A DNA stretch of 64,000 nt from Haliscomenobacter hydrossis DSM 1100 (lineage in GTDB: Bacteria > Bacteroidota > Bacteroidia > Chitinophagales > Saprospiraceae): positions 1,922,001 to 1,986,000 of the forward strand of contig NC_015510.1 of assembly GCF_000212735.1 (NCBI RefSeq), given 5' to 3'. A program made the position numbers and the translations under genes. How positions within the stretch are numbered: position 1 is the first letter of the stretch; each line of letters opens with the position of its first letter. The notes beneath the pieces are model-generated. The model searched no databases, was not told the origin of the DNA, and was given only the letters and a program-made list of their open reading frames with translations. Shown here piece after piece: positions 1-64,000 of the stretch.

Positions 1-2
1 TC

Positions 3-965
3 GGCAGTAGCCTGTTTCGCCTCATCAACATGAATTTGATTCTTGAGTCCAATACCATCCGCCTTAAAGCTTGGGTAGACGAATTGCCGCCTGGAAAATA
101 CAGCGCCCAGGCGGTATTGAAAAACTTGCCCAAACTCTATGGCAATCCCCTGGTTTCGGACAATTTGCTTACAGCTGAACCCCGGGATTCCGCTTTTTTC
201 ACCGTCATTGAACCCAAAAGTTTAAAACTGAACAGCAAGTTGCGTTTTTCTTGCAATGGCGATACGGCCTTTGTCGAAGCTCCGCTCGAAGCCTTGAGCT
301 ACCAATGGAGTGATGGCAGCACGGGGAAAACCCTGGTCACGACCCGCAGTGGCCGCTACTCCTTGTTGGCCAAAACAGCTTGTCTGGACTACACCGATAC
401 GATTGAAATCGCTCAGCGGCCTCCTGCGCTAAACCTGGAAATTGAAGCCCCGGCACGCTTGGAGTCCGGTGATCGCAGTATCCTCAGGTACACCAGCAAT
501 GCACAAGGCGTAGGCACCTTGACCTGGTCCGCTTCAACTGGACTCAACTTGAGTTGTTCGGATTGTGCCCAGCCGGAGTTGAATGCCTTGAGCAGCGGAA
601 GTCTTTACCTGACCCTACGCAATGCCCAGGGCTGCGCGGTAAGAGATAGTGTACAAATAGAGGTGATTCCGGTTCGCAAAGTGTTTATTCCCAACGTTTT
701 TAGTCCCAATTCGGATCAACACAACGACGTCTTTTTCATCCAGGGAAGGGATGGGGGACAAATCTTGCGTTGGCGCATCAAAGACCGCTGGGGCAATGTG
801 GTTTTTGAAAAAAAGGATGTCGCCATCAATGATGCGGCACAAGGTTGGGATGGAATGGTTCGGGGGCAGGCGCTGTCCGCTGGAACGTTTTTTTATGAAG
901 TAGAGGTTGAATTTCCGGATGGTGAGAAGCAGCGATTTCGGGGGGAAGTGAAGTTGGTGCGGTGA
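3..965 (+). CDS. T9SS type B (gliding-motility C-terminal) secreted protein, 5' partial
   Basis: The reading frame is open to the left edge, so the N-terminus lies outside the window; the first in-window ATG is at 30. Counting from that ATG, residues about 217-311 carry the gliding-motility-associated C-terminal signature: FIPNVFSPNSDQHND, a WGN-VF stretch, WDG, FYEVE and a terminal GEVKLVR. In this family the domain directs export through the type IX secretion system and surface attachment. Upstream residues are beta-rich and Cys-containing (SCSDCAQPE near 175-183), like PKD/Ig-type adhesin segments. The exact function of the exported part cannot be told from this fragment. Confidence 0.85.
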   Translation, partial: GSSLFRLINMNLILESNTIRLKAWVDELPPGKYSAQAVLKNLPKLYGNPLVSDNLLTAEPRDSAFFTVIEPKSLKLNSKLRFSCNGDTAFVEAPLEALSYQWSDGSTGKTLVTTRSGRYSLLAKTACLDYTDTIEIAQRPPALNLEIEAPARLESGDRSILRYTSNAQGVGTLTWSASTGLNLSCSDCAQPELNALSSGSLYLTLRNAQGCAVRDSVQIEVIPVRKVFIPNVFSPNSDQHNDVFFIQGRDGGQILRWRIKDRWGNVVFEKKDVAINDAAQGWDGMVRGQALSAGTFFYEVEVEFPDGEKQRFRGEVKLVR

Positions 966-1027
966 GGTTTAAGTAACTGTCCATTTGCTTTATTTTAGAA
1001 TTTACCTTACATTTGAAATAAAAAAGT

Positions 1028-1453
1028 ATGGAGCTAACCATAGAACTAAATAATGACCTTGAACATAAACTTAGAGATCAAGCTAAGTTAAAAGGCCTGG
1101 ATTTAGGACAATACATTGCTATGTTAATTCAAGAAAAGGCCGTCCCAGTAAAAGGGAAAATAGCCACAACTCCCCCCTTAAGCATACGTGAAACAGAGCT
1201 TTTCGAAAAAATAAATTATGGCTTTTCCGTGGATTTTTGGCAAAAACTAAAAGAGTTAAACCAAAAACGTAGTGCTATGCAAATTAGAGAAGACGAAAGA
1301 TTAGCACTCATTTCAATGACTGATCAATTAGAGCAGGCCAATGTACTAAGGATCAAAGCCCTAATTGAGTTGGCAGCATTGCGCAACACTGATCTCGAAC
1401 AATTAATGGATGAGCTAGGCATACTTTATGGGAAAGATTTCCAAAAAAACTAA
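1028..1453 (+). CDS. Small RHH-like protein paired with HNH nuclease
   Basis: 141 aa. The N-terminus (residues 1-38, MELTIELNNDLEHKLRDQAK) resembles a ribbon-helix-helix DNA-binding arm and helix. The C-terminal half is helical and acidic, ending in an LRNTDLEQLMDELGI-like motif. From memory, similar C-terminal segments occur in small cyanobacterial and Bacteroidota proteins encoded just before HNH nucleases; I cannot verify this here. The 3' end overlaps the next ORF by 26 bp, implying translational coupling. Base composition is clearly more AT-rich than the flanking receptor genes. It could be an antitoxin or immunity-type partner, but the function is unproven. Confidence 0.75.
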   Translation: MELTIELNNDLEHKLRDQAKLKGLDLGQYIAMLIQEKAVPVKGKIATTPPLSIRETELFEKINYGFSVDFWQKLKELNQKRSAMQIREDERLALISMTDQLEQANVLRIKALIELAALRNTDLEQLMDELGILYGKDFQKN

Positions 1454-1847
1454 GCTTCTTATTGCAGATCGGGCACAACATTGCTGTGAATATTGTTTGT
1501 CGCAAGCTAAATTTTCACCAGACTATTTTTCTATTGAGCACATTATACCTTCCATAAAACAGGGTTCAGACCAAATTAGCAACCTCGCATATGCTTGTTT
1601 AGCATGTAATAACCACAAATTTACAGCAACTGACAGTTTGGATCCACTCACGGGATTGGAAGCACAGCTGTATCATCCTCGCCAGGATGAATGGAACTTA
1701 CATTTTAGATGGAATGAAAACTTATCAATTCTTGTGGGTATTTCTCCGACGGGTCGGGCTACAATCGAAAGACTATGCTTGAATCGTGAAGCAGTAGTCA
1801 ATCTCCGTTCTTTGTTGGCTGCTGTTGGGAAACATCCTCCTTTTTGA
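1428..1847 (+). CDS. HNH endonuclease
   Basis: 139 aa. It shows the HNH fold signature with a zinc-binding pair of CxxC knuckles: C20-E-Y-C23, then EHIIP with H38 as the candidate catalytic His, then C57-x2-C60 followed by N61 and H63 (CLACNNHK). This arrangement is typical of stand-alone HNH nucleases of the McrA/restriction-like group. The start overlaps the upstream small gene by 26 bp. AT-rich composition and pairing with a small RHH-like gene suggest a mobile or defence-related cassette. The substrate is unknown. The C-terminus (LHFRWNENLSILVGISPTGRATIERLCLN) is typical of bacterial HNH proteins of this length. Confidence 0.88.
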   Translation: MGKISKKTKLLIADRAQHCCEYCLSQAKFSPDYFSIEHIIPSIKQGSDQISNLAYACLACNNHKFTATDSLDPLTGLEAQLYHPRQDEWNLHFRWNENLSILVGISPTGRATIERLCLNREAVVNLRSLLAAVGKHPPF

Positions 1848-1977
1848 TTTAGCTTTAAATACCCAATAATTCTCACTATTTAACAAACAAAATCCTCGCA
1901 AAATCCTTATCATTGAATAACTTAGCCTAAAGTAGTCGGTCCAGAAAAAACGCTTATTCACCAGAACACTTACACTC

Positions 1978-4791
1978 ATGCAAAGTCTTAAGTTTAGCTC
2001 CGTACTTACGCTGACTTTTATCGTTATTGGATTGGTTGTAAAAGCGCAAACTGATACGCTGGTTTTACCGAATATCCCTTTGACTAATGATACAACTATT
2101 TTTCTCGATCAGGGTTTTGGGGATACAGCGGGAGTGCTAACTTTTCGCTCCTCAAGAATTATTGCAAAAGATTTCAATCGGGGCAACCGCTACGACCCTT
2201 ACCAACTCATCCAGGGCAAAATCCCCGGCGTAGTCATCTCCCGCCCCGGTGGCGACCCCAATTACGGCTATCAAATTCAAATCCGGGGCTTACACTCCGC
2301 CATTTACAACGGGTTTGCCTTTTTCCCTACCACCAATGGCTACACCCAGCAGTTCAATCAAACCCAGCCCCTGGTTGTAGTAGACGGCATTCCAGGGGTA
2401 AGTCTACAAACCATCGATCCGCAGGATATTGCCAGTATCGAAGTCATCAAAGACGCCGCTTCCCTGGCCGCTTATGGCATGCGTGGTGCCAATGGGGTCG
2501 TTTTGATCGAGACCAAAAAGGGAAATATAGGCGCACGTGGCTTACAGTATTCAAGCTACATCGCCATCGACGAAGCCCTGAACCCCGAATTAGGTATTGA
2601 TGCAGCGACCTACCGCAGCTTAATCGGTCCCAATGGTACTTTTCAAGGATTTAGCCGGGACCTGGGCGCAACCACCGATTGGTACCAACCGCTGGTTCGC
2701 ACTGGCTTTAGCCAAGCGCACAACCTGGCTTTGAATGGCACTGCGCTAAACGCTGCTTATCGTTTGGCGCTCAATTTTCGAAACGTCAACGGAATTGCCC
2801 AAAAATCGGGCTTCGAGCAGGTCAATGCATTGTTCAACATCCAAAAAAAATTGGCCAAAGGAAAAGGTCAACTGGATGGTTTATTGGCCATCAACACACG
2901 CAATACCAGCGAAGTCAATCCTGATATTTTCCGCAATGCGGCTCTGATGAACCCCACTGCTCCGGTTTTTTCTGATACCGCTGCCTTGAGCGGCAGCTAC
3001 TACAACCCCAATTTATTTGCCTTGTTCAATCCCATCGAAATGTTGAATCTCCAGACGCGGGAGAACAATCACCAGGTGTTGACTACAGGCTTAACCGGCA
3101 CGTTAGAACTGTTCAAAGGGCTAAGTGCCAAAATCCAATCGGCATTTCAACACAATCGGGATGCCTACGGTTGGGCCCTGGCCAAAAGGGTATTTGGGGG
3201 GTATTCCGGCAACACGACCTGGGAAGAACGCAAATTGAGCCATTGGTACTTGAACGTAGAACTAAAAGGCAACTGGACTTGGCAACAACATCAACTCCAA
3301 ACCCAATTGGGGTATACCTATCAGCGTTGGGATGGTCGCGGGGTGCTGCGGGAAGGTTACGACATCACGGAGGCATTGCCGTCCTATCGTCCACTGATCG
3401 ATGTGCAAGGAAACCCAGACTTTCTGGTTTCCGAGGATCCATATCGGGAAAGTGACGAATTGCTCGGGGTATTCGTTCAAACGCAGTACTCGTTCAAGCA
3501 ACGTTGGTTTGTTCAAGGCAGTTTGCGCAGAGAAGGGTTTACCCGACTGGGTGAAAACAAATGGGCGCTTTATCCCGCATTTACGCTTAGTGGTTTTATC
3601 ATTCCCCAAAACAACGCGGGCAATTACCTCAAAATTCGCACCGGCTTTGGCCTGACGGGGAACATCCCACCAAAAAATTACATTACCCAGCAAATAATCC
3701 TTTCTGGTGGCCCCAATGCTTTCATCAACGGGGAATTTAAACCCGGGATTTATTACCCCTTTGTCCAAAACCCCAATCTGCAAGCCGAGTTGCGCAAAGA
3801 GATCAACGTTGGGCTTGAATTTGCCCTGTTCAAACAACGTTTACAAGGGCAAATTCAACTTTACCAAAGCCGTTCTTCCAACTTGCTCTGGCAATATTCA
3901 AATGCAGAACGCAATGGTTTTTCCGATGTGCATTTTGAAAACCTCATGGCCTTAAAAAACCAGGGCGTAGAGGTACAACTCAACCTAAATGCCATTCAAA
4001 ACAGTTCGCACAGTTGGCAAAGCAACTTGAGTTTGGCGCACAATCAAACCGTGCTGGATGCCCCTTTTCCCAAAACCAGCGCACAAAGTGAAGTCAATAG
4101 TTTAGAAGTAGGTTTGGTGGGTAGCCCCGGTTTTTGTTGTGGTTTCCTGCAAAAACTGGAATACCAACAACCGATCGGGCAATTTTATACTTTGTTGAGT
4201 AGTGGAATTGATGCAAATGGCCAGTGGATCATACAAGACCAGGATAAAGCTTTGTCGGGTAACGCTCAGGCTTCGTTGACCCTGGGCTGGGACAATACGG
4301 TAAAATGGCAGAGATTTTCGGCCAATGTATTCTGGCGCGCAGTGATCGGACATGATTTGATGAACGTGTTTGATCTCTTCTACGCCAACCCGCAAAACCT
4401 GTTGAATATACCCGGTTTCAACATTCCAGCAGTAGCACTTTCCGATAGATACGCCAAGCTCAGGGCGCCATTCAACTATGTTTCTGATTATTACATCCAA
4501 AATGCTTCTTTCCTGCGTTTAGACAACCTCAGCCTGGGATATGATGTGCCTTGGTCTAAATCTAATCATAAGCGGAGTTTGTTCATTTACTTGAGTGCCC
4601 AAAACCTGCTGACCATTACTCAATTTACCGGCAACGACCCTGAAATACGCCTGTCAAATGCTGGTGCAACGCTGGTTCCAGGCTTGGTTAACCCAAATTA
4701 TTGGGGCGATCGACGCGATTTAAGTGGCATTGATCGGGGTAGGTACCCGCTGACCCAAACCTGGGTCTTGGGTGTGAAAATGAAATTGTAA
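1978..4791 (+). CDS. SusC/RagA-like TonB-dependent outer membrane receptor
   Basis: 937 aa with a signal peptide (residues 1-23, ending VVKA before QTD). A plug domain spans roughly residues 50-180, with LIQGKIPGVVISRPGG, QIQIRG, VVVDGIPG, IASIEVIKDAASLAAYG and RGANGVVLIETKKG, all typical of SusC/RagA proteins. A long beta-barrel follows and the protein ends YPLTQTWVLGVKMKL. The usual N-terminal carboxypeptidase-regulatory-like domain is missing: only about 30 residues separate the signal peptide from the plug. It should import an oligomeric nutrient across the outer membrane with TonB energy. The next gene is an FG-GAP/ASPIC lipoprotein rather than SusD, so substrate capture may differ. Confidence 0.93.
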   Translation: MQSLKFSSVLTLTFIVIGLVVKAQTDTLVLPNIPLTNDTTIFLDQGFGDTAGVLTFRSSRIIAKDFNRGNRYDPYQLIQGKIPGVVISRPGGDPNYGYQIQIRGLHSAIYNGFAFFPTTNGYTQQFNQTQPLVVVDGIPGVSLQTIDPQDIASIEVIKDAASLAAYGMRGANGVVLIETKKGNIGARGLQYSSYIAIDEALNPELGIDAATYRSLIGPNGTFQGFSRDLGATTDWYQPLVRTGFSQAHNLALNGTALNAAYRLALNFRNVNGIAQKSGFEQVNALFNIQKKLAKGKGQLDGLLAINTRNTSEVNPDIFRNAALMNPTAPVFSDTAALSGSYYNPNLFALFNPIEMLNLQTRENNHQVLTTGLTGTLELFKGLSAKIQSAFQHNRDAYGWALAKRVFGGYSGNTTWEERKLSHWYLNVELKGNWTWQQHQLQTQLGYTYQRWDGRGVLREGYDITEALPSYRPLIDVQGNPDFLVSEDPYRESDELLGVFVQTQYSFKQRWFVQGSLRREGFTRLGENKWALYPAFTLSGFIIPQNNAGNYLKIRTGFGLTGNIPPKNYITQQIILSGGPNAFINGEFKPGIYYPFVQNPNLQAELRKEINVGLEFALFKQRLQGQIQLYQSRSSNLLWQYSNAERNGFSDVHFENLMALKNQGVEVQLNLNAIQNSSHSWQSNLSLAHNQTVLDAPFPKTSAQSEVNSLEVGLVGSPGFCCGFLQKLEYQQPIGQFYTLLSSGIDANGQWIIQDQDKALSGNAQASLTLGWDNTVKWQRFSANVFWRAVIGHDLMNVFDLFYANPQNLLNIPGFNIPAVALSDRYAKLRAPFNYVSDYYIQNASFLRLDNLSLGYDVPWSKSNHKRSLFIYLSAQNLLTITQFTGNDPEIRLSNAGATLVPGLVNPNYWGDRRDLSGIDRGRYPLTQTWVLGVKMKL

Positions 4792-4854
4792 GTGGGCATT
4801 TCACTAATCTTCAGTTTTTTTATGACCATGACTACAAAGGCCTAATCTTGCCAT

Positions 4855-5016
4855 TGGACTTTATGAACAGAAGCTCACTTGGCCAGAACCGGGTCTTTCT
4901 GAGCTACTTTTCATTTATTTTTTCGTCCGTAGCGCTGCTACGCACTTAAAAATAAGCCTCAATTAGCTCAAAAATTCCTCTGTTCTGTCTCAAGCAGCTT
5001 CTGTTCATAAAGTCCA
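4855..5016. repeat. Inverted-repeat element Z1
   Basis: Perfect 21 bp arms at 4855-4875 and 4996-5016 (core ACTTTATGAACAGAAGC and its complement) enclose a 120 bp centre. The centre contains a smaller perfect hairpin, CGTAGC-GCT-GCTACG. The element lies 63 bp after the SusC-like stop codon and directly before the promoter of the FG-GAP lipoprotein. A 32 bp stretch of its left end (4857-4888) recurs at 50114-50145 on the opposite strand with about 3 mismatches, so this is a dispersed repeat and not only a terminator. Confidence 0.8.
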
Positions 5017-5017
5017 T

Positions 5018-5025
5018 TATCTTTG
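5018..5025 (+). promoter_or_regulatory. Putative -7 box (TATCTTTG)
   Basis: TATCTTTG matches the Bacteroidota -7 consensus TAnnTTTG. It sits 22 bp before the first ATG of the downstream lipoprotein gene. No convincing -33 box was found; the upstream sequence is the right arm of repeat Z1. Confidence 0.35.
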
Positions 5026-5047
5026 TAATTCAAAAGGATTGACGCAC

Positions 5048-8000
5048 ATGATGTTTTTGCTAAAAAAAGGCCAGCCGTGGGTGTATGGATGCCTCTGCTG
5101 TTTGCTGATTGCTTGTCAAAAGACCGATACAAAGACCCTGTTTACATCGATTCCGGTTAGTCAGTCCAAGGTCGACTTTTCCAATGTTTTAACCGAAACC
5201 GAAGACCTCAACATCATCGAATACCTTTACTACTACAACGGCGGAGGGGTAGCCGCAGGTGACGTCAACGGGGACGGCCTTCCCGATCTGTTTTTTACCG
5301 CCAATCAAGGAGCAAACAAACTCTATGTCAATCAAGGTGGACTGCGCTTCAAAGACGTCACTGCAGCTGCGGGCATTCAACAAAACGGCGGCTGGTCTAC
5401 CGGCGTAACCATGGCCGATGTCAACGGAGATGGAGCACTCGATATCTACGTGTGTCAGGTGGGACAATACAAAACACTACGAGGAAAAAACCAGCTGTAC
5501 ATCAACGACGGCAAAGGAAATTTCAGCGAACAAGCCGCAAAATACGGCCTCGATTTTGTGGGGTTTTCTACCCAGGCTGCTTTTTTTGACTACGACCGCG
5601 ATGGCAACCTGGATTGTTACCTGCTCAACCACTCCATCCACGATGCTGAAAATTACAGCCGTGCAGATATTCGCAATACCCGTGATGCCCTCTCGGGGGA
5701 CCGGCTGCTGCGCAACAACGGTGATATTTTTGAAGACGTCAGTGTCGCGGCGGGCATTTACGGCAGCAAAATTGGCTTTGGTTTGGGCATTGCCATTGGC
5801 GACCTCAACAACGACGGCTGGCCGGATATTTACGTGTCCAACGATTTTCACGAAAACGATTACCTGTATTACAACCGTGGCGATGGAACTTTTGTAGAGT
5901 CCATCACCACTTCGATGGGACATACCAGTACATTTTCAATGGGCAACGACCTGGCCGACATCAACAACGATGGTTGGCTCGATGTCGTAACCATGGACAT
6001 GAAGCCCAACGATGAGGTGGTCAATAAAAGTTCGGTGGGTGCCGACCCTTACAACATCTACCAGACCAAACTCAGTTATGGCTATCACTACCAGTACCCC
6101 CGCAACATGTTGCAACTCAACCGGGGTGTAGTCAGTGGGCAAACCAATCCCAGCTTTTCAGAAATTGGCCATTTGGCCGGGATCAATGCCAGCGACTGGA
6201 GCTGGGCACCCTTGCTCAGTGATTTTGACAACGATGGCTGGAAAGACCTTTTCATTGGCAACGGCATTTGGCGGAGGCCCAACGATCTGGATTACCTCAA
6301 GTTCATCTCCAACTCCACGGTTCAGCGCTCGGCATCCAATCAGGTCTTGACCGAAAAAATGCCCTTGGGCAAGGTGGCCAATTTTGCATACCGCAATCGG
6401 GGCGATTTGACTTTTGAAGATGTATCCGCTGCCTGGGGACTCAATTTTGAAGGCTGCTCCAATGGTGCTGCGTACGCCGACCTAGATCGCGATGGCGACC
6501 TCGATTTGATCCTGAACAACCTCAATGAACCCGCCAGTATTTTTGAAAACCAGGCACAAACCAAGCCGAACCAGCACTGGTTGCAAATCACCTTAAGCAC
6601 TCCGGGCAAAAACACTTTGGCCTTTGGTGCCAGGGTACGCATTGTAGTTGATGGCCGGGAGCAAATTCAGGAACTGTACAGCACTCGTGGTTTTCAGTCC
6701 GCGGTAGAACCTTTGTTGCACTTTGGCCTGGGCACCAGTAAAAAGGTCGAACTGCTGGAAATCCGTTGGCCTGATGGGAAAATTCAGCAACTTAAAAACC
6801 TGCCCGCCAATCAGCGTTTAACCATCAACTACCAGGATATTACTCCCAGCGAGAAACCATTACCTCAAGCGCTCATCGCCGACCATACTGACCAATCCGG
6901 TTTGAATTTTATCCATCGGGAAAACGAACACATCGACTTCGACCACGAACAACTCATGCCCCATATGCTTTCTACCCAGGGCCCTGCGCTGGCCGTAGGT
7001 GACGTGGACGGTAACGGACTGGAAGATGTGCTCATTGGTGGGCGGCAAGTGTTTTTGTACCGCCAGCTTGCCAAAGGGAAATTTACAGGGCAGGATTTGC
7101 TCCTTGATCCGCAAGGCGAAATGGTGGACGCGGCTTTTTTTGATGCTGATCTGGATGGTGATTTGGATGTCTATCTCGTCACAGGAGGCCATGAATACAC
7201 CGGAAAAAATCCGGCGCTACTGGATGTTTTGCTGATCAACGATGGCAAGGGCAAATTTACGCAGAATTCTCGTGCACTTCCGCAGGATTACGCCGATGGG
7301 TCTTGTGTGGTTCCCCTGGATTTCAACCAGGATGGTGCCTTGGACTTGTTTGTGGGCAGTCGGTCTATTTTTTCTTCTTACGGCCTGATTCCACCCAGTT
7401 ACCTCTATCAAAACGATGGCAAAGGACATTTTACCGAGGTGAGTGCCCAAGTTGCCCCCGAGCTGCAAAAGTTGGGCATGGTCAGCGCAGCCTGCACCAT
7501 TCAGCAAGCCGAGGATTTGCAATTGGTCGTCGTAGGCGAGTGGATGCCTGTGAGTATTTTTACCATCCAAAAAGGCAAACTCAACCTGAGCCAAATCCCC
7601 AACTCCGAGGGTTGGTGGAACACGGTGGCCATTGCTGATTACGACCAGGATGGCAAACCCGATTTGCTGCTCGGCAATCTGGGACTCAATTCCGAACTAA
7701 AAGCATCCCCGGAGCAGCCCGTTGAGTTGTTCGTGAAAGATTTTGACCAAAATTATCAAACCGATCCCATCCTCGCCTACTTCAAACAAGGGCGGCGCTA
7801 TACCTACATGAACAAAGACGAACTGACCAGCCAGTTGACCATCCTCAAAAAACAGTTCCTGGAATACCGCCCTTTTGCAGAGTGTGGGTTTGAACAAGTT
7901 TTTTCAGCCGAAATGTTGAAAGGGGCTGTTCAGCACCGTGCCATTACTTTTGCTTCTTCCTGGGGTAAATACCTCGGCAATGGCCAATATGCACTCACTG

Positions 8001-8299
8001 CCTTACCCATGGAAGCCCAATTTGCCCCCATCTTCAACTTTACCCAAGCCGACCTGGATGGCGATGGCCAAAAAGAAATCCTGAGTGTAGGCAATTGGCA
8101 TGGCATCCGGCCAAGTTTAGGCCGTTACGATGCCGATTACGGTTGTGTACTGACGCGCAAAGGGAAAAAATGGACGGCGATGAACCCGGCTCAAAGTGGA
8201 TTTTGGGTCAATGGACAAGGCCGAAAACTGGCGACTTTGGCTGATGGGTCGGTTTTGGTGGCGCGGAATAATTTGGGGCTGATGATTTGGGGGAAATAA
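5048..8299 (+). CDS. FG-GAP/VCBS repeat lipoprotein with ASPIC/UnbV domain
   Basis: 1083 aa from the ATG at 5048; an in-frame TTG at 5039 is less likely. A lipobox LIAC with Cys23 predicts a lipoprotein. About twelve calcium-binding-like loops follow the pattern D-x-[DN]-x-DG-x-x-D (GDVNGDGLPD, ADVNGDGALD, FDYDRDGNLD, GDLNNDGWPD and others), as in FG-GAP/VCBS propellers. An ASPIC/UnbV-type segment lies near the middle (GARVRIVVDG, FGLGTSKKVELLEIRWPDG). Such proteins are surface-exposed in Bacteroidota. Its position straight after a SusC-like gene with no SusD suggests that it acts as the extracellular binding partner; this is an inference. Confidence 0.9.
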   Translation: MMFLLKKGQPWVYGCLCCLLIACQKTDTKTLFTSIPVSQSKVDFSNVLTETEDLNIIEYLYYYNGGGVAAGDVNGDGLPDLFFTANQGANKLYVNQGGLRFKDVTAAAGIQQNGGWSTGVTMADVNGDGALDIYVCQVGQYKTLRGKNQLYINDGKGNFSEQAAKYGLDFVGFSTQAAFFDYDRDGNLDCYLLNHSIHDAENYSRADIRNTRDALSGDRLLRNNGDIFEDVSVAAGIYGSKIGFGLGIAIGDLNNDGWPDIYVSNDFHENDYLYYNRGDGTFVESITTSMGHTSTFSMGNDLADINNDGWLDVVTMDMKPNDEVVNKSSVGADPYNIYQTKLSYGYHYQYPRNMLQLNRGVVSGQTNPSFSEIGHLAGINASDWSWAPLLSDFDNDGWKDLFIGNGIWRRPNDLDYLKFISNSTVQRSASNQVLTEKMPLGKVANFAYRNRGDLTFEDVSAAWGLNFEGCSNGAAYADLDRDGDLDLILNNLNEPASIFENQAQTKPNQHWLQITLSTPGKNTLAFGARVRIVVDGREQIQELYSTRGFQSAVEPLLHFGLGTSKKVELLEIRWPDGKIQQLKNLPANQRLTINYQDITPSEKPLPQALIADHTDQSGLNFIHRENEHIDFDHEQLMPHMLSTQGPALAVGDVDGNGLEDVLIGGRQVFLYRQLAKGKFTGQDLLLDPQGEMVDAAFFDADLDGDLDVYLVTGGHEYTGKNPALLDVLLINDGKGKFTQNSRALPQDYADGSCVVPLDFNQDGALDLFVGSRSIFSSYGLIPPSYLYQNDGKGHFTEVSAQVAPELQKLGMVSAACTIQQAEDLQLVVVGEWMPVSIFTIQKGKLNLSQIPNSEGWWNTVAIADYDQDGKPDLLLGNLGLNSELKASPEQPVELFVKDFDQNYQTDPILAYFKQGRRYTYMNKDELTSQLTILKKQFLEYRPFAECGFEQVFSAEMLKGAVQHRAITFASSWGKYLGNGQYALTALPMEAQFAPIFNFTQADLDGDGQKEILSVGNWHGIRPSLGRYDADYGCVLTRKGKKWTAMNPAQSGFWVNGQGRKLATLADGSVLVARNNLGLMIWGK

Positions 8300-8304
8300 A
8301 ACTT

Positions 8305-8436
8305 AAAAGTTGAGGTGGTTGAGGAGTTGAGAAGGTTGAGGCTACCGCGAGCTATATGGCTCCGCAAGCGCCATTGTAAGGAGTGGCAGTTGTGTCGCTT
8401 GCGGTAGCCTCAACCTCCTCAACTTTCTCAACTTTT
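8305..8436. repeat. Quasi-palindromic iterated element A1 (GTTGAG units)
   Basis: The left arm has four GTTGAG-plus-2/3-nt units and then GCTACCGC (8341-8348). The right arm is the reverse complement with three units (GCGGTAGC at 8401-8408). Both outer ends are AAAAGTTGAG. It begins 6 bp after the lipoprotein stop codon. The same architecture recurs in A2 at 41215-41321. Confidence 0.85.
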
Positions 8437-8480
8437 ACAAATTAGCATATAGCCTCCTTTACATTCCCGCAAATTTGGCT

Positions 8481-8510
8481 TTTTACCCCCAAAAGGGTGA
8501 ATTTTACCCC
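8481..8510 (+). promoter_or_regulatory. Candidate operator: TTTTACCCC direct repeat / GGGTGA inverted half
   Basis: TTTTACCCC occurs at 8481-8489 and again at 8502-8510, a 21 bp start-to-start spacing (two helical turns). The second copy also forms a near-palindrome GGGTGAATTTTACCC at 8495-8509. It lies about 65 bp before the YCF48-like gene. A looser version (GGTGATATTTCTCCCC) lies at 13706-13721 before the sigma factor gene. The regulator is unknown. Confidence 0.3.
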
Positions 8511-8526
8511 AAAATAATAACCTAAT

Positions 8527-8560
8527 ATTGCTGCTGACAATTGTACTGTCAAGCAGCAAT
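8527..8560 (+). promoter_or_regulatory. 5'-leader hairpin before the YCF48-like gene
   Basis: ATTGCTGCTGACA and its complement TGTCAAGCAGCAAT (one bulged base) enclose a 7 nt loop. The stem ends 14 bp before the ATG at 8575. It is close enough to the start to affect translation initiation or mRNA stability. There is no T-run, so it is not a terminator. Confidence 0.45.
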
Positions 8561-8574
8561 CAAATGCACCAACC

Positions 8575-9582
8575 ATGTCATTTAAAACCAAACACCTCTT
8601 GCTGCTCATCGGCTGTATTGGCTCCTTTTTTGCCCGCAGCCAAAGTATTCAAATCCTCAGTGCAGGCACCAAAACTTCTATCCGTGGCCTCAGTGTGGTC
8701 GACGATCAAACGATTTGGGTCAGTGGCAGTGCGGGTACCGTGGGCAGATCTACTGATGGTGGTCAAAACTGGCAGTGGATGAACGTCAAAGGTTACGAAA
8801 AAACCGATTTCCGCGACATCGAAGCTTTTGATGCCCAAACGGCGGTCATCATGGGGATTGCGTCTCCGGCCTATATGTTGAAAACAAGCGACGGTGGCCA
8901 AAACTGGCAACGGGTCTACGAAAACCGCGATACTTCCATGTTTATGGACGCCATGGATTTTTTTGATGCAAAAAATGGGATGGTGATCGGCGACCCCCTG
9001 CAAGGCCGGGTATTCATCGCCAAAACCCAGGATGGGGGCAACACCTGGCAAAACCTGCCCAAAAGCGAATTGCCCACGGCGGCAAGTGGGGAAGCTTTTT
9101 TTGCCAGCAGTGGCACCAACATCAGAATGTACAGCAAAACGGGTTTTGTTTTTGCCAGTGGTGGCAAAAAAGCTAGCCTGTTTATGCCCGGTTCTAAAAG
9201 AGATCTTCCGCTCATCCAAGGCAAAGAAACCACGGGTGCCAATTCGATCGCCATCAAGAATAAAAAGACCATGATCGTCGTGGGAGGCGATTTTATGACC
9301 AAAGACTCCACCTCAAAAAATTGTTACCTCAGCACGAATGGAGGCAAAACCTTCCGCGCCCCCCAGGTTGGTCCGCATGGCTACCGCAGTTGTGTGGAGT
9401 ATTTGGGCGGTAAAAACTGGATCGCTTGTGGCTTGAATGGGGTGGATTTAACCAGCGACGAGGGCAAAAACTGGACCTGGATCAGCAAAGAGGGTTTTCA
9501 TGTATGCCGCAAAGCCAAAAATGGTACTGCGGTGTATTTCGCTGGCGGTGGCGGCAGGATTGGGAAGTTGATTGTAAATTGA
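8575..9582 (+). CDS. YCF48/Hcf136-like beta-propeller secreted protein
   Basis: 335 aa with an N-terminal signal peptide (about residues 1-23, LLLLIGCIGSFFARSQ). It has repeated blades of the BNR/YCF48 type: STDGGQNWQW, TSDGGQNWQRV, TQDGGNTWQNL, STNGGKTFRAP and TSDEGKNWTW. These Asp-box-like motifs mark sialidase/YCF48-like propellers. In Bacteroidota such proteins are exported and often annotated as oxidoreductase-like, but no catalytic residues are identifiable. It sits 12 bp ahead of the next receptor gene, so the two are probably co-transcribed. The role is unknown. Confidence 0.8.
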   Translation: MSFKTKHLLLLIGCIGSFFARSQSIQILSAGTKTSIRGLSVVDDQTIWVSGSAGTVGRSTDGGQNWQWMNVKGYEKTDFRDIEAFDAQTAVIMGIASPAYMLKTSDGGQNWQRVYENRDTSMFMDAMDFFDAKNGMVIGDPLQGRVFIAKTQDGGNTWQNLPKSELPTAASGEAFFASSGTNIRMYSKTGFVFASGGKKASLFMPGSKRDLPLIQGKETTGANSIAIKNKKTMIVVGGDFMTKDSTSKNCYLSTNGGKTFRAPQVGPHGYRSCVEYLGGKNWIACGLNGVDLTSDEGKNWTWISKEGFHVCRKAKNGTAVYFAGGGGRIGKLIVN

Positions 9583-9594
9583 TAGATAAAAACC

Positions 9595-12018
9595 ATGCAG
9601 CAATACCTAACCATTTTTTTTCTGTTGGCCTGTCTTGGCTTTTGCTGGGGGCAAGGACCCTCCGCTGAGGCCACTTTTACCCTTAGCGTAGTTGATGAAA
9701 AGCAGGAACCACTCATCGGCGCAACCATTGAACTGCTTGCTTCCACCCACCCCAACTCCCCCCAAATGGCCGTTACGGATGAAAAAGGCGTGGCTGTTTT
9801 TTCCCTGAAACCATCCGCTACTTTTAGCATTAAAGTCCGTTTTGTGGGGTATACCGAAGTGAGCTCAGCGCTAAGCCCAGAGGCCATTGCTGCGCAAAAA
9901 CTCACCCTCGCCCTGCAACCCGATAGCAAAACCCTGGAAGGTATAACGGTCTCGGGTCGCAAAGCCCTCATCCAGCGCGTACAAGGCAAAACCATCGTCA
10001 ATGTCGATGCGGCGGTGACCAATGCCGGAACTACCGTACTGGAAGTACTGGAAAAGTCCCCCGGCGTAATGGTCGACCGCAACGGCGGCCTCAGCCTCAT
10101 GGGCAAAACGGGCGTGTTGGTGCTCATTGACGACAAACAAACTTATTTGTCGGGCGCTGAACTCAACAACCTGCTGAGCGGCATGAGCTCCAACCAGGTT
10201 GACCAAATTGAGCTGATCACCAACCCCTCCGCCAAGTACGACGCCAGCGGCAACGCGGGCATCATCAACATCAAAACCAAGAAGAACAAGCAGAAAGGCT
10301 TCAATGGAGTATTGAGCAATTCCTACGGGCAAGGGGTGTACGCCAAAAGCAACAACAGTTTGGTGCTGAACTACCGCAACGGGCGCTTCAATACTTTTTT
10401 GACGTACAGCAGCAACTACAACGAGAGTTTTATCAAAATTTATGCCCTGCGCGAGTATTTCAATGCACAAGATCAAGTAGATGCTGGGCTGGATCAACTA
10501 TGGACTTTGATCAACAACAGTTTCAACAATACGCTCAAAACGGGGCTCGACTATTCTATTTCCGACAAAACAACCCTGGGGTTTGCCCTCACGGGCATCA
10601 CCAACACCCGTGGAGGCCGTGGTATTGCCCGCGCCAATTGGGAAAACCCACAAGGAATTGTAGATTCAACCATTGAAACCAACAGTACGAGCAAGGCGCT
10701 CTTTGAAACTGGCGGAATCAACTTGTATGCAAAGCACACTTTCAGCAAAAAACAACAACTGGCCGTTGATTTTGACTGGTTGAGCTACGACATCAACAAT
10801 GAGCAGTTTTTCAACAATGCCCTGGTTGCAAATGGGGGGTACAACGAAGGTACGCGTGGGTTTCTGCCCTCCACATTGGAAATTTCTTCGCTCAAAATAG
10901 ACCACAGTTTGCAAATTGGTGAAAACGGAAAACTGGAAACAGGCTACAAAAATTCGCACATCAATACCGACAATACCGCCGATTACCAGAACGGCAACGG
11001 TACCATCTGGAAGCAGGACTACGGCAAAACCAACCGCTTCCTTTACGCAGAAAACATCCACGCCCTGTACAGCAGTTACGAGCAGAAAATGGATCGTTTT
11101 TCCATGCAGTTGGGCTTGCGCTACGAAAGTACCAATTACGACGCCAATCAGTTGGGGAATGTCGAGCGCCCCGATTCGGCTTTTTCACGCCAGTACAATG
11201 GATTTTTTCCTTCGGGCTACCTCTCTTACCAGTTGGATTCTTCGAATGCGTTCACGCTTACCGCTGGACGCAGACTGGATCGCCCGCCGTTTCAACAACT
11301 CAATCCTTTTGTCAACATCATCAACAAATACACCTACGAGCGGGGCAATCCCTTCTCTTTGCCACAGTACACCTGGAACCTGGAGTTGAGTCACCAATAC
11401 AAAGATTTCCTCAGCACCGCGGTTTCTTACAGCATCATCCGCAATTATTTTTCCCAACTCTTTGTCTCTGAAGGTGAAGACATCCTCATTTACACCAAAG
11501 GCAACGTGGGCAAAATGTACAACTTCGGCATTTCGGTCGCCCTTCAACTTTCGCCGTTCAAATGGTGGTCGTTTAACGGCCAGGTAATGTTCAACTACAA
11601 AGAATTAAATGGTTACCAAAACATTGACTATACCTCCTCCATTTCGCAGGTAAACTTCAGCATCAGCAATCAGTTCCGTTTGAACGACGTGTACAGCGCC
11701 GAAATTTCTGGCTTTTATACCACCCGGGCCAGGAATGATTTACAAGAGTTGCTCTACGATACCGGGCAATTGTCATTGGGCATTTCCCGTCCCGTATTCA
11801 AGAAAAAAGCGACCCTCAAACTCAGCATCCGCGACCTCTTTTACACCCAGGTCATGGAGGGTTTAACGGATTTTCCCGACGCCGAGGAGTATTTCCTTTT
11901 GACCAGGGATTCCCGGGTGCTGAATCTGGCGTTTTCGTACCGGTTTGGGAAGCCGCTGAAGTCGGCACGGAGGAATGGTGGCGCGGCGAGTGATGAGATG
12001 GAGCGGGTGGGGAATTGA
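9595..12018 (+). CDS. TonB-dependent receptor-like outer membrane beta-barrel protein
   Basis: 807 aa. It has a signal peptide (residues 1-20, ending FCWGQ), then a carboxypeptidase-regulatory-like beta-sandwich (about 25-110; DEKQEPLIGATIELLAS and AVTDEKGVAVFSL). A TonB plug follows (TVLEVLEKSPGVMVDRNG, LIDDKQTYLSGAELNNLL, VDQIELITNPSAKYDASGNA, GIINIKTKKN), then a barrel. This is the architecture of the outer membrane beta-barrel family 3 receptors common in Bacteroidota. The substrate is not deducible. The C-terminus is unusually Gly/Ala/Arg-rich (LKSARRNGGAASDEMERVGN) rather than ending in an aromatic residue. Confidence 0.88.
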   Translation: MQQYLTIFFLLACLGFCWGQGPSAEATFTLSVVDEKQEPLIGATIELLASTHPNSPQMAVTDEKGVAVFSLKPSATFSIKVRFVGYTEVSSALSPEAIAAQKLTLALQPDSKTLEGITVSGRKALIQRVQGKTIVNVDAAVTNAGTTVLEVLEKSPGVMVDRNGGLSLMGKTGVLVLIDDKQTYLSGAELNNLLSGMSSNQVDQIELITNPSAKYDASGNAGIINIKTKKNKQKGFNGVLSNSYGQGVYAKSNNSLVLNYRNGRFNTFLTYSSNYNESFIKIYALREYFNAQDQVDAGLDQLWTLINNSFNNTLKTGLDYSISDKTTLGFALTGITNTRGGRGIARANWENPQGIVDSTIETNSTSKALFETGGINLYAKHTFSKKQQLAVDFDWLSYDINNEQFFNNALVANGGYNEGTRGFLPSTLEISSLKIDHSLQIGENGKLETGYKNSHINTDNTADYQNGNGTIWKQDYGKTNRFLYAENIHALYSSYEQKMDRFSMQLGLRYESTNYDANQLGNVERPDSAFSRQYNGFFPSGYLSYQLDSSNAFTLTAGRRLDRPPFQQLNPFVNIINKYTYERGNPFSLPQYTWNLELSHQYKDFLSTAVSYSIIRNYFSQLFVSEGEDILIYTKGNVGKMYNFGISVALQLSPFKWWSFNGQVMFNYKELNGYQNIDYTSSISQVNFSISNQFRLNDVYSAEISGFYTTRARNDLQELLYDTGQLSLGISRPVFKKKATLKLSIRDLFYTQVMEGLTDFPDAEEYFLLTRDSRVLNLAFSYRFGKPLKSARRNGGAASDEMERVGN

Positions 12019-12070
12019 GTGGGGCGATTCCAATAGAGTTGTAGACATACACAGGTAATCCAATTTTTGA

Positions 12071-12101
12071 TTGCAACATTGATCTAAATGCCCTAAATTT
12101 G
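12071..12101 (+). promoter_or_regulatory. Putative promoter of the PIN toxin-antitoxin pair
   Basis: TTG at 12071-12073 and TAAATTTG at 12094-12101 are separated by 20 bp, fitting the Bacteroidota pattern TTG-N19-21-TAnnTTTG. The antitoxin ATG lies 20 bp downstream. Confidence 0.4.
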
Positions 12102-12121
12102 TCTAAAACAAAGTAAAAACA

Positions 12122-12523
12122 ATGAATCGAATTACGCTGGATGTGGATAATGCTCATCTTTCAACCTTACTGCTTTTTCTTAAGACTTTAGATTACATCG
12201 AAGTAAAACGAGTGGAAAATAACATCTCATCAGATCAATCTGAACAGGAAAAATTGTCCAAGTTGGCATCAATAGCAGGTGCATGGGTGGATGAGCGGAG
12301 CGCGGAGGAAATTATCAAGGAAATTGAGAAAGAAATTCACGCACTTAAATCTATACATAATACTGAAGTAGATACCAATATATCGTCTGCCACACCTCAC
12401 CCTATCATTTCAAAAGGGGATAAAAAGATAGATCCAAAACAACTCTTTGGCATTTGGAAAAATAATCCACGCTCGATTGAGCAATTACGCGCTGCTACTT
12501 GGAAGCGAAATTGGGCGATTTGA
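12122..12523 (+). CDS. Antitoxin-like protein of a PIN toxin pair
   Basis: 133 aa. The N-terminus is a short beta-strand/helix (MNRITLDVDNAHLSTLLLFL). The middle carries a DERSAEEIIKEIEKEI-type helix often seen in small antitoxins, and the C-terminus has DPKQLFGIWKNNPRSIEQLR followed by AATWKRN. A conserved aromatic-basic C-terminal tail is usual for antitoxin segments that bind the PIN active site. Its stop codon is one base before the toxin ATG (TGATATG), so the two are translationally coupled. The composition is AT-rich compared with its neighbours, as expected for a mobile toxin-antitoxin cassette. Confidence 0.78.
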   Translation: MNRITLDVDNAHLSTLLLFLKTLDYIEVKRVENNISSDQSEQEKLSKLASIAGAWVDERSAEEIIKEIEKEIHALKSIHNTEVDTNISSATPHPIISKGDKKIDPKQLFGIWKNNPRSIEQLRAATWKRNWAI

Positions 12524-12524
12524 T

Positions 12525-12902
12525 ATGGTACTTTGCGATACCAACATATTCATCAGTGCCTTCAATGGCAGAGAGGATACGATAAACCAGTTAAATACAA
12601 TTGGTCTCGTCAACATCGTTTTGTCTTCCATTACGGTTATGGAACTTTATCAAGGGATGGGAAATAAAACTGAACTTGCTCAAATGAGGAGGAAGATAAA
12701 GTACTATGATGTGGTACAAATTGATGACAGAATTTCAAAGAAAGCAATCGAGTTTATTGAAACCTATAAACTCAGTCACGGGCTTCTAATACCAGATGCC
12801 ATTATTGGGGCGACAGCAGTGGTTCATCAGATACCGCTTTACACATATAATGTTAAAGATTTCGATTTTCTACCCAGTATAGTCTTGCATAAATCTGTTT
12901 AG
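12525..12902 (+). CDS. PIN-domain ribonuclease toxin (VapC-like)
   Basis: 125 aa from the ATG at 12525; a longer in-frame start at 12447 would run inside the antitoxin gene and is rejected. The PIN signature is clear: MVLCDTNIFISAFN with the first acidic residue (D5), a conserved MELYQG with Glu in the middle, PDAIIGATAVVHQ with a further Asp, and a C-terminal YNVKDFDFL. VapC-like enzymes cleave tRNA or other RNA using Mg2+ bound by these acidic residues. The antitoxin lies immediately upstream. The RNA target is unknown. Confidence 0.87.
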   Translation: MVLCDTNIFISAFNGREDTINQLNTIGLVNIVLSSITVMELYQGMGNKTELAQMRRKIKYYDVVQIDDRISKKAIEFIETYKLSHGLLIPDAIIGATAVVHQIPLYTYNVKDFDFLPSIVLHKSV

Positions 12903-12939
12903 GGTGTTCAGTATTTTTTTATCAAGCAAAAGAATAAGT

Positions 12940-13596
12940 TTATTGTTTTTGTAAAATAACCTTCTCCACCCAGCCATTACTACTGCGCAATAGGTAAGTG
13001 CCTGATGGCAAGGCACTCAGATTGATGGATGCATTCAATTGATCGCTAAAGCTGAAACTTTGTAGTTTTTGCCCGCTAAGGTTGTAAAGATCTATTTGAC
13101 CAAGTGAAATTTCCTGCTGCAAAAAAACAGTATGATTGGTAGGTGTAGGAAATAGACGAACTTTGGGCGACTCATAATTAACATTCACCACACTATCGAT
13201 CTTTGTAATAGGCATAATATATCCAAATTGACACGCAGGGCGGCCACATATTCTTTTCCTACCGTAAGCAGTAATTATAACTTCAGGCAAATCATAATCT
13301 ACCGGTAAAAGTATTTCAGTTCCTTTTATCTTCATTCCTTTTCGAATGGGAATGGATGAATTTTGAAACCCGAGGTAAGAAATTTCGAGTTCGTCTCTAC
13401 CTTCAACCACACCAATAGAAAACATCCCGTTTTCATCCGTTGTGGTACCTTCGGTGGTCTGTTTTTTCCATATACTAACACCTGCCAACGGTTCATTCCG
13501 ATCATTGGTGATTTGCCAATGGAGCGTAATGGTTTCTTGGCCAAAAAGTGAGCACCCCCAAATTGAGGCGATTAGTAAAAGGTAAGTTTTTTTCAT
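12940..13596 (-). CDS. Secreted protein with carboxypeptidase-like domain and T9SS type A C-terminus
   Basis: 218 aa from the ATG at 13596, which gives a clean signal peptide (MKKTYLLLIASIWGCSLFGQ); the upstream ATG would add 19 non-signal residues. Residues about 25-105 form a carboxypeptidase-regulatory-like sandwich (EPLAGVSIWKKQTTEGTTTD, ENGMFSIGV, LEISYLGFQ). The C-terminus has type A sorting-domain features (VRLFPTPTNHTVFLQ, IDLYNLSGQKLQSFS, LPSGTYLLRS, VEKVILQKQ), predicting type IX secretion. PTPTNH replaces the usual PNP-N motif. A short Cys pair (RICGRPACQ) lies between the domains. Confidence 0.82.
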   Translation of the reverse strand: MKKTYLLLIASIWGCSLFGQETITLHWQITNDRNEPLAGVSIWKKQTTEGTTTDENGMFSIGVVEGRDELEISYLGFQNSSIPIRKGMKIKGTEILLPVDYDLPEVIITAYGRKRICGRPACQFGYIMPITKIDSVVNVNYESPKVRLFPTPTNHTVFLQQEISLGQIDLYNLSGQKLQSFSFSDQLNASINLSALPSGTYLLRSSNGWVEKVILQKQ

Positions 13597-13754
13597 GATC
13601 GTGAGTTTTTGATTTCTCACTGGATGAATACATGAGTAAAAATGCATAACCAAACGTGCAGATTTTTCCAGTTAATTTGTTTTTTGAAAAAAAATCCCCC
13701 CACCCGGTGATATTTCTCCCCTAAATTGCACCTACCATTAAACGACTCAACATC

Positions 13755-14306
13755 ATGGTAGCAGTAGCAAAAAAAGCTCCAGACGCCCGCTCAAAAGAGC
13801 AACCCATCGAGGAGCTCTACGAAGCCGCTTTCCCCAGTGTAGCCCGCTTTGTCAAAAAAATGGGCGGCGATTTAGAAGATGCCAAAGATGTATTCCACGA
13901 TGCCCTGGTGATTTACCAGGAGCGCTGCAACCAGCCCGGATTTAGCTTGCAACATTCTCCCGAAGGCTACCTCCTGGGCATTGCCAAACACCTCTGGATC
14001 AGGAAGCACCACCAGCAACGCAAACTTGTGCCCCTGAGCAGCATCGAACGCGAGATCAGCTTGCCCGAGGATTATTTCCCCAGCTACAAAACCCAGCGCC
14101 TGTTGCAATTCCTGGAAATCGCGGGCCAAAAATGCCTGGATCTGTTGCGGGCTTTTTATTACCAAAAGCAGCCTTTGAAACAGCTGGTTAAGACCCTGGG
14201 CTACGCCAATGAACATTCGCTAAGTGTACAGAAATACAAGTGCCTGGAAAAAGTACGGCATACCATCAAAAACCAATCTGTAGCCTATGAAGACTTCCTG
14301 GACTGA
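13755..14306 (+). CDS. ECF-type sigma-70 family RNA polymerase sigma factor
   Basis: 183 aa. Residues about 20-95 fit sigma region 2: LYEAAFPSVARFVKKMGGDL, EDAKDVFHDALVIYQE and a YLLGIAKHLWIRKHH stretch that matches the 2.3/2.4 segment. A region 4-like helix-turn-helix sits near the C-terminus (LKQLVKTLGYANEHSLSVQK). The HTH is looser than in classical ECF factors. The next gene overlaps its 3' end by 20 bp and resembles an anti-sigma fragment, and a ClpP gene follows. The set may therefore form a regulated stress module, which is an inference. Confidence 0.83.
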   Translation: MVAVAKKAPDARSKEQPIEELYEAAFPSVARFVKKMGGDLEDAKDVFHDALVIYQERCNQPGFSLQHSPEGYLLGIAKHLWIRKHHQQRKLVPLSSIEREISLPEDYFPSYKTQRLLQFLEIAGQKCLDLLRAFYYQKQPLKQLVKTLGYANEHSLSVQKYKCLEKVRHTIKNQSVAYEDFLD

Positions 14307-14553
14307 TACCATCCTGATCGAAAAGTACCTGCACGGCGGTCTCGATCCACTAGCGAGGCAGGTCTTCAAAGCGCGTTTGTTGCAAAGCCCTCGGCTGCGC
14401 CTCAGACTGTATTTCCAAAAAAAGACCTACACTTTGCTCAAATTGTACCACCGCAAAAAACTGAAGGAGGAAATGGAAGTCCTGCACCAGCAACTTTTCA
14501 ACGATCCTGCTAAATCCGGTTTTCAGCAATCAATCCTTCAAATTTTTCAATAA
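14287..14553 (+). CDS. Short anti-sigma-like helical protein
   Basis: 88 aa, overlapping the sigma factor gene by 20 bp. The start (TILIEKYLHGGLDPLARQVF, then KARLLQSPRLRLRLYFQ) resembles the IEKYL-G-L-P-E helical segment at the N-terminus of Bacteroidota anti-sigma proteins. Here it carries basic residues where acidic ones are usual, and no transmembrane part follows. It may be a soluble anti-sigma or co-factor of the overlapping sigma gene. No catalytic motif is visible. Confidence 0.65.
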   Translation: MKTSWTDTILIEKYLHGGLDPLARQVFKARLLQSPRLRLRLYFQKKTYTLLKLYHRKKLKEEMEVLHQQLFNDPAKSGFQQSILQIFQ

Positions 14554-14567
14554 AATTCATTAATCAC

Positions 14568-15215
14568 ATGGTTCAAGCAAGTCTTGTCCCCATGGTCATT
14601 GACAATGACGGTGGAGGAGAGCGGGCGTATGACATCTACAGCCTTTTGCTCAAGGAGCGCATCATCTTTTTGTCGGGAGAAGTCAACGACGTGATGGCCA
14701 GCATCGTGGTAGCGCAGCTGTTGTACCTCAGCAGCATCGACCCCAAACGCCAGATCAACATGTACATCCAAAGTCCCGGCGGGGTGGTGTATTCCGGGAT
14801 GGCCATTTACGATACCATGAAGATGATTTCCAATCCGGTATCGACCGTCTCGATGGGGTTTACGGGCAGCATGGGTACTTTTTTGCTGAGTTCGGGTACA
14901 CCTGGCAAACGTTACGCCCTGGCACATTCCACGATTCACATGCACCCTACGGGCGGCGGCACCCGCGGCTACACCGAAGACGTGCGCATTGCCACCCGCG
15001 AACAAGAGCGCCTGCAAGCCCAGATTTTTCACCTGATGGGCAAACAATCGGGTCATTCGCGTAAGGAGATTGAAGATTATTTCCTGCGCGATCGTTTCCT
15101 CAATGCCCAAGAAGCCCGGGAGTTTGGTCTGGTGGATGAGATTTTGGGCGACATTCAGGATTTGGTTGTGTTGAATGCGCGGGATTCGGAAGTAAGTTTG
15201 GTGCAGCAATCCTGA
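14568..15215 (+). CDS. clpP: ClpP-family serine protease subunit
   Basis: 215 aa. The ClpP fold is clear: RIIFLSGEVND, YIQSPGGVVYSGMAIYDTM, then GFTGSMGTFLLSSG with nucleophile Ser101, HSTIHMHPTGG with His126, and RDRFLNAQEAREFGLVDEI with Asp175. The segment before the serine reads GFTGSMG rather than the usual GxAASMG, and the His motif is one residue shorter than in E. coli ClpP. This is therefore probably a divergent paralogue. ClpP forms tetradecamers that degrade proteins delivered by Clp ATPases, but no ATPase gene is present here. It lies 14 bp after the anti-sigma-like gene. Confidence 0.9.
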   Translation: MVQASLVPMVIDNDGGGERAYDIYSLLLKERIIFLSGEVNDVMASIVVAQLLYLSSIDPKRQINMYIQSPGGVVYSGMAIYDTMKMISNPVSTVSMGFTGSMGTFLLSSGTPGKRYALAHSTIHMHPTGGGTRGYTEDVRIATREQERLQAQIFHLMGKQSGHSRKEIEDYFLRDRFLNAQEAREFGLVDEILGDIQDLVVLNARDSEVSLVQQS

Positions 15216-15322
15216 ATTGTTATAAAATTCTTCGCTACGCAATCGATTTTCCCTAAGATTTTTCTACTTTTATTCGCGAGACCTGATTGGTTTTACCAAT
15301 CAGTGAAAGCGAAGAAAGTAAC

Positions 15323-17338
15323 ATGTACAAACAACGAACATTAGTCCTGCTTATCCTGCTTTGCAGCAGTGTATTCAAACTCTCCCTTATTGCTCAAGAT
15401 CGGTCCCTGTTGACGCTCGCCGTTTCCAGTGGCGATTTTGAGCGCAACAACAGCCCTGTCAGTTTGGCTCTCGATGGCATTGCCTTGCCAGAATCGCCCA
15501 GCGGCTACCAACTCCTGGAGATTAGTCCTACGGGAAAAACTCCCGTGCCTTTTCAATTGGAAGATGGCCCGAACAAGCGCCTTTGCTGGATCTTATCCGG
15601 CAATACCCCCAGCGGAACCAAACGGGTGTTTGAATTGCGGACAGGTTCAGCACCCATCACGGCGGCTAAACCCATCGTAGCCTTGCGCGACAAGGGTGCC
15701 ATCGTTTTCCAACGCAATGGCCGCAACCTCCTCCGTTACCAGTACGCCGAAGCCAGCGTGCCCGAAGGCAAATCGGAACTTTTCCGCCGAGGGGGATTTA
15801 TTCATCCCTTGTGGTCGCCCAAAGGGGAAGTGCTCACCCGTATCCAGCCACCAGACCACATCCACCACTACGGCATTTGGAATCCCTGGACCAGTACCGT
15901 TTTTGAAGGCCGTAAACTCGATTTTTGGAACCTGTACAAAGGCGAAGGAACCGTAAAAGTGCCCACCTTGCCCGTCGTTACCCAAGGCCCGGTACTCGGC
16001 ACCCTCAGTTCTCGGCACGAACACGTCGATCTCACCGCCCCCAGTTCAACCGGCTCCAAAGCGGCACTGGAAGAAGAATGGAACATCAAAGTCTGGAATG
16101 CAGGCAGCGAAGATGGCCCCCAATTGGTCGATTTTCAGTCCACGCTGCATTGCGCTACCGATAGTATTTTTACCATCAAAGCCTATACCTATCAAGGCTT
16201 TGGCTTCCGGGCTACCGAAAAATGGGACGACAAAACGGCTCGTTTACTCACCTCGGAAGGCAAAGGCAAAGGGGACGGTAATGCCACCCGCGCACGCTGG
16301 ATCGATGCGCGTGGGGTGTCCAGTTTTGGCAAATCCGGCATCTTGTTCATGACCCATCCGCTGAACCACAATTTCCCCGAACAATTGCGTTTGTGGGCCA
16401 CCGGCCAAAATCAGGGCAAGGAAAATGTGTTCCTCAACTTCAATCCAGCGCAAGAACAAGACTGGGTGCTCAAACCCGGCAAAGCCTACACCTTGAACTA
16501 CCGCATGCTGGTGTACGACGGCGAATTGAGCCCGGAACTGTTGGACAAATACTGGCAGGATTACGCCAACCCGCCCAAAGCTGAGGTCATTCTAAGTCAA
16601 CTCGGAGGAAACAAAAAAGTGCTGGTCTACACCAAAAACGGCAAGGGTTACGTCCACGACAACATCGCCAGTTCCATCGTATGCATCCGCAAACTGGGGG
16701 AAGCCAATGGTTTCAGCGTAGACACGAGCAGCAATCCGGCCCTGATCACTGCCGAAAATCTCAACAAATACCAGGCCATCATCCTCTCGAATACCAACAA
16801 TGAAACCTTCGATACGGATGCACAAAAACTGGCCTTCCAGCGCTACATCCAGGCGGGTGGAGGCCTAGTGACCATCCATTCCGCTTCGGGTTCCGAACGG
16901 CAGTGGCCCTGGTTTTGGCGTACTTTGGGGGGTAAATTTAAACGACACCCACCCTTGCAAAAATTCGACATCCAGGTCATCGACCCCTTGCACCCGGCTA
17001 CCTTGCACTTGCCCGCTACCTGGACCTGGGAAGACGAATGTTACTACCTGGAGCACCTCTATCCTGGCAAACACGTACTCCTCGCCGCAAACATGAATAC
17101 CGTTACTGATGACAAAAAAGTAGAGTATCCCGGCAATACATTTGGCAAGTTGTTCCCCCTTTGTTGGTCGGAAGAACAGGGCCTGGGTCGCAGTTGGTAC
17201 ACCGCCTTGGGTCACAAGAAGGAATACTACTCCGATCCCACCTTCATGACCCACCTGTTGGGTGGCATCCTCTGGGTGCTGGATGGAAGTGAGAAACTGG
17301 ATTATAGCAAAGCAACGAAAACTTTAATTCAAGAATAA
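15323..17338 (+). CDS. DUF6807 (PmoA-like) and ThuA domain fusion, secreted
   Basis: 671 aa from the ATG at 15323; an in-frame start at 15287 would precede the signal peptide with 12 extra residues. A signal peptide (LVLLILLCSSVFKLSLIAQ) is followed by a DUF6807-like region (about 90-370; GGFIHPLWSPKGEVLTRIQP, DHIHHYGIWNPWT). A ThuA-like glutamine-amidotransferase fold closes the protein (about 430-650; KVLVYTKNGKGYVHDNI, YQAIILSNTNNETFD, GGGLVTIHSAS, WEDECYYLE). Both domains occur next to sugar oxidoreductases in Bacteroidota and Planctomycetota. Here two Gfo/Idh/MocA genes follow, supporting a periplasmic sugar-processing role. The exact reaction is unknown. Confidence 0.85.
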   Translation: MYKQRTLVLLILLCSSVFKLSLIAQDRSLLTLAVSSGDFERNNSPVSLALDGIALPESPSGYQLLEISPTGKTPVPFQLEDGPNKRLCWILSGNTPSGTKRVFELRTGSAPITAAKPIVALRDKGAIVFQRNGRNLLRYQYAEASVPEGKSELFRRGGFIHPLWSPKGEVLTRIQPPDHIHHYGIWNPWTSTVFEGRKLDFWNLYKGEGTVKVPTLPVVTQGPVLGTLSSRHEHVDLTAPSSTGSKAALEEEWNIKVWNAGSEDGPQLVDFQSTLHCATDSIFTIKAYTYQGFGFRATEKWDDKTARLLTSEGKGKGDGNATRARWIDARGVSSFGKSGILFMTHPLNHNFPEQLRLWATGQNQGKENVFLNFNPAQEQDWVLKPGKAYTLNYRMLVYDGELSPELLDKYWQDYANPPKAEVILSQLGGNKKVLVYTKNGKGYVHDNIASSIVCIRKLGEANGFSVDTSSNPALITAENLNKYQAIILSNTNNETFDTDAQKLAFQRYIQAGGGLVTIHSASGSERQWPWFWRTLGGKFKRHPPLQKFDIQVIDPLHPATLHLPATWTWEDECYYLEHLYPGKHVLLAANMNTVTDDKKVEYPGNTFGKLFPLCWSEEQGLGRSWYTALGHKKEYYSDPTFMTHLLGGILWVLDGSEKLDYSKATKTLIQE

Positions 17339-17339
17339 A

Positions 17340-17420
17340 GGGTTCGTGGGTTCAGGAGTTCGGGGGTTCGAAGGTTGGGTTCCAAACCCACGAACTCCCG
17401 AACCTTCGAACCCACGAACC
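17340..17420. repeat. Quasi-palindromic iterated element B1 (GGTTCG units)
   Basis: GGTTCGTGGGTTC-type units on the left and their reverse complement (GAACCCACGAACC) on the right form an almost continuous hairpin with a centre near 17379. It begins one base after the TAA of the DUF6807-ThuA gene and ends 22 bp before the Gfo/Idh/MocA ATG. Four further B-family copies lie in the window. Confidence 0.85.
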
Positions 17421-17442
17421 GTCTTCCACAACCTATCCTGCT

Positions 17443-18846
17443 ATGCAAAAAAACAAAAAGCCGGGCATGTCCCGCCGCGAATACCTCAAAACCGCGATCA
17501 GCGGCTCCATCGGGATGATGGTGCTGCCCAACATTATTCCTGCTTCAGTGCTGGGAAAAAATGCCCCCAGCAATACGATCCAGATTGGCCAGATTGGTTT
17601 TGGGCGTATTGCCATGGGCCACGATTTGCCCGATACCATGCGCTTCGATTCTGCCCGGGTGATGGCGGTTTGCGATGTTGACAGCAAGCGCAAGGAATTT
17701 GGCAAACAGTGGATTGAAAAATGGTATACCGAAAAGAAGAAGAAACCCAACTACGTCGACGTCAAAATGTACGACGATTACCGGGAAATGCTGATGAACC
17801 CGGAAATCGATGCGGTGATTGTCAGTACCCCCGACCATTGGCATGCCCAACCAGCCGTTGCGGCAGCGATGGCCGGCAAACACATCTACCTGCAAAAGCC
17901 CGCCGCACTCACCATTGCCGAAGGCCGGGCCATGAGTGATGCCGTACACCACTCCGGGGTGGTGTTTCAGGTTGGTAGTCAGCAACGTTCCCAAAATCCC
18001 TGGCCACAGTTCAAACGCGCCTGTGAACTGGTACGCAATGGCCGCATCGGAAAATTGCATACCATCAAAATTGGCCTGCCTGGTGATCCAGGTGGAGAGG
18101 TAGAACCAGAAATGGCCATCCCCAAAACGCTGAATTACGAAATGTGGCTGGGTTCTACACCTTATGTCTACTATACCGAAAAGCGGGTGCATCCACAGGT
18201 TGGTTTTGACCGTCCGGGATGGTTGCGTTGCGAGCAGTTTGGTGCAGGCATGATCACTGGTTGGGGGGCACACCATCTTGATATCGCCCATTGGGGTATG
18301 GGCACGGAATACACGGGCCCGATCGAAATCAAGTCTACTGCGAAGTTTCCGACCAGTGGACTCTGGAACGTACACGGCGACTTTCTGGCCGAAGCAAAAT
18401 ACGCCAATGGCGTGAACATGATGGTCAGCGGAGCTTTCCCCAATGGTGTGCGTTTTGAAGGCAGCGAAGGCTGGATCTTTGTATCGCGGGGCAATGTAGG
18501 TGTCACTGCCAGCGATCCTGGTAATGCCAAAAATTCGGATGCCTTCAATGCCAGCGATCCCAAAATTTTACAATCCGTCATCAAACCTGAAGAGATTCAC
18601 TTATACCATTCCGAAGATCAACACGGCAATTGGCTGGATTGTATCCGCGAGAATAAAACCACCGTTGCGCCCGTAGAGGTAGCCCACCGTTCCACTTCCG
18701 CTTGTTTGCTCATCCATGCGGCTATGAAACTGGGGCGTACCCTGCACTGGGACCCCATCCGGGAGCGTTTTAAGAATGACGATGAAGCCAATGCGTTGTT
18801 GGAAAGACCACAGCGGTTTCCGTACGGGACTGCGCACGCGAAGTAA
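17443..18846 (+). CDS. Gfo/Idh/MocA family oxidoreductase with Tat-like leader
   Basis: 467 aa. The N-terminus has a twin-arginine-like leader (SRREYLKTAISGSIGMM) and then a Rossmann start (IQIGQIGFGRIAMGHDL). Family motifs include AVIVSTPDHWHAQPAVAA, GKHIYLQKPAALTIAEGRAM (the EKP-type motif, here QKP) and GAGMITGWGAHHLDIAHWG. Members bind NAD(P) and oxidise or epimerise sugars; exported forms in Bacteroidota sit in saccharide-degrading gene sets. It lies between the ThuA fusion and a second oxidoreductase-like lipoprotein, each flanked by a B-type hairpin element. The substrate is unknown. Confidence 0.9.
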   Translation: MQKNKKPGMSRREYLKTAISGSIGMMVLPNIIPASVLGKNAPSNTIQIGQIGFGRIAMGHDLPDTMRFDSARVMAVCDVDSKRKEFGKQWIEKWYTEKKKKPNYVDVKMYDDYREMLMNPEIDAVIVSTPDHWHAQPAVAAAMAGKHIYLQKPAALTIAEGRAMSDAVHHSGVVFQVGSQQRSQNPWPQFKRACELVRNGRIGKLHTIKIGLPGDPGGEVEPEMAIPKTLNYEMWLGSTPYVYYTEKRVHPQVGFDRPGWLRCEQFGAGMITGWGAHHLDIAHWGMGTEYTGPIEIKSTAKFPTSGLWNVHGDFLAEAKYANGVNMMVSGAFPNGVRFEGSEGWIFVSRGNVGVTASDPGNAKNSDAFNASDPKILQSVIKPEEIHLYHSEDQHGNWLDCIRENKTTVAPVEVAHRSTSACLLIHAAMKLGRTLHWDPIRERFKNDDEANALLERPQRFPYGTAHAK

Positions 18847-18847
18847 A

Positions 18848-18956
18848 GTTCGGGGGTTCGGAGTTCGAGGGTTCGTAGGTTCGGGGGTTGGGAGCATTGC
18901 TATTCAACCTCTCCTACGAACCCTCGAACTCCCGAACCTACGAACCCTCGAACCCT
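18848..18956. repeat. Quasi-palindromic iterated element B2 (GGTTCG units)
   Basis: The left arm is AGTTCGGGGGTTCGGAGTTC plus further units; the right arm is the reverse complement (CCTACGAACCCTCGAACTCC and more). The loop is short (GGGAGCATTGCTATT region). It starts one base after the TAA of the Gfo/Idh/MocA gene and lies 15 bp before the next ATG. Confidence 0.85.
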
Positions 18957-18971
18957 TAAACCTTAAGCTTT

Positions 18972-20369
18972 ATGTACAAATCAGCCATTCTCCTTTTCTC
19001 TTTAGCCACGTGCTTCTTTGCCTGTTCCAATCAATCACCACAAACGGAAAGTGTGAAACTCAGCGGTGCCGTGAACGAAATCAAATTGATGACCCTCAAC
19101 CCTGGCCATTTCCACGCGGCTTTGGTGCAAAAAAATCATTACCCCCAGGTTGATTCGCTGGTCTACATCTACGCACCAGATGGCCCCGAACTAAAAGGGC
19201 ACCTGGCGCGCATTGAAAGTTACAATCAACGCGAAGCCGAGCCGACCCATTGGGCATCAAAAGTGTATACCGGAGCAGATTATCTGGAAAAAATGCTCAG
19301 CGAAAAACCCGGGAATGTGGTGGTCATTTCGGGCAACAACGCCCAAAAAACCCATTACATCCAGTCTTGTATTGAAGCAGGCATCAACGTTTTGGCCGAC
19401 AAACCGATGGCCATCAAGCCCGCTGATTTTACCCGTTTGCAAGATCTTTTTCCCTTGGCGGAGAAAAAAGGAGTGCTTCTGTACGACATCATGACCGAGC
19501 GGCATGAAATCAGTACCATGTTGCAACGGGAACTTGCTCAAATGCCTGCCTTGTTTGGAACCCTTGAAAAAGGAACTCCTGACAATCCGGCGATCACCAA
19601 AGAAAGTGTACACCATTTTTTCAAATACGTTTCCGGCTCAGCGTTGATTCGTCCGGCCTGGTTTTTTGATGTAGAACAACAAGGTGAAGGGGTAGTGGAC
19701 GTATCGACCCACCTGGTTGATCTGGTACTTTGGGAATGTTTTCCCGAACAAAGCATCAGCTACCAAAAAGACATTCAACTGCAGGCCGCCAAACGTGGTG
19801 CCACCGATCTGACCAGTGCCCAATTCAAGTTGGTGACCGGATTGCCCGGCTTTCCATCTTTCCTGAAAAAAGACCTCAGCAAAGATTCTACCCTCCAGGT
19901 TTTTGCCAATGGCGAAACCCATTTTAGCGTCAAAGGGGTACACGCCAAGGTATCGGTCATTTGGAATTTCCAGGCGCCGGAAGGTGCCGGTGACACCCAT
20001 TTTTCGATCATGCGGGGTACCAAGGCCAACCTGGTTATCCGCCAGGGTGCCGCCGAGAAATACCGTCCCGTGTTGTACGTAGAACCATTACCCAATGTTG
20101 ACAAAGCCAGCGCCGAAACTGCCTTAAAAGATGCTTTGCAAAAACTGAATGCCGGACAGTTTCAGGGCCTGGGATATGAAGCGAGCGAGAAGGGCTGGAA
20201 GATCCTCATCCCCGACTCCTACAACGTTGGCCACGAGGCGCATTTTGCCCAGGTAACCGAAAAATATTTGCAATATTTGGCGCAGGGAAAACTCCCGGAA
20301 TGGGAGGTTCCCAACATGCTGGCCAAATACTACGTTACCACCAAAGCCTACGCAATGAGTAGAAAATAA
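18972..20369 (+). CDS. Gfo/Idh/MocA-like oxidoreductase lipoprotein
   Basis: 465 aa with a lipoprotein signal (LFSLATCFFAC, Cys18). Residues from about 36 resemble the N-terminal Rossmann part of putative oxidoreductases (IKLMTLNPGHFHAALVQKN, VVVISGNNAQKTHYIQSCIE, GINVLADKPMAIKPADF with a DKP motif). A C-terminal domain (SALIRPAWFFDVEQQGEGVV, DVSTHLVDLVLWECFP) is typical of the 'putative oxidoreductase C-terminal' group. It is probably a periplasm-facing sugar-modifying enzyme working with the preceding Gfo/Idh/MocA protein. The nucleotide-binding Gly motif is weak, so cofactor binding is uncertain. Confidence 0.85.
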   Translation: MYKSAILLFSLATCFFACSNQSPQTESVKLSGAVNEIKLMTLNPGHFHAALVQKNHYPQVDSLVYIYAPDGPELKGHLARIESYNQREAEPTHWASKVYTGADYLEKMLSEKPGNVVVISGNNAQKTHYIQSCIEAGINVLADKPMAIKPADFTRLQDLFPLAEKKGVLLYDIMTERHEISTMLQRELAQMPALFGTLEKGTPDNPAITKESVHHFFKYVSGSALIRPAWFFDVEQQGEGVVDVSTHLVDLVLWECFPEQSISYQKDIQLQAAKRGATDLTSAQFKLVTGLPGFPSFLKKDLSKDSTLQVFANGETHFSVKGVHAKVSVIWNFQAPEGAGDTHFSIMRGTKANLVIRQGAAEKYRPVLYVEPLPNVDKASAETALKDALQKLNAGQFQGLGYEASEKGWKILIPDSYNVGHEAHFAQVTEKYLQYLAQGKLPEWEVPNMLAKYYVTTKAYAMSRK

Positions 20370-20378
20370 AATTAGTCT

Positions 20379-20807
20379 ATGGAACCTTTAAACCTCAACA
20401 ACACAACCGAAACTCACCCCCTGTTTCCCAGCGGAGAATGGGAGGGCTTTTACACTTATGCCGATGGGCGTCAGGCTCAACAGCATAAGATGGATTTTAC
20501 CCTCTTTTTTGAAAACAATGTCGTCAGCGGAGGAGGCAGCGACGATATTGGTTCATTTGTGTGGAAAGGCAGTTACGATACCAAAGGGCTTTGGTGCAAA
20601 ATGACCAAACACTACGTCACTCATACAGTTGCTTACGATGGCAATGTGGATGAAAACGGCATCTGGGGCAATTGGAACATTCGCGTACAGCTTTCGGGTG
20701 GTTTTCACATCTGGCCAAAAAAGAAGGAAGAAAGCACTCGTGCGGAAGAGGTGGATGTGCTGGTGTTGGACAACATCGTCAAAGTTCCCAGCACGGTAAC
20801 AGTATAA
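20379..20807 (+). CDS. Hypothetical beta-rich protein
   Basis: 142 aa with no signal peptide. Alternating short strands (GEWEGFYTYADGRQAQQHKM, DFTLFFENNVVSGGGSDDIG, FVWKGSYDTKGLWCKMTKHY) suggest a small beta-barrel, comparable with avidin- or lipocalin-like folds, but no family motif can be named. It follows the oxidoreductase lipoprotein by 9 bp and precedes the metallo-hydrolase-like gene by 15 bp, so an operon is likely. Function unknown. Confidence 0.75.
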   Translation: MEPLNLNNTTETHPLFPSGEWEGFYTYADGRQAQQHKMDFTLFFENNVVSGGGSDDIGSFVWKGSYDTKGLWCKMTKHYVTHTVAYDGNVDENGIWGNWNIRVQLSGGFHIWPKKKEESTRAEEVDVLVLDNIVKVPSTVTV

Positions 20808-20822
20808 TTTTTGAGACAAACG

Positions 20823-21590
20823 ATGATCACCCTACAACGCCTCAATCACGACACTTCCTGGAAAATTACCATCAACGGCTGTCGGCTTTTGCTTGATCCC
20901 TGGCTAGTTGGTACCGAAATCGACGGGGTTTCCTGGTTCAATGAACAATGGCACCGTATTCCACCAGTTGACGTAAAGGGCATCGGTGAAGTGGATTACA
21001 TTGTCATCTCCCAGCCGTTTTCGGATCATTGCCACGAAGAAACAATTCAGGCTTTGCCTCTTGATTTGCCCATCGCTACAGTCGCTACCGCCCGCAAACG
21101 ACTGGAAAAAACCTTTGGCCAAAGTCGCCAATATTTGGATATCCCCACGGCAAAGGATGGTTTTTTGGAAATAGCTGGGCTGCGTTTGGCTCAATTCAAC
21201 ACGCCCTCTTTATTGGATCAGGTACACAATGCTCTTTTGATCTTGAGTCCAACTGGGGAAAACATCTTTTATGCACCGCATGGTTTTGTGCCCAATGCCA
21301 GGCAAATTTCTTTTTTACAACCGTTCCCCATCCACGTTTTGATCACAACCGTTTCGGAATACCATTTGCCTTTTTTCCTGGGCGGAACGGTCAATTTGGG
21401 CATGCGCGCCATGCAAAAACTGGCCAAGATTCTCCAACCCAAATACATCATCAGTACCCACGATGAGCAAAAACACGCCAAGGGTTTGGTGCCGCGCATT
21501 GCGCGTACTTTTTATCCGAGTGCGGCGGCGGTGCAGGAAAAACAGGAGAATTTTGTGGCAGTGGAGGGTTATGGGGTAGTCGAGTTGTAA
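20823..21590 (+). CDS. Metallo-beta-lactamase fold (UlaG-like) protein
   Basis: 255 aa from the ATG at 20823; a TTG at 20811 is less likely. The layout matches MBL-fold proteins of the UlaG type: LNHDTSWKITINGCRLLLDP at the start, then YIVISQPFSDHCHEETI in place of the canonical THxHxDH, and later YIISTHDEQKH. The first His of the metal motif is replaced (SQPFSDHCH), so metal binding may be altered. Its 3' end overlaps the convergent zinc-ribbon gene by 22 bp. The substrate is unknown. Confidence 0.78.
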   Translation: MITLQRLNHDTSWKITINGCRLLLDPWLVGTEIDGVSWFNEQWHRIPPVDVKGIGEVDYIVISQPFSDHCHEETIQALPLDLPIATVATARKRLEKTFGQSRQYLDIPTAKDGFLEIAGLRLAQFNTPSLLDQVHNALLILSPTGENIFYAPHGFVPNARQISFLQPFPIHVLITTVSEYHLPFFLGGTVNLGMRAMQKLAKILQPKYIISTHDEQKHAKGLVPRIARTFYPSAAAVQEKQENFVAVEGYGVVEL

Positions 21591-21895
21591 TGCTTTAGAT
21601 CAATATAAACCCTATCTCGTGTCAGTACTTCCGTTCGGCCATCAACAAACTGAATGGTAAAAACCGTTTCCTGCTCGCCATCCATTATTTTTTCGATTAC
21701 AAGCCCTGCATCAGCTGGACCAAATTTTACAGGCTTTTCACGGATGAAATATACCTGCTGACCAATTTGTGGATCTATCCAACAGCCCGGGCAAAGCAGT
21801 TCTTTCTCCTCATTGGGTTCATCGGGCCATGCCGGAACGCCCTTTATGTGTAAATGAAAACTTTGTCCACAATTTGGGCATTTGGCGAATGGCAT
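21569..21895 (-). CDS. Small zinc-ribbon protein
   Basis: 108 aa from the ATG at 21895, chosen because the Cys-containing domain starts there; an upstream ATG at 21967 adds 24 unlikely residues. C6-P-N-C9 and C35-P-G-C38 form a zinc-ribbon. The C-terminal half is a small beta-domain (AGLVIEKIMDGEQETVFTIQ, VDGRTEVLTRDRVYIDL). It converges with the MBL-fold gene. The role is unknown; nucleic-acid or protein binding is possible. Confidence 0.7.
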   Translation of the reverse strand: MPFAKCPNCGQSFHLHIKGVPAWPDEPNEEKELLCPGCWIDPQIGQQVYFIREKPVKFGPADAGLVIEKIMDGEQETVFTIQFVDGRTEVLTRDRVYIDLKHYNSTTP

Positions 21896-22007
21896 TTGTA
21901 TTCGATTTAAACGTTCTAAACAAAGATAATCCAAATTCAGCACAGCACAGGACACCCATCCCCTCATTTTTCCTTACCTTTTCTTTACAAAAGCCAAACA
22001 ACTGACC

Positions 22008-22943
22008 ATGATACAACGAATCAGTCTTCTCTTGCTACTCGGATTGTGCGGAAGCCTCCATGCTCAATCCGGCAAAATGACCTACCTTTTTTCCTACTTC
22101 AAAGGCAATGGTGAAGATGGCCTGCACCTGGCTTACAGTCAGGATGGGTTGAAATGGAGCTCGCTCAATGCCGACAAATCATATCTACAGCCAGTAGTTG
22201 GCACTTCCAAACTCATGCGCGACCCCTGCATCGTTCAGGCCCCCGACGGTATTTTTCACATGGTCTGGACCAGCGGTTGGACCGAGCGGGGCATTGGTTA
22301 TGCTTCTTCGCGGGATTTGATCAGCTGGTCAGAACAACAGTACCTTCCGGTGATGGATCACGAGCCTACCGCCAGGAATTGTTGGGCTCCGGAATTGTTT
22401 TACGACAAGGCCAGCAAGCAGTACCTCATCTATTGGTCGACGACCATTCCCGGGCGTTTTCCCAAAGGAGCCAGCGAAGGGGATAGTGGCTACAACCACC
22501 GCATGTACTACACAACAACCACGGATTTTAAAAACTTCTCCCCCACCCGATTGCTCTACGATCACGACTTCAATGTGATTGACGGCACCATCCAAAAGGT
22601 GAAGGGGGAGTATGTCCTTTTTTTAAAGGATGAAACGCGGAATCCAGCGCGAAAAAACTTGCGCATTGCCCGCAGCAAACAATTGACCGAGGGCTATAGT
22701 GCCGCGTCCGAACCCATCACGGGCAAATATTGGGCAGAAGGGCCAACCGTGCTGAAAATCAAAAAGCACTGGATGGTCTATTTTGACAAGTACACCGAGA
22801 AGAAATACGGCGCCGTGCGTTCGAGTGATTTAAAAACCTGGGAGGATATTTCGGAGCAGGTGAGCTTCCCGGCAGGGCTGCGGCACGGGACGGTCTTTAC
22901 AGTGAAAACGAAGTGGTTTGAGGAGGTTTTTAAGGTAAAATAA
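22008..22943 (+). CDS. Glycoside hydrolase family 43-like secreted protein
   Basis: 311 aa with a signal peptide (ISLLLLLGLCGSLHAQ). The five-bladed propeller pattern of GH43/GH-F enzymes is visible: GLHLAYSQDGLKWSSL, KLMRDPCIVQAPDGIFHMVW (RDP with a candidate Asp), RNCWAPELFYDKASKQYLIY (APE), NVIDGTIQKVKGEYVLFLKD (candidate pKa-modulating Asp) and KYWAEGPTVLKIKKHWMVYF (EGP with a candidate acid Glu). The arrangement fits arabinan/xylan-active or related exo-enzymes. It stands alone on its strand, followed by a convergent cupin gene. Confidence 0.85.
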   Translation: MIQRISLLLLLGLCGSLHAQSGKMTYLFSYFKGNGEDGLHLAYSQDGLKWSSLNADKSYLQPVVGTSKLMRDPCIVQAPDGIFHMVWTSGWTERGIGYASSRDLISWSEQQYLPVMDHEPTARNCWAPELFYDKASKQYLIYWSTTIPGRFPKGASEGDSGYNHRMYYTTTTDFKNFSPTRLLYDHDFNVIDGTIQKVKGEYVLFLKDETRNPARKNLRIARSKQLTEGYSAASEPITGKYWAEGPTVLKIKKHWMVYFDKYTEKKYGAVRSSDLKTWEDISEQVSFPAGLRHGTVFTVKTKWFEEVFKVK

Positions 22944-22960
22944 ACCACCCTTTGCCCTGA

Positions 22961-23368
22961 TTATTCCTCTTTCGCTAGCGCCACCGTAAGTAAAAAAAAG
23001 GTTTCAGTCAGGGCCAACACCGTATGCGCGATATGCTCATGCAATTGGAGTGCAATCATGTTTCCTTCTTCAATCGTGGAAGTATGCTCTTCCGTGATAA
23101 ACTTTACTTGTCCCTCTAACACTTGTACACAAATAACGCCATTGGTCGCATGGGATTTCAATTCCGCATTTGTACGTAGCCCGATTAATACGATGCGCAA
23201 AAGTTCGGACTTAAAAATGGTAATTGAGTTGTGCTGGCCGTCTACCCATGTTTTTTCGCTCTTGATTTGGGCAATGAATTTATGCAGGTCCATTTCTACG
23301 AGCGGCGCATTTAACGTTCTATGTCCCTGTGGACGTTGTGGTGTGGATTCGCTGAACTTGTTTTCCAT
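22961..23368 (-). CDS. Cupin-domain protein
   Basis: 135 aa from the ATG at 23368; a longer start at 23455 is possible. The barrel pattern reads VLIGLRTNAELKSHATNGVI, VQVLEGQVKFITEEHTSTI, EEGNMIALQLHEHIAHTVLA. This resembles small cupin proteins of unknown ligand; of the metal-site residues, SHAT and HEHIAH supply candidate His ligands. The gene converges with the GH43-like gene and precedes, on the same strand, nothing close. Function unknown. Confidence 0.75.
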   Translation of the reverse strand: MENKFSESTPQRPQGHRTLNAPLVEMDLHKFIAQIKSEKTWVDGQHNSITIFKSELLRIVLIGLRTNAELKSHATNGVICVQVLEGQVKFITEEHTSTIEEGNMIALQLHEHIAHTVLALTETFFLLTVALAKEE

Positions 23369-23467
23369 AGGAATATGAACTTGATGTGTTGATAATGTTC
23401 TACCGGGCAAGCTACAAGTATACAAAAAATGCCGCAATTCCTCCTTTGTCCACAACTGTCCAATTCG

Positions 23468-23863
23468 TCAACTGAAATACGTAGCCAAAAAAATGACACT
23501 TAAATACGTCCAAAGCAAGGTGAATAAAATGTGTACGGTCGTTTCAAATCTTTTTCCTTTCCAAAGGTCAGCAGAGTAGCCAAAAAATTGCATAAAAAGC
23601 CGGGTTGACCAGAATATGCCCAAACCCAAAACTATTTTTTTGCCTAGATTGGTTTCCATGAGTTCATGGGCGGAGCTCAGGCACAACAGCCCCATGAGAA
23701 ACACGATCAAGGCAATAAAAAACGTATGCACCACCATCATTTGTCGATTGATCAAACTCAATGCAGCCAGTTCTTTGTCCCAGTTGAAAAACTTCGGGAA
23801 AATGGCGTGAATAAACGCCAGGACCATCAGGACGATGCCAATTATTTTAAAGTGTATTTCCAT
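23468..23863 (-). CDS. Four-helix integral membrane protein
   Basis: 131 aa with four hydrophobic segments: about 5-22 (FKIIGIVLMVLAFIHAIFP), 44-64, 74-94 and 110-130. A conserved-looking NRQMMVVHTFF follows the first helix. It is the last gene of a four-gene minus-strand operon (DoxX-like, DUF2071, methyltransferase, this gene), overlapping the methyltransferase gene by 17 bp. No enzymatic motif is visible; it may be a membrane partner of that operon. Confidence 0.75.
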   Translation of the reverse strand: MEIHFKIIGIVLMVLAFIHAIFPKFFNWDKELAALSLINRQMMVVHTFFIALIVFLMGLLCLSSAHELMETNLGKKIVLGLGIFWSTRLFMQFFGYSADLWKGKRFETTVHILFTLLWTYLSVIFLATYFS

Positions 23864-24596
23864 TTTTATCGAGTATAAAGTTCGAGATAAAAGGAGTATG
23901 CTTTAGTTCCTGTTTGAGGTTAAGACCTGCCTCCCGGAAAGTTTTAAGCCAGGATGATTTAGCATGAAAGTGAAAAAAGCCGATGTTGTAAGCCAAAAAA
24001 TTGGGAACATCTCGCAAATGTTCGATGATGTATATTTGCCCAGCGGGTTTGATGGCTCTTTTCAAGGCTTTGAAAAAAGTAAGCCTTTCACTTTCATCCC
24101 TGATTTCGTGCGCAGACAAGATGACAAATATTTTATCGACTGAATCATCCGGCAGTTGTAAATTTCCGGTTTCAACTTGTTGAGTCCCGGGAAACGGCGG
24201 ATAGGCTTTTCTTGCTCTTTTGATGGAAATTTCAGTGTGTTTCGAGGGGTCATAAAAATCAAGTACAATCAGTTCCGCCTGCTTGAATTTTGCTTTTAGC
24301 AAGGTACTTGTTTCATCAAAACCAGCATTGATGTTTACCACGGTGTTTGTGGCATTTTGCTGGTCCAACCAGGTGAAATTGTAAAGTCCCGCCAGGTCGT
24401 ATACATAGAAGGAGGCCAATAGTGAAATGAGGGTTGAAGCTGTAGCCAAAATACCCACGCCGATGAGCACCGTCCGTAAAGGTGGGGCAAAGTATTGGGC
24501 CACAAAAAATAGCCCCAACACCAGTGCAAAGGCAAAAACATAAAAATGCCAATTGAAGCGTACAATGTTGAGCACGCCCTGGAAGGGTTTTCTCAT
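23847..24596 (-). CDS. Membrane-anchored SAM methyltransferase-like protein
   Basis: 249 aa from the ATG at 24596, which overlaps the stop of the preceding DUF2071 gene (ATGA). Two transmembrane helices occupy about residues 12-65. The soluble part is class I methyltransferase-like: VVNINAGFDETSTLLKAKF (a degenerate motif I), AELIVLDFYD, DDSVDKIFVILSAHEIRDES and GQIYIIEHLRD. Motif I lacks a clear GxGxG, so activity on a substrate is uncertain. It belongs to the DoxX/DUF2071 operon. Confidence 0.75.
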   Translation of the reverse strand: MRKPFQGVLNIVRFNWHFYVFAFALVLGLFFVAQYFAPPLRTVLIGVGILATASTLISLLASFYVYDLAGLYNFTWLDQQNATNTVVNINAGFDETSTLLKAKFKQAELIVLDFYDPSKHTEISIKRARKAYPPFPGTQQVETGNLQLPDDSVDKIFVILSAHEIRDESERLTFFKALKRAIKPAGQIYIIEHLRDVPNFLAYNIGFFHFHAKSSWLKTFREAGLNLKQELKHTPFISNFILDKNGNTL

Positions 24597-25333
24597 TGTT
24601 TCCATTTTTCTATTTTTCCTTTTTTCCAATAATAGGGAATGTTACGGATGATAAATGCATTGGCTAAAACGGGGTTTTTAAGCTGGAGTGAATCCAGAAA
24701 AGAGAAGTGGTAATCCATCACGCGCACCGGTAGTGGTGTCCAGTTTTGTCTTACGCCTTCAATAATCAATACTTCCTCGGTCTTTGAGTTATAGGTAAAC
24801 GTAAAGGGCAGTGGCCCTGCATATCGTCTGGCCTCTTTCCAGTCTGAAAATGGCGATTCCGGCGGCAAGGGAATGGCATCTTCCTCCTTGCTCAAAAGTA
24901 TGTTGAAATTCGATTTGTTTGATTTTATTTCCAGGGTGCTTTTTTGTTCCGTTTTACTAATGTCGGTGGTGGTGTAATTGTAATGGGTAAAAATATTGCC
25001 CATCACTTCCATCTTCTTTTGATCGGTTTCTGATTTAGGAATGTACAATCCCCGCAGGTTTTTTCCTGCATTGGAGGTGTACCGCACAAAAACGCGATAC
25101 CCAATTAAAAAAAAGTCGTTGCCCATAAATTTCGGAAAACCCTTGGGTCGGAGGTCTTTTGTTTGAACCATGGCCACTGCCACAAAGGCCCACTTGTCCT
25201 GAAAGGTATCCAATTCCAAACACTCCGGAATCAAGTTTTGCAATTGTTCTTTCTGCACGGCAAAGGTCAGCACCAATGAACTTTCAAAAAATGCTTCAAC
25301 TGCAAATGGATGATTTTTGAGGAAGGCAAGCAT
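24593..25333 (-). CDS. DUF2071 (YqjF-like) protein
   Basis: 246 aa. The N-terminal segment (AVQKEQLQNLIPECLELDTF, then WAFVAVAMVQTKDLRPKGFP) and IGYRVFVRYTSNAGKNLRGL are characteristic of the YqjF/DUF2071 family, which is related in fold to acetoacetate decarboxylase. Later RRYAGPLPFTFTY and VRQNWTPLPVRVMD fit as well. The biochemical role of the family is not established. It starts one base after the DoxX-like stop on the minus strand and overlaps the methyltransferase start. Confidence 0.85.
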   Translation of the reverse strand: MLAFLKNHPFAVEAFFESSLVLTFAVQKEQLQNLIPECLELDTFQDKWAFVAVAMVQTKDLRPKGFPKFMGNDFFLIGYRVFVRYTSNAGKNLRGLYIPKSETDQKKMEVMGNIFTHYNYTTTDISKTEQKSTLEIKSNKSNFNILLSKEEDAIPLPPESPFSDWKEARRYAGPLPFTFTYNSKTEEVLIIEGVRQNWTPLPVRVMDYHFSFLDSLQLKNPVLANAFIIRNIPYYWKKGKIEKWKQ

Positions 25334-25334
25334 G

Positions 25335-25718
25335 TCATAATTTTTTAAAGGCTCTCAAATGAAATTCATGGTAATAAATGAGCAGGACGAACAAAAATGC
25401 AAAAAATGCATTGAGTTTACCCCATAGTAATAAGTCGGGTACCATAAAAAATTCAAGCGTGTTCATGGTCGCCACCACCGCCATTTGTAAAACTGCATTT
25501 AAACGGGGTTTGATCCTGCTCAAAACCCAGATGGCCATGCCGATTTCGGCAAGTCCAATTGCAAGCGTCAGCGGCCTTGCATAGGCCTCCCCTAAAATTC
25601 TGGCCACGATTTGTTCGTGTCGGGGAACCAGGTTAAGTACTTTGCAAAAAAGTCCATTTGCCATCCAAACCATGGCAATGCAATAAGTCAATAGGGTATA
25701 AAGGCGGTTGTTGGCCAT
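25335..25718 (-). CDS. DoxX-like membrane protein
   Basis: 127 aa with four predicted membrane helices and features of the DoxX-like group (CIAMVWMANGLFCKVLNLVP, LTLAIGLAEIGMAIWVLSRI, NTLEFFMVPDLLLWGKLNAF). DoxX-like proteins are small four-helix membrane proteins, often with quinone- or redox-linked neighbours. It heads the minus-strand operon and is divergent from the AraC gene with a 96 bp gap, which may hold shared regulation. Confidence 0.82.
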   Translation of the reverse strand: MANNRLYTLLTYCIAMVWMANGLFCKVLNLVPRHEQIVARILGEAYARPLTLAIGLAEIGMAIWVLSRIKPRLNAVLQMAVVATMNTLEFFMVPDLLLWGKLNAFFAFLFVLLIYYHEFHLRAFKKL

Positions 25719-25814
25719 TTTTCGTTTTTTTAGCGCATGTTAAACCGGGATAAGGGTAGATGCACACAATTTACATCAGGGATAAGTAACACCATACTGA
25801 AAAATAAATTTTCC

Positions 25815-26894
25815 ATGTTGTACCTGTTCGGAATTTTCACCTCCTTTTACCTGTTTACCTTGCTTTTGCTCAAACGAAATCAGTCATTTGCGGATCGAAT
25901 GCTCAGCATTTGGATGGTGGTGATGGGCTTGCATCAAGTGATTCATTACCTGGATTATGCTAAAATCTCCTATCAATATCCCCATTTATTGGGCCTGGGT
26001 TTTGCCCTGCCTTTGTTACATGGGGTCTTGCTTTATTTTTATGTACTGGCCTTGACGGCACAAAAGCAGCTGAGTCTGAAACTGGTTTTGCCTCATTTTA
26101 TCCCTTTTATCCTGCTGATTGGATTGGCCATCCCATTTTATGCCCTGTCGGGAAAGGAAAAGATCGAAGTTTTTAGCAATCATGGTGCGGGCTACGAGTG
26201 GTATAGCCTTACCCAAATCAGCCTCATTATCCTGTCTGGTACTGCTTACGTAGTTTGGTCTTTGGTGTTGATTCGACGCAGTCAATTAAGTTTGAAAAAA
26301 TGGCATTTGCAATGGCTCCAATACCTGTCAATTGGCCTTGCCGCAATCTGGATGTTGGTGCTTTTTTTTGATGATGGGGTCATTTTTTCGGGCGTTAGCC
26401 TGTTGGTACTCTTGATCGGTATTTTGGGTATCAATCAGGTTCCCGTCTTTAGTGGCCATTTTGAATCCAACTTTACAGAAAGGGATAGGAACAAAATGGT
26501 GGCCGAATCCAGTCCTGTCCGTTACGCCAAATCGGGTTTAAAAGCCGACGCATCGGATGAGCTTTTTGCAAGACTAGAGTTATTGATGGAAAAAGAAGCG
26601 GTGTATAAAAACAACGAACTCACCCTTAGCGAGCTTGCTGCTATGCTGGATGTTCACGCCAATAGCCTATCGCAGGTGATCAATGAAAAAGTGGGGAAGA
26701 ATTTTTACAATTACATCAATACTTTGCGGGTGGGGGCGTTCATCAATCTGGCCGCCCAACCCGACAAGCAGCATTATTCACTCCTGGCACTGGCTTTTGA
26801 GTGCGGGTTCAATTCGAAATCTACTTTTAACAAGTACTTTAAGGCAGTGATGGGGGAAACGCCTTCGGCTCATTTTGGGTTGCTGAGAAGTTGA
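25815..26894 (+). CDS. Membrane-bound AraC-family transcriptional regulator
   Basis: 359 aa from the ATG at 25815; an in-frame ATG at 25737 lacks support. The N-terminus has about seven membrane helices (YLFGIFTSFYLFTLLLLKRN onward) and the C-terminus an AraC HTH: LTLSELAAMLDVHANSLSQV, GKNFYNYINTLRVG, ALAFECGFNSKSTFNKYFK. This fits the 7TM-AraC type of Bacteroidota regulators, which sense a membrane or periplasmic cue. It is divergent from the DoxX/DUF2071/methyltransferase operon and may regulate it. Confidence 0.9.
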   Translation: MLYLFGIFTSFYLFTLLLLKRNQSFADRMLSIWMVVMGLHQVIHYLDYAKISYQYPHLLGLGFALPLLHGVLLYFYVLALTAQKQLSLKLVLPHFIPFILLIGLAIPFYALSGKEKIEVFSNHGAGYEWYSLTQISLIILSGTAYVVWSLVLIRRSQLSLKKWHLQWLQYLSIGLAAIWMLVLFFDDGVIFSGVSLLVLLIGILGINQVPVFSGHFESNFTERDRNKMVAESSPVRYAKSGLKADASDELFARLELLMEKEAVYKNNELTLSELAAMLDVHANSLSQVINEKVGKNFYNYINTLRVGAFINLAAQPDKQHYSLLALAFECGFNSKSTFNKYFKAVMGETPSAHFGLLRS

Positions 26895-26906
26895 GCACGG
26901 TGTTGG

Positions 26907-27725
26907 TCAAAATGTCCATCCAATCCTGAGGTTTAGCGGAATACTTACCGTCCAGGATTTTCCTTCAAGGTTTTTAAAATAGTGAACATTGGGATGCCGT
27001 GGGATTTCCATTTCGTCGCTCGGATCGATTCGATCAAAATGAGTTACATCTCTGTACTTAAGACCAAATCCAATATAATAATCAAATGCTAGTCTTTTGA
27101 CGATCATCTGATGGCCAAATTTAAGATTAAAGCTAAAGGTTTGTTTTTTTACGCCAAAAGTGTCGGGATAGTTATTGAAAGAAGTCGTATCTGTATAAGT
27201 ATCTGCTACGCCAAAATACCAGATGTCTTTGTATTGGTTTTTCAGGTAGTTAAACTCAACGCTAACATAACGACCCAAAGGAGCGGATCTTTTGAGGTAA
27301 AATTTTTCTTCTACTGCAACTCTAAGTCCTTTGACGCCTGGATGAATGCCAGTGCCGAGGTTCCATATACTCGAAGGCAATAAATAGGAAGCCATAAACT
27401 GGGTAGAAAAGCTTTTCCCGGTTCTTGTTTCATGGCTGACTTCAATTGAGGGGTTAACAAAGCCAGTGATTTTTAAAGGGGTAATTTTCAAAATATTGGA
27501 GTGTTTTTCATTGGGGTTGTCATTTTGGAGGCTTTTGTCTCGGTTTGGATCCAATTGATTTTCTGTTCTAAATTTGTTTAATGTATCCTTGTCAAAGCTT
27601 AGTTCCTTGGGTTCATCTGCGATTATCCGCAACCTTGAGCGCTTTGTGTTGAATAGAGTTGCACAAGAGCTTAATGTCAACATAAAAATTACTACAATTA
27701 CAGGTGCATCGTATCTTTTCATCAT
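26907..27725 (-). CDS. Lipoprotein with beta-barrel-like C-terminus
   Basis: 272 aa; either of two adjacent ATGs could start it. Lipobox LSSC with Cys21. After an Asn/Asp/Lys-rich linker (about 45-75), the rest alternates strands (YVSVEFNYLKNQYKDIWYFG, FSFNLKFGHQMIVKRLAFDY, GFGLKYRDVTHFDRI) and ends in SIPLNLRIGWTF. This ending and pattern resemble outer-membrane barrel proteins of the DUF3575 type. No enzymatic motif. It is convergent with the AraC gene. Confidence 0.72.
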   Translation of the reverse strand: MMKRYDAPVIVVIFMLTLSSCATLFNTKRSRLRIIADEPKELSFDKDTLNKFRTENQLDPNRDKSLQNDNPNEKHSNILKITPLKITGFVNPSIEVSHETRTGKSFSTQFMASYLLPSSIWNLGTGIHPGVKGLRVAVEEKFYLKRSAPLGRYVSVEFNYLKNQYKDIWYFGVADTYTDTTSFNNYPDTFGVKKQTFSFNLKFGHQMIVKRLAFDYYIGFGLKYRDVTHFDRIDPSDEMEIPRHPNVHYFKNLEGKSWTVSIPLNLRIGWTF

Positions 27726-27849
27726 TCATTATTGACGCATAAAGAGGGATATTTTTTGTAATCCTTGCGAAATTAAGTCAAAAGCATCAAATTCGCAACT
27801 GAATTGTTATACTGTCTATATAGCAAGATTAAATGCACAGTTTTAAGTT

Positions 27850-28830
27850 TTACACCGGATAAGGGCCTTCTTTAAATTTCAGCTGATGGTATCCCTTTTT
27901 GCCCAAAGTATAAGTCAATGGACTAAAGATGTTTTCCCCATTCTTTAAACAATCCAAAACGTGGGCAAAATCATACTTAGGTGCCCAGCCCAGTTCTTTT
28001 CTCGCCAAATCATTGACGTAGACCCGACCAATTTTGGGGAACATTTTCCAGTCTTGTTTCGCATAAAGTGCTTCGTAGAACGGGAACAATCCTTTTACGA
28101 CCGCAGGAGCATCCGTATTCAAATCCAGGAGTTCAGCTTTGGTAAAGGGTGAAGTAGCACTGATGATGTATTTGCCAAACCCGATGGTTTCGGCTTTTTC
28201 AATGGCGCGGAGGTGTGCACTGACTACATCTTCAACATCGACTCTGCGGTACAGCAACTCGTTGGCTTTGGCATTGGTGTCGTCGTAGGTTTGTCGGAGT
28301 TCTTTTTGGTCATCTTCTTCCGGAAAAAAACGGGAGGTTTTGAGGATGATGCAGGGGAGGCCCTGGTTGCGGTGGAAAAGTTGACAAAGGTCTTCCGCTG
28401 CCGTTTTAGTCACGCCATAAATATTTTTTGGGATGGGGGTAACTTCCTCGGTTACCCAGGCAGCGGGCAGGCCTGCTGCGGGTGTTAGTGCGTCTCCGAA
28501 GGTGCTGGTCGTGCTGGTGTAGACAAAACTTTTAACGCCAGCTAAAACGGCTTCTTCCAACAGATTTAGGGTTCCGGTGATGTTGGTATCCACAAAATCA
28601 CGGCGAGAATGTGTAGCAACATGTGGCTTGTGCAAAGTAGCCGTGTGGAGCACAACATCTACGCCCTGCATACTTTGTGCAACAAACGGGCGGTCGGCGA
28701 TGGAGCCTACTTTATCGGTGAACGGGGAAGGAAGCAGGTCGATGCCAATTACTTCCTGATTCAGGTCTTTCAAAGTGCGCACCAGGGCTTCTCCGAGGTG
28801 GCCAGTGCTGCCAGTGATCAGTACTTTCAT
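27850..28830 (-). CDS. Extended-SDR NAD(P)-dependent epimerase/dehydratase
   Basis: 326 aa. The N-terminus MKVLITGSTGHLGEALV carries the GxxGxxG dinucleotide-binding motif. The catalytic YxxxK is seen in IYGVTKTAAEDL. KSFVYTSTTSTFGDAL gives the Ser/Thr of the triad. The family converts or reduces nucleotide-sugars or similar hydroxyl substrates. A perfect palindrome AGAACGTTCT lies at 28836-28845, only a few bases before the start codon. It is divergent from the alpha/beta-hydrolase lipoprotein gene. The substrate is unknown. Confidence 0.9.
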   Translation of the reverse strand: MKVLITGSTGHLGEALVRTLKDLNQEVIGIDLLPSPFTDKVGSIADRPFVAQSMQGVDVVLHTATLHKPHVATHSRRDFVDTNITGTLNLLEEAVLAGVKSFVYTSTTSTFGDALTPAAGLPAAWVTEEVTPIPKNIYGVTKTAAEDLCQLFHRNQGLPCIILKTSRFFPEEDDQKELRQTYDDTNAKANELLYRRVDVEDVVSAHLRAIEKAETIGFGKYIISATSPFTKAELLDLNTDAPAVVKGLFPFYEALYAKQDWKMFPKIGRVYVNDLARKELGWAPKYDFAHVLDCLKNGENIFSPLTYTLGKKGYHQLKFKEGPYPV

Positions 28831-28835
28831 AGGTC

Positions 28836-28845
28836 AGAACGTTCT
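28836..28845. promoter_or_regulatory. Perfect palindrome before the epimerase start
   Basis: AGAACGTTCT is a 10 bp perfect palindrome located 6 bp upstream of the minus-strand ATG at 28830. It lies in the divergent gap shared with the hydrolase gene. It is short enough to be chance, but the position would suit an operator. Confidence 0.25.
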
Positions 28846-29008
28846 TTTGTTCGATCCTTTAATACATGGTGTTTCGCCGGAAAGTTCCCAATTGCTGCTG
28901 ACAAATATGATTAAGTTATCCCCCGCTCTACAAACACGTCCGCCCTTACCCGCAGCGACGCTTTCGGCTCTTCAAACGACTTCCTTTGCAGAAAAATCAC
29001 CTTTAGAC

Positions 29009-29992
29009 ATGAATCGACTAATGATTTTCACGCTTTTACTCAGCCTGCTTTCCTGCAAAATGGAAGATCCGGCTACCCCTGGTCTACTCGTCCCCAAAAC
29101 GGTGGACCAAGACCCTGCCCTACCCCAGTTGGCCATCAATGGCACTTTGCTCCATGTGGAAACCTTCGGCAAAGCAAGTGATCCTTTGTTGGTATTGATC
29201 CACGGCGGACCCGGCGGCGATTACCGCTCGCTGCTCCAGGCCAAAGTGTTTGCCAGCAAGGGCTATTTCGTCATTTTTTACGATCAACGGGGCACTGGAT
29301 TGTCCCAACGTGTAGACCGCAGCGTCTTTGCGGGTGCCGACGCCATCCAATTGATGATCGACGATTTGGGGAAATTGATTGAACATTTTCAAGTGGTCAA
29401 TACCCAAAAAGTCTTCCTCATGGGGCATTCCTGGGGCGCCATGCTGGCTACTGCTTTTGTCAATCAACATCCTGAAAAAATCAGCGGGGTGGTGCTGGCC
29501 GAACCCGGAGGCTTTACCTGGACGCAAACCGAAGCATACCTCAGCAGGTCGAACAAAATCAAACTGTTTTCGGAAGCCCTCAACAACGCCTTGTACCCCG
29601 AGCAATTTTTTGCAGGCCGGAACGAACACGAGGTCCTGGATTACAAAGCTTCCTTTTTTGGCAGTTTTGAAAACGCTCCAGGCAACACCATCGGCAATGC
29701 CGGACAATATCCTTCCTGGCGCAACGGCGCAGTGGCCTTTTCTGCATTGATCGACAATGCGGAACAACGGGGCTTTGACTTCACCACGAACCTGCAGCAA
29801 TACCCCACCAAAATTTTGTTCCTCTACAGCGAATTGAACCAGGCTTATCAGCTGGAATGGGCCAAAACGGTAGCGGCGCCCTATCCCAACGTTCAAATGG
29901 AAACAATCAAAGACTCTGGTCACGAAATGTTGTACTTCGGCTGGGACCATGTATACACCAAATCACTCACCTATTTAAATGAATTGAAATGA
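29009..29992 (+). CDS. Alpha/beta-hydrolase lipoprotein (prolyl-aminopeptidase-like)
   Basis: 327 aa from the ATG at 29009; the longer frame from 28775 runs through the divergent promoter region and is rejected. Lipobox LLSC (Cys16). The hydrolase signature is clear: HGGPGG at 65-70, YDQRGTGLSQR, nucleophile GHSWGAM with Ser141 and a C-terminal DSGHEMLY with the candidate His. HGGPGG and DQRGxGxS together are typical of proline iminopeptidase relatives. As a lipoprotein it should act in the periplasm or on the outer membrane. Its TGA overlaps the next ATG (ATGA). Confidence 0.88.
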   Translation: MNRLMIFTLLLSLLSCKMEDPATPGLLVPKTVDQDPALPQLAINGTLLHVETFGKASDPLLVLIHGGPGGDYRSLLQAKVFASKGYFVIFYDQRGTGLSQRVDRSVFAGADAIQLMIDDLGKLIEHFQVVNTQKVFLMGHSWGAMLATAFVNQHPEKISGVVLAEPGGFTWTQTEAYLSRSNKIKLFSEALNNALYPEQFFAGRNEHEVLDYKASFFGSFENAPGNTIGNAGQYPSWRNGAVAFSALIDNAEQRGFDFTTNLQQYPTKILFLYSELNQAYQLEWAKTVAAPYPNVQMETIKDSGHEMLYFGWDHVYTKSLTYLNELK

Positions 29993-30648
29993 ATTACCGC
30001 GTCATCATCACTGCACTGTTGATTGTTTTTTCCGCTGGATTATGCGCTCAAGACCTCAACTGGGGGCAGGTTCGAGATCAACAAAATCATTTTGTCGCCG
30101 CCAAATTTGGCGCGGATTATGCTACAGTAGCTGGTCTGTCTTATGGCCAGCGTTTGCCCTGGAAGCTCCAGACTTTCCTGGCCGCCGACTTGTCTTCTTC
30201 CTTTGGTCAAGACTTAATGGATGATTGGAAAATGCGCTTTTCGGTACAAAGCGAGCTTTGGCACAGCGGGAATTTTTCATTGGGCCTGAAACCTGGTTTC
30301 ATCATCCGCCGCTTCGACTCCAATGTCGCCAGATTGTTCAGTACCGGGGTGGATTTGACAGCTACATTGGGCTATTTTGGGGCAAAATGGACCTTCGCCG
30401 CTGAGGCCAACTACGATCAAACTTTGGCCACGAATGTAAAACACCGTTTTTTACAAGAAAACTACCCGGGCATTTACAATGGCTGGATTGGAGCTACAGG
30501 GGGTAATTTCAAGTTTGGAGGCCAGGTGGGGTATTCATTCGCAGGGAATATGCTGGCGCTTAAATTGGGAAAGGCTTATGCCCGAAATTTTAAGGACAAC
30601 CCAACTTTGCCGTTTTATTTTGAACTGTCCCTGCTAAGGGCATGGTAA
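29989..30648 (+). CDS. Hypothetical secreted beta-barrel-like protein
   Basis: 219 aa with a signal peptide (ITALLIVFSAGLCAQ). The rest alternates aromatic-rich strands (AAKFGADYATVAGLSYGQRL, WTFAAEANYDQTLATNVKHR) and ends FYFELSLLRAW, an aromatic terminus like that of outer membrane barrels. It overlaps the hydrolase lipoprotein stop by 4 bp (ATGA), so both are translated from one message. Function unknown. Confidence 0.75.
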   Translation: MNYRVIITALLIVFSAGLCAQDLNWGQVRDQQNHFVAAKFGADYATVAGLSYGQRLPWKLQTFLAADLSSSFGQDLMDDWKMRFSVQSELWHSGNFSLGLKPGFIIRRFDSNVARLFSTGVDLTATLGYFGAKWTFAAEANYDQTLATNVKHRFLQENYPGIYNGWIGATGGNFKFGGQVGYSFAGNMLALKLGKAYARNFKDNPTLPFYFELSLLRAW

Positions 30649-30754
30649 AGCGGGTTACATAAAACAGGTTCTTGCATTTTTAAAACAAAAAAACTGGCGC
30701 AATCCCCCCCTTATCTTGGCGGATTCATCACGCACGGCGTTATTTAAAACAATT

Positions 30755-30762
30755 TATCTTTG
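30755..30762 (+). promoter_or_regulatory. Putative -7 box (TATCTTTG)
   Basis: TATCTTTG matches TAnnTTTG and lies 23 bp before the ATG at 30786. No clear -33 box was found. Confidence 0.3.
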
Positions 30763-30785
30763 TTGTAGAGATAAAATGAAAAGTG

Positions 30786-31379
30786 ATGGATACGATTGTT
30801 TTTGACAAAGAAATAGCCGTTTGTTGTGTGGCGGCCAGCTCATTCCCGGACGATGTGCTGGCCGCCTTCCAAACCTTGCATGGGCAACTCGACCGCAAAG
30901 AAGAACGCCAACATTTTGGCCTCTCCCACGGTCAGGACAATGGTGGAATTCATTATCTGGCAGCGGCTACCGAACTGAATACAGGTGAAGCGGAAGCACT
31001 GGGGTTGGATCGTTTTACCATTCAAAAAGGAGCTTATCTGGGGATTACACTCCACGATTACTTGAAAGACCTGGGGGAAATTGGACGAACTTTTGAGCGT
31101 TTGTTACAAACCCCCGATCTTGATCCACAAGGGTATTGCCTGGAAATTTATGACGGCAAGGATGTGCAATGTTTGGTCAAATTGAAAACTGAGTCCGTTC
31201 CTCTACCCCCTAAACTCGGCCAACCTGCTCAACGCGCCCTGGCCAGCGCCGGCATCAACACCCTGGAAGATTGCTGCCGATTTCGGGAAACGGAGCTTGC
31301 CAAATTGCACGGTGTAGGCCCCAATGCCCTTACTAAAATCAAAGCAGCAATGGCCGAACATGGTCTATACTTCAACTAA
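30786..31379 (+). CDS. GyrI-like effector-binding domain with C-terminal helix-hairpin-helix
   Basis: 197 aa from the ATG at 30786; a GTG at 30783 is also in frame. The N-terminal 135 residues look like a GyrI/SHOCT-style effector-binding fold (HGQDNGGIHYLAAATELNTG, GAYLGITLHDYLKD). Residues from about 150 form a helix-hairpin-helix unit (KLGQPAQRALASAGINTLED, ETELAKLHGVGPNALTKI) of the kind found at the C-terminus of RNA polymerase alpha and in DNA-binding proteins. A ligand- and nucleic-acid-linked role is suggested, but none is established. Confidence 0.78.
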   Translation: MDTIVFDKEIAVCCVAASSFPDDVLAAFQTLHGQLDRKEERQHFGLSHGQDNGGIHYLAAATELNTGEAEALGLDRFTIQKGAYLGITLHDYLKDLGEIGRTFERLLQTPDLDPQGYCLEIYDGKDVQCLVKLKTESVPLPPKLGQPAQRALASAGINTLEDCCRFRETELAKLHGVGPNALTKIKAAMAEHGLYFN

Positions 31380-31408
31380 TAATTGTTCCACTTTTTCAAC
31401 CGATCAAA

Positions 31409-31792
31409 ATGGCTAAAACTGACTATAAATCCGTTGACGAATACATTGCCCTGCAAGACCCCGATAAGCAGGCTGCCCTGGAAGAACTCCGCCAGTTCAT
31501 TCGCAGCCTCTTGCCGCCCAGCGCCACCGAGGCCATTAGTTACCAAATGCCGATGTACAAGTACCTGGGCAACCTGGTGGGTTTTGCCTGCTTTGCCAAA
31601 CATTACAGCTTTGTCACCGCGAATGCCTCAACGCTGGAGCAATTCCGGGCAGAGCTGAAAGACTATAAGTTTTCCCCTTCCGCCATCCAATTGCCTTATG
31701 GGAAGCCCCTACCAAGCGAACTTTTGGGGCACATCATTCAGCAACGCATTGTGGAGAATGAAAGGCTGGCGGCGCAAAAAAAGCAGAAATAG
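31409..31792 (+). CDS. DUF1801 protein
   Basis: 127 aa. LEELRQFIRSLLPPSATEAI, SYQMPMYKYLGNLVGFACFA and SAIQLPYGKPLPSELL match the YdhG/DUF1801 pattern, a small alpha/beta fold related to YjbR-type proteins. The function of the family is not established. It follows the GyrI/HhH gene by 29 bp on the same strand. Confidence 0.85.
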   Translation: MAKTDYKSVDEYIALQDPDKQAALEELRQFIRSLLPPSATEAISYQMPMYKYLGNLVGFACFAKHYSFVTANASTLEQFRAELKDYKFSPSAIQLPYGKPLPSELLGHIIQQRIVENERLAAQKKQK

Positions 31793-31803
31793 AGCGGGGA
31801 TTT

Positions 31804-32499
31804 TTATGCCTTTTTTTCAAAAACCATACACATGCCCTGCATGTCGTACGTAGCGCCGTACATGGTTACGGGTGGCTCCGTTTGTTGATGCGTATTGAGT
31901 AGGCTGAATCCGTTTTGCTGTAGCATGGCTTCAATTTCTGGTGTATCGCGCAGGTGAAATCCGTGCTCGGCAAAAGGCAATTTCTCCAATACAGATTTCG
32001 GGCGAACACCGATGTAAAATTTCCCACCCGGCTTCAACACCCGACGGATTTCTTGCAGGTGGGTAGCAGGGCTTTCCCAAAAATAAATCACATTGATGCA
32101 AAATACCGCATCAAACATTTCCGCATTGTAGGGGAGTTTTTCGCTGCTGCCCATCTGGACATCCAGCACGCCCTTTTGAATCAAATCCGTATTGTTCTTC
32201 CGGGCTTCTTGTGCCATTTGTTCCGAAAAATCAAGGCCGTAGAGCTTGAGTTGCTCGGCTTTGAGTAGTACATCTTTAAAAAACTTCCCATTGCCAAACC
32301 CGATTTCGAGCACCTGATTACCCGCTTGTACATCCAGGTGTTGCAAAACCAGTTCGTACAACAATCGATTGCTTTCATTCATTCTTTTGCCTACTTGCTT
32401 GGCAAAAACACCGGAGGGTTTGCGCAATTGCGCGGCAATGAGCTGCGGAGCAGGCGAGGCTTGAACGCGGGTGAAGATTTTTTTGAGGAATTTCAACAT
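31804..32499 (-). CDS. Class I SAM-dependent methyltransferase
   Basis: 231 aa. Motif I VLEIGFGNGKFFKDV (GxGxG-like), then LYGLDFSEQMAQEA, EMFDAVFCINVIYFW and RRVLKPGGKFYIGVRPKS form a standard SAM-methyltransferase core. The YFW-rich post-II segment is like UbiE/COQ5-type methyltransferases. The substrate is unknown. It converges with the DUF1801 gene, with a 12 bp gap. Confidence 0.88.
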   Translation of the reverse strand: MLKFLKKIFTRVQASPAPQLIAAQLRKPSGVFAKQVGKRMNESNRLLYELVLQHLDVQAGNQVLEIGFGNGKFFKDVLLKAEQLKLYGLDFSEQMAQEARKNNTDLIQKGVLDVQMGSSEKLPYNAEMFDAVFCINVIYFWESPATHLQEIRRVLKPGGKFYIGVRPKSVLEKLPFAEHGFHLRDTPEIEAMLQQNGFSLLNTHQQTEPPVTMYGATYDMQGMCMVFEKKA

Positions 32500-32674
32500 G
32501 ACCGTTGGTTTTGTATTTGCTTAGACACGGGAATAAATTTTCTCCCGAAAATCCGACATTTTTAAAAAATCCTGCAATTTTTCCATTTTTTATTTATTTT
32601 TCGGAAATCTAATGAAAAGATAAAACAAAAATGCGGGTGTTAAGCCTGGCAAAATAGCAATCAAAAATCAAAAC

Positions 32675-33439
32675 ATGATCTTCCATATTCTCAACGGCGA
32701 CAGCCTGGCCCACACTTTTGCCCAAAGCAACATCCCCGGAGAACTCATCATATGTAGAGAAGCCCTGATCGATGGCCCCGTTCAGGCCAATAGTCTGGAT
32801 ACTTTTTGGGGCATTCGCGCCAGCTACATCGCCCAAACCTACGGGGAGCCGCGGGATCGGTATTACCAGAAAGTGGTGAGCGAAATGGATAAAATGCTGC
32901 GCTTGCCCAAAGATGCCGAAATCTGCCTCTGGTTTGAAGACGATTTGTTTTGCCAAGCCAACATGTGGTTTTTGCTATCGCTACTCGGTGAAGAATGGCA
33001 AGATGGCCGCATCAGAAGGGTTTTCCCGGTTATGGATGCAGGAGCAGACCATTGGCTGGGTTTTGGGGCTTCCAGCCCGGCAATCTTGGAACAGAGTTTT
33101 GCCCAGCGGATTCCCTTTGAGTCCAATGACCTGGACCTGGGCATCAAGTTATGGGAAGCTTACCGCTCCAGAAACTTTGAACGTTTGTTGGCTTTGTCCC
33201 ACCTGCCTTCGCCTTGTTTTCGACATTTGCCAGAAGTGTGTCAGGCACAGGTAGATCGTTTTCCGGTCAAAGGTCAATTGGGGCGTCCAGAGCAATTGAT
33301 CGCTGATATTCTGCAACATACTCCCAACGATTTCCATACTGTTTTTGCGGCTTTTGGCCAAAAAGCAGGGGTGTATGGGTTTGGGGACGCACAGGTGAAG
33401 GGGATGTATGAGCGGGTATTGGGGATGGAATTGATTTAA
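32675..33439 (+). CDS. DUF1835 protein
   Basis: 254 aa. MIFHILNGDSLAHTFAQSNI, PGELIICREALIDGPV and ICLWFEDDLFCQANMWFLL are typical of the DUF1835 family, and the rest continues as in longer members (FRHLPEVCQAQVDRFPVKGQ, LGRPEQLI). No enzymatic role is established. No signal peptide. It is followed 78 bp later by a C-type hairpin element. Confidence 0.85.
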   Translation: MIFHILNGDSLAHTFAQSNIPGELIICREALIDGPVQANSLDTFWGIRASYIAQTYGEPRDRYYQKVVSEMDKMLRLPKDAEICLWFEDDLFCQANMWFLLSLLGEEWQDGRIRRVFPVMDAGADHWLGFGASSPAILEQSFAQRIPFESNDLDLGIKLWEAYRSRNFERLLALSHLPSPCFRHLPEVCQAQVDRFPVKGQLGRPEQLIADILQHTPNDFHTVFAAFGQKAGVYGFGDAQVKGMYERVLGMELI

Positions 33440-33516
33440 TAGACTTGTTGTAACGGGAGACTGCTTGGCTCAAAATGGTCTTTTTTCAAGATAAAGCCAA
33501 TTCATTTGGAATTATA

Positions 33517-33709
33517 GTAAACATGAGTCATCCCGAATTTTTTAGTACAACAAAAGCGACACTTTTTTAGCACAAAGGACACAAAGGAAAGCACAAAGAA
33601 CACAAGGCAGCGCTTGTTTTTGTGCACTTTGTGCTTTCCTTTGTGTCCTTTGTGCTACTTTTTTGATCCGCTTTGGTCTTTTTAAACATTCGGGATGACT
33701 CATGTTTAC
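33517..33709. repeat. Quasi-palindromic iterated element C1 (CACAAAGGA units)
   Basis: Outer perfect arms of 22 bp lie at 33517-33538 and 33688-33709 (AAACATGAGTCATCCCGAAT and its complement). Inside are perfect 30 bp arms at 33569-33598 and 33627-33656 built from AGCACAAAGGA/CACAAAGGAA units. C2 at 54073-54171 repeats the inner pattern. It lies 78 bp after the DUF1835 stop codon. Confidence 0.88.
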
Positions 33710-34039
33710 GAATTTTATCAATAACCCGATCCAAAGCCAACTTTCTCCTGCCCAAAAGGCTCCATTACCTAAAGCATCTCCGTAAACCAACTTCACCAAG
33801 CAAACATTCAAATGTCCAGCAAAACAGGCATCCTGGCACTCATTTTGATCGCCAGCAATAATAAGCGAACAGAACAGTGTAGTCTTTTCTAAAAAAAGGG
33901 ATTGCGTCACATCCCCCAATTTCCTATTATTGCAACTACAAACCGAAACGTTTGGGACGTTTGAGCGGAGGATTTTCAAAGGTGCATCTGGCGTCGGTTT
34001 TTTCTTCCATTCACCCAGCACAAAAAAAATCACCACACC
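33710..34039. other. Intergenic stretch without supported gene
   Basis: No convincing gene on either strand. A minus-strand ORF reaching into C1 was rejected because its last third is made of the C1 repeat itself. The rest shows no hairpin with a T-run and no clear promoter; it presumably holds the promoter of the PH-domain gene at 34040. Confidence 0.5.
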
Positions 34040-34450
34040 ATGACCACCTACCCATCCAAAATTGGATCTGGACTCGTCGCAATTTTTGTCGTGATATTAG
34101 GCGGAATTGCCCTGTTGATGGCCTTTCAGGCAGCCTGGGTTGGGCTAGGCATCATTGCCCTGGTTTCTGCGTTCATCATCCACCTGTTTATGACGACGTA
34201 TTACCAGATTGAAGAAAAAACCCTGCGGGTCAGGTGTGGTTTTTTGGTTGACCAGCGCATCGACATCACCCAAATTACGAGCGTAAGCGAGACGAACAAC
34301 CCCATTAGTTCACCCGCCACTTCGCTGGATCGACTGGAAATCTGCTACAAGCCTCACGGTAGCGTGATCATTTCGCCTAAGGATAAAAAAGGCTTTATTC
34401 AGCACCTGCTCACTTTGCAGCCCAATATTGAAGTGCGGCTCAAAACTTAA
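34040..34450 (+). CDS. Bacterial PH-domain membrane protein
   Basis: 136 aa. Two membrane helices at about 8-28 and 32-52 (IFVVILGGIALLMAFQAAWV, LGIIALVSAFIIHLF) are followed by a PH-like beta-domain (YYQIEEKTLRVRCGFLVDQR, IDITQITSVSETNNPISS, LDRLEICYKPHGSVIISPKD). The last three residues and the stop codon lie within a 117 bp duplicated fragment of the downstream receptor gene, so the C-terminus may have been changed by that rearrangement. Function unknown. Confidence 0.82.
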   Translation: MTTYPSKIGSGLVAIFVVILGGIALLMAFQAAWVGLGIIALVSAFIIHLFMTTYYQIEEKTLRVRCGFLVDQRIDITQITSVSETNNPISSPATSLDRLEICYKPHGSVIISPKDKKGFIQHLLTLQPNIEVRLKT

Positions 34451-34556
34451 CCACCACCACCACCGAAGTCGTAAAATCTAGCGACTGCAGCTCCAGCCCT
34501 TCGATCGTACTCTGCACCGCCGTTTGCCCATTGCGCGGATTGGACGGAACGTACGA
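34440..34556 (-). pseudogene. Relict 3' end of a TonB-dependent receptor gene
   Basis: This 117 bp segment matches the 3' end of the receptor gene at 38492-38608 with about 11 differences counted by eye (about 90% identity). On the minus strand it keeps the frame and the stop codon: GLELQSLDFTTSV-VVVKF then TGA, with Gly to Val once. Nothing of the gene's 5' part is present. The other strand supplies the final codons and TAA of the PH-domain gene. It is a degraded duplicate or conversion tract. Confidence 0.85.
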
Positions 34557-34638
34557 GACTTGTACCAGCGAGGGTAGGAAATCCAAAGATGTCTAAGGCT
34601 CACTGATACGATGGGCGTTGATTTTTAGCACAGTACAC

Positions 34639-35613
34639 CTAACCTCCCACACACCAGCTCAGCCCCAGCGTCATCACCAACAGCCCCACCCATTCCCTCG
34701 TCATTTGTTCACTACCGCCAAACACTGGTTTCCCCTGCATGTATTCAAACTTCAACTCCCCTCCCCAGGAAACATACTCCTCAAAGCGGATCGGTACGGG
34801 CTCCAGCCCAAAGCGAGGTTGGAAGGCCAGACCACCTAACTCCGGCTCAAAAGTAAGCGGATGAGGAACCCGGCTATGCAGCTGTTCGGGAATGGTAAAA
34901 ATCTCCAACATTTGTGAACCAAACTCATCCACGGTCTCAAAAAAGCGCCCATGTTCTACCCCAAATCCTGGCAGCGTTGGCGAAGTATAAATCGGTCCAG
35001 TGAGCGCCAACTCCTGATACCCAGCGTCGCCCAATACATGGGGTCGAAAGCGGCGCTCGGCGATATCCAGCATCCACACTTCCGGCAAGCCCGCCCGGGC
35101 ATAACATTCCAAGCGGGTTCCGTAATCAAACTCCCTGGTGCTTGGCGTGCTGATTTCAATCGCCAGATCGGGCGGGCCATCCAGGTAATACTCCTTTTGG
35201 CGCATGGCCGATGCTTCAGTCAGCAGGTACAAATCAGGCATAAATCCATCTTCACCAAGTTTTACTACCTGCGTATTGCCTCCTATCACCAGTCCTTTGC
35301 GGTGCAAGCCCAGGCGCAAGTCCCAGGCCAGTTTGGCCGGCTGACGGTAACCCGGTGTAGCTTCCCCGAAATCGGCCACTGGCGTCAGTGCCCGCTCCAA
35401 TCCTGCTTGCGCTTTGGCCTGTGCCAGCAACTCCACTGGAACCAATCGAGCCAAATACGCTTCTCCCAATCCATCGAGTAGGTACCGCAAAGTCATGGCA
35501 CTTTTTTCGAGACTCCCGCCTACGATGAACTTTCCATCCACCAGTTCTGCTTTTCGGCAGGGCAAGGCATTGTAAAAGGCTTCGGAGGGTCTTGGCTTGG
35601 ATTCGTTGGACAT
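34639..35613 (-). CDS. Uma2-family (DUF820) putative restriction-like endonuclease
   Basis: 324 aa. The PD-(D/E)XK-like Uma2 core is seen as MPDLYLLTEASAM, PPDLAIEISTPSTREFDYGT, LECYARAGLPEVWMLDIAER, with the PDL-x(n)-EIS acidic pair conserved. A typical K is not obvious after EIS. The N-terminal 150 residues (PVELLAQAKAQAGLERALTP) are an extra domain beyond the usual ~190 aa Uma2 protein. The role of these proteins is unclear; nuclease activity is assumed from fold. Confidence 0.82.
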   Translation of the reverse strand: MSNESKPRPSEAFYNALPCRKAELVDGKFIVGGSLEKSAMTLRYLLDGLGEAYLARLVPVELLAQAKAQAGLERALTPVADFGEATPGYRQPAKLAWDLRLGLHRKGLVIGGNTQVVKLGEDGFMPDLYLLTEASAMRQKEYYLDGPPDLAIEISTPSTREFDYGTRLECYARAGLPEVWMLDIAERRFRPHVLGDAGYQELALTGPIYTSPTLPGFGVEHGRFFETVDEFGSQMLEIFTIPEQLHSRVPHPLTFEPELGGLAFQPRFGLEPVPIRFEEYVSWGGELKFEYMQGKPVFGGSEQMTREWVGLLVMTLGLSWCVGG

Positions 35614-35834
35614 GGTTGCTTGGTTTTGTATTCAAATATACGGTTATATCGGAACAAGTCATGAGACTCCAGCGATACACTTGCTCCAGCGGGGTCACTC
35701 GCCGAAGTGAATAGGGAGATCGGCCTTTGAGCCGATCCCCACCAGTTTTATGCATTCCTAGCCTTTCCCTAAAAGTGATGGCTTGGCACTTTACTTTTTC
35801 CTGAAAAACCCCTAATTTGCCTCAAAATCTATTC

Positions 35835-36143
35835 ATGCCAGCTGCAGCCTTATCCATCGACAATAGAATTGTAATCCAGGAAGGCATTCTGGGAGGGCAA
35901 CCGCATATTCCCAATCGCCGCATTCGGGTTAAGGATATTGTTCAATGGTATGACTTATTGAATCAGAGTGCCGATGAAATTGCGGCCATGTACGAATTAG
36001 AATTGGCTGATGTATTTGCTGCCCTAGCTTATTATCACCTCAATCGTATAGCGCTTCAGCAAATATGGGCTCAAGATGAAAATGTAGTGGAAGAATTGCG
36101 GCGACAAATTCCTTCTAAGGTCAAGCGCGCCCTACATGAGTGA
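35835..36143 (+). CDS. DUF433 antitoxin-like protein
   Basis: 102 aa from the ATG at 35835; a TTG at 35817 is in frame. DNRIVIQEGILGGQPHIPN, RRIRVKDIVQWYDLLNQSAD and EIAAMYELELADVFAALAYY match DUF433/VapB-type helix-turn-helix antitoxins. It overlaps the next gene by 8 bp, as expected for a coupled antitoxin-toxin pair. Confidence 0.85.
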   Translation: MPAAALSIDNRIVIQEGILGGQPHIPNRRIRVKDIVQWYDLLNQSADEIAAMYELELADVFAALAYYHLNRIALQQIWAQDENVVEELRRQIPSKVKRALHE

Positions 36144-36465
36144 TATTCAATTTTACCTGGATGAACACATCCCCAAAGCCGTAGCCAAGGGGCTGAAGCA
36201 ACGTGGCATTGAGGTATTTACTTGTGTTGAGTTGAATTCTTTAGGCTTTAGTGATGTCCAACATCTTACCTTGGCGCAACAAAACATGTGGGTGATGGTT
36301 ACCCAAGACAATGACTTTTTGATCCTACATGCCCAAGGGTTCCAACATACTGGTATTGTTTTTGTAACCCGCCCTTTAAATATTGGCGAGTTCATCCATG
36401 GTCTCCTGCTCGTACATGAAATCTTGTCTAACGAGGAGATGATAGGGCATGTGGAGTTCTTGTGA
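36136..36465 (+). CDS. DUF5615 PIN-like toxin
   Basis: 109 aa. FYLDEHIPKAVAKGLKQRGI with an early Asp, then VMVTQDNDFLILHAQGFQ with the TxDxDF motif, are characteristic of DUF5615/Mut7-C-like PIN proteins. Such proteins pair with DUF433 antitoxins and are likely RNases. The gene overlaps the DUF433 gene by 8 bp. The target is unknown. Confidence 0.87.
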   Translation: MSDIQFYLDEHIPKAVAKGLKQRGIEVFTCVELNSLGFSDVQHLTLAQQNMWVMVTQDNDFLILHAQGFQHTGIVFVTRPLNIGEFIHGLLLVHEILSNEEMIGHVEFL

Positions 36466-36616
36466 ATCCAGTGGGAATGTGTCCTTGGAAGCGTTCTCGA
36501 TTTCATTGAAGACAAGATTTGGATTCAACAAAACAACAGTGAGGCAAAACTTACGGATGCCTGGTGATGATGTTTTCTTTTTCTGCCATTTTTATACTTT
36601 TTCAATTTGCCTTTTT

Positions 36617-36647
36617 CATGAAGGAGGGCTTCGCCCCCCCTTTATGA
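36617..36647. terminator. GC-rich hairpin between convergent genes
   Basis: TCATGAAGGAGGGC and GCCCCCCCTTTATGA form a hairpin with a TTC loop and a few mismatches. It sits between the DUF5615 gene on the plus strand and the protease-SUMF1 gene on the minus strand and could end both transcripts. No long T-run follows. Confidence 0.5.
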
Positions 36648-36699
36648 ATAGAAACCAGACCTTGACATACCAAGGGTAAAAGGGTAAAAGTGACCAAGT

Positions 36700-38217
36700 T
36701 TAAAGATTTCTGGCGACCCGAAACCCGATAACGTTGCCGCAGTAACCGGGATCATTGATGCCGCGAATCGCCAGGCGACAATTGATATCAATGACGTACC
36801 ACGAACCGCCGCGCAACACGGAATTTGTACCCGAACTTGGCCCTTTAGGATTACTGGCTGGGCTGTTTTTGTAGTATTCCTTCTCGTACCAATCGCTGCA
36901 CCATTCCCAGACGTTGCCACTCAGATCGTATAGCCCTAGCTCATTAGCATTCTTAAGTCCAACGGGATGGGCTGCGGAAGATGAATTACTACTGTACCAG
37001 CCCACAGCATCCAAGTCATTCGATCCAGCGTATTTGTAGCGCTGAGATTGAATTCCGCCTCGTGCTACAAATTCCCATTCCGCCTCGGTGGGCAATCGGT
37101 AACTTTTGCCCGTTTTGCTGCTCAGCCAGGCGGAATAGGCTTCTGCACCGTATTTTGTCACCATTACCGCCGGGTGTTTTTCGAAGCCCGACACCACCGT
37201 GAAACGCCCACCGGGGCGATCGGCGGCACTGTATTCAATTTGCTCCTTGAAACCGCTGCATCCCCCTTTTTTGTCGCCGCAAAACAATTCAAAAATCTTT
37301 TTACCCTGGTAATTTACGCCATCGCCATTCGCATCAATACTGATCTGAGCAGAAATGGCATTGAGGAATTGGACAAATTCCGCATTGGTCACTTCGTATT
37401 TGCTCAAGTAAAAACTGCTGATGCTCACTTCGTGATCGGGTGTTTCGTTGCTGTAACACGAACCATCACGGGCTTCAATACAGCCCATGCGGTATTTGCC
37501 CCCATCTATTTTCACCAGGCCATTCGCGGCAATATCCGGGAGTTGGACGGCGCTTTCATCGCCTGCGGCATTGAAGTACGGAAACCTTCCACCTTCCGCA
37601 AACAAGTCTCGAATCTTGCTCAACGCAATCGCCGTCACCTCCTGATTGTCATCTTCAATGATCAGCCCAATGATGCCATTCGCATTGATTAGCGGCGCAC
37701 CTGAGGTGCCAGGTCGCACGGTAGTCATGGAAGCAACAATGCGGTCATTGCCAATTTTATACACTTCCCCCTGACCAGGAATCAGCCATTCGCCTTGGCG
37801 GCCAACGAAGCGCACCGCCTGGTAGTTTTGCGGCGCAAAATCAGCCCAATTGGTGTTTTTGTAATCCAGGGTTACCGGTTTGGGCATTTGCAAAAGGGCG
37901 AGGTCTTGCAGCTCAAAAAATCGAATCGCTTTCGCCGTATAGGTTTCATAATCTGTACGAAACCACACCTGAATCAAACTGGGCTTTTGATTAAACTCAT
38001 TACCATGCACCACATGGGCGGCAGTAGCCAGGTACAATTGCCCGTTTTTTTCACCCGTAATGAAGCCAAAGCCCTCCTGCTTGCTCCCATCGGGGAAACT
38101 GATGCTGAGGCGGACGACGTTGTTGCGTAGGGATTCGGCGGTACGGAGCACAGGGTCTTGGGCCGATAGCAGGCAGCAGAAACCTGAAAATAGCACGAGG
38201 TGGAAGAGTCTTATCAT
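36700..38217 (-). CDS. Trypsin-like serine protease fused to SUMF1 (FGE-sulfatase) domain
   Basis: 505 aa. A signal peptide (LVLFSGFCCLLSAQ) precedes a trypsin-like domain of about 200 residues: ATAAHVVHG with His68, LQDLALLQM with Asp105, and RPGTSGAPL with Ser172, the full chymotrypsin triad. A SUMF1/formylglycine-like domain follows (about 235-505; GGKYRMGCIEARDGSC, FYLSKYEVTNAEFVQFLN, SYRLPTEAEWEFVARGG, LYDLSGNVWEWCSDWYEKEY, VLRGGSWY, IGFRVARNL). In bacterial SUMF1-like proteins this domain is often only a binding scaffold. The fusion is unusual; the protein probably acts in the periplasm. Confidence 0.9.
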   Translation of the reverse strand: MIRLFHLVLFSGFCCLLSAQDPVLRTAESLRNNVVRLSISFPDGSKQEGFGFITGEKNGQLYLATAAHVVHGNEFNQKPSLIQVWFRTDYETYTAKAIRFFELQDLALLQMPKPVTLDYKNTNWADFAPQNYQAVRFVGRQGEWLIPGQGEVYKIGNDRIVASMTTVRPGTSGAPLINANGIIGLIIEDDNQEVTAIALSKIRDLFAEGGRFPYFNAAGDESAVQLPDIAANGLVKIDGGKYRMGCIEARDGSCYSNETPDHEVSISSFYLSKYEVTNAEFVQFLNAISAQISIDANGDGVNYQGKKIFELFCGDKKGGCSGFKEQIEYSAADRPGGRFTVVSGFEKHPAVMVTKYGAEAYSAWLSSKTGKSYRLPTEAEWEFVARGGIQSQRYKYAGSNDLDAVGWYSSNSSSAAHPVGLKNANELGLYDLSGNVWEWCSDWYEKEYYKNSPASNPKGPSSGTNSVLRGGSWYVIDINCRLAIRGINDPGYCGNVIGFRVARNL

Positions 38218-38328
38218 GTAAAAGGGATTGAGTAGGGTAAAAATAGCGCAAATGTGTGGAAGGTTTTACACATAATTTTGCTCTTCCGGTCGAATGCTTA
38301 AAGGAGCGAGCGATTAAAAGTTAGACAC

Positions 38329-38462
38329 CCCGCCTGCGGCGGAAATAATAAAGATGATTTCACCACAGATGGCCACAGATTCACACAGATTTTATGGATA
38401 TGACCTAAAATCTGTGTGAATCTGTGGCCATCTGTGGTGAAAAATAATCCGCCGTAGGCGGG
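38329..38462. repeat. Quasi-palindromic iterated element D (CACAGATTC units)
   Basis: Perfect 37 bp arms at 38358-38394 and 38406-38442, built from CCACAGATGG/CCACAGATTC/ACACAGATT units, enclose an 11 nt loop. Outer arms CCCGCCTGCGGCGGA (38329-38343) and TCCGCCGTAGGCGGG (38448-38462) differ at one position. It lies 30 bp beyond the stop codon of the minus-strand receptor gene. This is the longest perfect stem in the window. Confidence 0.9.
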
Positions 38463-38491
38463 CGCTAAATAGTTACGTTTTGTTTATAAAT

Positions 38492-41203
38492 TCAAAACTT
38501 AACCACCACCCCCACCGAAGTCGTAAAATCCAGCGACTGCAATTCCAGCCCTTGCACCGTACTCTGCACTGCCGTTTGCCCATTGCGTGGATTGGAAGGC
38601 ACGTACGAATAAATATACTGGCGGTACTTGACGTTTTTGCGGTCCAGCAAGTTGAAAAAACTCAGGTTGGCCTGGATGTTGGTTTTGCCAATCTTGAACG
38701 CGTAAGTGGTGGCAAAATCCACCCGGTGGTAGTCTTCGAGATAAGAAATCCGGCTATCGGGACTGAGCAGTTCGCGGGAGCTCGGGTTGTCGGTCAATTT
38801 GGATAAGTCGGTAAACGGGCGTCCCGAGGCGTAGACGTAAGCCAATGAAAAGTCAAATTTTTTCCAGTTGTACTGGTTCACCCACTTCAACTGGTGGCGG
38901 CGGTCGTTGGGAGCCGGGAAAGCTTGTCCCCGCGAAATCTTCGGAAAACGCTGGGTACTTTTGCTCAAGGTGTAAGCAATCCAGGCTTCGTAGTGTTTGA
39001 AGGATTTTTTTAGCAACAAATCCAAACCTACCGTTTTTCCCGAACCCACAAACGGACGGAAGTTGATGGCGGTAGAATCATTGGGTAGAGAAACAAGCAC
39101 CTGGGCGTGTTCCACGATGTTGTTGGTATTTTTGAGGTAAAACTCGGCGTCAAACTCAAACCCCTGGCGGCGGTAGTTGCCCCCAATCATAAAATTGTGG
39201 GCATTCATCACCGGAAAGGAGCGGTCGTCTCTGGCCAATACCCAATACGGATAAGTGCGTCCGTAGCGGTCTTCGTGGTAAAACTGGTACAAAAACTGCT
39301 GGTAAATGCTCCAGGAAGCCTTCAGGCGGAAATCATCCGAAACTTTGGCAAACAGCCCGATGCGGGGAGAAAGATAATTGTTGGCGAGGTAGCGTGTACC
39401 CCGCAACCCAAAGCTGAAATTGATCGAAGAATCGAGCAAATCCGCCTGGTATTCGCCATACAGGGATTGTTGAGTGGCCTGGTTGTCCAGGTTCAGTTGG
39501 GTGCTTTTTTCATTCCTGATCAGCAGATTGGCCTGGTTGGCTACATTTTCCAACCCAAAAACCAGGCGTTGACTGGGGCTAAAGCGCCATTCGTTTTTCC
39601 AGTTGACATCCCAGCCTTCGATGTGGTTGGTGTGTTGGTTGGAAAAATCAAAAATGGTGCGCCGATTGGGCCCCACCTGCAACACCGCATTCTGGGCAAA
39701 ATCCCGATCCATCCCGTATTCCGAAAAAGCAACATTCAAGTGAGAACTGAAGCGGGCACTCCATTTTTGTTGCAATTGTAAGCCGAGTCCCTGGTTGTAC
39801 CAATCGGCACTTTCGTCGTACACCTCATTCACTATTTCGCGGCGGTTAAAAATCAGTTGGCCGCTTTGACGGTTGTACGCAAAGGCATAATTGTCTTCGC
39901 CACTGAAGTAACTCAAATCCGCACTAAACCGGGCCGAAGGCCGCCAACTGGCTTTGATGTTGGCATCAAAAAAGCGCAATTCCGGTTGTTGCGACACGAC
40001 TTCCTGCAATACCTTGGCTGCTCCGCCTCCGGGCCGAGTGGGGGGTATGCGGGCGGCATCTACTTCTGCCTGGAGCAGGTTGAACAGCTTGTTGTTGGCC
40101 AGATTCTGGTTGGTGATGCGCCCAGCCGCCATGACCCGGATTTGTTTCCCAATAGGCACATCCAACAAGGCGCTGCTGGTAATGAGGTTAAAATCGACAA
40201 TGGCCTGGGTTTTAGTCTCCCCTGTGCGTTGATGCGAACGGATGTCCACCACCGCTGAGGTGCGTCCGCCGTATTCCGCCGGAAAAGCGTTTTTGTACAC
40301 TTTGACTTCATCCACCATTTGGGGATTAACCAGACTAAAGATGCCAAAATAATGGGTGACGTTGTACAGGGTAATGCCATCGAGGATGATCAGGTTTTCG
40401 TCGCCGCTTCCCCCGCGGATGCTCAGGTCAGCAGACAGATCGTCGTGGGCGCTTACCCCGGGCAGGTATTGCAGGCTGCGGAACAAATCGGCACCGTTGA
40501 CAAAAGCCGGGAGCCTTTGTAAGCCTTGCCCTCGCACCACCACAGCGTCTTCCTGGAATTTATTGGACATCAGCGGCAATCGCGCCGTAACGGTCATGCC
40601 CTTGAGTTGTTCGATTTTAGGGGTAAGTCTTATTTTGAGGTCCAACGGATCAGCTCCCGGATCGATCCAGGTTTTGCGGGTTTGATAGCCGAGGTATTGG
40701 GCCGCTATTTCGGTGCTGGCGCTGCCGTCTTCAAGGGTCAATTCAAAATTACCCAGTTCATCACTGACCGCTCCTTCGCCCTGTCCACAGAGGATATGGC
40801 CAAAAGCGAGGGGAGTCAGGGTCCAGGCGTCGATCAATACCCCTTTGACTTTGCGTGGAACTTTTACTTTGACTTCGCTGATCGTAAAGTTTTCTTCACG
40901 CAGGGCCTTGCGCACCAAGACTTGTCCCGTTCCGGTGATTTGGTACTCCAAAAACAATCCGTCCAACAATTGAGACAAGGCCGTTGACAAGTCTTTGGCA
41001 TTGATTCTTTTCGAGATCCGAATATCGGCTACCGCTAAATTTTCGTAGGAAAACTTGATGTTGTACTTTTTGGCTAAAACTTCAAAGGCTTTTTCCAGAG
41101 AAGTGTTTTGGAATTTTTCATTGATGGCATAAGCCGACTGGCCCATCAGTTGACAGGAAAAAAAGGAGAACACAAGCCATACGACCAGGGGTTTTATGGA
41201 CAT
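38492..41203 (-). CDS. TonB-dependent receptor with STN signalling domain (FecA-like)
   Basis: 903 aa. Signal peptide (WLVFSFFSCQLMGQ), then an STN-type secretin/TonB short domain (about 28-100; AYAINEKFQNTSLEKAFEVL, ITGTGQVLVRKALR), a carboxypeptidase-like sandwich, a plug (VVRGQGLQRLPAFVNGADLF, SLQYLPGVSAHDDLSADLSI, RGGSGDENLIILDGITLYNV, YGGRTSAVVDIRSHQ) and a long barrel ending TTSVGVVVKF. The STN domain and the neighbouring FecR and ECF sigma genes on the same strand indicate a surface-signalling transporter. The ligand is unknown. The 3' end is duplicated at 34440-34556. Confidence 0.93.
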   Translation of the reverse strand: MSIKPLVVWLVFSFFSCQLMGQSAYAINEKFQNTSLEKAFEVLAKKYNIKFSYENLAVADIRISKRINAKDLSTALSQLLDGLFLEYQITGTGQVLVRKALREENFTISEVKVKVPRKVKGVLIDAWTLTPLAFGHILCGQGEGAVSDELGNFELTLEDGSASTEIAAQYLGYQTRKTWIDPGADPLDLKIRLTPKIEQLKGMTVTARLPLMSNKFQEDAVVVRGQGLQRLPAFVNGADLFRSLQYLPGVSAHDDLSADLSIRGGSGDENLIILDGITLYNVTHYFGIFSLVNPQMVDEVKVYKNAFPAEYGGRTSAVVDIRSHQRTGETKTQAIVDFNLITSSALLDVPIGKQIRVMAAGRITNQNLANNKLFNLLQAEVDAARIPPTRPGGGAAKVLQEVVSQQPELRFFDANIKASWRPSARFSADLSYFSGEDNYAFAYNRQSGQLIFNRREIVNEVYDESADWYNQGLGLQLQQKWSARFSSHLNVAFSEYGMDRDFAQNAVLQVGPNRRTIFDFSNQHTNHIEGWDVNWKNEWRFSPSQRLVFGLENVANQANLLIRNEKSTQLNLDNQATQQSLYGEYQADLLDSSINFSFGLRGTRYLANNYLSPRIGLFAKVSDDFRLKASWSIYQQFLYQFYHEDRYGRTYPYWVLARDDRSFPVMNAHNFMIGGNYRRQGFEFDAEFYLKNTNNIVEHAQVLVSLPNDSTAINFRPFVGSGKTVGLDLLLKKSFKHYEAWIAYTLSKSTQRFPKISRGQAFPAPNDRRHQLKWVNQYNWKKFDFSLAYVYASGRPFTDLSKLTDNPSSRELLSPDSRISYLEDYHRVDFATTYAFKIGKTNIQANLSFFNLLDRKNVKYRQYIYSYVPSNPRNGQTAVQSTVQGLELQSLDFTTSVGVVVKF

Positions 41204-41214
41204 GGTTGTTTAAA

Positions 41215-41321
41215 GTTGAGCGGTTGAGGAGTTGAGGAGGTTGAGAAGGTTTATGCTGCCGCAAGCGTCATTTGTCAAAATCCCTTGCGGCAGCATAAAC
41301 CTCCTCAACCTCCTCAACTCA
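41215..41321. repeat. Quasi-palindromic iterated element A2 (GTTGAG units)
   Basis: The left arm has four GTTGAG units and then GGTTTATGCTGCCGCAAG (41248-41265); the right arm is its complement (41284-41301) followed by two units. Its right end overlaps the FecR stop codon (TGA-GTTGAGG on the minus strand). The same unit as A1 at 8305-8436 but with a different centre. Confidence 0.85.
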
Positions 41322-42329
41322 TTTTACAAGAATCAGGTCTCCACGTGTACTCGTTTCCAGCCTTAGTGGCCAGCACACGTTAAACAATGCCGTATCGACG
41401 TTGCTTCCTTCAAAGTAGGTCGTCACCTTGCGCCGGGCAATTTCGGGTGTGGTTTGAATGCGCACTTCGAATTGCCGTTGTATTTCTGCAAAAACTTCTT
41501 CCAGTGGGGTCTGGGTAAAATAAAACTTACCGTCACGCCAGGCTCCCGAAGGTTGATTGTCGATGGTATAAGGAGTCACCAGGTCACCATTTTCGTTGGT
41601 TTGGGTGATCAAACCCGGCGTTAATATTTGTGCACCTTTCGGATTGGACACTCGAACCTTACCCGTTACACAGGATACCGCAAAAGAGTTTCCTCGGGCG
41701 CGTACGTTGAAGCTGGTACCCAAGACCTCCACTTGCCCTTGTACGGCTTTTACCACAAAGCGGCTGCCTTTGGTTACCTGAAAAAAAGCCTCGCCTTCCA
41801 GTTCAACCTGGCGGGTAAAGCGCCAACGCCAGGGGTGATAGCTGATGCTGCTCGCCGCGTTGATGGCTACCGATGAACCATCGGGCAATTGATGCGTCAG
41901 TTTTTGGCCAATTCCGGCACTGACCCGCTCGGTGGGATTGTACAACAAGGCGACCAACAACAAGGTCACACAAGCCGCAGCGGCGTAGCTCAACCAGCGG
42001 CGCAAAGGGCGTATTCTGGCTTCCCGCAGAGACGTAGGCGCAACGGTGGGGGTCGTTTGCACAAGCGGTTCTTTTGCTATACTGGTGGCCAGATCGATCC
42101 GGTTCCACAATGCATTCAGCACGGCTTCACTCGGCTCTTCTTCACGTACCGTGAGGGCTTGGGCCAGTTTGCGGCCTTCGGCTACTTCGCTGGCCTTTTC
42201 GGGGTGTTGATCGAGCCAGTTTTGCCAAAACACGGCGGCTTCCTCATCACCGGCCCTGACCCAGCGGATGAAGGATGGTTCCTGGGCAAAATCCAGGGCA
42301 GAATAAGATGTAAAAGTTTCTGGTTTCAC
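41319..42329 (-). CDS. FecR-family anti-sigma/signal-transfer protein
   Basis: 336 aa. A cytoplasmic N-terminus (WLDQHPEKASEVAEGRKLAQ), one membrane helix (about 112-132; WLSYAAAACVTLLLVALLYN), a FecR domain (HQLPDGSSVAINAASSISY, RQVELEGEAFFQVTKGSRF, VVKAVQGQVEVLGTSFNV) and a C-terminal DUF4974-like segment (PLEEVFAEIQRQFEVRIQTT). FecR relays outer-membrane receptor occupancy to an ECF sigma factor. Both partners lie in this locus: the receptor downstream and the sigma factor upstream. Confidence 0.92.
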   Translation of the reverse strand: MKPETFTSYSALDFAQEPSFIRWVRAGDEEAAVFWQNWLDQHPEKASEVAEGRKLAQALTVREEEPSEAVLNALWNRIDLATSIAKEPLVQTTPTVAPTSLREARIRPLRRWLSYAAAACVTLLLVALLYNPTERVSAGIGQKLTHQLPDGSSVAINAASSISYHPWRWRFTRQVELEGEAFFQVTKGSRFVVKAVQGQVEVLGTSFNVRARGNSFAVSCVTGKVRVSNPKGAQILTPGLITQTNENGDLVTPYTIDNQPSGAWRDGKFYFTQTPLEEVFAEIQRQFEVRIQTTPEIARRKVTTYFEGSNVDTALFNVCWPLRLETSTRGDLILVK

Positions 42330-42351
42330 ATATTCAGGGTTTGGGGACTCT

Positions 42352-42436
42352 GAGGGTTCGGGGGTTCGGAGGTTCGGGGGTTCGGGGGTTAACCCAAAAC
42401 CTTCGAACTCCCGAACCCTCGAACCCTCGAACCCTT
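42352..42436. repeat. Quasi-palindromic iterated element B3 (GGTTCG units)
   Basis: GGGTTCGGGGGTTCGGAGGT on the left and CCCGAACCCTCGAACCCTCG on the right meet at a central GGGTTAACCC palindrome (about 42387-42396). On the minus strand the first unit begins directly after the metallopeptidase TAA (TAAGGGTTCG), and the other side lies 23 bp before the FecR start. Confidence 0.85.
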
Positions 42437-42884
42437 ATTTAAACAACTCATCTAAATAAGCACTTCTCGTCTGGTTCGTGTAACTCATTTTGCAAAGACC
42501 GAGTCCACTTTGCATCATACTGACGCAAGATCCATCGGTACGGGCTTCATCCAGGTGCGCACGATTGAGGGTACAATGCCCCAGTTCGTGAAAAATCACC
42601 ATTTCGCGTTGCATCGCACTTGCTGTTCTCCAAAAATCATCATCCACCAGTACGCGTTTTTGTCCGTTGGAGATGGTTTGGCATTTGGCGGCCACATTGG
42701 CCTCGTCCAGCGCAGTAATCATGCCACTGTATTTGCTCATGTCCAGGCTTAGTCCACGTTGTTGTGCTTCCATTGCAAAACTGTTAAACAGGGGTTGCAA
42801 TTCCGTATCCACGTTGACCGATTCTTCTTTTGCGCAAGAAAAAGCGGTCAGTAAAACCAAAGACAGGATCATGAGCTTGTGCAT
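42435..42884 (-). CDS. Putative metallopeptidase lipoprotein
   Basis: 149 aa. Lipobox AFSC with Cys17. A zinc-protease motif HELGH at 99-103 (VIFHELGHCTLNRAH) has a further His at 110, and GSCVSMMQS downstream could be a Met-turn. The end (RSAYLDELF) resembles small Bacteroidota metallopeptidase-like proteins whose substrates are unknown. It sits between the FecR gene and the ECF sigma factor gene, so it may take part in periplasmic signal processing; this is an inference. Confidence 0.82.
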   Translation of the reverse strand: MHKLMILSLVLLTAFSCAKEESVNVDTELQPLFNSFAMEAQQRGLSLDMSKYSGMITALDEANVAAKCQTISNGQKRVLVDDDFWRTASAMQREMVIFHELGHCTLNRAHLDEARTDGSCVSMMQSGLGLCKMSYTNQTRSAYLDELFK

Positions 42885-42930
42885 TCGTTCGGTATTTTAC
42901 TAGAATAAGCCTGTGTATTTGGTTTTGTAC

Positions 42931-43509
42931 TCATAGCAATCGAAAAAAATTGCACAACCACACAATAAATAGCACCAGCAGGATTTGCCGCAGGGCTTCG
43001 AGCGCCCGATGTGACAAATTACGTGCCGATTGATAGTTCAGTTCCATGATTTCGCCAATCTGGGTATAGTCCATATCGGCAAAGTATTTCAGGTAAAGCA
43101 CCTCGCGTTGGCGTTCGCTCAATGCGGCCATGGCCACCTTGAGTTTGGCATCGCGTTCGGCATCCAATTCTCCCTGAATGAGGAGTTGGTCGATGCCGAA
43201 GTCGGCCTGAAAGTGGCGCTCTTCGGGTTCTTCACTGGCGATTTTTTTCACCTGTCGATCCAGGGTCTTGACAATTTTGCGGCGGAGGGAAACGAACAGG
43301 TATTTCCGAATGGAGTCGGTGGCAGAAATCCTTTGGCGGGCTTCCCAAAGCTCAATAAACAGGTCTTGAATACAATCTTCTACCAACTGGGCATCGGGCA
43401 TAAACTTGCGGCCATATTTGAACAAAACGGCAGCATGGTCGCGGTAAATCTGTTCCAGTGCTCCCTTTTCACCATCCCTTAATGCTTGCCAACGCTCTAA
43501 ATCAGACAT
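42931..43509 (-). CDS. ECF sigma factor (FecI-like) with hydrophobic C-terminal tail
   Basis: 192 aa. Region 2 is RDHAAVLFKYGRKFMPDAQL, VEDCIQDLFIELWEARQRIS and IRKYLFVSLRRKIVKTLDRQ; region 4 is LKVAMAALSERQREVLYLKY, FADMDYTQIGEIMELNYQSA, RNLSHRALEALRQ. The last 17 residues (ILLVLFIVWLCNFFRLL) form a strongly hydrophobic tail, which could anchor the factor to the membrane or its FecR partner. Together with FecR and the STN receptor it forms a complete surface-signalling set. It is divergent from the four-repeat lipoprotein gene. Confidence 0.92.
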   Translation of the reverse strand: MSDLERWQALRDGEKGALEQIYRDHAAVLFKYGRKFMPDAQLVEDCIQDLFIELWEARQRISATDSIRKYLFVSLRRKIVKTLDRQVKKIASEEPEERHFQADFGIDQLLIQGELDAERDAKLKVAMAALSERQREVLYLKYFADMDYTQIGEIMELNYQSARNLSHRALEALRQILLVLFIVWLCNFFRLL

Positions 43510-43611
43510 TTAAAAAATAATTTAAAAAAATTTCAAAAAAGCGAGTACAAGATACAAATCCTCGGCTTACTCCACTATACAATGCATTCTTAACCCAAAA
43601 ATTTCAAAACC

Positions 43612-44769
43612 ATGTTAAAGTCCATTTTACAAATTGCTGCGGTTTTCGCACTTTTTGCAACGGTGCTGTTCACCTCTTGCCAGAAGGAAGATTTTGTCGT
43701 CAGTGAAGACAACTTCACCCTGGGTGATCCGCTGTTGGGTCAAGGGCCCCGTGGCCCACGCGACAGTGCTCGTTGTTGTTTTGAGTTTGTATTCCCGATT
43801 GGGGTACAACTTCCCAACGGAGATACTTTGATCATCGAAGGTGAACGCCAACACCAAAACTTTATTGAGCGCTGGAAAAATGCCAACCTGCGTCAACGCC
43901 CCACCCTCATTTTCCCCATTGAAGTAACCTTACAAAATGGTTCGAACGCCACCATCAACAGTCCCGAAGAACTCAAAAGATTGATCGAGTCTTGTTTGCC
44001 CGATCGCCCAGAACCAAAGCCTTGTTACAAAGTGATTTTCCCGGTACAGGTAAAATTGCCCAATGACAGCACCATCGCCATCAACAGCGCGGAAGGATTC
44101 GCAGCCCTGCTGAAAAGATGGCGCAACAGCAATCCCAATGCGGATAAACATCCACAAATTGTGTTCCCTTACGGCGTAGAAAAGGCCGATGGCACCAAAG
44201 TGCAGGTAACTGGTCCTGAAGATTTGCGGAAAATTTTGGCCGAGTGCAAGCCTGGCCCTGATCGTCCAAAGCCCGGCCCTGATCTGCGTCCTTGTTTCCG
44301 CATCGTTTTCCCCGACACCATTCAACACCCTGATGGCACCACGGCAGTAGCCACTGATGCCGAAGATTTTGCGAAGCAAGCCCTGGCCTGGCGCAGAGCA
44401 CACCCCGCTGCCAATGGGGCAACGATCGTAAAAATTCCGTTCAGCATTATTTTCCGCGACAGTACGGTGGCCGTGATCACTTCTGCCGAAGACCTGCGGA
44501 GGGCCAACGCCAAATGTGGCAGCATCGATCCCACCCCTTGCTTCGACGTCGCTTTCCCGGCCAAAGTGAAACTACCTAGTGGGGTCGTGGTAGAAATCAG
44601 AACTGCTGATGCCTTCCGTGAATTGATCGAAAGATGGATCAAAAACAACCCATTGTCTACTGATCGTCCCGAGCTGGTCTTCCCTTACCGCGTCAAAACC
44701 CGCGATGGCAAAACCGTAGTCCTCAAAGACAAGGAAGACCTGCGCAAGCTACTGGCCAACTGCCGATAA
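43612..44769 (+). CDS. Four-repeat, Cys-bounded lipoprotein
   Basis: 385 aa. Lipobox FTSC with Cys23. From residue 56 there are four tandem repeats of 73-75 residues, each starting and ending in Cys: 56-128, 138-212, 228-302 and 310-384. Each begins C[FY]xxxFP and holds two half-repeats with [IV]xFP-x(3)-V-x(3)-[DN]G and a helix E[DE][LF]xxLL. Linkers between repeats are Pro-rich (DRPEPKP, PGPDRPKPGPDLRP). The Cys pairs probably form one disulfide per repeat. No named domain recognised; a surface or periplasmic binding role is likely. Confidence 0.85.
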   Translation: MLKSILQIAAVFALFATVLFTSCQKEDFVVSEDNFTLGDPLLGQGPRGPRDSARCCFEFVFPIGVQLPNGDTLIIEGERQHQNFIERWKNANLRQRPTLIFPIEVTLQNGSNATINSPEELKRLIESCLPDRPEPKPCYKVIFPVQVKLPNDSTIAINSAEGFAALLKRWRNSNPNADKHPQIVFPYGVEKADGTKVQVTGPEDLRKILAECKPGPDRPKPGPDLRPCFRIVFPDTIQHPDGTTAVATDAEDFAKQALAWRRAHPAANGATIVKIPFSIIFRDSTVAVITSAEDLRRANAKCGSIDPTPCFDVAFPAKVKLPSGVVVEIRTADAFRELIERWIKNNPLSTDRPELVFPYRVKTRDGKTVVLKDKEDLRKLLANCR

Positions 44770-44894
44770 TCCCAAAAAACAAATTGACACATATTGAGCT
44801 TGAAATATGGGCCACCGGAGTGATTTCGGTGGCTCTTTTTGTTTTGGGGAGCATGCTAACCACTTGCTTATTTACTCACGATTACGCGGTTAGG

Positions 44895-44916
44895 AAGCAG
44901 CTGCGCTGCTTTTTTT
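44895..44916 (+). terminator. Intrinsic terminator
   Basis: AAGCAGC-TGC-GCTGCTT followed by a run of T residues (44910-44916). It lies 126 bp after the four-repeat lipoprotein gene and just before element E. It has the canonical stem-loop plus U-tract form. Confidence 0.75.
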
Positions 44917-44919
44917 ATA

Positions 44920-45047
44920 AACACGACGACGCGACGGAACGACGACACGACGATCTTCGCGCTTTGCGCTCAGTGTATACGACGCTTTGCGTCGGATTGA
45001 GGCGGTAGCCATTCCGTCGTGTCGTCGTTCCGTCGCGCCGTCGTGTT
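44920..45047. repeat. Quasi-palindromic iterated element E (ACGACG units)
   Basis: 33 bp arms at 44920-44952 and 45015-45047 match with one difference (AACACGACGACGCGACGGAA type). The 62 bp centre holds smaller hairpins (GCGCTTTGCGC, GACGCTTTGCGTC). It follows the terminator of the lipoprotein gene and precedes the McrB gene by about 165 bp. Confidence 0.88.
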
Positions 45048-45213
45048 AAAGGATTTGGCGAAGCCGAATTCAATCCATTCGTTGTGTTTACGCATCTGTT
45101 AAGTCTTTTGATATAGGGCTGAGTAATGTGAGTTACTAAAAAATTTAGCCAACTAGGCAGCTATTGTACTTTGACCATTTTTCCCTATCTTCCCTACCTC
45201 ATTTACACCACGC

Positions 45214-46941
45214 ATGCAGACCCAATTCGAATACATCCAGCAACTCGCCGAGCAATACCATACTTTCGCTGAAGATTCCGCTCAATTGTATCCCTATTTG
45301 GAGCAAGTGGACAGAGCCATGCTCAAAAATTTTGAGGAAAAATATGCCGATCCTGCGCGGGGTTTTCAGCCCATCAACCTGCTGCGTTTGGAATGCATCC
45401 AGCATTTGTTGAACGGCAAAACCCTGAACGACGAGGTGGTCGAAGCCATTAAACAGCGGATTCGACAAAAAAACGAATCCTATTTTGGGCATTTAGACCC
45501 CAAAATGCTCCAGGCCTTGCAGGAGTATCCGCTGGGCAAACGCGATTGGTTTGCCAATTGGCGCAAAACGTGGCACATTTTTTTTCCTTTACTTTACCCC
45601 GACAAGATCCGCCAAACTACCCGAAGCACCCTCGCTGAAATCGCGACTCAATTGTTGAAAGAGCTGGACTTGCCCGATTATACCTTTCATCTGGCCGATT
45701 TCAGTGGACCCCTACATTTGGGCAGCGATACAGTCTCTTTGTCCTTGTATCCTGCGGATCGAGGGGGGCCTCAACATACCTATCAACTTTTTGTAAAAAT
45801 AAGTGCGGTTTCGGGGGCAGGAATTGCTACGGGTTCTAAACTCAGCAAAACCGCGAGCAGCGAAGATCAACTCCTCAGCATTGGCACTTACGAAGAGGCC
45901 CTGCGGGTTTTGGAAAAAATGAAACCCAAGGTGCTGGCGTTGAATGAGAAGTTGCCCGCATACGACCGCATTTTGCCCAGTCCACCTGACTACAAAAACC
46001 CCATCGCTTACGGCCAGCCCGAAGCAAAAAGGAACCTGGCGGTGCAAGAGCCACCGGTAGCACTATTTATCCCACGCTACCGCTACGAGGATGACCCCGA
46101 ACGTCCTTTTGTGGCGACGGAGACCTTCGTCCGCCTGGTGCATTTGTTGAAGCGCAAACGCAACGTGATCCTGCAAGGACCTCCCGGCGTAGGCAAAACC
46201 TTTTTGGCCAGCAAACTGGCTTATGGCCTCATGGGCTACAAACACCAGGAACAAATCCAGCGCCTGCAATTTCATCAATCGTACAGTTATGAGGATTTTG
46301 TGCAAGGTTTACGCCCAGCGCCAAGTGGCGGGTTTGAACTGCGCAACGGGGTGTTTTACCAATACTGCCAACTCGCCCACGCCCATCCCGACCAGGCTTA
46401 TTTTTTAATCATTGATGAAATCAATCGGGGCAACCTCAGCAAAATCTTCGGGGAGTTGTTGCAACTGATTGAAGCCGACAAACGCGCAGAGAACTACGCA
46501 GTACGCCTCACTTACGGCTCCGAAAATGATCCTGCTTTTTTTGTACCGCCCAACCTGTACCTGATCGGCACCATGAATACCGCCGACCGATCTTTGGCCA
46601 TCATCGATTATGCCCTGCGGCGGCGTTTTGCTTTTATTGAGGTAGAGCCTTGTTTTGATGAAACATTCACGGATTATTTGCAGCAGCAGGGTCTTACCAG
46701 CGGCTTGGTTCAACACATTGCCCATCAGGTGCAAAAACTGAATGAAGAAATCACCCGCGATCCCAATCTGGGCAAGGATTTCCGCTTGGGGCACAGCTAT
46801 TTTTGCACCTACATTCCCGCCATGGACGAAGGCCAATGGTATCAGGATGTATTGCGCTACGAAATCCGCCCCATGCTGGAGGAAATGTGGTTTGACCAAC
46901 CAGAACGGGTAGAAAAAGCTTTCCAAAACCTGGAAAAGTAG
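45214..46941 (+). CDS. mcrB: McrB-like AAA+ restriction GTPase/ATPase
   Basis: 575 aa. The C-terminal half is an McrB-type AAA+ motor: Walker A GPPGVGKT at about 322-329, FHQSYSYEDFVQGLRP, Walker B YFLIIDEINRGNLSKIFGEL near 396, and the McrB hallmark GTMNTADRSL near 452, then ALRRRFAFIEVEP. The N-terminal ~290 residues form an unrecognised domain (HTYQLFVKISAVSGAGIATG) that should read modified DNA. With McrC it forms a type IV system that cleaves methylated or otherwise modified DNA. McrC starts 5 bp later. Confidence 0.93.
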   Translation: MQTQFEYIQQLAEQYHTFAEDSAQLYPYLEQVDRAMLKNFEEKYADPARGFQPINLLRLECIQHLLNGKTLNDEVVEAIKQRIRQKNESYFGHLDPKMLQALQEYPLGKRDWFANWRKTWHIFFPLLYPDKIRQTTRSTLAEIATQLLKELDLPDYTFHLADFSGPLHLGSDTVSLSLYPADRGGPQHTYQLFVKISAVSGAGIATGSKLSKTASSEDQLLSIGTYEEALRVLEKMKPKVLALNEKLPAYDRILPSPPDYKNPIAYGQPEAKRNLAVQEPPVALFIPRYRYEDDPERPFVATETFVRLVHLLKRKRNVILQGPPGVGKTFLASKLAYGLMGYKHQEQIQRLQFHQSYSYEDFVQGLRPAPSGGFELRNGVFYQYCQLAHAHPDQAYFLIIDEINRGNLSKIFGELLQLIEADKRAENYAVRLTYGSENDPAFFVPPNLYLIGTMNTADRSLAIIDYALRRRFAFIEVEPCFDETFTDYLQQQGLTSGLVQHIAHQVQKLNEEITRDPNLGKDFRLGHSYFCTYIPAMDEGQWYQDVLRYEIRPMLEEMWFDQPERVEKAFQNLEK

Positions 46942-46946
46942 CGGCC

Positions 46947-47981
46947 ATGATCCCGATTCAAAACCTGTACTACTTGTTGTGTTATGCCTGGAACACCCTG
47001 GAGGAAGCCGAACGGGTGGCCATCGATACGGAACAGTACCAAAAAATGCCCGATCTGTTTGCCAAAGTGCTGATCAACGGCATGTGGATCTTGCTCAAAC
47101 GGGGCTTGGATCAGGATTACCAGTTGCAAGAACATGAAGTAGCGGGCGTCAAAGGAAAATTGAACCTGAGTGCCACTTTAAAAACCAATTGCCTGTGGTT
47201 GCAAAAAACCACTTGCGCCTACGATGAATACTCGGCGGATGTGCCCAGTAATCAACTCCTGGCGGCCTGCCTGCGCCAACTCGTAACGATGCCTGAATTG
47301 GACAAAAACCTCAAAGCGGACTTGCAAAAAATCCAGCGCATGCTCCCGCCTTTGAGCAGTATTGCCTTTCACCCACGTTCTTTTGAACGGGTAAAACTGC
47401 GCCCTGACCAACGGCTTTATGTTTTTTTGCTGCACGTTTGTCGCATCATTGCCGAAAACTTGTTGCCAACCGAAAACCCCGGTCGCTTTCAATTCGTGGA
47501 TTTTCGTCGCGACGAACGCAAAATGAACCGCGTGTTTGAGTCTTTTTTGTTTCGTTTTTTCCAAAAAGAACAAAGCCAGTACTGGGCACGCCGTGAGCAA
47601 ATTCGCTGGCAGTGGCAAGCGCCTCAAGATCCTCAACACCTGAATTATTTGCCCTTGATGGAAACCGACCTCACGTTGGAAAGTCCCACCCGCAAAATCA
47701 TCATCGACGCCAAATATTACCGTTATCCGCTGGGTGGCAGCCGCTTTGAAGCCGACAAACTGGTCTCAGCCAACTTATACCAGTTGTACAGCTACCTGCT
47801 GAATCAGGAACACCGCGATGAACGTTCGAAAGTAGCGACGGGAATGTTGCTTTACCCACAAACGGAGGGGCAACTGCGTTTGGATTACCGCTTTGGGGAG
47901 CACGATATTTTGGTGCGCAGCGTCAATTTGAATGCCCATTGGCGGGAGATTCATGGAGAGCTGCTGGGATTGTTAAGTTGA
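46947..47981 (+). CDS. mcrC: McrC-like nuclease subunit
   Basis: 344 aa. Conserved McrC features: QNLYYLLCYAWNTLEE, EHEVAGVKGKLNLSATLKTN, CAYDEYSADVPSNQLLAACL. The PD-(D/E)XK active site is seen as METDLTLES with Asp241 and IIIDAKYYR with Asp254 and Lys256. McrC stimulates McrB and carries the DNA-cutting centre. The TGA overlaps the start of hairpin element B4. No other defence gene is adjacent. Confidence 0.93.
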   Translation: MIPIQNLYYLLCYAWNTLEEAERVAIDTEQYQKMPDLFAKVLINGMWILLKRGLDQDYQLQEHEVAGVKGKLNLSATLKTNCLWLQKTTCAYDEYSADVPSNQLLAACLRQLVTMPELDKNLKADLQKIQRMLPPLSSIAFHPRSFERVKLRPDQRLYVFLLHVCRIIAENLLPTENPGRFQFVDFRRDERKMNRVFESFLFRFFQKEQSQYWARREQIRWQWQAPQDPQHLNYLPLMETDLTLESPTRKIIIDAKYYRYPLGGSRFEADKLVSANLYQLYSYLLNQEHRDERSKVATGMLLYPQTEGQLRLDYRFGEHDILVRSVNLNAHWREIHGELLGLLS

Positions 47982-48124
47982 AGAGTTCGGGGGTTCGTAG
48001 TTCGGGGGTTCGTAGTTCGGGGGTTCGGGGGTTTCCGCTCCCACATGTAGGACACCATTGTTGAAAGAATGGAAAACCATTAACCCCCGAACTACGAACC
48101 CCCGAACCCCCGAACTCCTCAACT
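47976..48124. repeat. Quasi-palindromic iterated element B4 (GGTTCG units)
   Basis: The left arm is AGTTGAAGAGTTCGGGGG with several TTCGTAG/TTCGGGGG units; the right arm is the complement (ACCCCCGAACTACGAACCCC, then CGAACTCCTCAACT). The loop is about 48 nt. The left arm overlaps the McrC stop codon. A separate 10 bp hairpin follows at 48129-48166. Confidence 0.85.
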
Positions 48125-48128
48125 AAAA

Positions 48129-48166
48129 GAATGGCTCCTCGTCTTCATGTAAGTCGGGAGCCATTC
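48129..48166. promoter_or_regulatory. Stand-alone hairpin after element B4
   Basis: GAATGGCTCC at 48129-48138 pairs with GGAGCCATTC at 48157-48166 across an 18 nt loop. It has no T-run on either strand, so a terminator function is not clear. It lies about 110 bp beyond the stop codon of the minus-strand metalloprotease gene. Confidence 0.45.
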
Positions 48167-48276
48167 CGGGAATAGAACAGTGTCGAACGATAACGTAACT
48201 TAAAATAAAAGAAGTACAACGAGGAAAGCCTCATGGTGTTTACTCATAGTATGCCATTCAAAGAGCATGTCTAAAA

Positions 48277-49923
48277 TCAATACAAAATAAGTTTGTAAGC
48301 TTGGCTTAAGGGCTGCCCTTCCGCATCGATCCAATGCACGAAGTACATCCCCGCCACTAAGCCTGGTACATCCACCTGGAAACCCGCTTGTGCTGTTTCA
48401 TTCAGTGGATGGGTTTTTACCAGTTGCCCCTGGATATTTTTTACTAGTAGAAATGATGTAGTTGAATGAATTGTTTTGCTGTCTCCACCTCCTGCATCGA
48501 ATAGCAAGGGGCCATCTGGGGCCTCGGCTGAGCCAGGATTGAAATAGAACGTCCCACGACTCGGATTGGGGTAAACCGCAGGTTGATCATCGTACAGAAT
48601 GCGTCCATTGTTCCGGGTAATAAAAACACTACCCGTTACATCACTGGTATCTCCCTCCTGGCAAATGGCGCGCACCCGCCATTCATACGTGCGGCCAATC
48701 CGAATTCCGCTCACACTGGCACTGGTACTATTGGTGACTACGCTTGCCCATTTGCTCAAATTAGGCTTGAGCTGGCGAATTTCAGCGAGGTATCCGGAGG
48801 CACTTACAGCTTCCCAGCGCAGGGTAACTTTGGTCGTGGAATTGCTTTGGTTGATGCTTGCTGGTGCAGGACAGCTGATTTTACTGGCGCAAGGTTCACA
48901 AGATCCACCACAGTCTACGCCGGTTTCATCCCCGTTTTGTCGACCATCGTTACACGTATTGACGTCGGGCATCTGCGCAAGCTCCATCAATCCTGGAGAT
49001 CGTAAAAATCCGCTGCGAAACCCTCCCGTCGCAAACAAAGCCTGCATGCGGCGTGCTTGTCCCTGCGTGAACAGATTCATACAAGCGTCATCGGTGTAGT
49101 CCATAAAATTCTGCACCATCAGTTTACCCCCACAGGAATAGGCATCTTTGGGGCAACCGTGATTGGCCTCGTCAGAATCCGGGGTATCGGCCACCATATC
49201 GTCGATGGTACAATCTCCGTCGCCCCAAATGTGAAAGAGGTTGAGCCAATGCCCCACTTCATGGGTGGCAGTACGTCCCCGATCAAACGGAGCCTGGGTA
49301 TGTCCATAACGGCCAAAAAACTGAAAATCAATCACGACTCCATCCGTAGCGGCGGGTCCGCCCGGCAATTGTCCGTATCCCATGATGTCCCCTTCCAGGT
49401 TGCAGACCCAAATGTTGAGGTAATGCTCGGTCGGCCAGGCATCAATACCACCAGATTTGGCAAACTTGACGTCATCGTAGGTAGAAAAATTGGAATAAGA
49501 AGTATACCTACGACGAATGCCCGTAGTCGGTGTTCCATCGGGAGCCCGATTGGCGAGCTGAAATTGTAAGTCCGTATTGGCAGCTTGTGGCCAGGCACCA
49601 TCGGCGTCAGGATTCAAGCGGCCAAAATCTTCGTTCAGCACCCGGATTTGTTCAAGGATTTGTTCATCCGAGATGTTTTCATTGGCATGTTGGTATACAA
49701 CATTGATAACTACCGGAATCACAATGTTATTTTCATTTCGTAACTCCGGATTTTGGGTATAAAGCTGGGTATGTCTTTCAATGAGTGCCCGGCTTTGTGC
49801 AGTAGATGAATGCTTTTTTACAACGTATTCCCAGTGGTCTAATGTGGCGCAATTGCGTTGTGCTGTGATGGCTTGAACACATAAGATCAGGAACAGGAAG
49901 ATTGCGAGTGTTCTGTTAATCAT
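48277..49923 (-). CDS. M43-family (pappalysin-like) zinc metalloprotease, T9SS cargo
   Basis: 548 aa. Signal peptide (AIFLFLILCVQAITAQ). Zinc motif HEVGHWLNLFH at 221-231 (N228 in place of the usual Gly), with a Met-turn QNFMDYTDDACMNL around Met274. A short Cys-rich stretch (CNDGRQNGDETGVDCGGSC, 324-342) may bind calcium. A fibronectin III-like module (about 350-435) precedes a type A sorting end (YPNPSRGTFYF, LVKNIQGQLVKTHPLNE, LVAGMYFVHWIDAEGQ). The enzyme should be exported by the type IX system as an extracellular protease. Confidence 0.9.
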   Translation of the reverse strand: MINRTLAIFLFLILCVQAITAQRNCATLDHWEYVVKKHSSTAQSRALIERHTQLYTQNPELRNENNIVIPVVINVVYQHANENISDEQILEQIRVLNEDFGRLNPDADGAWPQAANTDLQFQLANRAPDGTPTTGIRRRYTSYSNFSTYDDVKFAKSGGIDAWPTEHYLNIWVCNLEGDIMGYGQLPGGPAATDGVVIDFQFFGRYGHTQAPFDRGRTATHEVGHWLNLFHIWGDGDCTIDDMVADTPDSDEANHGCPKDAYSCGGKLMVQNFMDYTDDACMNLFTQGQARRMQALFATGGFRSGFLRSPGLMELAQMPDVNTCNDGRQNGDETGVDCGGSCEPCASKISCPAPASINQSNSTTKVTLRWEAVSASGYLAEIRQLKPNLSKWASVVTNSTSASVSGIRIGRTYEWRVRAICQEGDTSDVTGSVFITRNNGRILYDDQPAVYPNPSRGTFYFNPGSAEAPDGPLLFDAGGGDSKTIHSTTSFLLVKNIQGQLVKTHPLNETAQAGFQVDVPGLVAGMYFVHWIDAEGQPLSQAYKLILY

Positions 49924-50113
49924 GATTTGTTAGTTACAGTGTCCAAAAAATCAATAATCCTTTGGCACTTATTTACCCCTAAATTTTCGCGTTTCGTGGT
50001 GGATGTGTACACAATGAGACAAACTACTCTCTCCTCAAAGAGAAGCCACCTCGACAGTCTCGTTGTTCGTTTTTGGGTATAAATAAGTAAATTATTGGTG
50101 CAAAGAATGTACT

Positions 50114-50145
50114 TTATGGCCAAGTGACCTTCTGGTCATAAAGTC
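50114..50145 (-). repeat. Dispersed repeat Z2 (related to Z1)
   Basis: On the minus strand this 32 bp reads GACTTTATGACCAGAAGGTC followed by ACTTGGCC, matching 4857-4888 with about 3 differences. Locally it also forms an 11 bp stem (50111-50121 with 50134-50144, one mismatch). Confidence 0.7.
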
Positions 50146-50498
50146 TAATTACTGGAAGAGCTATACAAAAGTCCCACTCCAAGCCGTTTGGCCTGGGCCC
50201 AAACCATGGAGGCAGACTTATTGCAAGCAGATTAGCGCTGCATTAGTGTGTTTGAAATAAACCTTTTGGAAATTGAAGTACCTGAAACCGGTTAATTTTG
50301 AAACCATCGTAAGGGGGGCGAACGATATTTCGACAGTAATATTACAATTCTTTTTTCGAAACATCCTTATCTTAGAGCGACTTTTTTCATATTAATGTCA
50401 TTTTTTTTCGAAAATTGCTGCCCTGCCAGAATATTTTAGGGGGTTTTGACCCCGCTTTTCAGTCCTTTTAGTCCTAAAAAATAGACCAAATTTTGTTT

Positions 50499-50515
50499 AT
50501 TCACTGATAGTGAAT
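50499..50515. promoter_or_regulatory. Candidate operator palindrome before pyc
   Basis: ATTCACT-GAT-AGTGAAT is a perfect 7 bp inverted repeat with a 3 bp spacer, 48 bp before the pyruvate carboxylase start. Size and position suit a dimeric repressor site; the regulator is not known. Confidence 0.4.
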
Positions 50516-50563
50516 TGATTGTAGAACACAAAACTACTCATTCATATTCTATTGCAAACTGAC

Positions 50564-53500
50564 ATGTACATGACAAGTTCTAACAAGCCATTCCAAAAAA
50601 TCATGGTGGCCAACCGCGGGGAGATTGCCATTCGGGTTTTACGGGCTGCATCGGAGTTGCGCATCGCTACTGTTGCGATTTACACCTTTGAGGACCGCTA
50701 TTCGTTACACCGCTTTAAAGCCGATCAGGCATTTCAGATTGGCGCCGATGACGACCCACTCAAACCATACCTTAATATAAAGGAGATTCTCCGCGTAGCC
50801 AAAGAAAATGAGGTGGACGCCATCCACCCCGGCTATGGCTTTCTCTCCGAAAACGTCGACTTTGCCCGGGCTTGTCGTGAGGCAGATATCACCTTTATTG
50901 GTCCCGACCCCGAGATCATGGACCAGTTGGGTGATAAAATTGCGGCTAAAAACATCGCCCGCAAAACCGGTATTTCACTCATTCCCGATAGCGAGCTGGA
51001 CCTCAGTTCCAAGGAAATTGCCCTGGCTGAAGCTCGCCGTATTGGTTATCCCGTGATCATCAAAGCTGCCTCTGGTGGTGGAGGCCGGGGGATGCGGGTG
51101 GTACGCGACGACGATACCCTGCTCAAAGAATACACCGAAGCTGGCAATGAGGCCCTGACCGCGTTTGGCGATGGAACCCTCTTTTTGGAAAAATTCATCG
51201 AGCGACCCAAACACATCGAAGTACAAATTCTCGGCGACCGCCACGGCAACATCGTCCACCTGTACGAGCGCGATTGCTCGATCCAGCGCCGTTTTCAAAA
51301 AGTAGTCGAAATTGCGCCCGGGGTGAGCATCCGCAAAGAAGGCACCCGCGACAAACTCTTTGCCTACGCGCTCAAGCTGGCCCGCGCGGTAGGTTACAAC
51401 AATGCCGGAACCGTAGAATTTCTACTTGATGAAGAAGAAAACGTCTACTTCATTGAGGTGAATCCCCGCATTCAGGTGGAGCACACCGTAACCGAAGAAG
51501 TCACGGGCATCGATTTGGTGCGCTCACAAATCCTGATTGCGCAGGGTTTGCCGCTGAACAGCGAAGAGGTGGGCATCCCCAATCAGGAATCCATCGAGTG
51601 TTCGGGTTGTGCCATCCAATGCCGCATCACGACCGAAGATCCCACCAACGAATTTAAGCCCGATTACGGTACCCTGATTGCTTACCGCAGTCCAGGTGGT
51701 ATGGGCATTCGACTGGATGCGGGCAGCGCTTTTGCGGGCGCACGCATTTCCCCCTTCTTTGATAGCTTGTTGGTAAAAGTTACCGCCTGGGGCCGCGACA
51801 TGCCCTCGGCCGCCCGCAAGCTACACCGCGCTTTGCGCGAATTCCGGGTGCGGGGGGTCAAAACCAACATTGGCTTTTTGTTGAATTTGCTGGAAAACGA
51901 GGATTTCCAAAACCGCAATTTCACGGTCAACTTCATTAAGGAAAATCAGCAACTGCTCAAGTCCCGCAACTGGCAAGACAGCGGCACCCGCATCCTGCGT
52001 TACGTTTCGGAAGTTATCGTCAACAAAAATCCCGATGTCAATTTCCGCGACCCCAATGTGGTTTTGCTCAATCCCGTGGTACCCAAGTTCAACAAAGACG
52101 AGGCTTTTCCCAAAGGCAGCAAGGACAGATTGAATGAACTGGGACGCGAAGGTTTTGTAAAATGGCTAAAAGAAGAGCCCCGTATCCAGTATACCGACAC
52201 CACTTTCCGCGACGCCCACCAGTCGCTGCTGGCGACCCGGGTGCGTACCTATGATTTGATCAAAATCGCCGAAAGTTACGCCCGGCACCATGGCAGCCAG
52301 GTGTTTTCGATGGAGGTATGGGGCGGTGCAACCTTTGATGTAGCCCTGCGCTTTTTGCACGAATGCCCCTGGGAGCGTTTGGAACTGATTCGTCAGCATA
52401 TTCCGAATGTTCTGTTGCAGATGCTCATCCGGGGTTCCAATGCCGTGGGATACACTGCTTATCCTGATAATGTCATTGTGCGTTTCATCGAGGAAGCCGC
52501 CAAAACCGGGATCGATGTATTCCGCATTTTTGACTCGCTCAACTTTGTCGATTCCATGCGCACCAGCATCCGCACGGTACGTGAACGCACCGAGTCACTG
52601 GCCGAAGCTTGTATCTGTTACACCGGGGACATTATGGACCCTACGCGCACCAAATACAGCTTACAGTATTACCTGGATCTGGCCCGCCGCCTCGAAGACG
52701 AAGGTGCCCACCTCCTTTGTATCAAAGACATGGCGGGTTTGTTGAAACCTTTCGCTGCTGACATCCTGGTGAAAGAACTGCGCAAAGCGGTTGATCTACC
52801 CATTCACCTGCATACCCACGATACTTCTTCCATCCAGCCCGCAACCTACCTTAAAGCGGTAGAAGCAGGCGTGGACGTGATTGATTTGGCCCTGGCTTCG
52901 ATGAGTGGACTTACCTCGCAGCCCAACTTCAATTCTTTTGTCGCCATGATGGTAGGACATGAGCGCGAAAACCCCATTCCGCTGCATACCCTCAATGAGT
53001 TTTCAAATTATTGGGAATCGGTGCGCCGGGTTTACCACCCCTTCGAGTCAGAACTCCGCTCCGGATCAGCCGATGTATACGAACACGAAATACCCGGTGG
53101 GCAATATTCCAACCTGCGGCCACAAGCACGGGCATTGGGCCTGGAAGACAAATTTGAACTCGTCAAACACAACTATCGTGTAGCCAATGACTTGTTTGGC
53201 GACATCATCAAAGTGACACCTTCTTCCAAAGTGGTGGGTGACATGGCCTTGTTCATGACCTCCAATAACCTGAGCGCCGAAGACGTGATCAAACGCGGCA
53301 ATTCCCTGGCTTTCCCGGATAGTGTCAAAGCCTTGATGCGCGGTGATTTGGGTCAGGTAGAAGGGGGCTTTCCGACGGAGGTACAGGCAGTGGTATTGAA
53401 AGGGGAAAAACCGTACACCGAAGCGCCCAATGCGCAGATGAAGCCCTTGGACATCGATGCAGAATTTTTAGCTTTTCAGGCAAAGTTCGGGGCAAACACC

Positions 53501-54025
53501 AAATTCCGCGACTTTCTTTCGTACCAGATGTACCCCAAGGTATATGAAGAATACCACGAATCCAGGGGCAAATACGGCGATTTGAGCCACCTGTCTTCTA
53601 AAGTGTTCTTTTTTGGTATGGAACCGATGGAGGAAATCATCATCGAATTGGCCAAGGGCAAAAACATCGTGGTGAAATACCTCAATAAAACCCATGCCGA
53701 CGAATTGGGCAACCGGATCGTATTTTTTCAATTGAATGGCCAGTCGAGGATGTTATCGGTTAGGGATAAAACCGCCAAAACCGAATCGATCGTCCACCAA
53801 AAAATAAGCAAACCCAGCGATGTGGGGGCACCACTGCAGGGTAGTTTGGCCAAAATTTTGGTGAAAGAAGGAGATGCGGTACAGGCAAATACGCCCCTCT
53901 TTGTCATCGAAGCCATGAAGATGGAGAGCACCATCATTGCATCGGTAGCGGGTACGGTGAAAAAAATCCATTTGAAGGAAAAAACGCTGGTGGAGCAGGA
54001 TGATTTGGTGATTGAGTTGGAGTAG
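50564..54025 (+). CDS. pyc: Pyruvate carboxylase
   Basis: 1153 aa from the ATG at 50564 (ATG at 50570 or TTG at 50552 are also in frame). The N-terminal biotin carboxylase part shows IMVANRGEIAIRVLRAA, HPGYGFLSEN, KAASGGGGRGMRVV and FIEVNPRIQVEHTVTEE. The carboxyltransferase middle shows TDTTFRDAHQSLLATRVRT and LHTHDTSSIQPATYLKAVEA. The C-terminal biotinyl domain has VIEAMKMEST with the biotinylated Lys. The enzyme makes oxaloacetate from pyruvate and bicarbonate with ATP, feeding the TCA cycle and gluconeogenesis. It appears monocistronic, with a long leader and a C2 hairpin 47 bp after the stop. Confidence 0.97.
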   Translation: MYMTSSNKPFQKIMVANRGEIAIRVLRAASELRIATVAIYTFEDRYSLHRFKADQAFQIGADDDPLKPYLNIKEILRVAKENEVDAIHPGYGFLSENVDFARACREADITFIGPDPEIMDQLGDKIAAKNIARKTGISLIPDSELDLSSKEIALAEARRIGYPVIIKAASGGGGRGMRVVRDDDTLLKEYTEAGNEALTAFGDGTLFLEKFIERPKHIEVQILGDRHGNIVHLYERDCSIQRRFQKVVEIAPGVSIRKEGTRDKLFAYALKLARAVGYNNAGTVEFLLDEEENVYFIEVNPRIQVEHTVTEEVTGIDLVRSQILIAQGLPLNSEEVGIPNQESIECSGCAIQCRITTEDPTNEFKPDYGTLIAYRSPGGMGIRLDAGSAFAGARISPFFDSLLVKVTAWGRDMPSAARKLHRALREFRVRGVKTNIGFLLNLLENEDFQNRNFTVNFIKENQQLLKSRNWQDSGTRILRYVSEVIVNKNPDVNFRDPNVVLLNPVVPKFNKDEAFPKGSKDRLNELGREGFVKWLKEEPRIQYTDTTFRDAHQSLLATRVRTYDLIKIAESYARHHGSQVFSMEVWGGATFDVALRFLHECPWERLELIRQHIPNVLLQMLIRGSNAVGYTAYPDNVIVRFIEEAAKTGIDVFRIFDSLNFVDSMRTSIRTVRERTESLAEACICYTGDIMDPTRTKYSLQYYLDLARRLEDEGAHLLCIKDMAGLLKPFAADILVKELRKAVDLPIHLHTHDTSSIQPATYLKAVEAGVDVIDLALASMSGLTSQPNFNSFVAMMVGHERENPIPLHTLNEFSNYWESVRRVYHPFESELRSGSADVYEHEIPGGQYSNLRPQARALGLEDKFELVKHNYRVANDLFGDIIKVTPSSKVVGDMALFMTSNNLSAEDVIKRGNSLAFPDSVKALMRGDLGQVEGGFPTEVQAVVLKGEKPYTEAPNAQMKPLDIDAEFLAFQAKFGANTKFRDFLSYQMYPKVYEEYHESRGKYGDLSHLSSKVFFFGMEPMEEIIIELAKGKNIVVKYLNKTHADELGNRIVFFQLNGQSRMLSVRDKTAKTESIVHQKISKPSDVGAPLQGSLAKILVKEGDAVQANTPLFVIEAMKMESTIIASVAGTVKKIHLKEKTLVEQDDLVIELE

Positions 54026-54072
54026 AAACATGCAGTTTCTTATTACAATTTTTTGATCGTTCCAAAGCGACA

Positions 54073-54171
54073 TTTTTTTAACACAAGGGGCACAAAGAAA
54101 AGCACAAGGGACACAAAGGAGCACACATGTTGTGCACTTTGTATTTCCTTTGTGTTCTTTGTGTTAAAAAA
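54073..54171. repeat. Quasi-palindromic iterated element C2 (CACAAAGGA units)
   Basis: TTTTTTAACACAAGGGGCAC and further CACAAAGGA-like units pair with TGTGCACTTTGTATTTCCTT and its continuation to GTGTTAAAAAA. The loop is about 5 nt. The left flank (CCAAAGCGACATTTTTTT) resembles that of C1 (AAAAGCGACACTTTTTT). It lies 47 bp after the pyruvate carboxylase stop codon and 21 bp before the first GNAT gene. Confidence 0.88.
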
Positions 54172-54191
54172 TTTGGGTAAATATTGACCGT

Positions 54192-54701
54192 ATGAATAAC
54201 AATGAACTAAACATACGCGCCGCTACAGCTGCCGACCTTGACGCCATTTGGCGCTTGTGGAAAGCGGTCGTTGATCAAAAAATTTACTTCCCGTACGATG
54301 ACACTTACACCCGTGCACAAATGGAAGAAAGCTGGATCAACCTCAACAATGCCATGTACGTAGCGGAATTGGCGGGTCAAGTGGTTGGTGCTTATATCCT
54401 GCGCCCCAATCAGCCGGGTTATGGCAAACACATCGCCAACGCCGCCTACATGGTGGATACTGACATCCGTGGCAAAGGCATTGGCACAAAACTTTGCGCC
54501 CATTCGGTTCAAAGCGCCAAAGCCCTCAATTACCGGGGCATGCAATTCAACCTGGTGGTGAGCACCAATGAACAAGGGGTACGTGCCTGGAAAGCCAATG
54601 GTTTTGAGATCATTGGGACCATCCCCGGCGGTTTTTATCACCATGAACTGGGGTATGTTGATGCTTACATTTTTTTCAAAGACCTAAGTTCAGAAGTATA
54701 A
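54192..54701 (+). CDS. GNAT-family N-acetyltransferase
   Basis: 169 aa. The acetyl-CoA-binding motif A is seen in AAYMVDTDIRGKGIGTKLCA (R-x-x-G-x-G). Strands before it (VAELAGQVVGAYILRPN) and AWKANGFEIIGTIPGGFYH after it complete the GNAT fold. The N-terminal IRAATAADLDAIWRLWKAVV is typical. The substrate is unknown. A second GNAT gene follows 4 bp later. Confidence 0.9.
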   Translation: MNNNELNIRAATAADLDAIWRLWKAVVDQKIYFPYDDTYTRAQMEESWINLNNAMYVAELAGQVVGAYILRPNQPGYGKHIANAAYMVDTDIRGKGIGTKLCAHSVQSAKALNYRGMQFNLVVSTNEQGVRAWKANGFEIIGTIPGGFYHHELGYVDAYIFFKDLSSEV

Positions 54702-54705
54702 AAAT

Positions 54706-55233
54706 ATGATCACCTTCCGCACGGCCAGCCCGCAAGACGAAGCCGCCATCGCCCAGCTCCACGCCGAAAGCTGGCAAAAGCACTACCGCGGCATTTTTAG
54801 CGATGAATACCTGGATCAACAAGTGGTAAAAGAGCGCGCCGAAGTATGGGCGGAGCGTTTTGCCCATCCTCTGGAAAGCCGACACCTCATTTTGGCAGAA
54901 AACGAAGGTCAACTGTGCGGATTTGCCTGTATTGAACTCAACGAGGACCCGGTTTTTGGCACCTTACTCGACAATTTACACGTATCGAGCCACGTGCAAG
55001 GGCAAGGAATCGGCGCTCAGCTGATGCAAAGAGCGGCGCAATTGGCGGAGGCGCAACACCCTGGAATTGGCTTTTACCTCTGGGTGTTGGAAGAAAACCA
55101 TAAAGCCCGCATGTTTTATGAACTGATGGGTGCCATCATTCAGGAAGCGGTTCCACATGACAATCCGGACGGGGGTACTTCGATGGTGTGCAGGTGCATT
55201 TGGCACCGCACGGCGGATGTGTATAAACGGTAA
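54706..55233 (+). CDS. GNAT-family N-acetyltransferase
   Basis: 175 aa. ITFRTASPQDEAAIAQLHAE, VSSHVQGQGIGAQLMQRAAQ (the Q-x-x-G-x-G motif A) and GFYLWVLEENHKARMFYELM, then GAIIQE show a standard GNAT fold. It is 4 bp downstream of the first GNAT but only distantly similar to it, so this is not a recent duplication. The last codon directly meets hairpin element F1 (stop at 55231-55233). The substrate is unknown. Confidence 0.9.
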   Translation: MITFRTASPQDEAAIAQLHAESWQKHYRGIFSDEYLDQQVVKERAEVWAERFAHPLESRHLILAENEGQLCGFACIELNEDPVFGTLLDNLHVSSHVQGQGIGAQLMQRAAQLAEAQHPGIGFYLWVLEENHKARMFYELMGAIIQEAVPHDNPDGGTSMVCRCIWHRTADVYKR

Positions 55234-55536
55234 CTCACTTTGCGCATTTTGTTAAACCGCAACTTTTTAACCGCAGAGTGACGGAGGGCACGCAGAGTTG
55301 CGCGGAGTTTTTTTAGTATTTGGGAGTTTGCCACCTACGGTGGCTGGAGTTGGTGCTCTAGGAAAATCTTACTTAAGTCAAGCCAAGAACAATACCGGAA
55401 CTTGATAAAGGATACCAAACCAATCTTCAGCAATGGCGACCTCCGAGGCCTCTCCGCACCGCAGGTGCTCCTAACAAACTCCGCGAAACTCCGTGTCTAC
55501 TCATCTACTCTGCGGTTAATAAATGCGTAAAGTGAG
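55234..55536. repeat. Long inverted-repeat element F1
   Basis: Outer arms CTCACTTTGCGCATTT (55234 on) and AAATGCGTAAAGTGAG (ending 55536) enclose further complementary blocks (AACCGCAGAGT and ACTCTGCGGTT) and an inner hairpin GCCACCTACGGTGGC. It begins immediately after the GNAT TAA and ends 11 bp before the hydrolase stop on the other strand. It is homologous to F2 (57444-57789); shared blocks include GGAGTTTGCCACCT and GCACCGCAGGTGC. Confidence 0.88.
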
Positions 55537-55547
55537 CAGGTAAGTCT

Positions 55548-56378
55548 TCACAAAATCTCGTCTAACCAAGCGTTAATACGCGCCAAAACCTCGGCCTTTT
55601 CCGGCTCATTATGGGTTTCGTGGTAAAGCCCTTGGTATTCCACAAAAGTTAAGGGGCCTTGCACCCGTTGCGCAAAAGCTCTGCTTGCTAAATGGGAAGT
55701 AAGTCCATCCTCAGTACCGTGAAAAAGCAGGGTAGGTACAGGCATTTCTCCTACAAAAGTATTGAGCCAGGAGGCAGCCTGCATCATTTCATAACCCATG
55801 CTGGGGGTTATGCGGGTATGGACCAGGGGGTCTTTTTGATAAGCAGCTACCACCTGTGGATCGCGGGAAATGAATTTTATGTCCAGTTCGTTGAGCATCG
55901 ATAGTTTCGGAATCAAAACTTTCAACCATCGGCCTGCACTTACTTTCCAGGCGGGTGGGGCAAAAGCCAGTTCAATCCAGGGTGAAGAAGCAACCAAACC
56001 TCGAATGGCGGGTTTGCGTCGCAGGGTATAATTGAGGACGACATTCCCCCCCATGCTATGGCCGTACAATACAATTGGGGTATTCGGGTATTCTTTCTCC
56101 ACTTTACGCAAAAACAAAGCCAGGTCATCCAGCAATGCATCAAAACTAGGGCTATGACCTCTTGGTCCTCCCGATTCCCCATGCCCTCTTTGGTCATACG
56201 CCATCAAGGCATAACCTTGTTGGTTGAAATAATCAGCAACATGCGTATACCGTGCACAGTGCTCCCCCATCCCGTGTACCAAGGCAATCACTGCGCGGGG
56301 TTCAACATGATCCCAAACGAGGCAACGCAAATTGACGTTGTCGGAGGTATTTAGGTAGAGGGTGCGTGGTGCTGGCAT
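55548..56378 (-). CDS. Monoacylglycerol-lipase-like alpha/beta hydrolase
   Basis: 276 aa. HGMGEHCARYTHVADYFNQQ, YDQRGHGESGGPRGH and the nucleophile elbow GHSMGGNVVLNY, with Ser in GHSMG, are hallmarks of the lysophospholipase/monoglyceride lipase group. FHGTEDGLTSH supplies the candidate acid and YQGLYHETHNEP the His. No signal peptide, so it is probably cytoplasmic. It is convergent with the GNAT genes through element F1 and divergent from fmt. Confidence 0.9.
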   Translation of the reverse strand: MPAPRTLYLNTSDNVNLRCLVWDHVEPRAVIALVHGMGEHCARYTHVADYFNQQGYALMAYDQRGHGESGGPRGHSPSFDALLDDLALFLRKVEKEYPNTPIVLYGHSMGGNVVLNYTLRRKPAIRGLVASSPWIELAFAPPAWKVSAGRWLKVLIPKLSMLNELDIKFISRDPQVVAAYQKDPLVHTRITPSMGYEMMQAASWLNTFVGEMPVPTLLFHGTEDGLTSHLASRAFAQRVQGPLTFVEYQGLYHETHNEPEKAEVLARINAWLDEIL

Positions 56379-56391
56379 GGATAAAGGTTTA

Positions 56392-56500
56392 ACGGGTTCG
56401 GGGGTTCGGGGGTTCGAGGGTTCGGGGGTTCGGGAGTTTAATGGTCAACTCTTCAACACTAAACATTTCAACTCTTCAACTAACCCTGCTATCTTCACGC
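56392..56500. repeat. Half element B5 (GGTTCG units, one arm only)
   Basis: Six GGTTCG/GGGTTC units run from about 56394 to 56437 without a complementary arm. Downstream, TCAACTCTTCAAC occurs twice (near 56444 and 56468). Unlike the other copies it lies between divergent genes (hydrolase and fmt), upstream of both start codons. Confidence 0.7.
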
Positions 56501-56517
56501 CAAATTAGCAATTAAGC

Positions 56518-57435
56518 ATGAAATTAAAAATCATATTTATGGGAACGCCGGATTTTGCCGTTCCCGCTTTGGATATTCTGGTGCAGCATGGATACGAGAT
56601 CGTTGGTGTAGTAACCGTTGCAGATAAAATGGGAGGCCGGGGCATGAAACAAGTGCTGGAATCTCCGGTAAAAAAATACGCCGTGGCCCAGGGCATTCCG
56701 GTATTGCAACCCGAAAAATTACGCAATCCTGAATTTTTGGCTCAATTGCGCGATTTAGGGGCCAATTTGCAAATTGTAGTGGCTTTTCGCATGTTGCCAG
56801 AGGTGGTATGGTCGATGCCCGGTTTGGGTACGTTTAACCTGCACGGTTCCCTATTGCCGCGTTACCGGGGAGCCGCGCCCATCAATTGGGCGGTGATCAA
56901 CGGCGATACCGAAACGGGCGTGACCACTTTTTTTCTCCAACACGAAATTGATACGGGCAGCATCATTTTCCAGGACAAAATGACCATCGGCGAAGATGAA
57001 ACCGCGGGCGATGTACACGACCGCATGATGCAACTGGGGGCAGGCACGGTGCTCAAAACGGTGCAAGCCATTGAAGCTGGAACAGCACCCAGCGTTCCGC
57101 AAGACGATGCCCAGGCCAGCCATGCCCCTAAAATTTTTCACGAAACCTGTCAAATTAACTTTGAGCAAAGCACCGCACAAGTGCACAATTTTGTGCGTGG
57201 CCTCAGTCCTTTTCCGGCCGCCTGGACAACGCTGGATGGACAAGAATTGAAAGTACTCCGCAGCGCCAAAGAAACGGCGGCGCACGATCATCCCCCAGGA
57301 AATGTATTTTCCGATGGCCGGAGCTACCTCAAATTCAGTACCCGCGATGGATTTGTGCAAGTGCTTGAATTGCAATTGCAGGGCCGCAAACGCATGTTGG
57401 TGAAAGATTTTTTGAATGGGTATAAGGTGCAGTGA
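56518..57435 (+). CDS. fmt: Methionyl-tRNA formyltransferase
   Basis: 305 aa. The formyltransferase core is clear: IIFMGTPDFAVPALDILVQH, FRMLPEVVWSMPGLGTFNLH, GSLLPRYRGAAPINWAVING with the SLLPxYRG motif, ETGVTTFFLQHEIDTGSI, and a C-terminal domain (VRGLSPFPAAWTTLDGQELK). The enzyme formylates Met-tRNAi with 10-formyl-THF for translation initiation. It stands alone between elements B5 and F2. Confidence 0.96.
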   Translation: MKLKIIFMGTPDFAVPALDILVQHGYEIVGVVTVADKMGGRGMKQVLESPVKKYAVAQGIPVLQPEKLRNPEFLAQLRDLGANLQIVVAFRMLPEVVWSMPGLGTFNLHGSLLPRYRGAAPINWAVINGDTETGVTTFFLQHEIDTGSIIFQDKMTIGEDETAGDVHDRMMQLGAGTVLKTVQAIEAGTAPSVPQDDAQASHAPKIFHETCQINFEQSTAQVHNFVRGLSPFPAAWTTLDGQELKVLRSAKETAAHDHPPGNVFSDGRSYLKFSTRDGFVQVLELQLQGRKRMLVKDFLNGYKVQ

Positions 57436-57443
57436 TTTATTTT

Positions 57444-57789
57444 ACTCACATTACACATTTTTTTACCGCAGAGTAAAGGAGTACACGCGGAGTTCCTCGG
57501 AGTTTTAGTTTTAAGGAGTTTGCCACCTGCGGTGGCTGGAGTTAGGGCTCCAGGAACTTCTTGCTAAAAATCAAGCCAAGGATAATGGGATTTGCTAAAG
57601 GGTAAACCAAACTTCAGCAATAGCTGCCTCCGCGGCCTCTGTGCACCGCAGGTGCCCTTAAAAAACTCTGCGGAACTCCGCGTGTACTCCTTTACTCTGC
57701 GGTAAAAAAACAAATCGCTGTGTGCATCGCTAATACTCACTTTTACTTACATCAGATGAGGACTTAGAATAAGACTGTATAATGTGAGT
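57444..57789. repeat. Long inverted-repeat element F2
   Basis: Outer arms ACTCACATTACACA (57444 on) and TGTATAATGTGAGT (to 57789), then near-perfect arms of about 40 bp starting TTTTTTTACCGCAGAGTAAA and ending in the complement TTTACTCTGCGGTAAAAAAA. An inner hairpin GCCACCTGCGGTGGC is complemented again by GCACCGCAGGTGC. It starts 8 bp after the fmt stop codon and leads toward the ABC transporter gene. It is a second copy of F1. Confidence 0.9.
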
Positions 57790-57940
57790 CCCACCTAACG
57801 GCACATTGCAAAGATGCCGCGCCAAATTCCCTAGTTTTAGGCGAGTTATTTTAGAAAAAATTCAAAAATCACATTAGATTTATCATAGCAACAGATTTTA
57901 AAAATCTAAACCATACTCGTTCACCTAAAATCCACAGCGA

Positions 57941-58828
57941 ATGGAGCTCCTCATTGAAACCCTTTCCAAACAGTATTCCAACGGGGTGCAAGCCCTCAAT
58001 AACGTATCCCTACACATTCCCCAGGGGATGTTTGGGCTTTTGGGCCCCAACGGTGCGGGCAAATCCACCTTGATGCGCACCATTGCTACCTTGCAAAAAG
58101 CCGATAGCGGATCGATTACCTGGGGCGAATTGAACATCCTGGAGCAACAGGAAGAAATGCGCAAGGTATTGGGCTACCTTCCACAAGAGTTTGGCGTATA
58201 TCCCCGGGTGAGCGCCGAAATGATGCTCGATCACATTGCCCGCCTGAAAGGGCTTTCCAACCGCAAAGAACGCAATGAAACGGTGAGCGCCCTCCTGCAA
58301 AAAGTGAATTTATACAAAGAGCGCAAACGCAACCTCGGCACTTATTCCGGGGGCATGAAACAGCGCTTCGGGATTGCCCAGGCCCTGATCGGAAACCCCA
58401 AAATCCTGATTGTAGACGAACCCACCGCAGGTCTCGATCCAGCTGAGCGAAATCGTTTTTACAACCTACTCAGCGAAATTGGGGAAAGCACCATCGTGAT
58501 TCTGAGTACCCACATTGTCGAAGACGTAAAAACACTTTGTAAGCAGTTTGCCATCATTTGTAGTGGCGAGGTGATGTACGTGGGTACGCCACACGATGCC
58601 GTCAAAACCCTGGAAGGAAAAATCTGGTCCAAGGCCATTGACAAAACCGAAATTGAAGCCTACCGCGAGAAATACAAGGTGATTGCCACCCAATTGAGTG
58701 AAGGGAAATTGTTTATTCGGGTTGTCAGCGATGACAATCCCGGGGAAGGTTTTACAGCCTCGGAACCCACCTTGGAAGACGTGTATTTCAATGCCATTTC
58801 CGCCAAAGTTGATTTGGTTACCCTTTAA
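57941..58828 (+). CDS. ABC transporter ATP-binding protein
   Basis: 295 aa. Walker A GPNGAGKST, a Q-loop in GYLPQEFGVYPRV, signature YSGGMKQRFGIAQAL, Walker B ILIVDEPTAGLDP and the H-switch STHIVED are all intact. The C-terminal extension (about 70 residues beyond the core) is typical of exporter-type ATPases. It is 18 bp ahead of a fused permease/M1 peptidase gene and should power it. The substrate is unknown. Confidence 0.93.
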   Translation: MELLIETLSKQYSNGVQALNNVSLHIPQGMFGLLGPNGAGKSTLMRTIATLQKADSGSITWGELNILEQQEEMRKVLGYLPQEFGVYPRVSAEMMLDHIARLKGLSNRKERNETVSALLQKVNLYKERKRNLGTYSGGMKQRFGIAQALIGNPKILIVDEPTAGLDPAERNRFYNLLSEIGESTIVILSTHIVEDVKTLCKQFAIICSGEVMYVGTPHDAVKTLEGKIWSKAIDKTEIEAYREKYKVIATQLSEGKLFIRVVSDDNPGEGFTASEPTLEDVYFNAISAKVDLVTL

Positions 58829-58846
58829 CACTAAAACCCTACGCTC

Positions 58847-61800
58847 ATGTTTTGGACAGTCTTTAGCTTCGAGTTAAACTATCGCCTGCGTCGTCCGGCT
58901 ACTTATATTTATTTTTTCACCGTACTCCTGCTGGTTACTTTAATTATCGCCAATGGTGGTTCACCCGCCAGTGAAAAAGTGCACCACAATTCCCCGGCCA
59001 TGATTGGCTCATTTTTTTCCACAATGGGCATATTGTCCATACTGATCTGTTCGGCGGTAATGGGCGTTCCCCTTTACCGGGATTTGGAGCACAACACCAA
59101 GGAGTATCTGTTGTCTAGCCCCATCCGCAAATCTGCTTACTTCTGGGGTCGCTTTTGGGGATCTTTTGCTATTTTGGTTTTCATCTGCCTGGGAGCTATC
59201 CCTGGATTTATGATTGGATCCTGGATAGGACCTTTGTTTGATTGGGCCAAACCAGAACGATACGGCCCCAATCACCTGGTTTACTACCTCTGGCCATTTA
59301 TCACGCTCTTGCTACCCAGCCTTTTTTTTAGCAGTTGTTTGTTTTTTGGCCTGGTATCCTGGTTTCGAAACAACCGCATCCTGTACACCGTATCGATCAT
59401 GTTGTTCATCCTGTACCTTTTGTCGGATTTTTTAGTGCGCGATATCGAAAAGCGGGATTTGGTAGATTTACTTGATCCCTTTGGAATCAATACGTATACC
59501 AATGCCATTAAGTACCTGACGCCAGCTGAGCAAAATAGCCAGTTGGTCAGCATTCAAGGTAATCTATTGATCAACCGTATTTTGTGGCCCAGCATGGGAT
59601 TCCTACTTTTATTGCTCACCTATTTCCGTTTCAGCATTCAAGGATTTATAGCTGATCGCATGAGGGCGATGAGGAAGTCTAAAAAAGAAGAAGTACTACC
59701 AGCTCCAGGTCGGGTGAAATTGCCTCAAACAAATCCGGTATTCAATCAAACCCTCAATTGGTCCAACACCTGGAATTTGGGAAAGCTCGAATTTTTCAAT
59801 ATCCTCCGCGATCCCTATTTTTTATCCATTATTCTAGGCGGTACTGTATTTCTATTTTTGGATGACTGGATTGGCTTTTTGCAATACGGCGTTCCTGATC
59901 GCCCGCTGACGATGAACATGTTGTTGTTCAAATCTTACAATTACAACACCTTCGTATTCATCATCCTGATTTTTTACGCCGGGGAAACCGCTCACCGCGA
60001 CCAGTCGACCAAATTTGCCAGCATTGGTGACGCACTACCCGTTCCGAATTGGGTACAACTGGGTTCCAAGTTTATGGCCATTACCGGCGTTTGTTTTTTG
60101 CTGGCCACCGTCCCGATGCTAATTGGGGTTTTGGTACAGGTGCTGCGCGGATTTTACCAATTCAAGTTGCATTTTTATTTGGTAGACTTGTACCTGATCA
60201 CTTTTTGGGATTATTTCCAAATGGCATTGCTGGCTTATTTTGTGCATGCCTTGGTGAACAATAAGTTTGTCGGGCATTTTGTCGGCATGGCGATTTGGAT
60301 CATCATGTTCATCATGCGCAATTTTTTGAATTTCGATTACAACCTGTTCTTTTACAGCTACAAACCCGGCTACCTCATCTCAGACATGAACAATTTTGGT
60401 CATTTTGCCCAGCCGCTGTTTTGGTTCAATTTGTACTGGACTTCTTTTGGCCTCATCCTCCTACTGTTTGCAGCCCTGCTGTGGCCTCGTGGTAGTGAAA
60501 ACACCCTGCGGAGGCGTTTGGCGGACTTTCGCCAGGCTTGGAATTGGCGTACGAGCTCCGGCTTTGTCGTGCTGATGCTCTGTTGGTTGGGGAGTGCCGC
60601 ATTTGTGCACCACAATGTCAGTGAAGTGAACCATTATCGCACCTCAAAAGAAGGCAAAACTTGGCAGGCTCACTACGAAAAGCGCTACAAAAAGTACGAG
60701 CGGATTCCCCAGCCCAAAGTGACGGGCATCAAGGTATTTGCGGATGTGTATCCCCAAAATCGCAGCATTGCCGTCCGGGCAGTCATGAAGATTCAAAACA
60801 AAACTGGGCAAGCCATCGATTCCTTGCACCTGCTTTCGAACGACGGGCAACAATACCAACTCAGTTTTGATGGCCAAAACCTGAAACCCGCCAAATTCGA
60901 GATCAGGCCACGCCCCATGATGAGCCTCTTTTACGCCAAACCCGATACGGGCGGCTACCGCATTTTTGTACTGCCCAAACCACTCGCCCCCGGCGACTCC
61001 GCTACATTGGTCATCCGTACAAAGCTCAGTAACCCTGGCTTCGTCAACAATGGTTATCGACGCGAGGTGATTCAAAATGGCACTTTTACCGATGGCGGAT
61101 TGCCTTCCATTGGCTACAATCCACAACTGGAATTGTCGAGCGACGAAGACCGTAAAAAGCACAAATTGCCCAAAAAAGAGGAAGATCTGCCGCCCCACCG
61201 CGATCCTTACGGGGAAAAAACCTTGTTGTTCAATGACGATGCCGACTTCATTACGTTTGAATGCACCATCAGCACCGTACCCGACCAAATTGCCATCGCA
61301 CCAGGATATTTGCAAAAGGAATGGCAACACAAGGGACGGCGGTATTTTCATTATGTACAAGACAGCAAAATTGATTATTTCTTCAATTTGGTGTCAGCGC
61401 GGTATACGGTGTTGCGCGACAAATGGGTAAGTCCGGAGGGCAAAACGGTCAACATTGAAATTTTCCACCACCACGAACACGCCTACAACCTGGATCGGAT
61501 GGTGGCTTCGCTCAAAAATGGCTTGAGTTATTTCGAGCAACATTTTGGCCCTTACCAGTTTCGGCAAGTGCGGATTTTGGAGTTTCCGCGTTATGCCGGA
61601 TTTGCTCAATCCTTTCCCAATACCATTCCCTATTCTGAAGATTTTGGCTGGTACGCTGATTTTAGCGATCCCAATAAGTACGACTATTTTTACTACGTGA
61701 CCGCCCACGAGTTGGCGCACCAATGGTGGGGACACCAGGTAACACCCAATTCCACCCGCGGCTCCAACCTCATCTCGGAGTCGCTAGCCGAATATTCCGC

Positions 61801-62503
61801 TTTGATGATTGCCCAGAAGCAGTATGGACGGGAAAATTTGCAACGTTTTCTCAAATACGATCTGGATGGTTACCTGCGTGGCCGGGCATCAGAATCCAAA
61901 AAGGAGAACGTATTCATCAATTGCAATCGCCCCTACCAATGGTACCAAAAAGGAAGTTTGATCCTGTACGCATTGCAAGATTACGTGGGAGAAGAAAAAC
62001 TCAATGGCGCCATTCGGGCTTTCCGGGATAGTTTTGCGCTGCGCGAAACCCCACCTTTTGCGGGAAGTTACGACCTCTACAATTTCATCAAAAAAGTAGT
62101 GCCCGACTCGCTGCAATACTACCTGGAAGATTCCTGGCTCAAAATTGCGCTGTACGAAAACCGCATCATCAGTGCCAAAGCCAAAAAACTGGATGGAGAT
62201 CGTTACGAGGTGACGCTCAAGGTGAAATCGCGCAAGATGTACGCCGATGAAAAAGGCAATGAGTCCGAGGCCAAAAACATGAACGACTACATTGACATTG
62301 GTGTATTTGCTGAAGACAAGGTAGCGAAGGATGGCAAAAAGCTGACCCAAGCGCTTTATTTTCAAAAACACCGCCTGAAAACCGGCGAACACGAAATTAA
62401 AGTAGTGGTCAAAGGAAAACCCGAAAAGGCGGGCATTGATCCGTACAATAAACTGATCGATCGGATACCGGAAGACAATCGGAATACGGTGGATTTGGAG
62501 TGA
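58847..62503 (+). CDS. ABC permease fused to M1-family zinc aminopeptidase
   Basis: 1218 aa. The N-terminal ~590 residues hold about twelve membrane helices in two ABC-2-like blocks (FELNYRLRRPATYIYFFTVL, FFNILRDPYFLSIILGGTVF, LFGLVSWFRNNRILYTVSIM). The C-terminal ~600 residues are an M1 aminopeptidase: HELAHQWWGH at 954-963, with the third ligand Glu in LISESLAEYSAL, spaced one residue wider than usual, and the substrate loop (WYQKGSLILYALQDYVGEEK). Such fusions occur in Bacteroidota next to ABC ATPases. It probably processes peptides at the membrane. Confidence 0.9.
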   Translation: MFWTVFSFELNYRLRRPATYIYFFTVLLLVTLIIANGGSPASEKVHHNSPAMIGSFFSTMGILSILICSAVMGVPLYRDLEHNTKEYLLSSPIRKSAYFWGRFWGSFAILVFICLGAIPGFMIGSWIGPLFDWAKPERYGPNHLVYYLWPFITLLLPSLFFSSCLFFGLVSWFRNNRILYTVSIMLFILYLLSDFLVRDIEKRDLVDLLDPFGINTYTNAIKYLTPAEQNSQLVSIQGNLLINRILWPSMGFLLLLLTYFRFSIQGFIADRMRAMRKSKKEEVLPAPGRVKLPQTNPVFNQTLNWSNTWNLGKLEFFNILRDPYFLSIILGGTVFLFLDDWIGFLQYGVPDRPLTMNMLLFKSYNYNTFVFIILIFYAGETAHRDQSTKFASIGDALPVPNWVQLGSKFMAITGVCFLLATVPMLIGVLVQVLRGFYQFKLHFYLVDLYLITFWDYFQMALLAYFVHALVNNKFVGHFVGMAIWIIMFIMRNFLNFDYNLFFYSYKPGYLISDMNNFGHFAQPLFWFNLYWTSFGLILLLFAALLWPRGSENTLRRRLADFRQAWNWRTSSGFVVLMLCWLGSAAFVHHNVSEVNHYRTSKEGKTWQAHYEKRYKKYERIPQPKVTGIKVFADVYPQNRSIAVRAVMKIQNKTGQAIDSLHLLSNDGQQYQLSFDGQNLKPAKFEIRPRPMMSLFYAKPDTGGYRIFVLPKPLAPGDSATLVIRTKLSNPGFVNNGYRREVIQNGTFTDGGLPSIGYNPQLELSSDEDRKKHKLPKKEEDLPPHRDPYGEKTLLFNDDADFITFECTISTVPDQIAIAPGYLQKEWQHKGRRYFHYVQDSKIDYFFNLVSARYTVLRDKWVSPEGKTVNIEIFHHHEHAYNLDRMVASLKNGLSYFEQHFGPYQFRQVRILEFPRYAGFAQSFPNTIPYSEDFGWYADFSDPNKYDYFYYVTAHELAHQWWGHQVTPNSTRGSNLISESLAEYSALMIAQKQYGRENLQRFLKYDLDGYLRGRASESKKENVFINCNRPYQWYQKGSLILYALQDYVGEEKLNGAIRAFRDSFALRETPPFAGSYDLYNFIKKVVPDSLQYYLEDSWLKIALYENRIISAKAKKLDGDRYEVTLKVKSRKMYADEKGNESEAKNMNDYIDIGVFAEDKVAKDGKKLTQALYFQKHRLKTGEHEIKVVVKGKPEKAGIDPYNKLIDRIPEDNRNTVDLE

Positions 62504-62511
62504 AAATGGGG

Positions 62512-62556
62512 GTTGTGCCTTGGTCGCTTTTGGCCAAGGTACAACTTGTGTTTTTG
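62512..62556. terminator. Terminator hairpin after the permease-peptidase gene
   Basis: GTTGTGCCTTGG and CCAAGGTACAAC form a 12 bp stem with one G-T pair, followed by TTGTGTTTTTGTTTG. It lies 9 bp after the stop codon and could also end the small convergent gene on the minus strand. Confidence 0.7.
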
Positions 62557-62586
62557 TTTGTACGGCTTTAGCGCTTGTTTGAGTTT

Positions 62587-62748
62587 TTAATATTGCATTT
62601 CAGTAGAGTGGAATTTTTTGCCCCTTGGGAGCTTCAACCACTCCGCAGCACTTTGCCCTGTGCTGAATTTGCGCCACACTACAAAAGCAATCAGGGCAAT
62701 TCCCGGGTATAGTGCCCAGGTTGGAATTGCGCGGCTGTTCTTGGCCAT
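62587..62748 (-). CDS. Small membrane protein
   Basis: 53 aa, start ATG at 62748, stop TAA at 62587. The sequence (MAKNSRAIPTWALYPGIALI, AFVVWRKFSTGQSA) has one hydrophobic helix at about 11-26 flanked by basic residues, and then a short soluble tail (WLKLPRGKKFHSTEMQY). The composition matches neighbouring coding DNA better than spacer DNA. It is convergent with the permease gene. No similarity can be named; the gene is plausible but unproven. Confidence 0.55.
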   Translation of the reverse strand: MAKNSRAIPTWALYPGIALIAFVVWRKFSTGQSAAEWLKLPRGKKFHSTEMQY

Positions 62749-63014
62749 GTTGATTGTTTGGGAATGTTATGCGTGGGGTAAAGTTACAAAAAATTGGGGA
62801 CTGCAATCACTCTATTTTGCTATTCCCAGCCAGTTTAATACGATATTATGCATAATTAGCAAATTTAATGAGTACTAATAGTTGCAATTACAGTACTCAA
62901 AGGTTAGTTTTGTTCTTGATCAACTTTTTCTTAAAAAAGTTAAAAAGAGATGAAACTGGTGCGAGTTTACCAGCAATGGCTATGACTCATATACTGAGGT
63001 ATAAAAAAATACTA

Positions 63015-63686
63015 ATGGAGCTTTTTAGAAAAATATGGAACTGGATTCTGAGCATATGGAAAGACCCAGTATGGAGTAAAGTGATTTCAGCAGGAATTAT
63101 TTTATTGATTTCAACTGTTTGGTTGAAATATAGCAACCTTACGTTCAAAGAAATATATAATGGGCTCATCGAAGGTCTAGCTTTTAAGGCTCCAATATTC
63201 GTTTTCTTGTCATTAATCGCTGCCTATTTCTTGTTGAAATTATTTCAAAAGTCATTCAAACGAAAATCTGATCCAATTTGGAATGAACAAGTTGGTAATT
63301 ATAAATTTAGTGAATTATATCATATACTAGCTAACCAAAATTTCCCTGTAGAAACAAGAGGAATGTCATGGTTGGGAAGAAAGCCACCGGAAGATGATTT
63401 GTTATCGATGTTTTATACGTATATCACTCTCTTTAATAGAGGTTTAAGCTTGGATGACGAATTAAATGGCGGCGGTTATTTGTATGGTGTATTAGCACCG
63501 AAATTGGTTAGCTATGGGTTAATTGATAAAATAGAAGCTAAAAATCTACGAATAGATGTAATGGACATAAAATATCAAACATCGGAATTAGGTCATAAAT
63601 TTTATGCCCTACTAGAAAAAAGCATACATTTAAACCCCGAAGATGAGAAAAAAATCAAGCACAAACAAGGTGCAAAACGTTCATAA
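63015..63686 (+). CDS. Two-helix membrane protein with cytoplasmic domain
   Basis: 223 aa from the ATG at 63015; an upstream ATG at 62868 adds 49 residues of doubtful coding quality. FRKIWNWILSIWKDPVWSKV leads into membrane helices at about 22-38 and 56-75 (VISAGIILLISTVWL, IFVFLSLIAAYFLLKLF). The C-terminal ~140 residues look like a winged-helix-like domain (FRGLSLDDELNGGG-type region near 150, IDVMDIKYQTSELGHKFYAL). AT content is much higher than in the rest of the window. Proteins starting with IWKDPVWSKV are often seen, from memory, in bacterial defence or accessory islands; I cannot verify that here. Confidence 0.7.
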   Translation: MELFRKIWNWILSIWKDPVWSKVISAGIILLISTVWLKYSNLTFKEIYNGLIEGLAFKAPIFVFLSLIAAYFLLKLFQKSFKRKSDPIWNEQVGNYKFSELYHILANQNFPVETRGMSWLGRKPPEDDLLSMFYTYITLFNRGLSLDDELNGGGYLYGVLAPKLVSYGLIDKIEAKNLRIDVMDIKYQTSELGHKFYALLEKSIHLNPEDEKKIKHKQGAKRS

Positions 63687-63745
63687 TGGGCATGACTGTT
63701 ATAGTGAAGGTGCACCTGTTTTAGGAAAAGCGAAATAAAAAACAA

Positions 63746-64000
63746 ATGATATACTTTACTGATATTTTTGAAGCTGACGAGTCAAAGTTAAATGCATATG
63801 GGGCATTTAATATTTCACTCATTAATGATCTACCTTTATTCATAGACCCCTTCCTTTTATTTGGGAGTAGTAAAAACGAATATCAACATTTGCACGAAGA
63901 CATATTAAGGTATATTGCATTTTTAAAAGAGCGTTCAAATGGAGGGGACATTCCTATGAGCCAAATTATTGCTTGGTATGTATTTCCAGAAATAAAGCAA
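63746..64000 (+). CDS. Unknown protein, 3' truncated by the window edge
   Basis: 85 codons from the ATG at 63746 to the window end, all open. It begins MIYFTDIFEADESKLNAYGA and continues FNISLINDLPLFIDPFLLFG and YQHLHEDILRYIAFLKER. The hydrophobic DLPLFIDPFLLF stretch is distinctive, but I cannot attach it to a named family. Codon use and AT content match the preceding membrane-protein gene, so both probably belong to one accessory segment that continues beyond the window. Confidence 0.7.
   Translation, partial: MIYFTDIFEADESKLNAYGAFNISLINDLPLFIDPFLLFGSSKNEYQHLHEDILRYIAFLKERSNGGDIPMSQIIAWYVFPEIKQ

Follow-up and report, generated by a model that had tools for sequence, protein, structure and literature searches.

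Palindromic elements of the window

The window, a 64-kb stretch (64,000 nucleotides) of the Haliscomenobacter hydrossis genome, contains the following elements, given with strand where one was assigned and with the predicted RNA fold in kcal/mol and its z value:

Z1, 4855..5016, unstranded: nested inverted repeat without iterated units, of a different design from the rest; fold of 4855-4995 (the last 21 bases lie outside it) -39.9, z -4.0
A1, 8308..8436, plus strand: GTTGAG-unit palindrome with GCTACCGCGAGC apical stem, 9 nt past stop 8299; fold -75.3, z -9.2
B1, 17339..17421, plus strand: GTTCG-unit palindrome abutting stop 17338; fold -57.1, z -7.9
B2, 18847..18964, plus strand: GTTCG-unit palindrome abutting stop 18846; fold -73.5, z -8.4
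CACAAAG dispersed element, 33517..33709, unstranded: about 190 bp, with inverted AAACATGAGTCATCCCGAA ends and unit-built stem 33568-33657; fold -61.6, z -11.9
CACAGAT dispersed element, 38311..38476, unstranded: stem 38358-38442 with 100% complementary arms, bracketed by inverted CCGCCTGCGGCGG-type palindromes; fold -69.1, z -18.0
A2, 41214..41321, minus strand: GTTGAG-unit palindrome where the FecR-like gene 41319-42329 (minus strand) ends at its stop; fold -74.6, z -13.8
B3, 42352..42436, minus strand: GTTCG-unit palindrome where gene 42435-42884 (minus strand) ends at its stop; fold -57.5, z -6.3
D, 44868..45108, unstranded: ACGACG dispersed element with stem 44920-45047, 150 nt past stop 44769; fold -83.7, z -9.5
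B4, 47984..48117, unstranded: GTTCG-unit palindrome; the stop of a McrC-like gene (47981) falls in the GTTGAAGA word where the array begins; fold -82.7, z -9.4
E, 54074..54171, unstranded: CACAAAG-unit palindrome, 48 nt past the pyruvate carboxylase stop 54025; fold -42.2, z -7.6
F1, 55264..55522, unstranded: CGCAGAG element in the gap of a convergent gene pair, arms 76% complementary
GTTCG array preceding a GTTGAAGAG-type right part, 56394..56482, unstranded: in a divergent gap, with poor mutual pairing; fold -21.5, z -1.3, equalled by 15 of 200 shuffles
F2, 57440..57719, unstranded: CGCAGAG dispersed element with stem 57458-57710, 22 nt past stop 57435; its kin are F1 and copies in L014 and L016

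Two elements of the window are located inside one same-strand sigma-FecR-TonB receptor run.

Long inverted repeats were detected at a fixed threshold (arms of at least 24 nt, at least 78% complementary, score of at least 14, span of at most 330) in a sample of 864 kb comprising the window and 40 further stretches of 20 kb. Eleven lie in the window (at 8325, 17340, 18863, 33568, 38358, 41229, 42353, 44920, 47985, 54074, and 57458); Z1 and F1 are inverted repeats too (83 and 76% complementary), under the threshold. A first-pass annotation had described thirteen elements, without coordinates for each, and inverted repeats were found at places that can be matched to them. The elements of the window are real and characteristic of the H. 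hydrossis genome. No Rfam family was found in the window at gathering scores.

Abundance and placement relative to genes

The sample contains 143 long inverted repeats, located in tandem (83), convergent (34), and divergent (15) gaps, at stretch edges (9) and in coding sequence (2). Thus 132 inverted repeats fall in 576 gaps, and about a fifth of the sampled gene gaps hold elements. Their density is 2.46 per kb in convergent gaps and 0.52 per kb in divergent ones. Extrapolation from the 864 kb gives about 1,450 inverted repeats of all families per genome. In the first sample (464 kb), 78 intergenic inverted repeats were detected, versus none in each of five dinucleotide-preserving shuffles of the gaps of at least 50 bp.

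The first-pass annotation placed such elements close to stop codons, and a comparison of their distances to stops and to starts bears this out. In tandem gaps, 68 lie nearer the stop and 13 nearer the next start, with 2 ties; the first sample (40, 8, and 1) and a fresh replicate (28, 5, and 1) contributed alike. This stop-side bias is in large part due to avoidance of the start region. Groups g1 and g2, to which the following counts refer, were set by regular expression after the first sample had been seen, and g1 includes a few repeats of other kinds. Exact targeting of the stop was considered, as 34 of 42 tandem g1 elements lie within 7 nt of it versus 13.8 expected, and was rejected because the expected number rises to 25.3 or 30.2 when the 30 or 60 nt immediately ahead of the next start are treated as unavailable. 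Median distances to the stop are 0 for g1 and 21 for g2 (p 0.0004). A strict split of the two groups by distance did not hold fully: all 15 g2 elements of the first sample lay at least 20 nt away, but 6 of 17 in the replicate lay at 0-6 nt. Nor is the stop codon itself part of the palindrome, its mirror being found at the far end in just 5 of 32 cases. In divergent gaps, two GTTCG inverted repeats pair well (87 and 92%).

Unit design and families

Most elements share the design described in the first-pass annotation, short iterated units followed by their reverse complement; Z1, which has no iterated units, does not. The two arms may differ in unit number, as had been proposed: in B4, 6.4 copies at 47985-48033 face 4.4 at 48082-48115. 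A single octamer form, GTT-S-N-N-R-R, accommodates several of the units, although a reversed-pattern control also gave many matches in some genomes, so that the octamer scan has no clean null.

The description of the sequences as unrelated proved too strong, since many elements have counterparts in the sample that cover most of their length. Among elements of non-coding sequence, matches covering at least 60% of the element elsewhere in the 864 kb were found for 59 of 75 g1, 33 of 35 g2, and 23 of 31 non-iterated ones; the queries carried 60-bp flanks, and the g1 matches owe much to shared units. In the three families checked, the shared sequence extends beyond the arms to loops and flanks. 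L178 contains a 99% identical copy of the CACAAAG element 33517-33709, with different flanks. The families examined are dispersed copies, contrary to the first-pass statement that common descent alone does not explain the elements.

The build is modular. One apical stem (GGTCRCYGAGC...) occurs within GTTCG, GTTGAG, GTTGAA, and ATGACG arms, and the orientation of the apex relative to the gene is mixed (9 A cores in the same and 6 in the opposite direction). In 8 of 8 families an arm fits its own partner better than that of another family member, by 0.015 to 0.32, with the caveat that the detection of inverted repeats itself favors matched arms; in the CACAAAG and AGTGAAA families, arms match their own partners hardly better than others.

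Spelling and site occupancy in related genomes

The four congeners compared (G001-G004) are draft genomes of 80 to 1,020 contigs, and palindromes may be missing from them or collapsed. Unit spelling is species-specific, and copy number differs among lineages. GTTCG arrays number 972 in H. hydrossis, 3 in G004, and none in G001, G002, and G003. GTTCC arrays number 528 in G004, 36 in G002 (93.8% nucleotide identity in one gene), 5 in G001, none in G003, and 1 in H. hydrossis. Few long inverted repeats were found in G003 (3 in 300 kb), yet this genome has 73 octamer array matches. Among 395 genomes of the phylum, a CACCAC-type pattern has matches in only two, one of them H. hydrossis.

In the congeners, some of these gene ends bear palindromes of other unit families, and others are empty sites. 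The B1 gene end holds a GTTGAA palindrome in G002 and a GTTGAG palindrome in G004; that of B2 holds ACGACG in G001 and G002 and GTTCC in G004, with none found in G003; that of E, pyruvate carboxylase, holds GTTGAG palindromes in G001 and G004. One gene end, in a locus picked for GTTCC in G004, is palindromic in four species with three spellings. One gene junction, filled by a GTTCC palindrome in G004 and by a GTTCG palindrome in H. hydrossis, measures 2 bases in G001 and G002, and between one convergent pair 104 bases of AGTGAAA palindrome in H. hydrossis correspond to a 2-base gap in G003. Site occupancy is weakly shared across all congeners (10/28 versus 7/35). H. hydrossis and G004 share sites more than G004 does with its nearer relative G002; this recurrence is unlike simple random insertion and speaks against a REP-like reading of the elements.

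Terminator signals and possible mobilization

U-tracts (at least 6 T in the 10-nt flank, gene-oriented) follow the stem at 17 of 151 gene ends and precede it at 17 of 151; an earlier count in the first sample, not gene-oriented, gave 14/61 on the right and 11/61 on the left. A strict scan of the first sample found canonical terminators mostly at element sites (9 of 93 with an element and 2 of 158 without). A looser scan found them about equally often with and without an element (tandem, 12/83 with and 33/247 without, shuffled control 6/330; convergent, 9/34 with and 12/33 without, control 3/67). The terminator role suggested in the first-pass annotation is favored by a report on Escherichia coli, in which most inverted repeats close to gene ends were said to belong to intrinsic terminators (PMC6060812); the lack of U-tract excess and of a difference in the looser scan argues against it. 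We do not think that the elements are the main transcription terminators.

The genome encodes seven RAYT-like matches (Y1_Tnp), whose flanks bear short palindromes of their own. A RAYT origin of the unit arrays was rejected, since the five iterated arrays sought were absent from all seven flanks (600 bp on each side). Any match to a RAYT flank was found for 4 of 75 g1, 1 of 35 g2, and 7 of 31 non-iterated elements. The GTAG/CGTC tag at the stem foot is not clearly enriched (g1 8/75, control 7; g2 5/35, control 2). The CACAAAG family has terminal inverted repeats, a trait of MITEs. Inspection by eye of one clean empty/filled junction showed no target-site duplication. Among 38 exact matches to a 15-base piece of the CACAAAG ends, nine pairs face each other with their starts 150 to 245 bases apart, and no pair has transposase-gene spacing. 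The search of the RAYT flanks for five unit arrays and the search with this 15-mer revealed no mobilizing enzyme.

Comparison with known repeats

REPs are described as 20-40 bp long with a GTAG or CGTC tag (PMC3733652). As described there for REPs and BIMEs, the H. hydrossis elements are numerous and dispersed, intergenic, located mostly in convergent or unidirectional gaps and near the upstream 3' end. They exceed the 100 copies per genome asked of REPs (the exact GGTTCGGGGGTTCG word alone matches 461 times, frequently more than once within an element), and some arrays provide a TGA stop, as GTAG REPs often provide TAG (PMC3733652). They differ in their single arms of 24-72 nt, mostly of iterated units, in the lack of clear tag enrichment, and in a spelling that varies by species. 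With REPINs they share paired inverted elements, hairpins, and dispersal within the genome (PMC3116915, PMC2817692), and the CACAGAT element is likewise set between inverted short palindromes; the tested unit arrays are, however, missing from the seven RAYT flanks. TAACTGA heptamer repeats, reported from Beggiatoaceae, Cyanobacteria, and some Bacteroidetes, are also short iterated words in gaps, with stops possible in all frames and a patchy distribution by species, but they are direct and, in the Maribeggiatoa genome, lie mostly just upstream of start codons (PMC4679880). Like intrinsic terminators, the elements have a stable hairpin (here predicted) past the stop, but with longer arms and no U-tract excess. 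Template-switch hairpins (PMC8794818) account for copying from arm to arm, but represent a mutational mechanism rather than an element family. No iterated-unit palindromes with species spellings were recognized in searches of the CC-licensed PMC literature, a scope outside which most subscription papers fall.

Origin of the elements

We consider the elements to be REP-like non-autonomous palindromic repeats with iterated-unit stems and fast turnover at gene ends, with a probability of roughly 0.62. They would form a large population with stems of iterated 7-10 nt units, some with a second, shorter REP-like apical stem. They would spread in the genome and settle past the stop codon, ahead of the start region of the next gene. 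Bursts and unit spelling would be particular to each lineage, so that a given gene end may hold different palindromes across species. Hairpin-templated (template-switch) repair or replication probably copies one arm onto the other, which would explain why arm complementarity persists, and an activity acting in trans may mobilize the elements. In transcripts that read through the elements, a very stable 3' hairpin is predicted, with possible slowing of 3'-to-5' decay or uncoupling of neighboring genes. The REP-like reading is favored by the dispersed copies, the lineage differences in copy number and spelling, the empty sites, the modular build, the better fit of arms to their own partners, the mixed apex orientation, and the placement shared with known REPs. 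Against it count the negative searches for a mobilizing enzyme at RAYT flanks and CACAAAG ends, the absence of a visible target duplication at the clearest empty site, the two families with hardly arm-specific matching, the recurrence of sites between H. hydrossis and G004, the weakly shared occupancy, and the draft state of the congeners. Of the first-pass interpretation, the stop-side placement and, for most members, the shared design hold; the claim of unrelated sequences is too strong, that of insufficient descent is not upheld in the families examined, and the terminator role is without clear support.

It is possible, with much lower probability, that the sites are old and their spelling overwritten, a species-wide process imposing one unit word on existing gene-end palindromes while keeping the arms complementary. 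Overwriting by one dialect word (GTTCG here, GTTCC in G004) would mean that 3'-end hairpins are rewritten in concert genome-wide. A comparably tentative alternative is that the elements are RNA structures under selection at the 3' end, acting as terminators without a U-tract or as barriers to decay, and that selection keeps the hairpin, not its sequence, at each gene end. Stop-side and convergent placement, the very stable predicted hairpins, the gene end palindromic in four species with three spellings, the weak pairing at 56394 in a divergent gap, the strict terminator scan (9/93 versus 2/158) and the terminators among E. coli inverted repeats (PMC6060812) are consistent with it. Such selection fits poorly with U-tracts equally frequent after and before the stem, canonical terminators about equally frequent with and without an element in the looser scan, the 3 long inverted repeats in 300 kb of G003 despite its octamer arrays, the empty sites in relatives, and the two elements within one same-strand sigma-FecR-TonB receptor run. 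The 15 of 143 inverted repeats in divergent gaps, where two GTTCG elements pair at 87 and 92%, also argue against it.

Growth in place, by which slippage multiplies a word after the stop and template switching mirrors it with no movement between loci, appears improbable. Hundreds of array matches in one species-specific spelling and long homologous copies that, in the three families studied, take in loops and flanks count against it, as do a stop trinucleotide at the unit period in just 10 of 73 gene ends and its rare mirroring at the far end (5/32). In its favor, some coding frames run into the array and end at an array TGA (by eye), matching is arm-specific, and hairpins reportedly can arise and persist through template switching (PMC8794818). 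Least probable of all are ordinary REPINs moved by resident RAYT transposases: seven RAYT-like matches are present, 7 of 31 non-iterated inverted repeats match their flanks and some apical stems resemble REPs, but the five unit arrays occur at none of these flanks, few g1 (4/75) and g2 (1/35) elements match any, and tags at the stem foot (8/75 and 5/35) are not clearly above the controls (7 and 2).

Significance

If the REP-like reading is confirmed, bacterial REP-type repeats would include a variety in which the stem consists of short words in an array that can evolve, spelled in a way typical of each species and distinct from that of near relatives. Filled and empty versions of one junction in related genomes make the effect on transcripts directly testable. 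The elements would also raise the question of whether bacteria benefit from, or simply tolerate, the strong 3' hairpins predicted here in about a fifth of their gene gaps, and would offer a natural system for asking how dispersed repeats homogenize and how the two arms of a hairpin evolve jointly.

Frequency and Structure of the Inverted Repeats

Inverted repeats (IRs) in the window were matched to elements of the first-pass annotation, which listed no individual coordinates and had described a class of gene-end palindromes, most of them composed of iterated short units. Eleven IRs in the window satisfy a single fixed threshold (arms of at least 24 nt, complementarity of at least 78%, score of at least 14, span of at most 330). 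The class stands in the window, but two of its members fit less well:

4855–5016, Z1, a palindrome without iterated units
55264–55522, F1, a CGCAGAG element, a weaker case

The window (C1:1922001–1986000) lies on a contig of 8,371,686 bases in a genome of 8,771,651 bases and four contigs. A first sample, comprising the window and 20 evenly spaced 20-kb stretches, and a second of 20 new stretches, all chromosomal, were scanned, using gene calls from a simple codon-usage procedure made for this analysis. The first contained 84 IRs (49 in tandem, 22 in convergent and 7 in divergent gaps, 5 at stretch edges and 1 in coding DNA), and the second 59 (34, 12, 8, 4, and 1, respectively). Five shuffles of the first-sample gaps yielded none. 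Among the 143 pooled IRs, 132 lie outside the window in 800 kb (16.5 per 100 kb), and extrapolation from these chromosomal stretches gives about 1,450 per genome. With 11 IRs per 64 kb, the window is typical of the genome.

Outside coding DNA there are 141 IRs. Two groups with iterated units, g1 and g2, were defined by regular expression after the first sample had been seen; the remainder are non-iterated by the measure used.

Unit groups among the 141 IRs outside coding DNA
g1, 75 IRs: units such as GTTCGGGG, GTTGAGGA, AGTGAAA, and ATGACGA
g2, 35 IRs: CACAAAGG, CACAGATT, ACGACG, and similar units
Non-iterated, 31 IRs: CGCAGAG elements included

Purine-rich 5' arms are found in 65 of 75 g1 elements, 22 of 35 g2 elements, and 13 of 31 others. 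For ten window elements, the predicted RNA fold has an energy between -42 and -84 kcal/mol (z between -6 and -18), with weaker folds for Z1, whose sequence was cut short, and for the array at 56394. Apical stems of one type are shared among arms of differing unit families, and the orientation of the apex relative to the gene is mixed. Arms match their own partners better than those of other family members in all eight families, by a narrow margin in two, a comparison in which IR detection itself is biased to matched arms. Template switching has been reported as a route by which such stems arise and are repaired (PMC8794818).

Position Relative to Genes and Possible Function

The proposed proximity to stop rather than start codons was borne out: in tandem gaps, 68 pooled IRs lie closer to the stop, 13 closer to the start, and 2 are equidistant (p = 4e-10), and pooled density reaches 2.46 per kb in convergent versus 0.52 in divergent gaps. 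Elements of g1 begin at a median of +1 from the stop (within 10 nt in 48 of 61), those of g2 at 46.5 (6 of 32). Under uniform placement, 13.8 of the 42 tandem g1 elements would be expected within 7 nt of the stop, versus 34 observed; this expectation rises to 25.3 or 30.2 once a zone of 30 or 60 nt ahead of the following start is closed, so avoidance of starts accounts for much of the stop proximity of g1. In several genes, as judged by eye, a TGA inside the array terminates the reading frame. The start of a GTTCG array also coincides with a gene end here:

45214–47981, + strand, McrBC restriction pair; the array starts at the end of the McrC gene

Two GTTCG elements in divergent gaps retain 87 and 92% pairing, indicating that pairing is not limited to gene ends. 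Pairing is lost, according to the RNA fold, in another array:

56394–56482, divergent gap, array combining two unit families, GTTCG among them, with poor pairing

In the congener G004 (locus L029, 11744), a pairing GTTCC palindrome is about as far from the carboxylase gene as the 56394 array, in an unaligned comparison.

In E. coli, most IRs near gene ends reportedly belong to intrinsic terminators (PMC6060812), and a terminator role had been suggested for the present elements. It gained no support from U-tracts, since at least six T are present in 17 of 151 gene-oriented 10-nt flanks after the stem and in 17 of 151 before it. Terminator counts were divided: a looser scan lent no support, but a strict scan gave the opposite result (9/93 with an element versus 2/158 without). 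Palindromes also occupy two gaps of a same-strand run:

38492–43509, - strand, a sigma-70-like factor, a small gene weakly matching a phage metallopeptidase, a FecR-like regulator, and a TonB-dependent receptor

If this run forms one transcript, strong termination at its two elements would split it.

Gene Ends in Related Species

Four congeners (G001–G004), all draft assemblies, were compared. In one gene, nucleotide identity is 93.8% between G002 and G004, 89% between G001 and both, and 81–82% between H. hydrossis and these three. The pyruvate carboxylase end carries CACAAAG in H. hydrossis, GTTGAG in G001 and G004, and a TTGAAAGG-type hairpin under the IR threshold in G003. By eye, the left arm of G004 here looks like the G001 right arm read in reverse complement, as expected if both derive from one perfect palindrome. 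Gene end 18846 has GTTCG in H. hydrossis, GTTCC in G004, and ACGACG in G001 and G002, with no palindrome found in G003; gene end 17338 has GTTCG in H. hydrossis, GTTGAA with a REP-like apex in G002, and GTTGAG in G004. Clean empty sites are also present: G001 and G002 have a gap of 2 bases where the palindrome-bearing G004 and H. hydrossis have 100 and 108, and G003 has 2 bases versus 104 in H. hydrossis. Across 63 reciprocal ortholog pairs, a repeat is present in both genomes in 10, in H. hydrossis only in 18, in the congener only in 7, and in neither in 28. An identical scan gave 1.0, 9.2, and 8.3 IRs per 100 kb in G003, G002, and G004, perhaps underestimates because drafts break at repeats.

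Unit spelling differs by species. Array matches, which overlap so that a single element gives several, number 972 for GTTCGNRRGTTCGNRRGTT in H. hydrossis, 3 in G004, and 0 in G001, G002, and G003; GTTCCNRRGTTCCNRRGTT has 528 in G004 (reversed control 8), 36 in G002, 5 in G001, 1 in H. hydrossis, and 0 in G003. Eight GTTCC gene ends of G004, six of them from loci selected for GTTCC in that genome, have an H. hydrossis ortholog, with GTTCG at six and a different IR at two. For six such G004 ends with an available G002 ortholog, GTTCC is found at one, a different repeat at two, and none at three. At loci not selected for GTTCC, and with small numbers, g1 occupancy is associated between H. hydrossis and G004 (3/4 vs 1/17, p = 0.012) and between G001 and G002 (2/2 vs 0/9, p = 0.018), with no association in the remaining four species pairs.

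Beyond the genus, a general octamer pattern was detected in 17 of 120 genomes of the family, representing 15 of 112 genera; spellings differ in several of them, including G003 (73 matches), and the reversed control was not clean. Seventeen extra-family loci with GC above 52%, 16 of them from Hymenobacter, contain 37 IRs in 251 kb, 14 iterated; in their tandem gaps 20 are nearer the stop and 2 nearer the start. The other 59 loci, some belonging to the family of H. hydrossis, contain 7 IRs in 772 kb, with all 5 in tandem gaps nearer the stop. Long IRs, some iterated and some of TCATGCTGAGC type, are seen in Hymenobacter loci L079, L080, L082, L084, L085, L088, L093, and L094.

Dispersed Copies and Relation to REPs

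The elements are dispersed repeats: a match elsewhere in the sample over at least 60% of element length exists for 59/75 g1, 33/35 g2, and 23/31 other IRs, where queries included 60-bp flanks and g1 matches are largely unit arrays. The CACAAAG element spans about 190 bp, carries inverted ends, and has a 99% identical copy with different flanks at locus L178, and the CACAGAT element has inverted short palindromes on both sides. A 15-base segment taken from the CACAAAG ends has 38 matches, including nine opposed pairs with starts 150 to 245 bases apart, none at transposase-sized spacing. By eye, a CACAAAG element at L178 appears to be a nested insertion:

L178, 16811–17000 and flanks, CACAAAG element apparently within an older palindrome, AAGTGTTCATTTT ... 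AAAATGAACACTT

The H. hydrossis elements are placed like REPs, which may themselves provide stop codons (PMC3733652). REPs carry a tag, whereas it has no clear enrichment in the H. hydrossis elements. Seven RAYT-like (PF01797) matches were found (L021–L027), of which one contains an internal stop. Their flanks are matched by 7 of the 31 non-iterated IRs, and the five unit arrays tested were found at none of the seven. The class is filed as a variant of the REP-like kind, distinct from REPs or REPINs proper.
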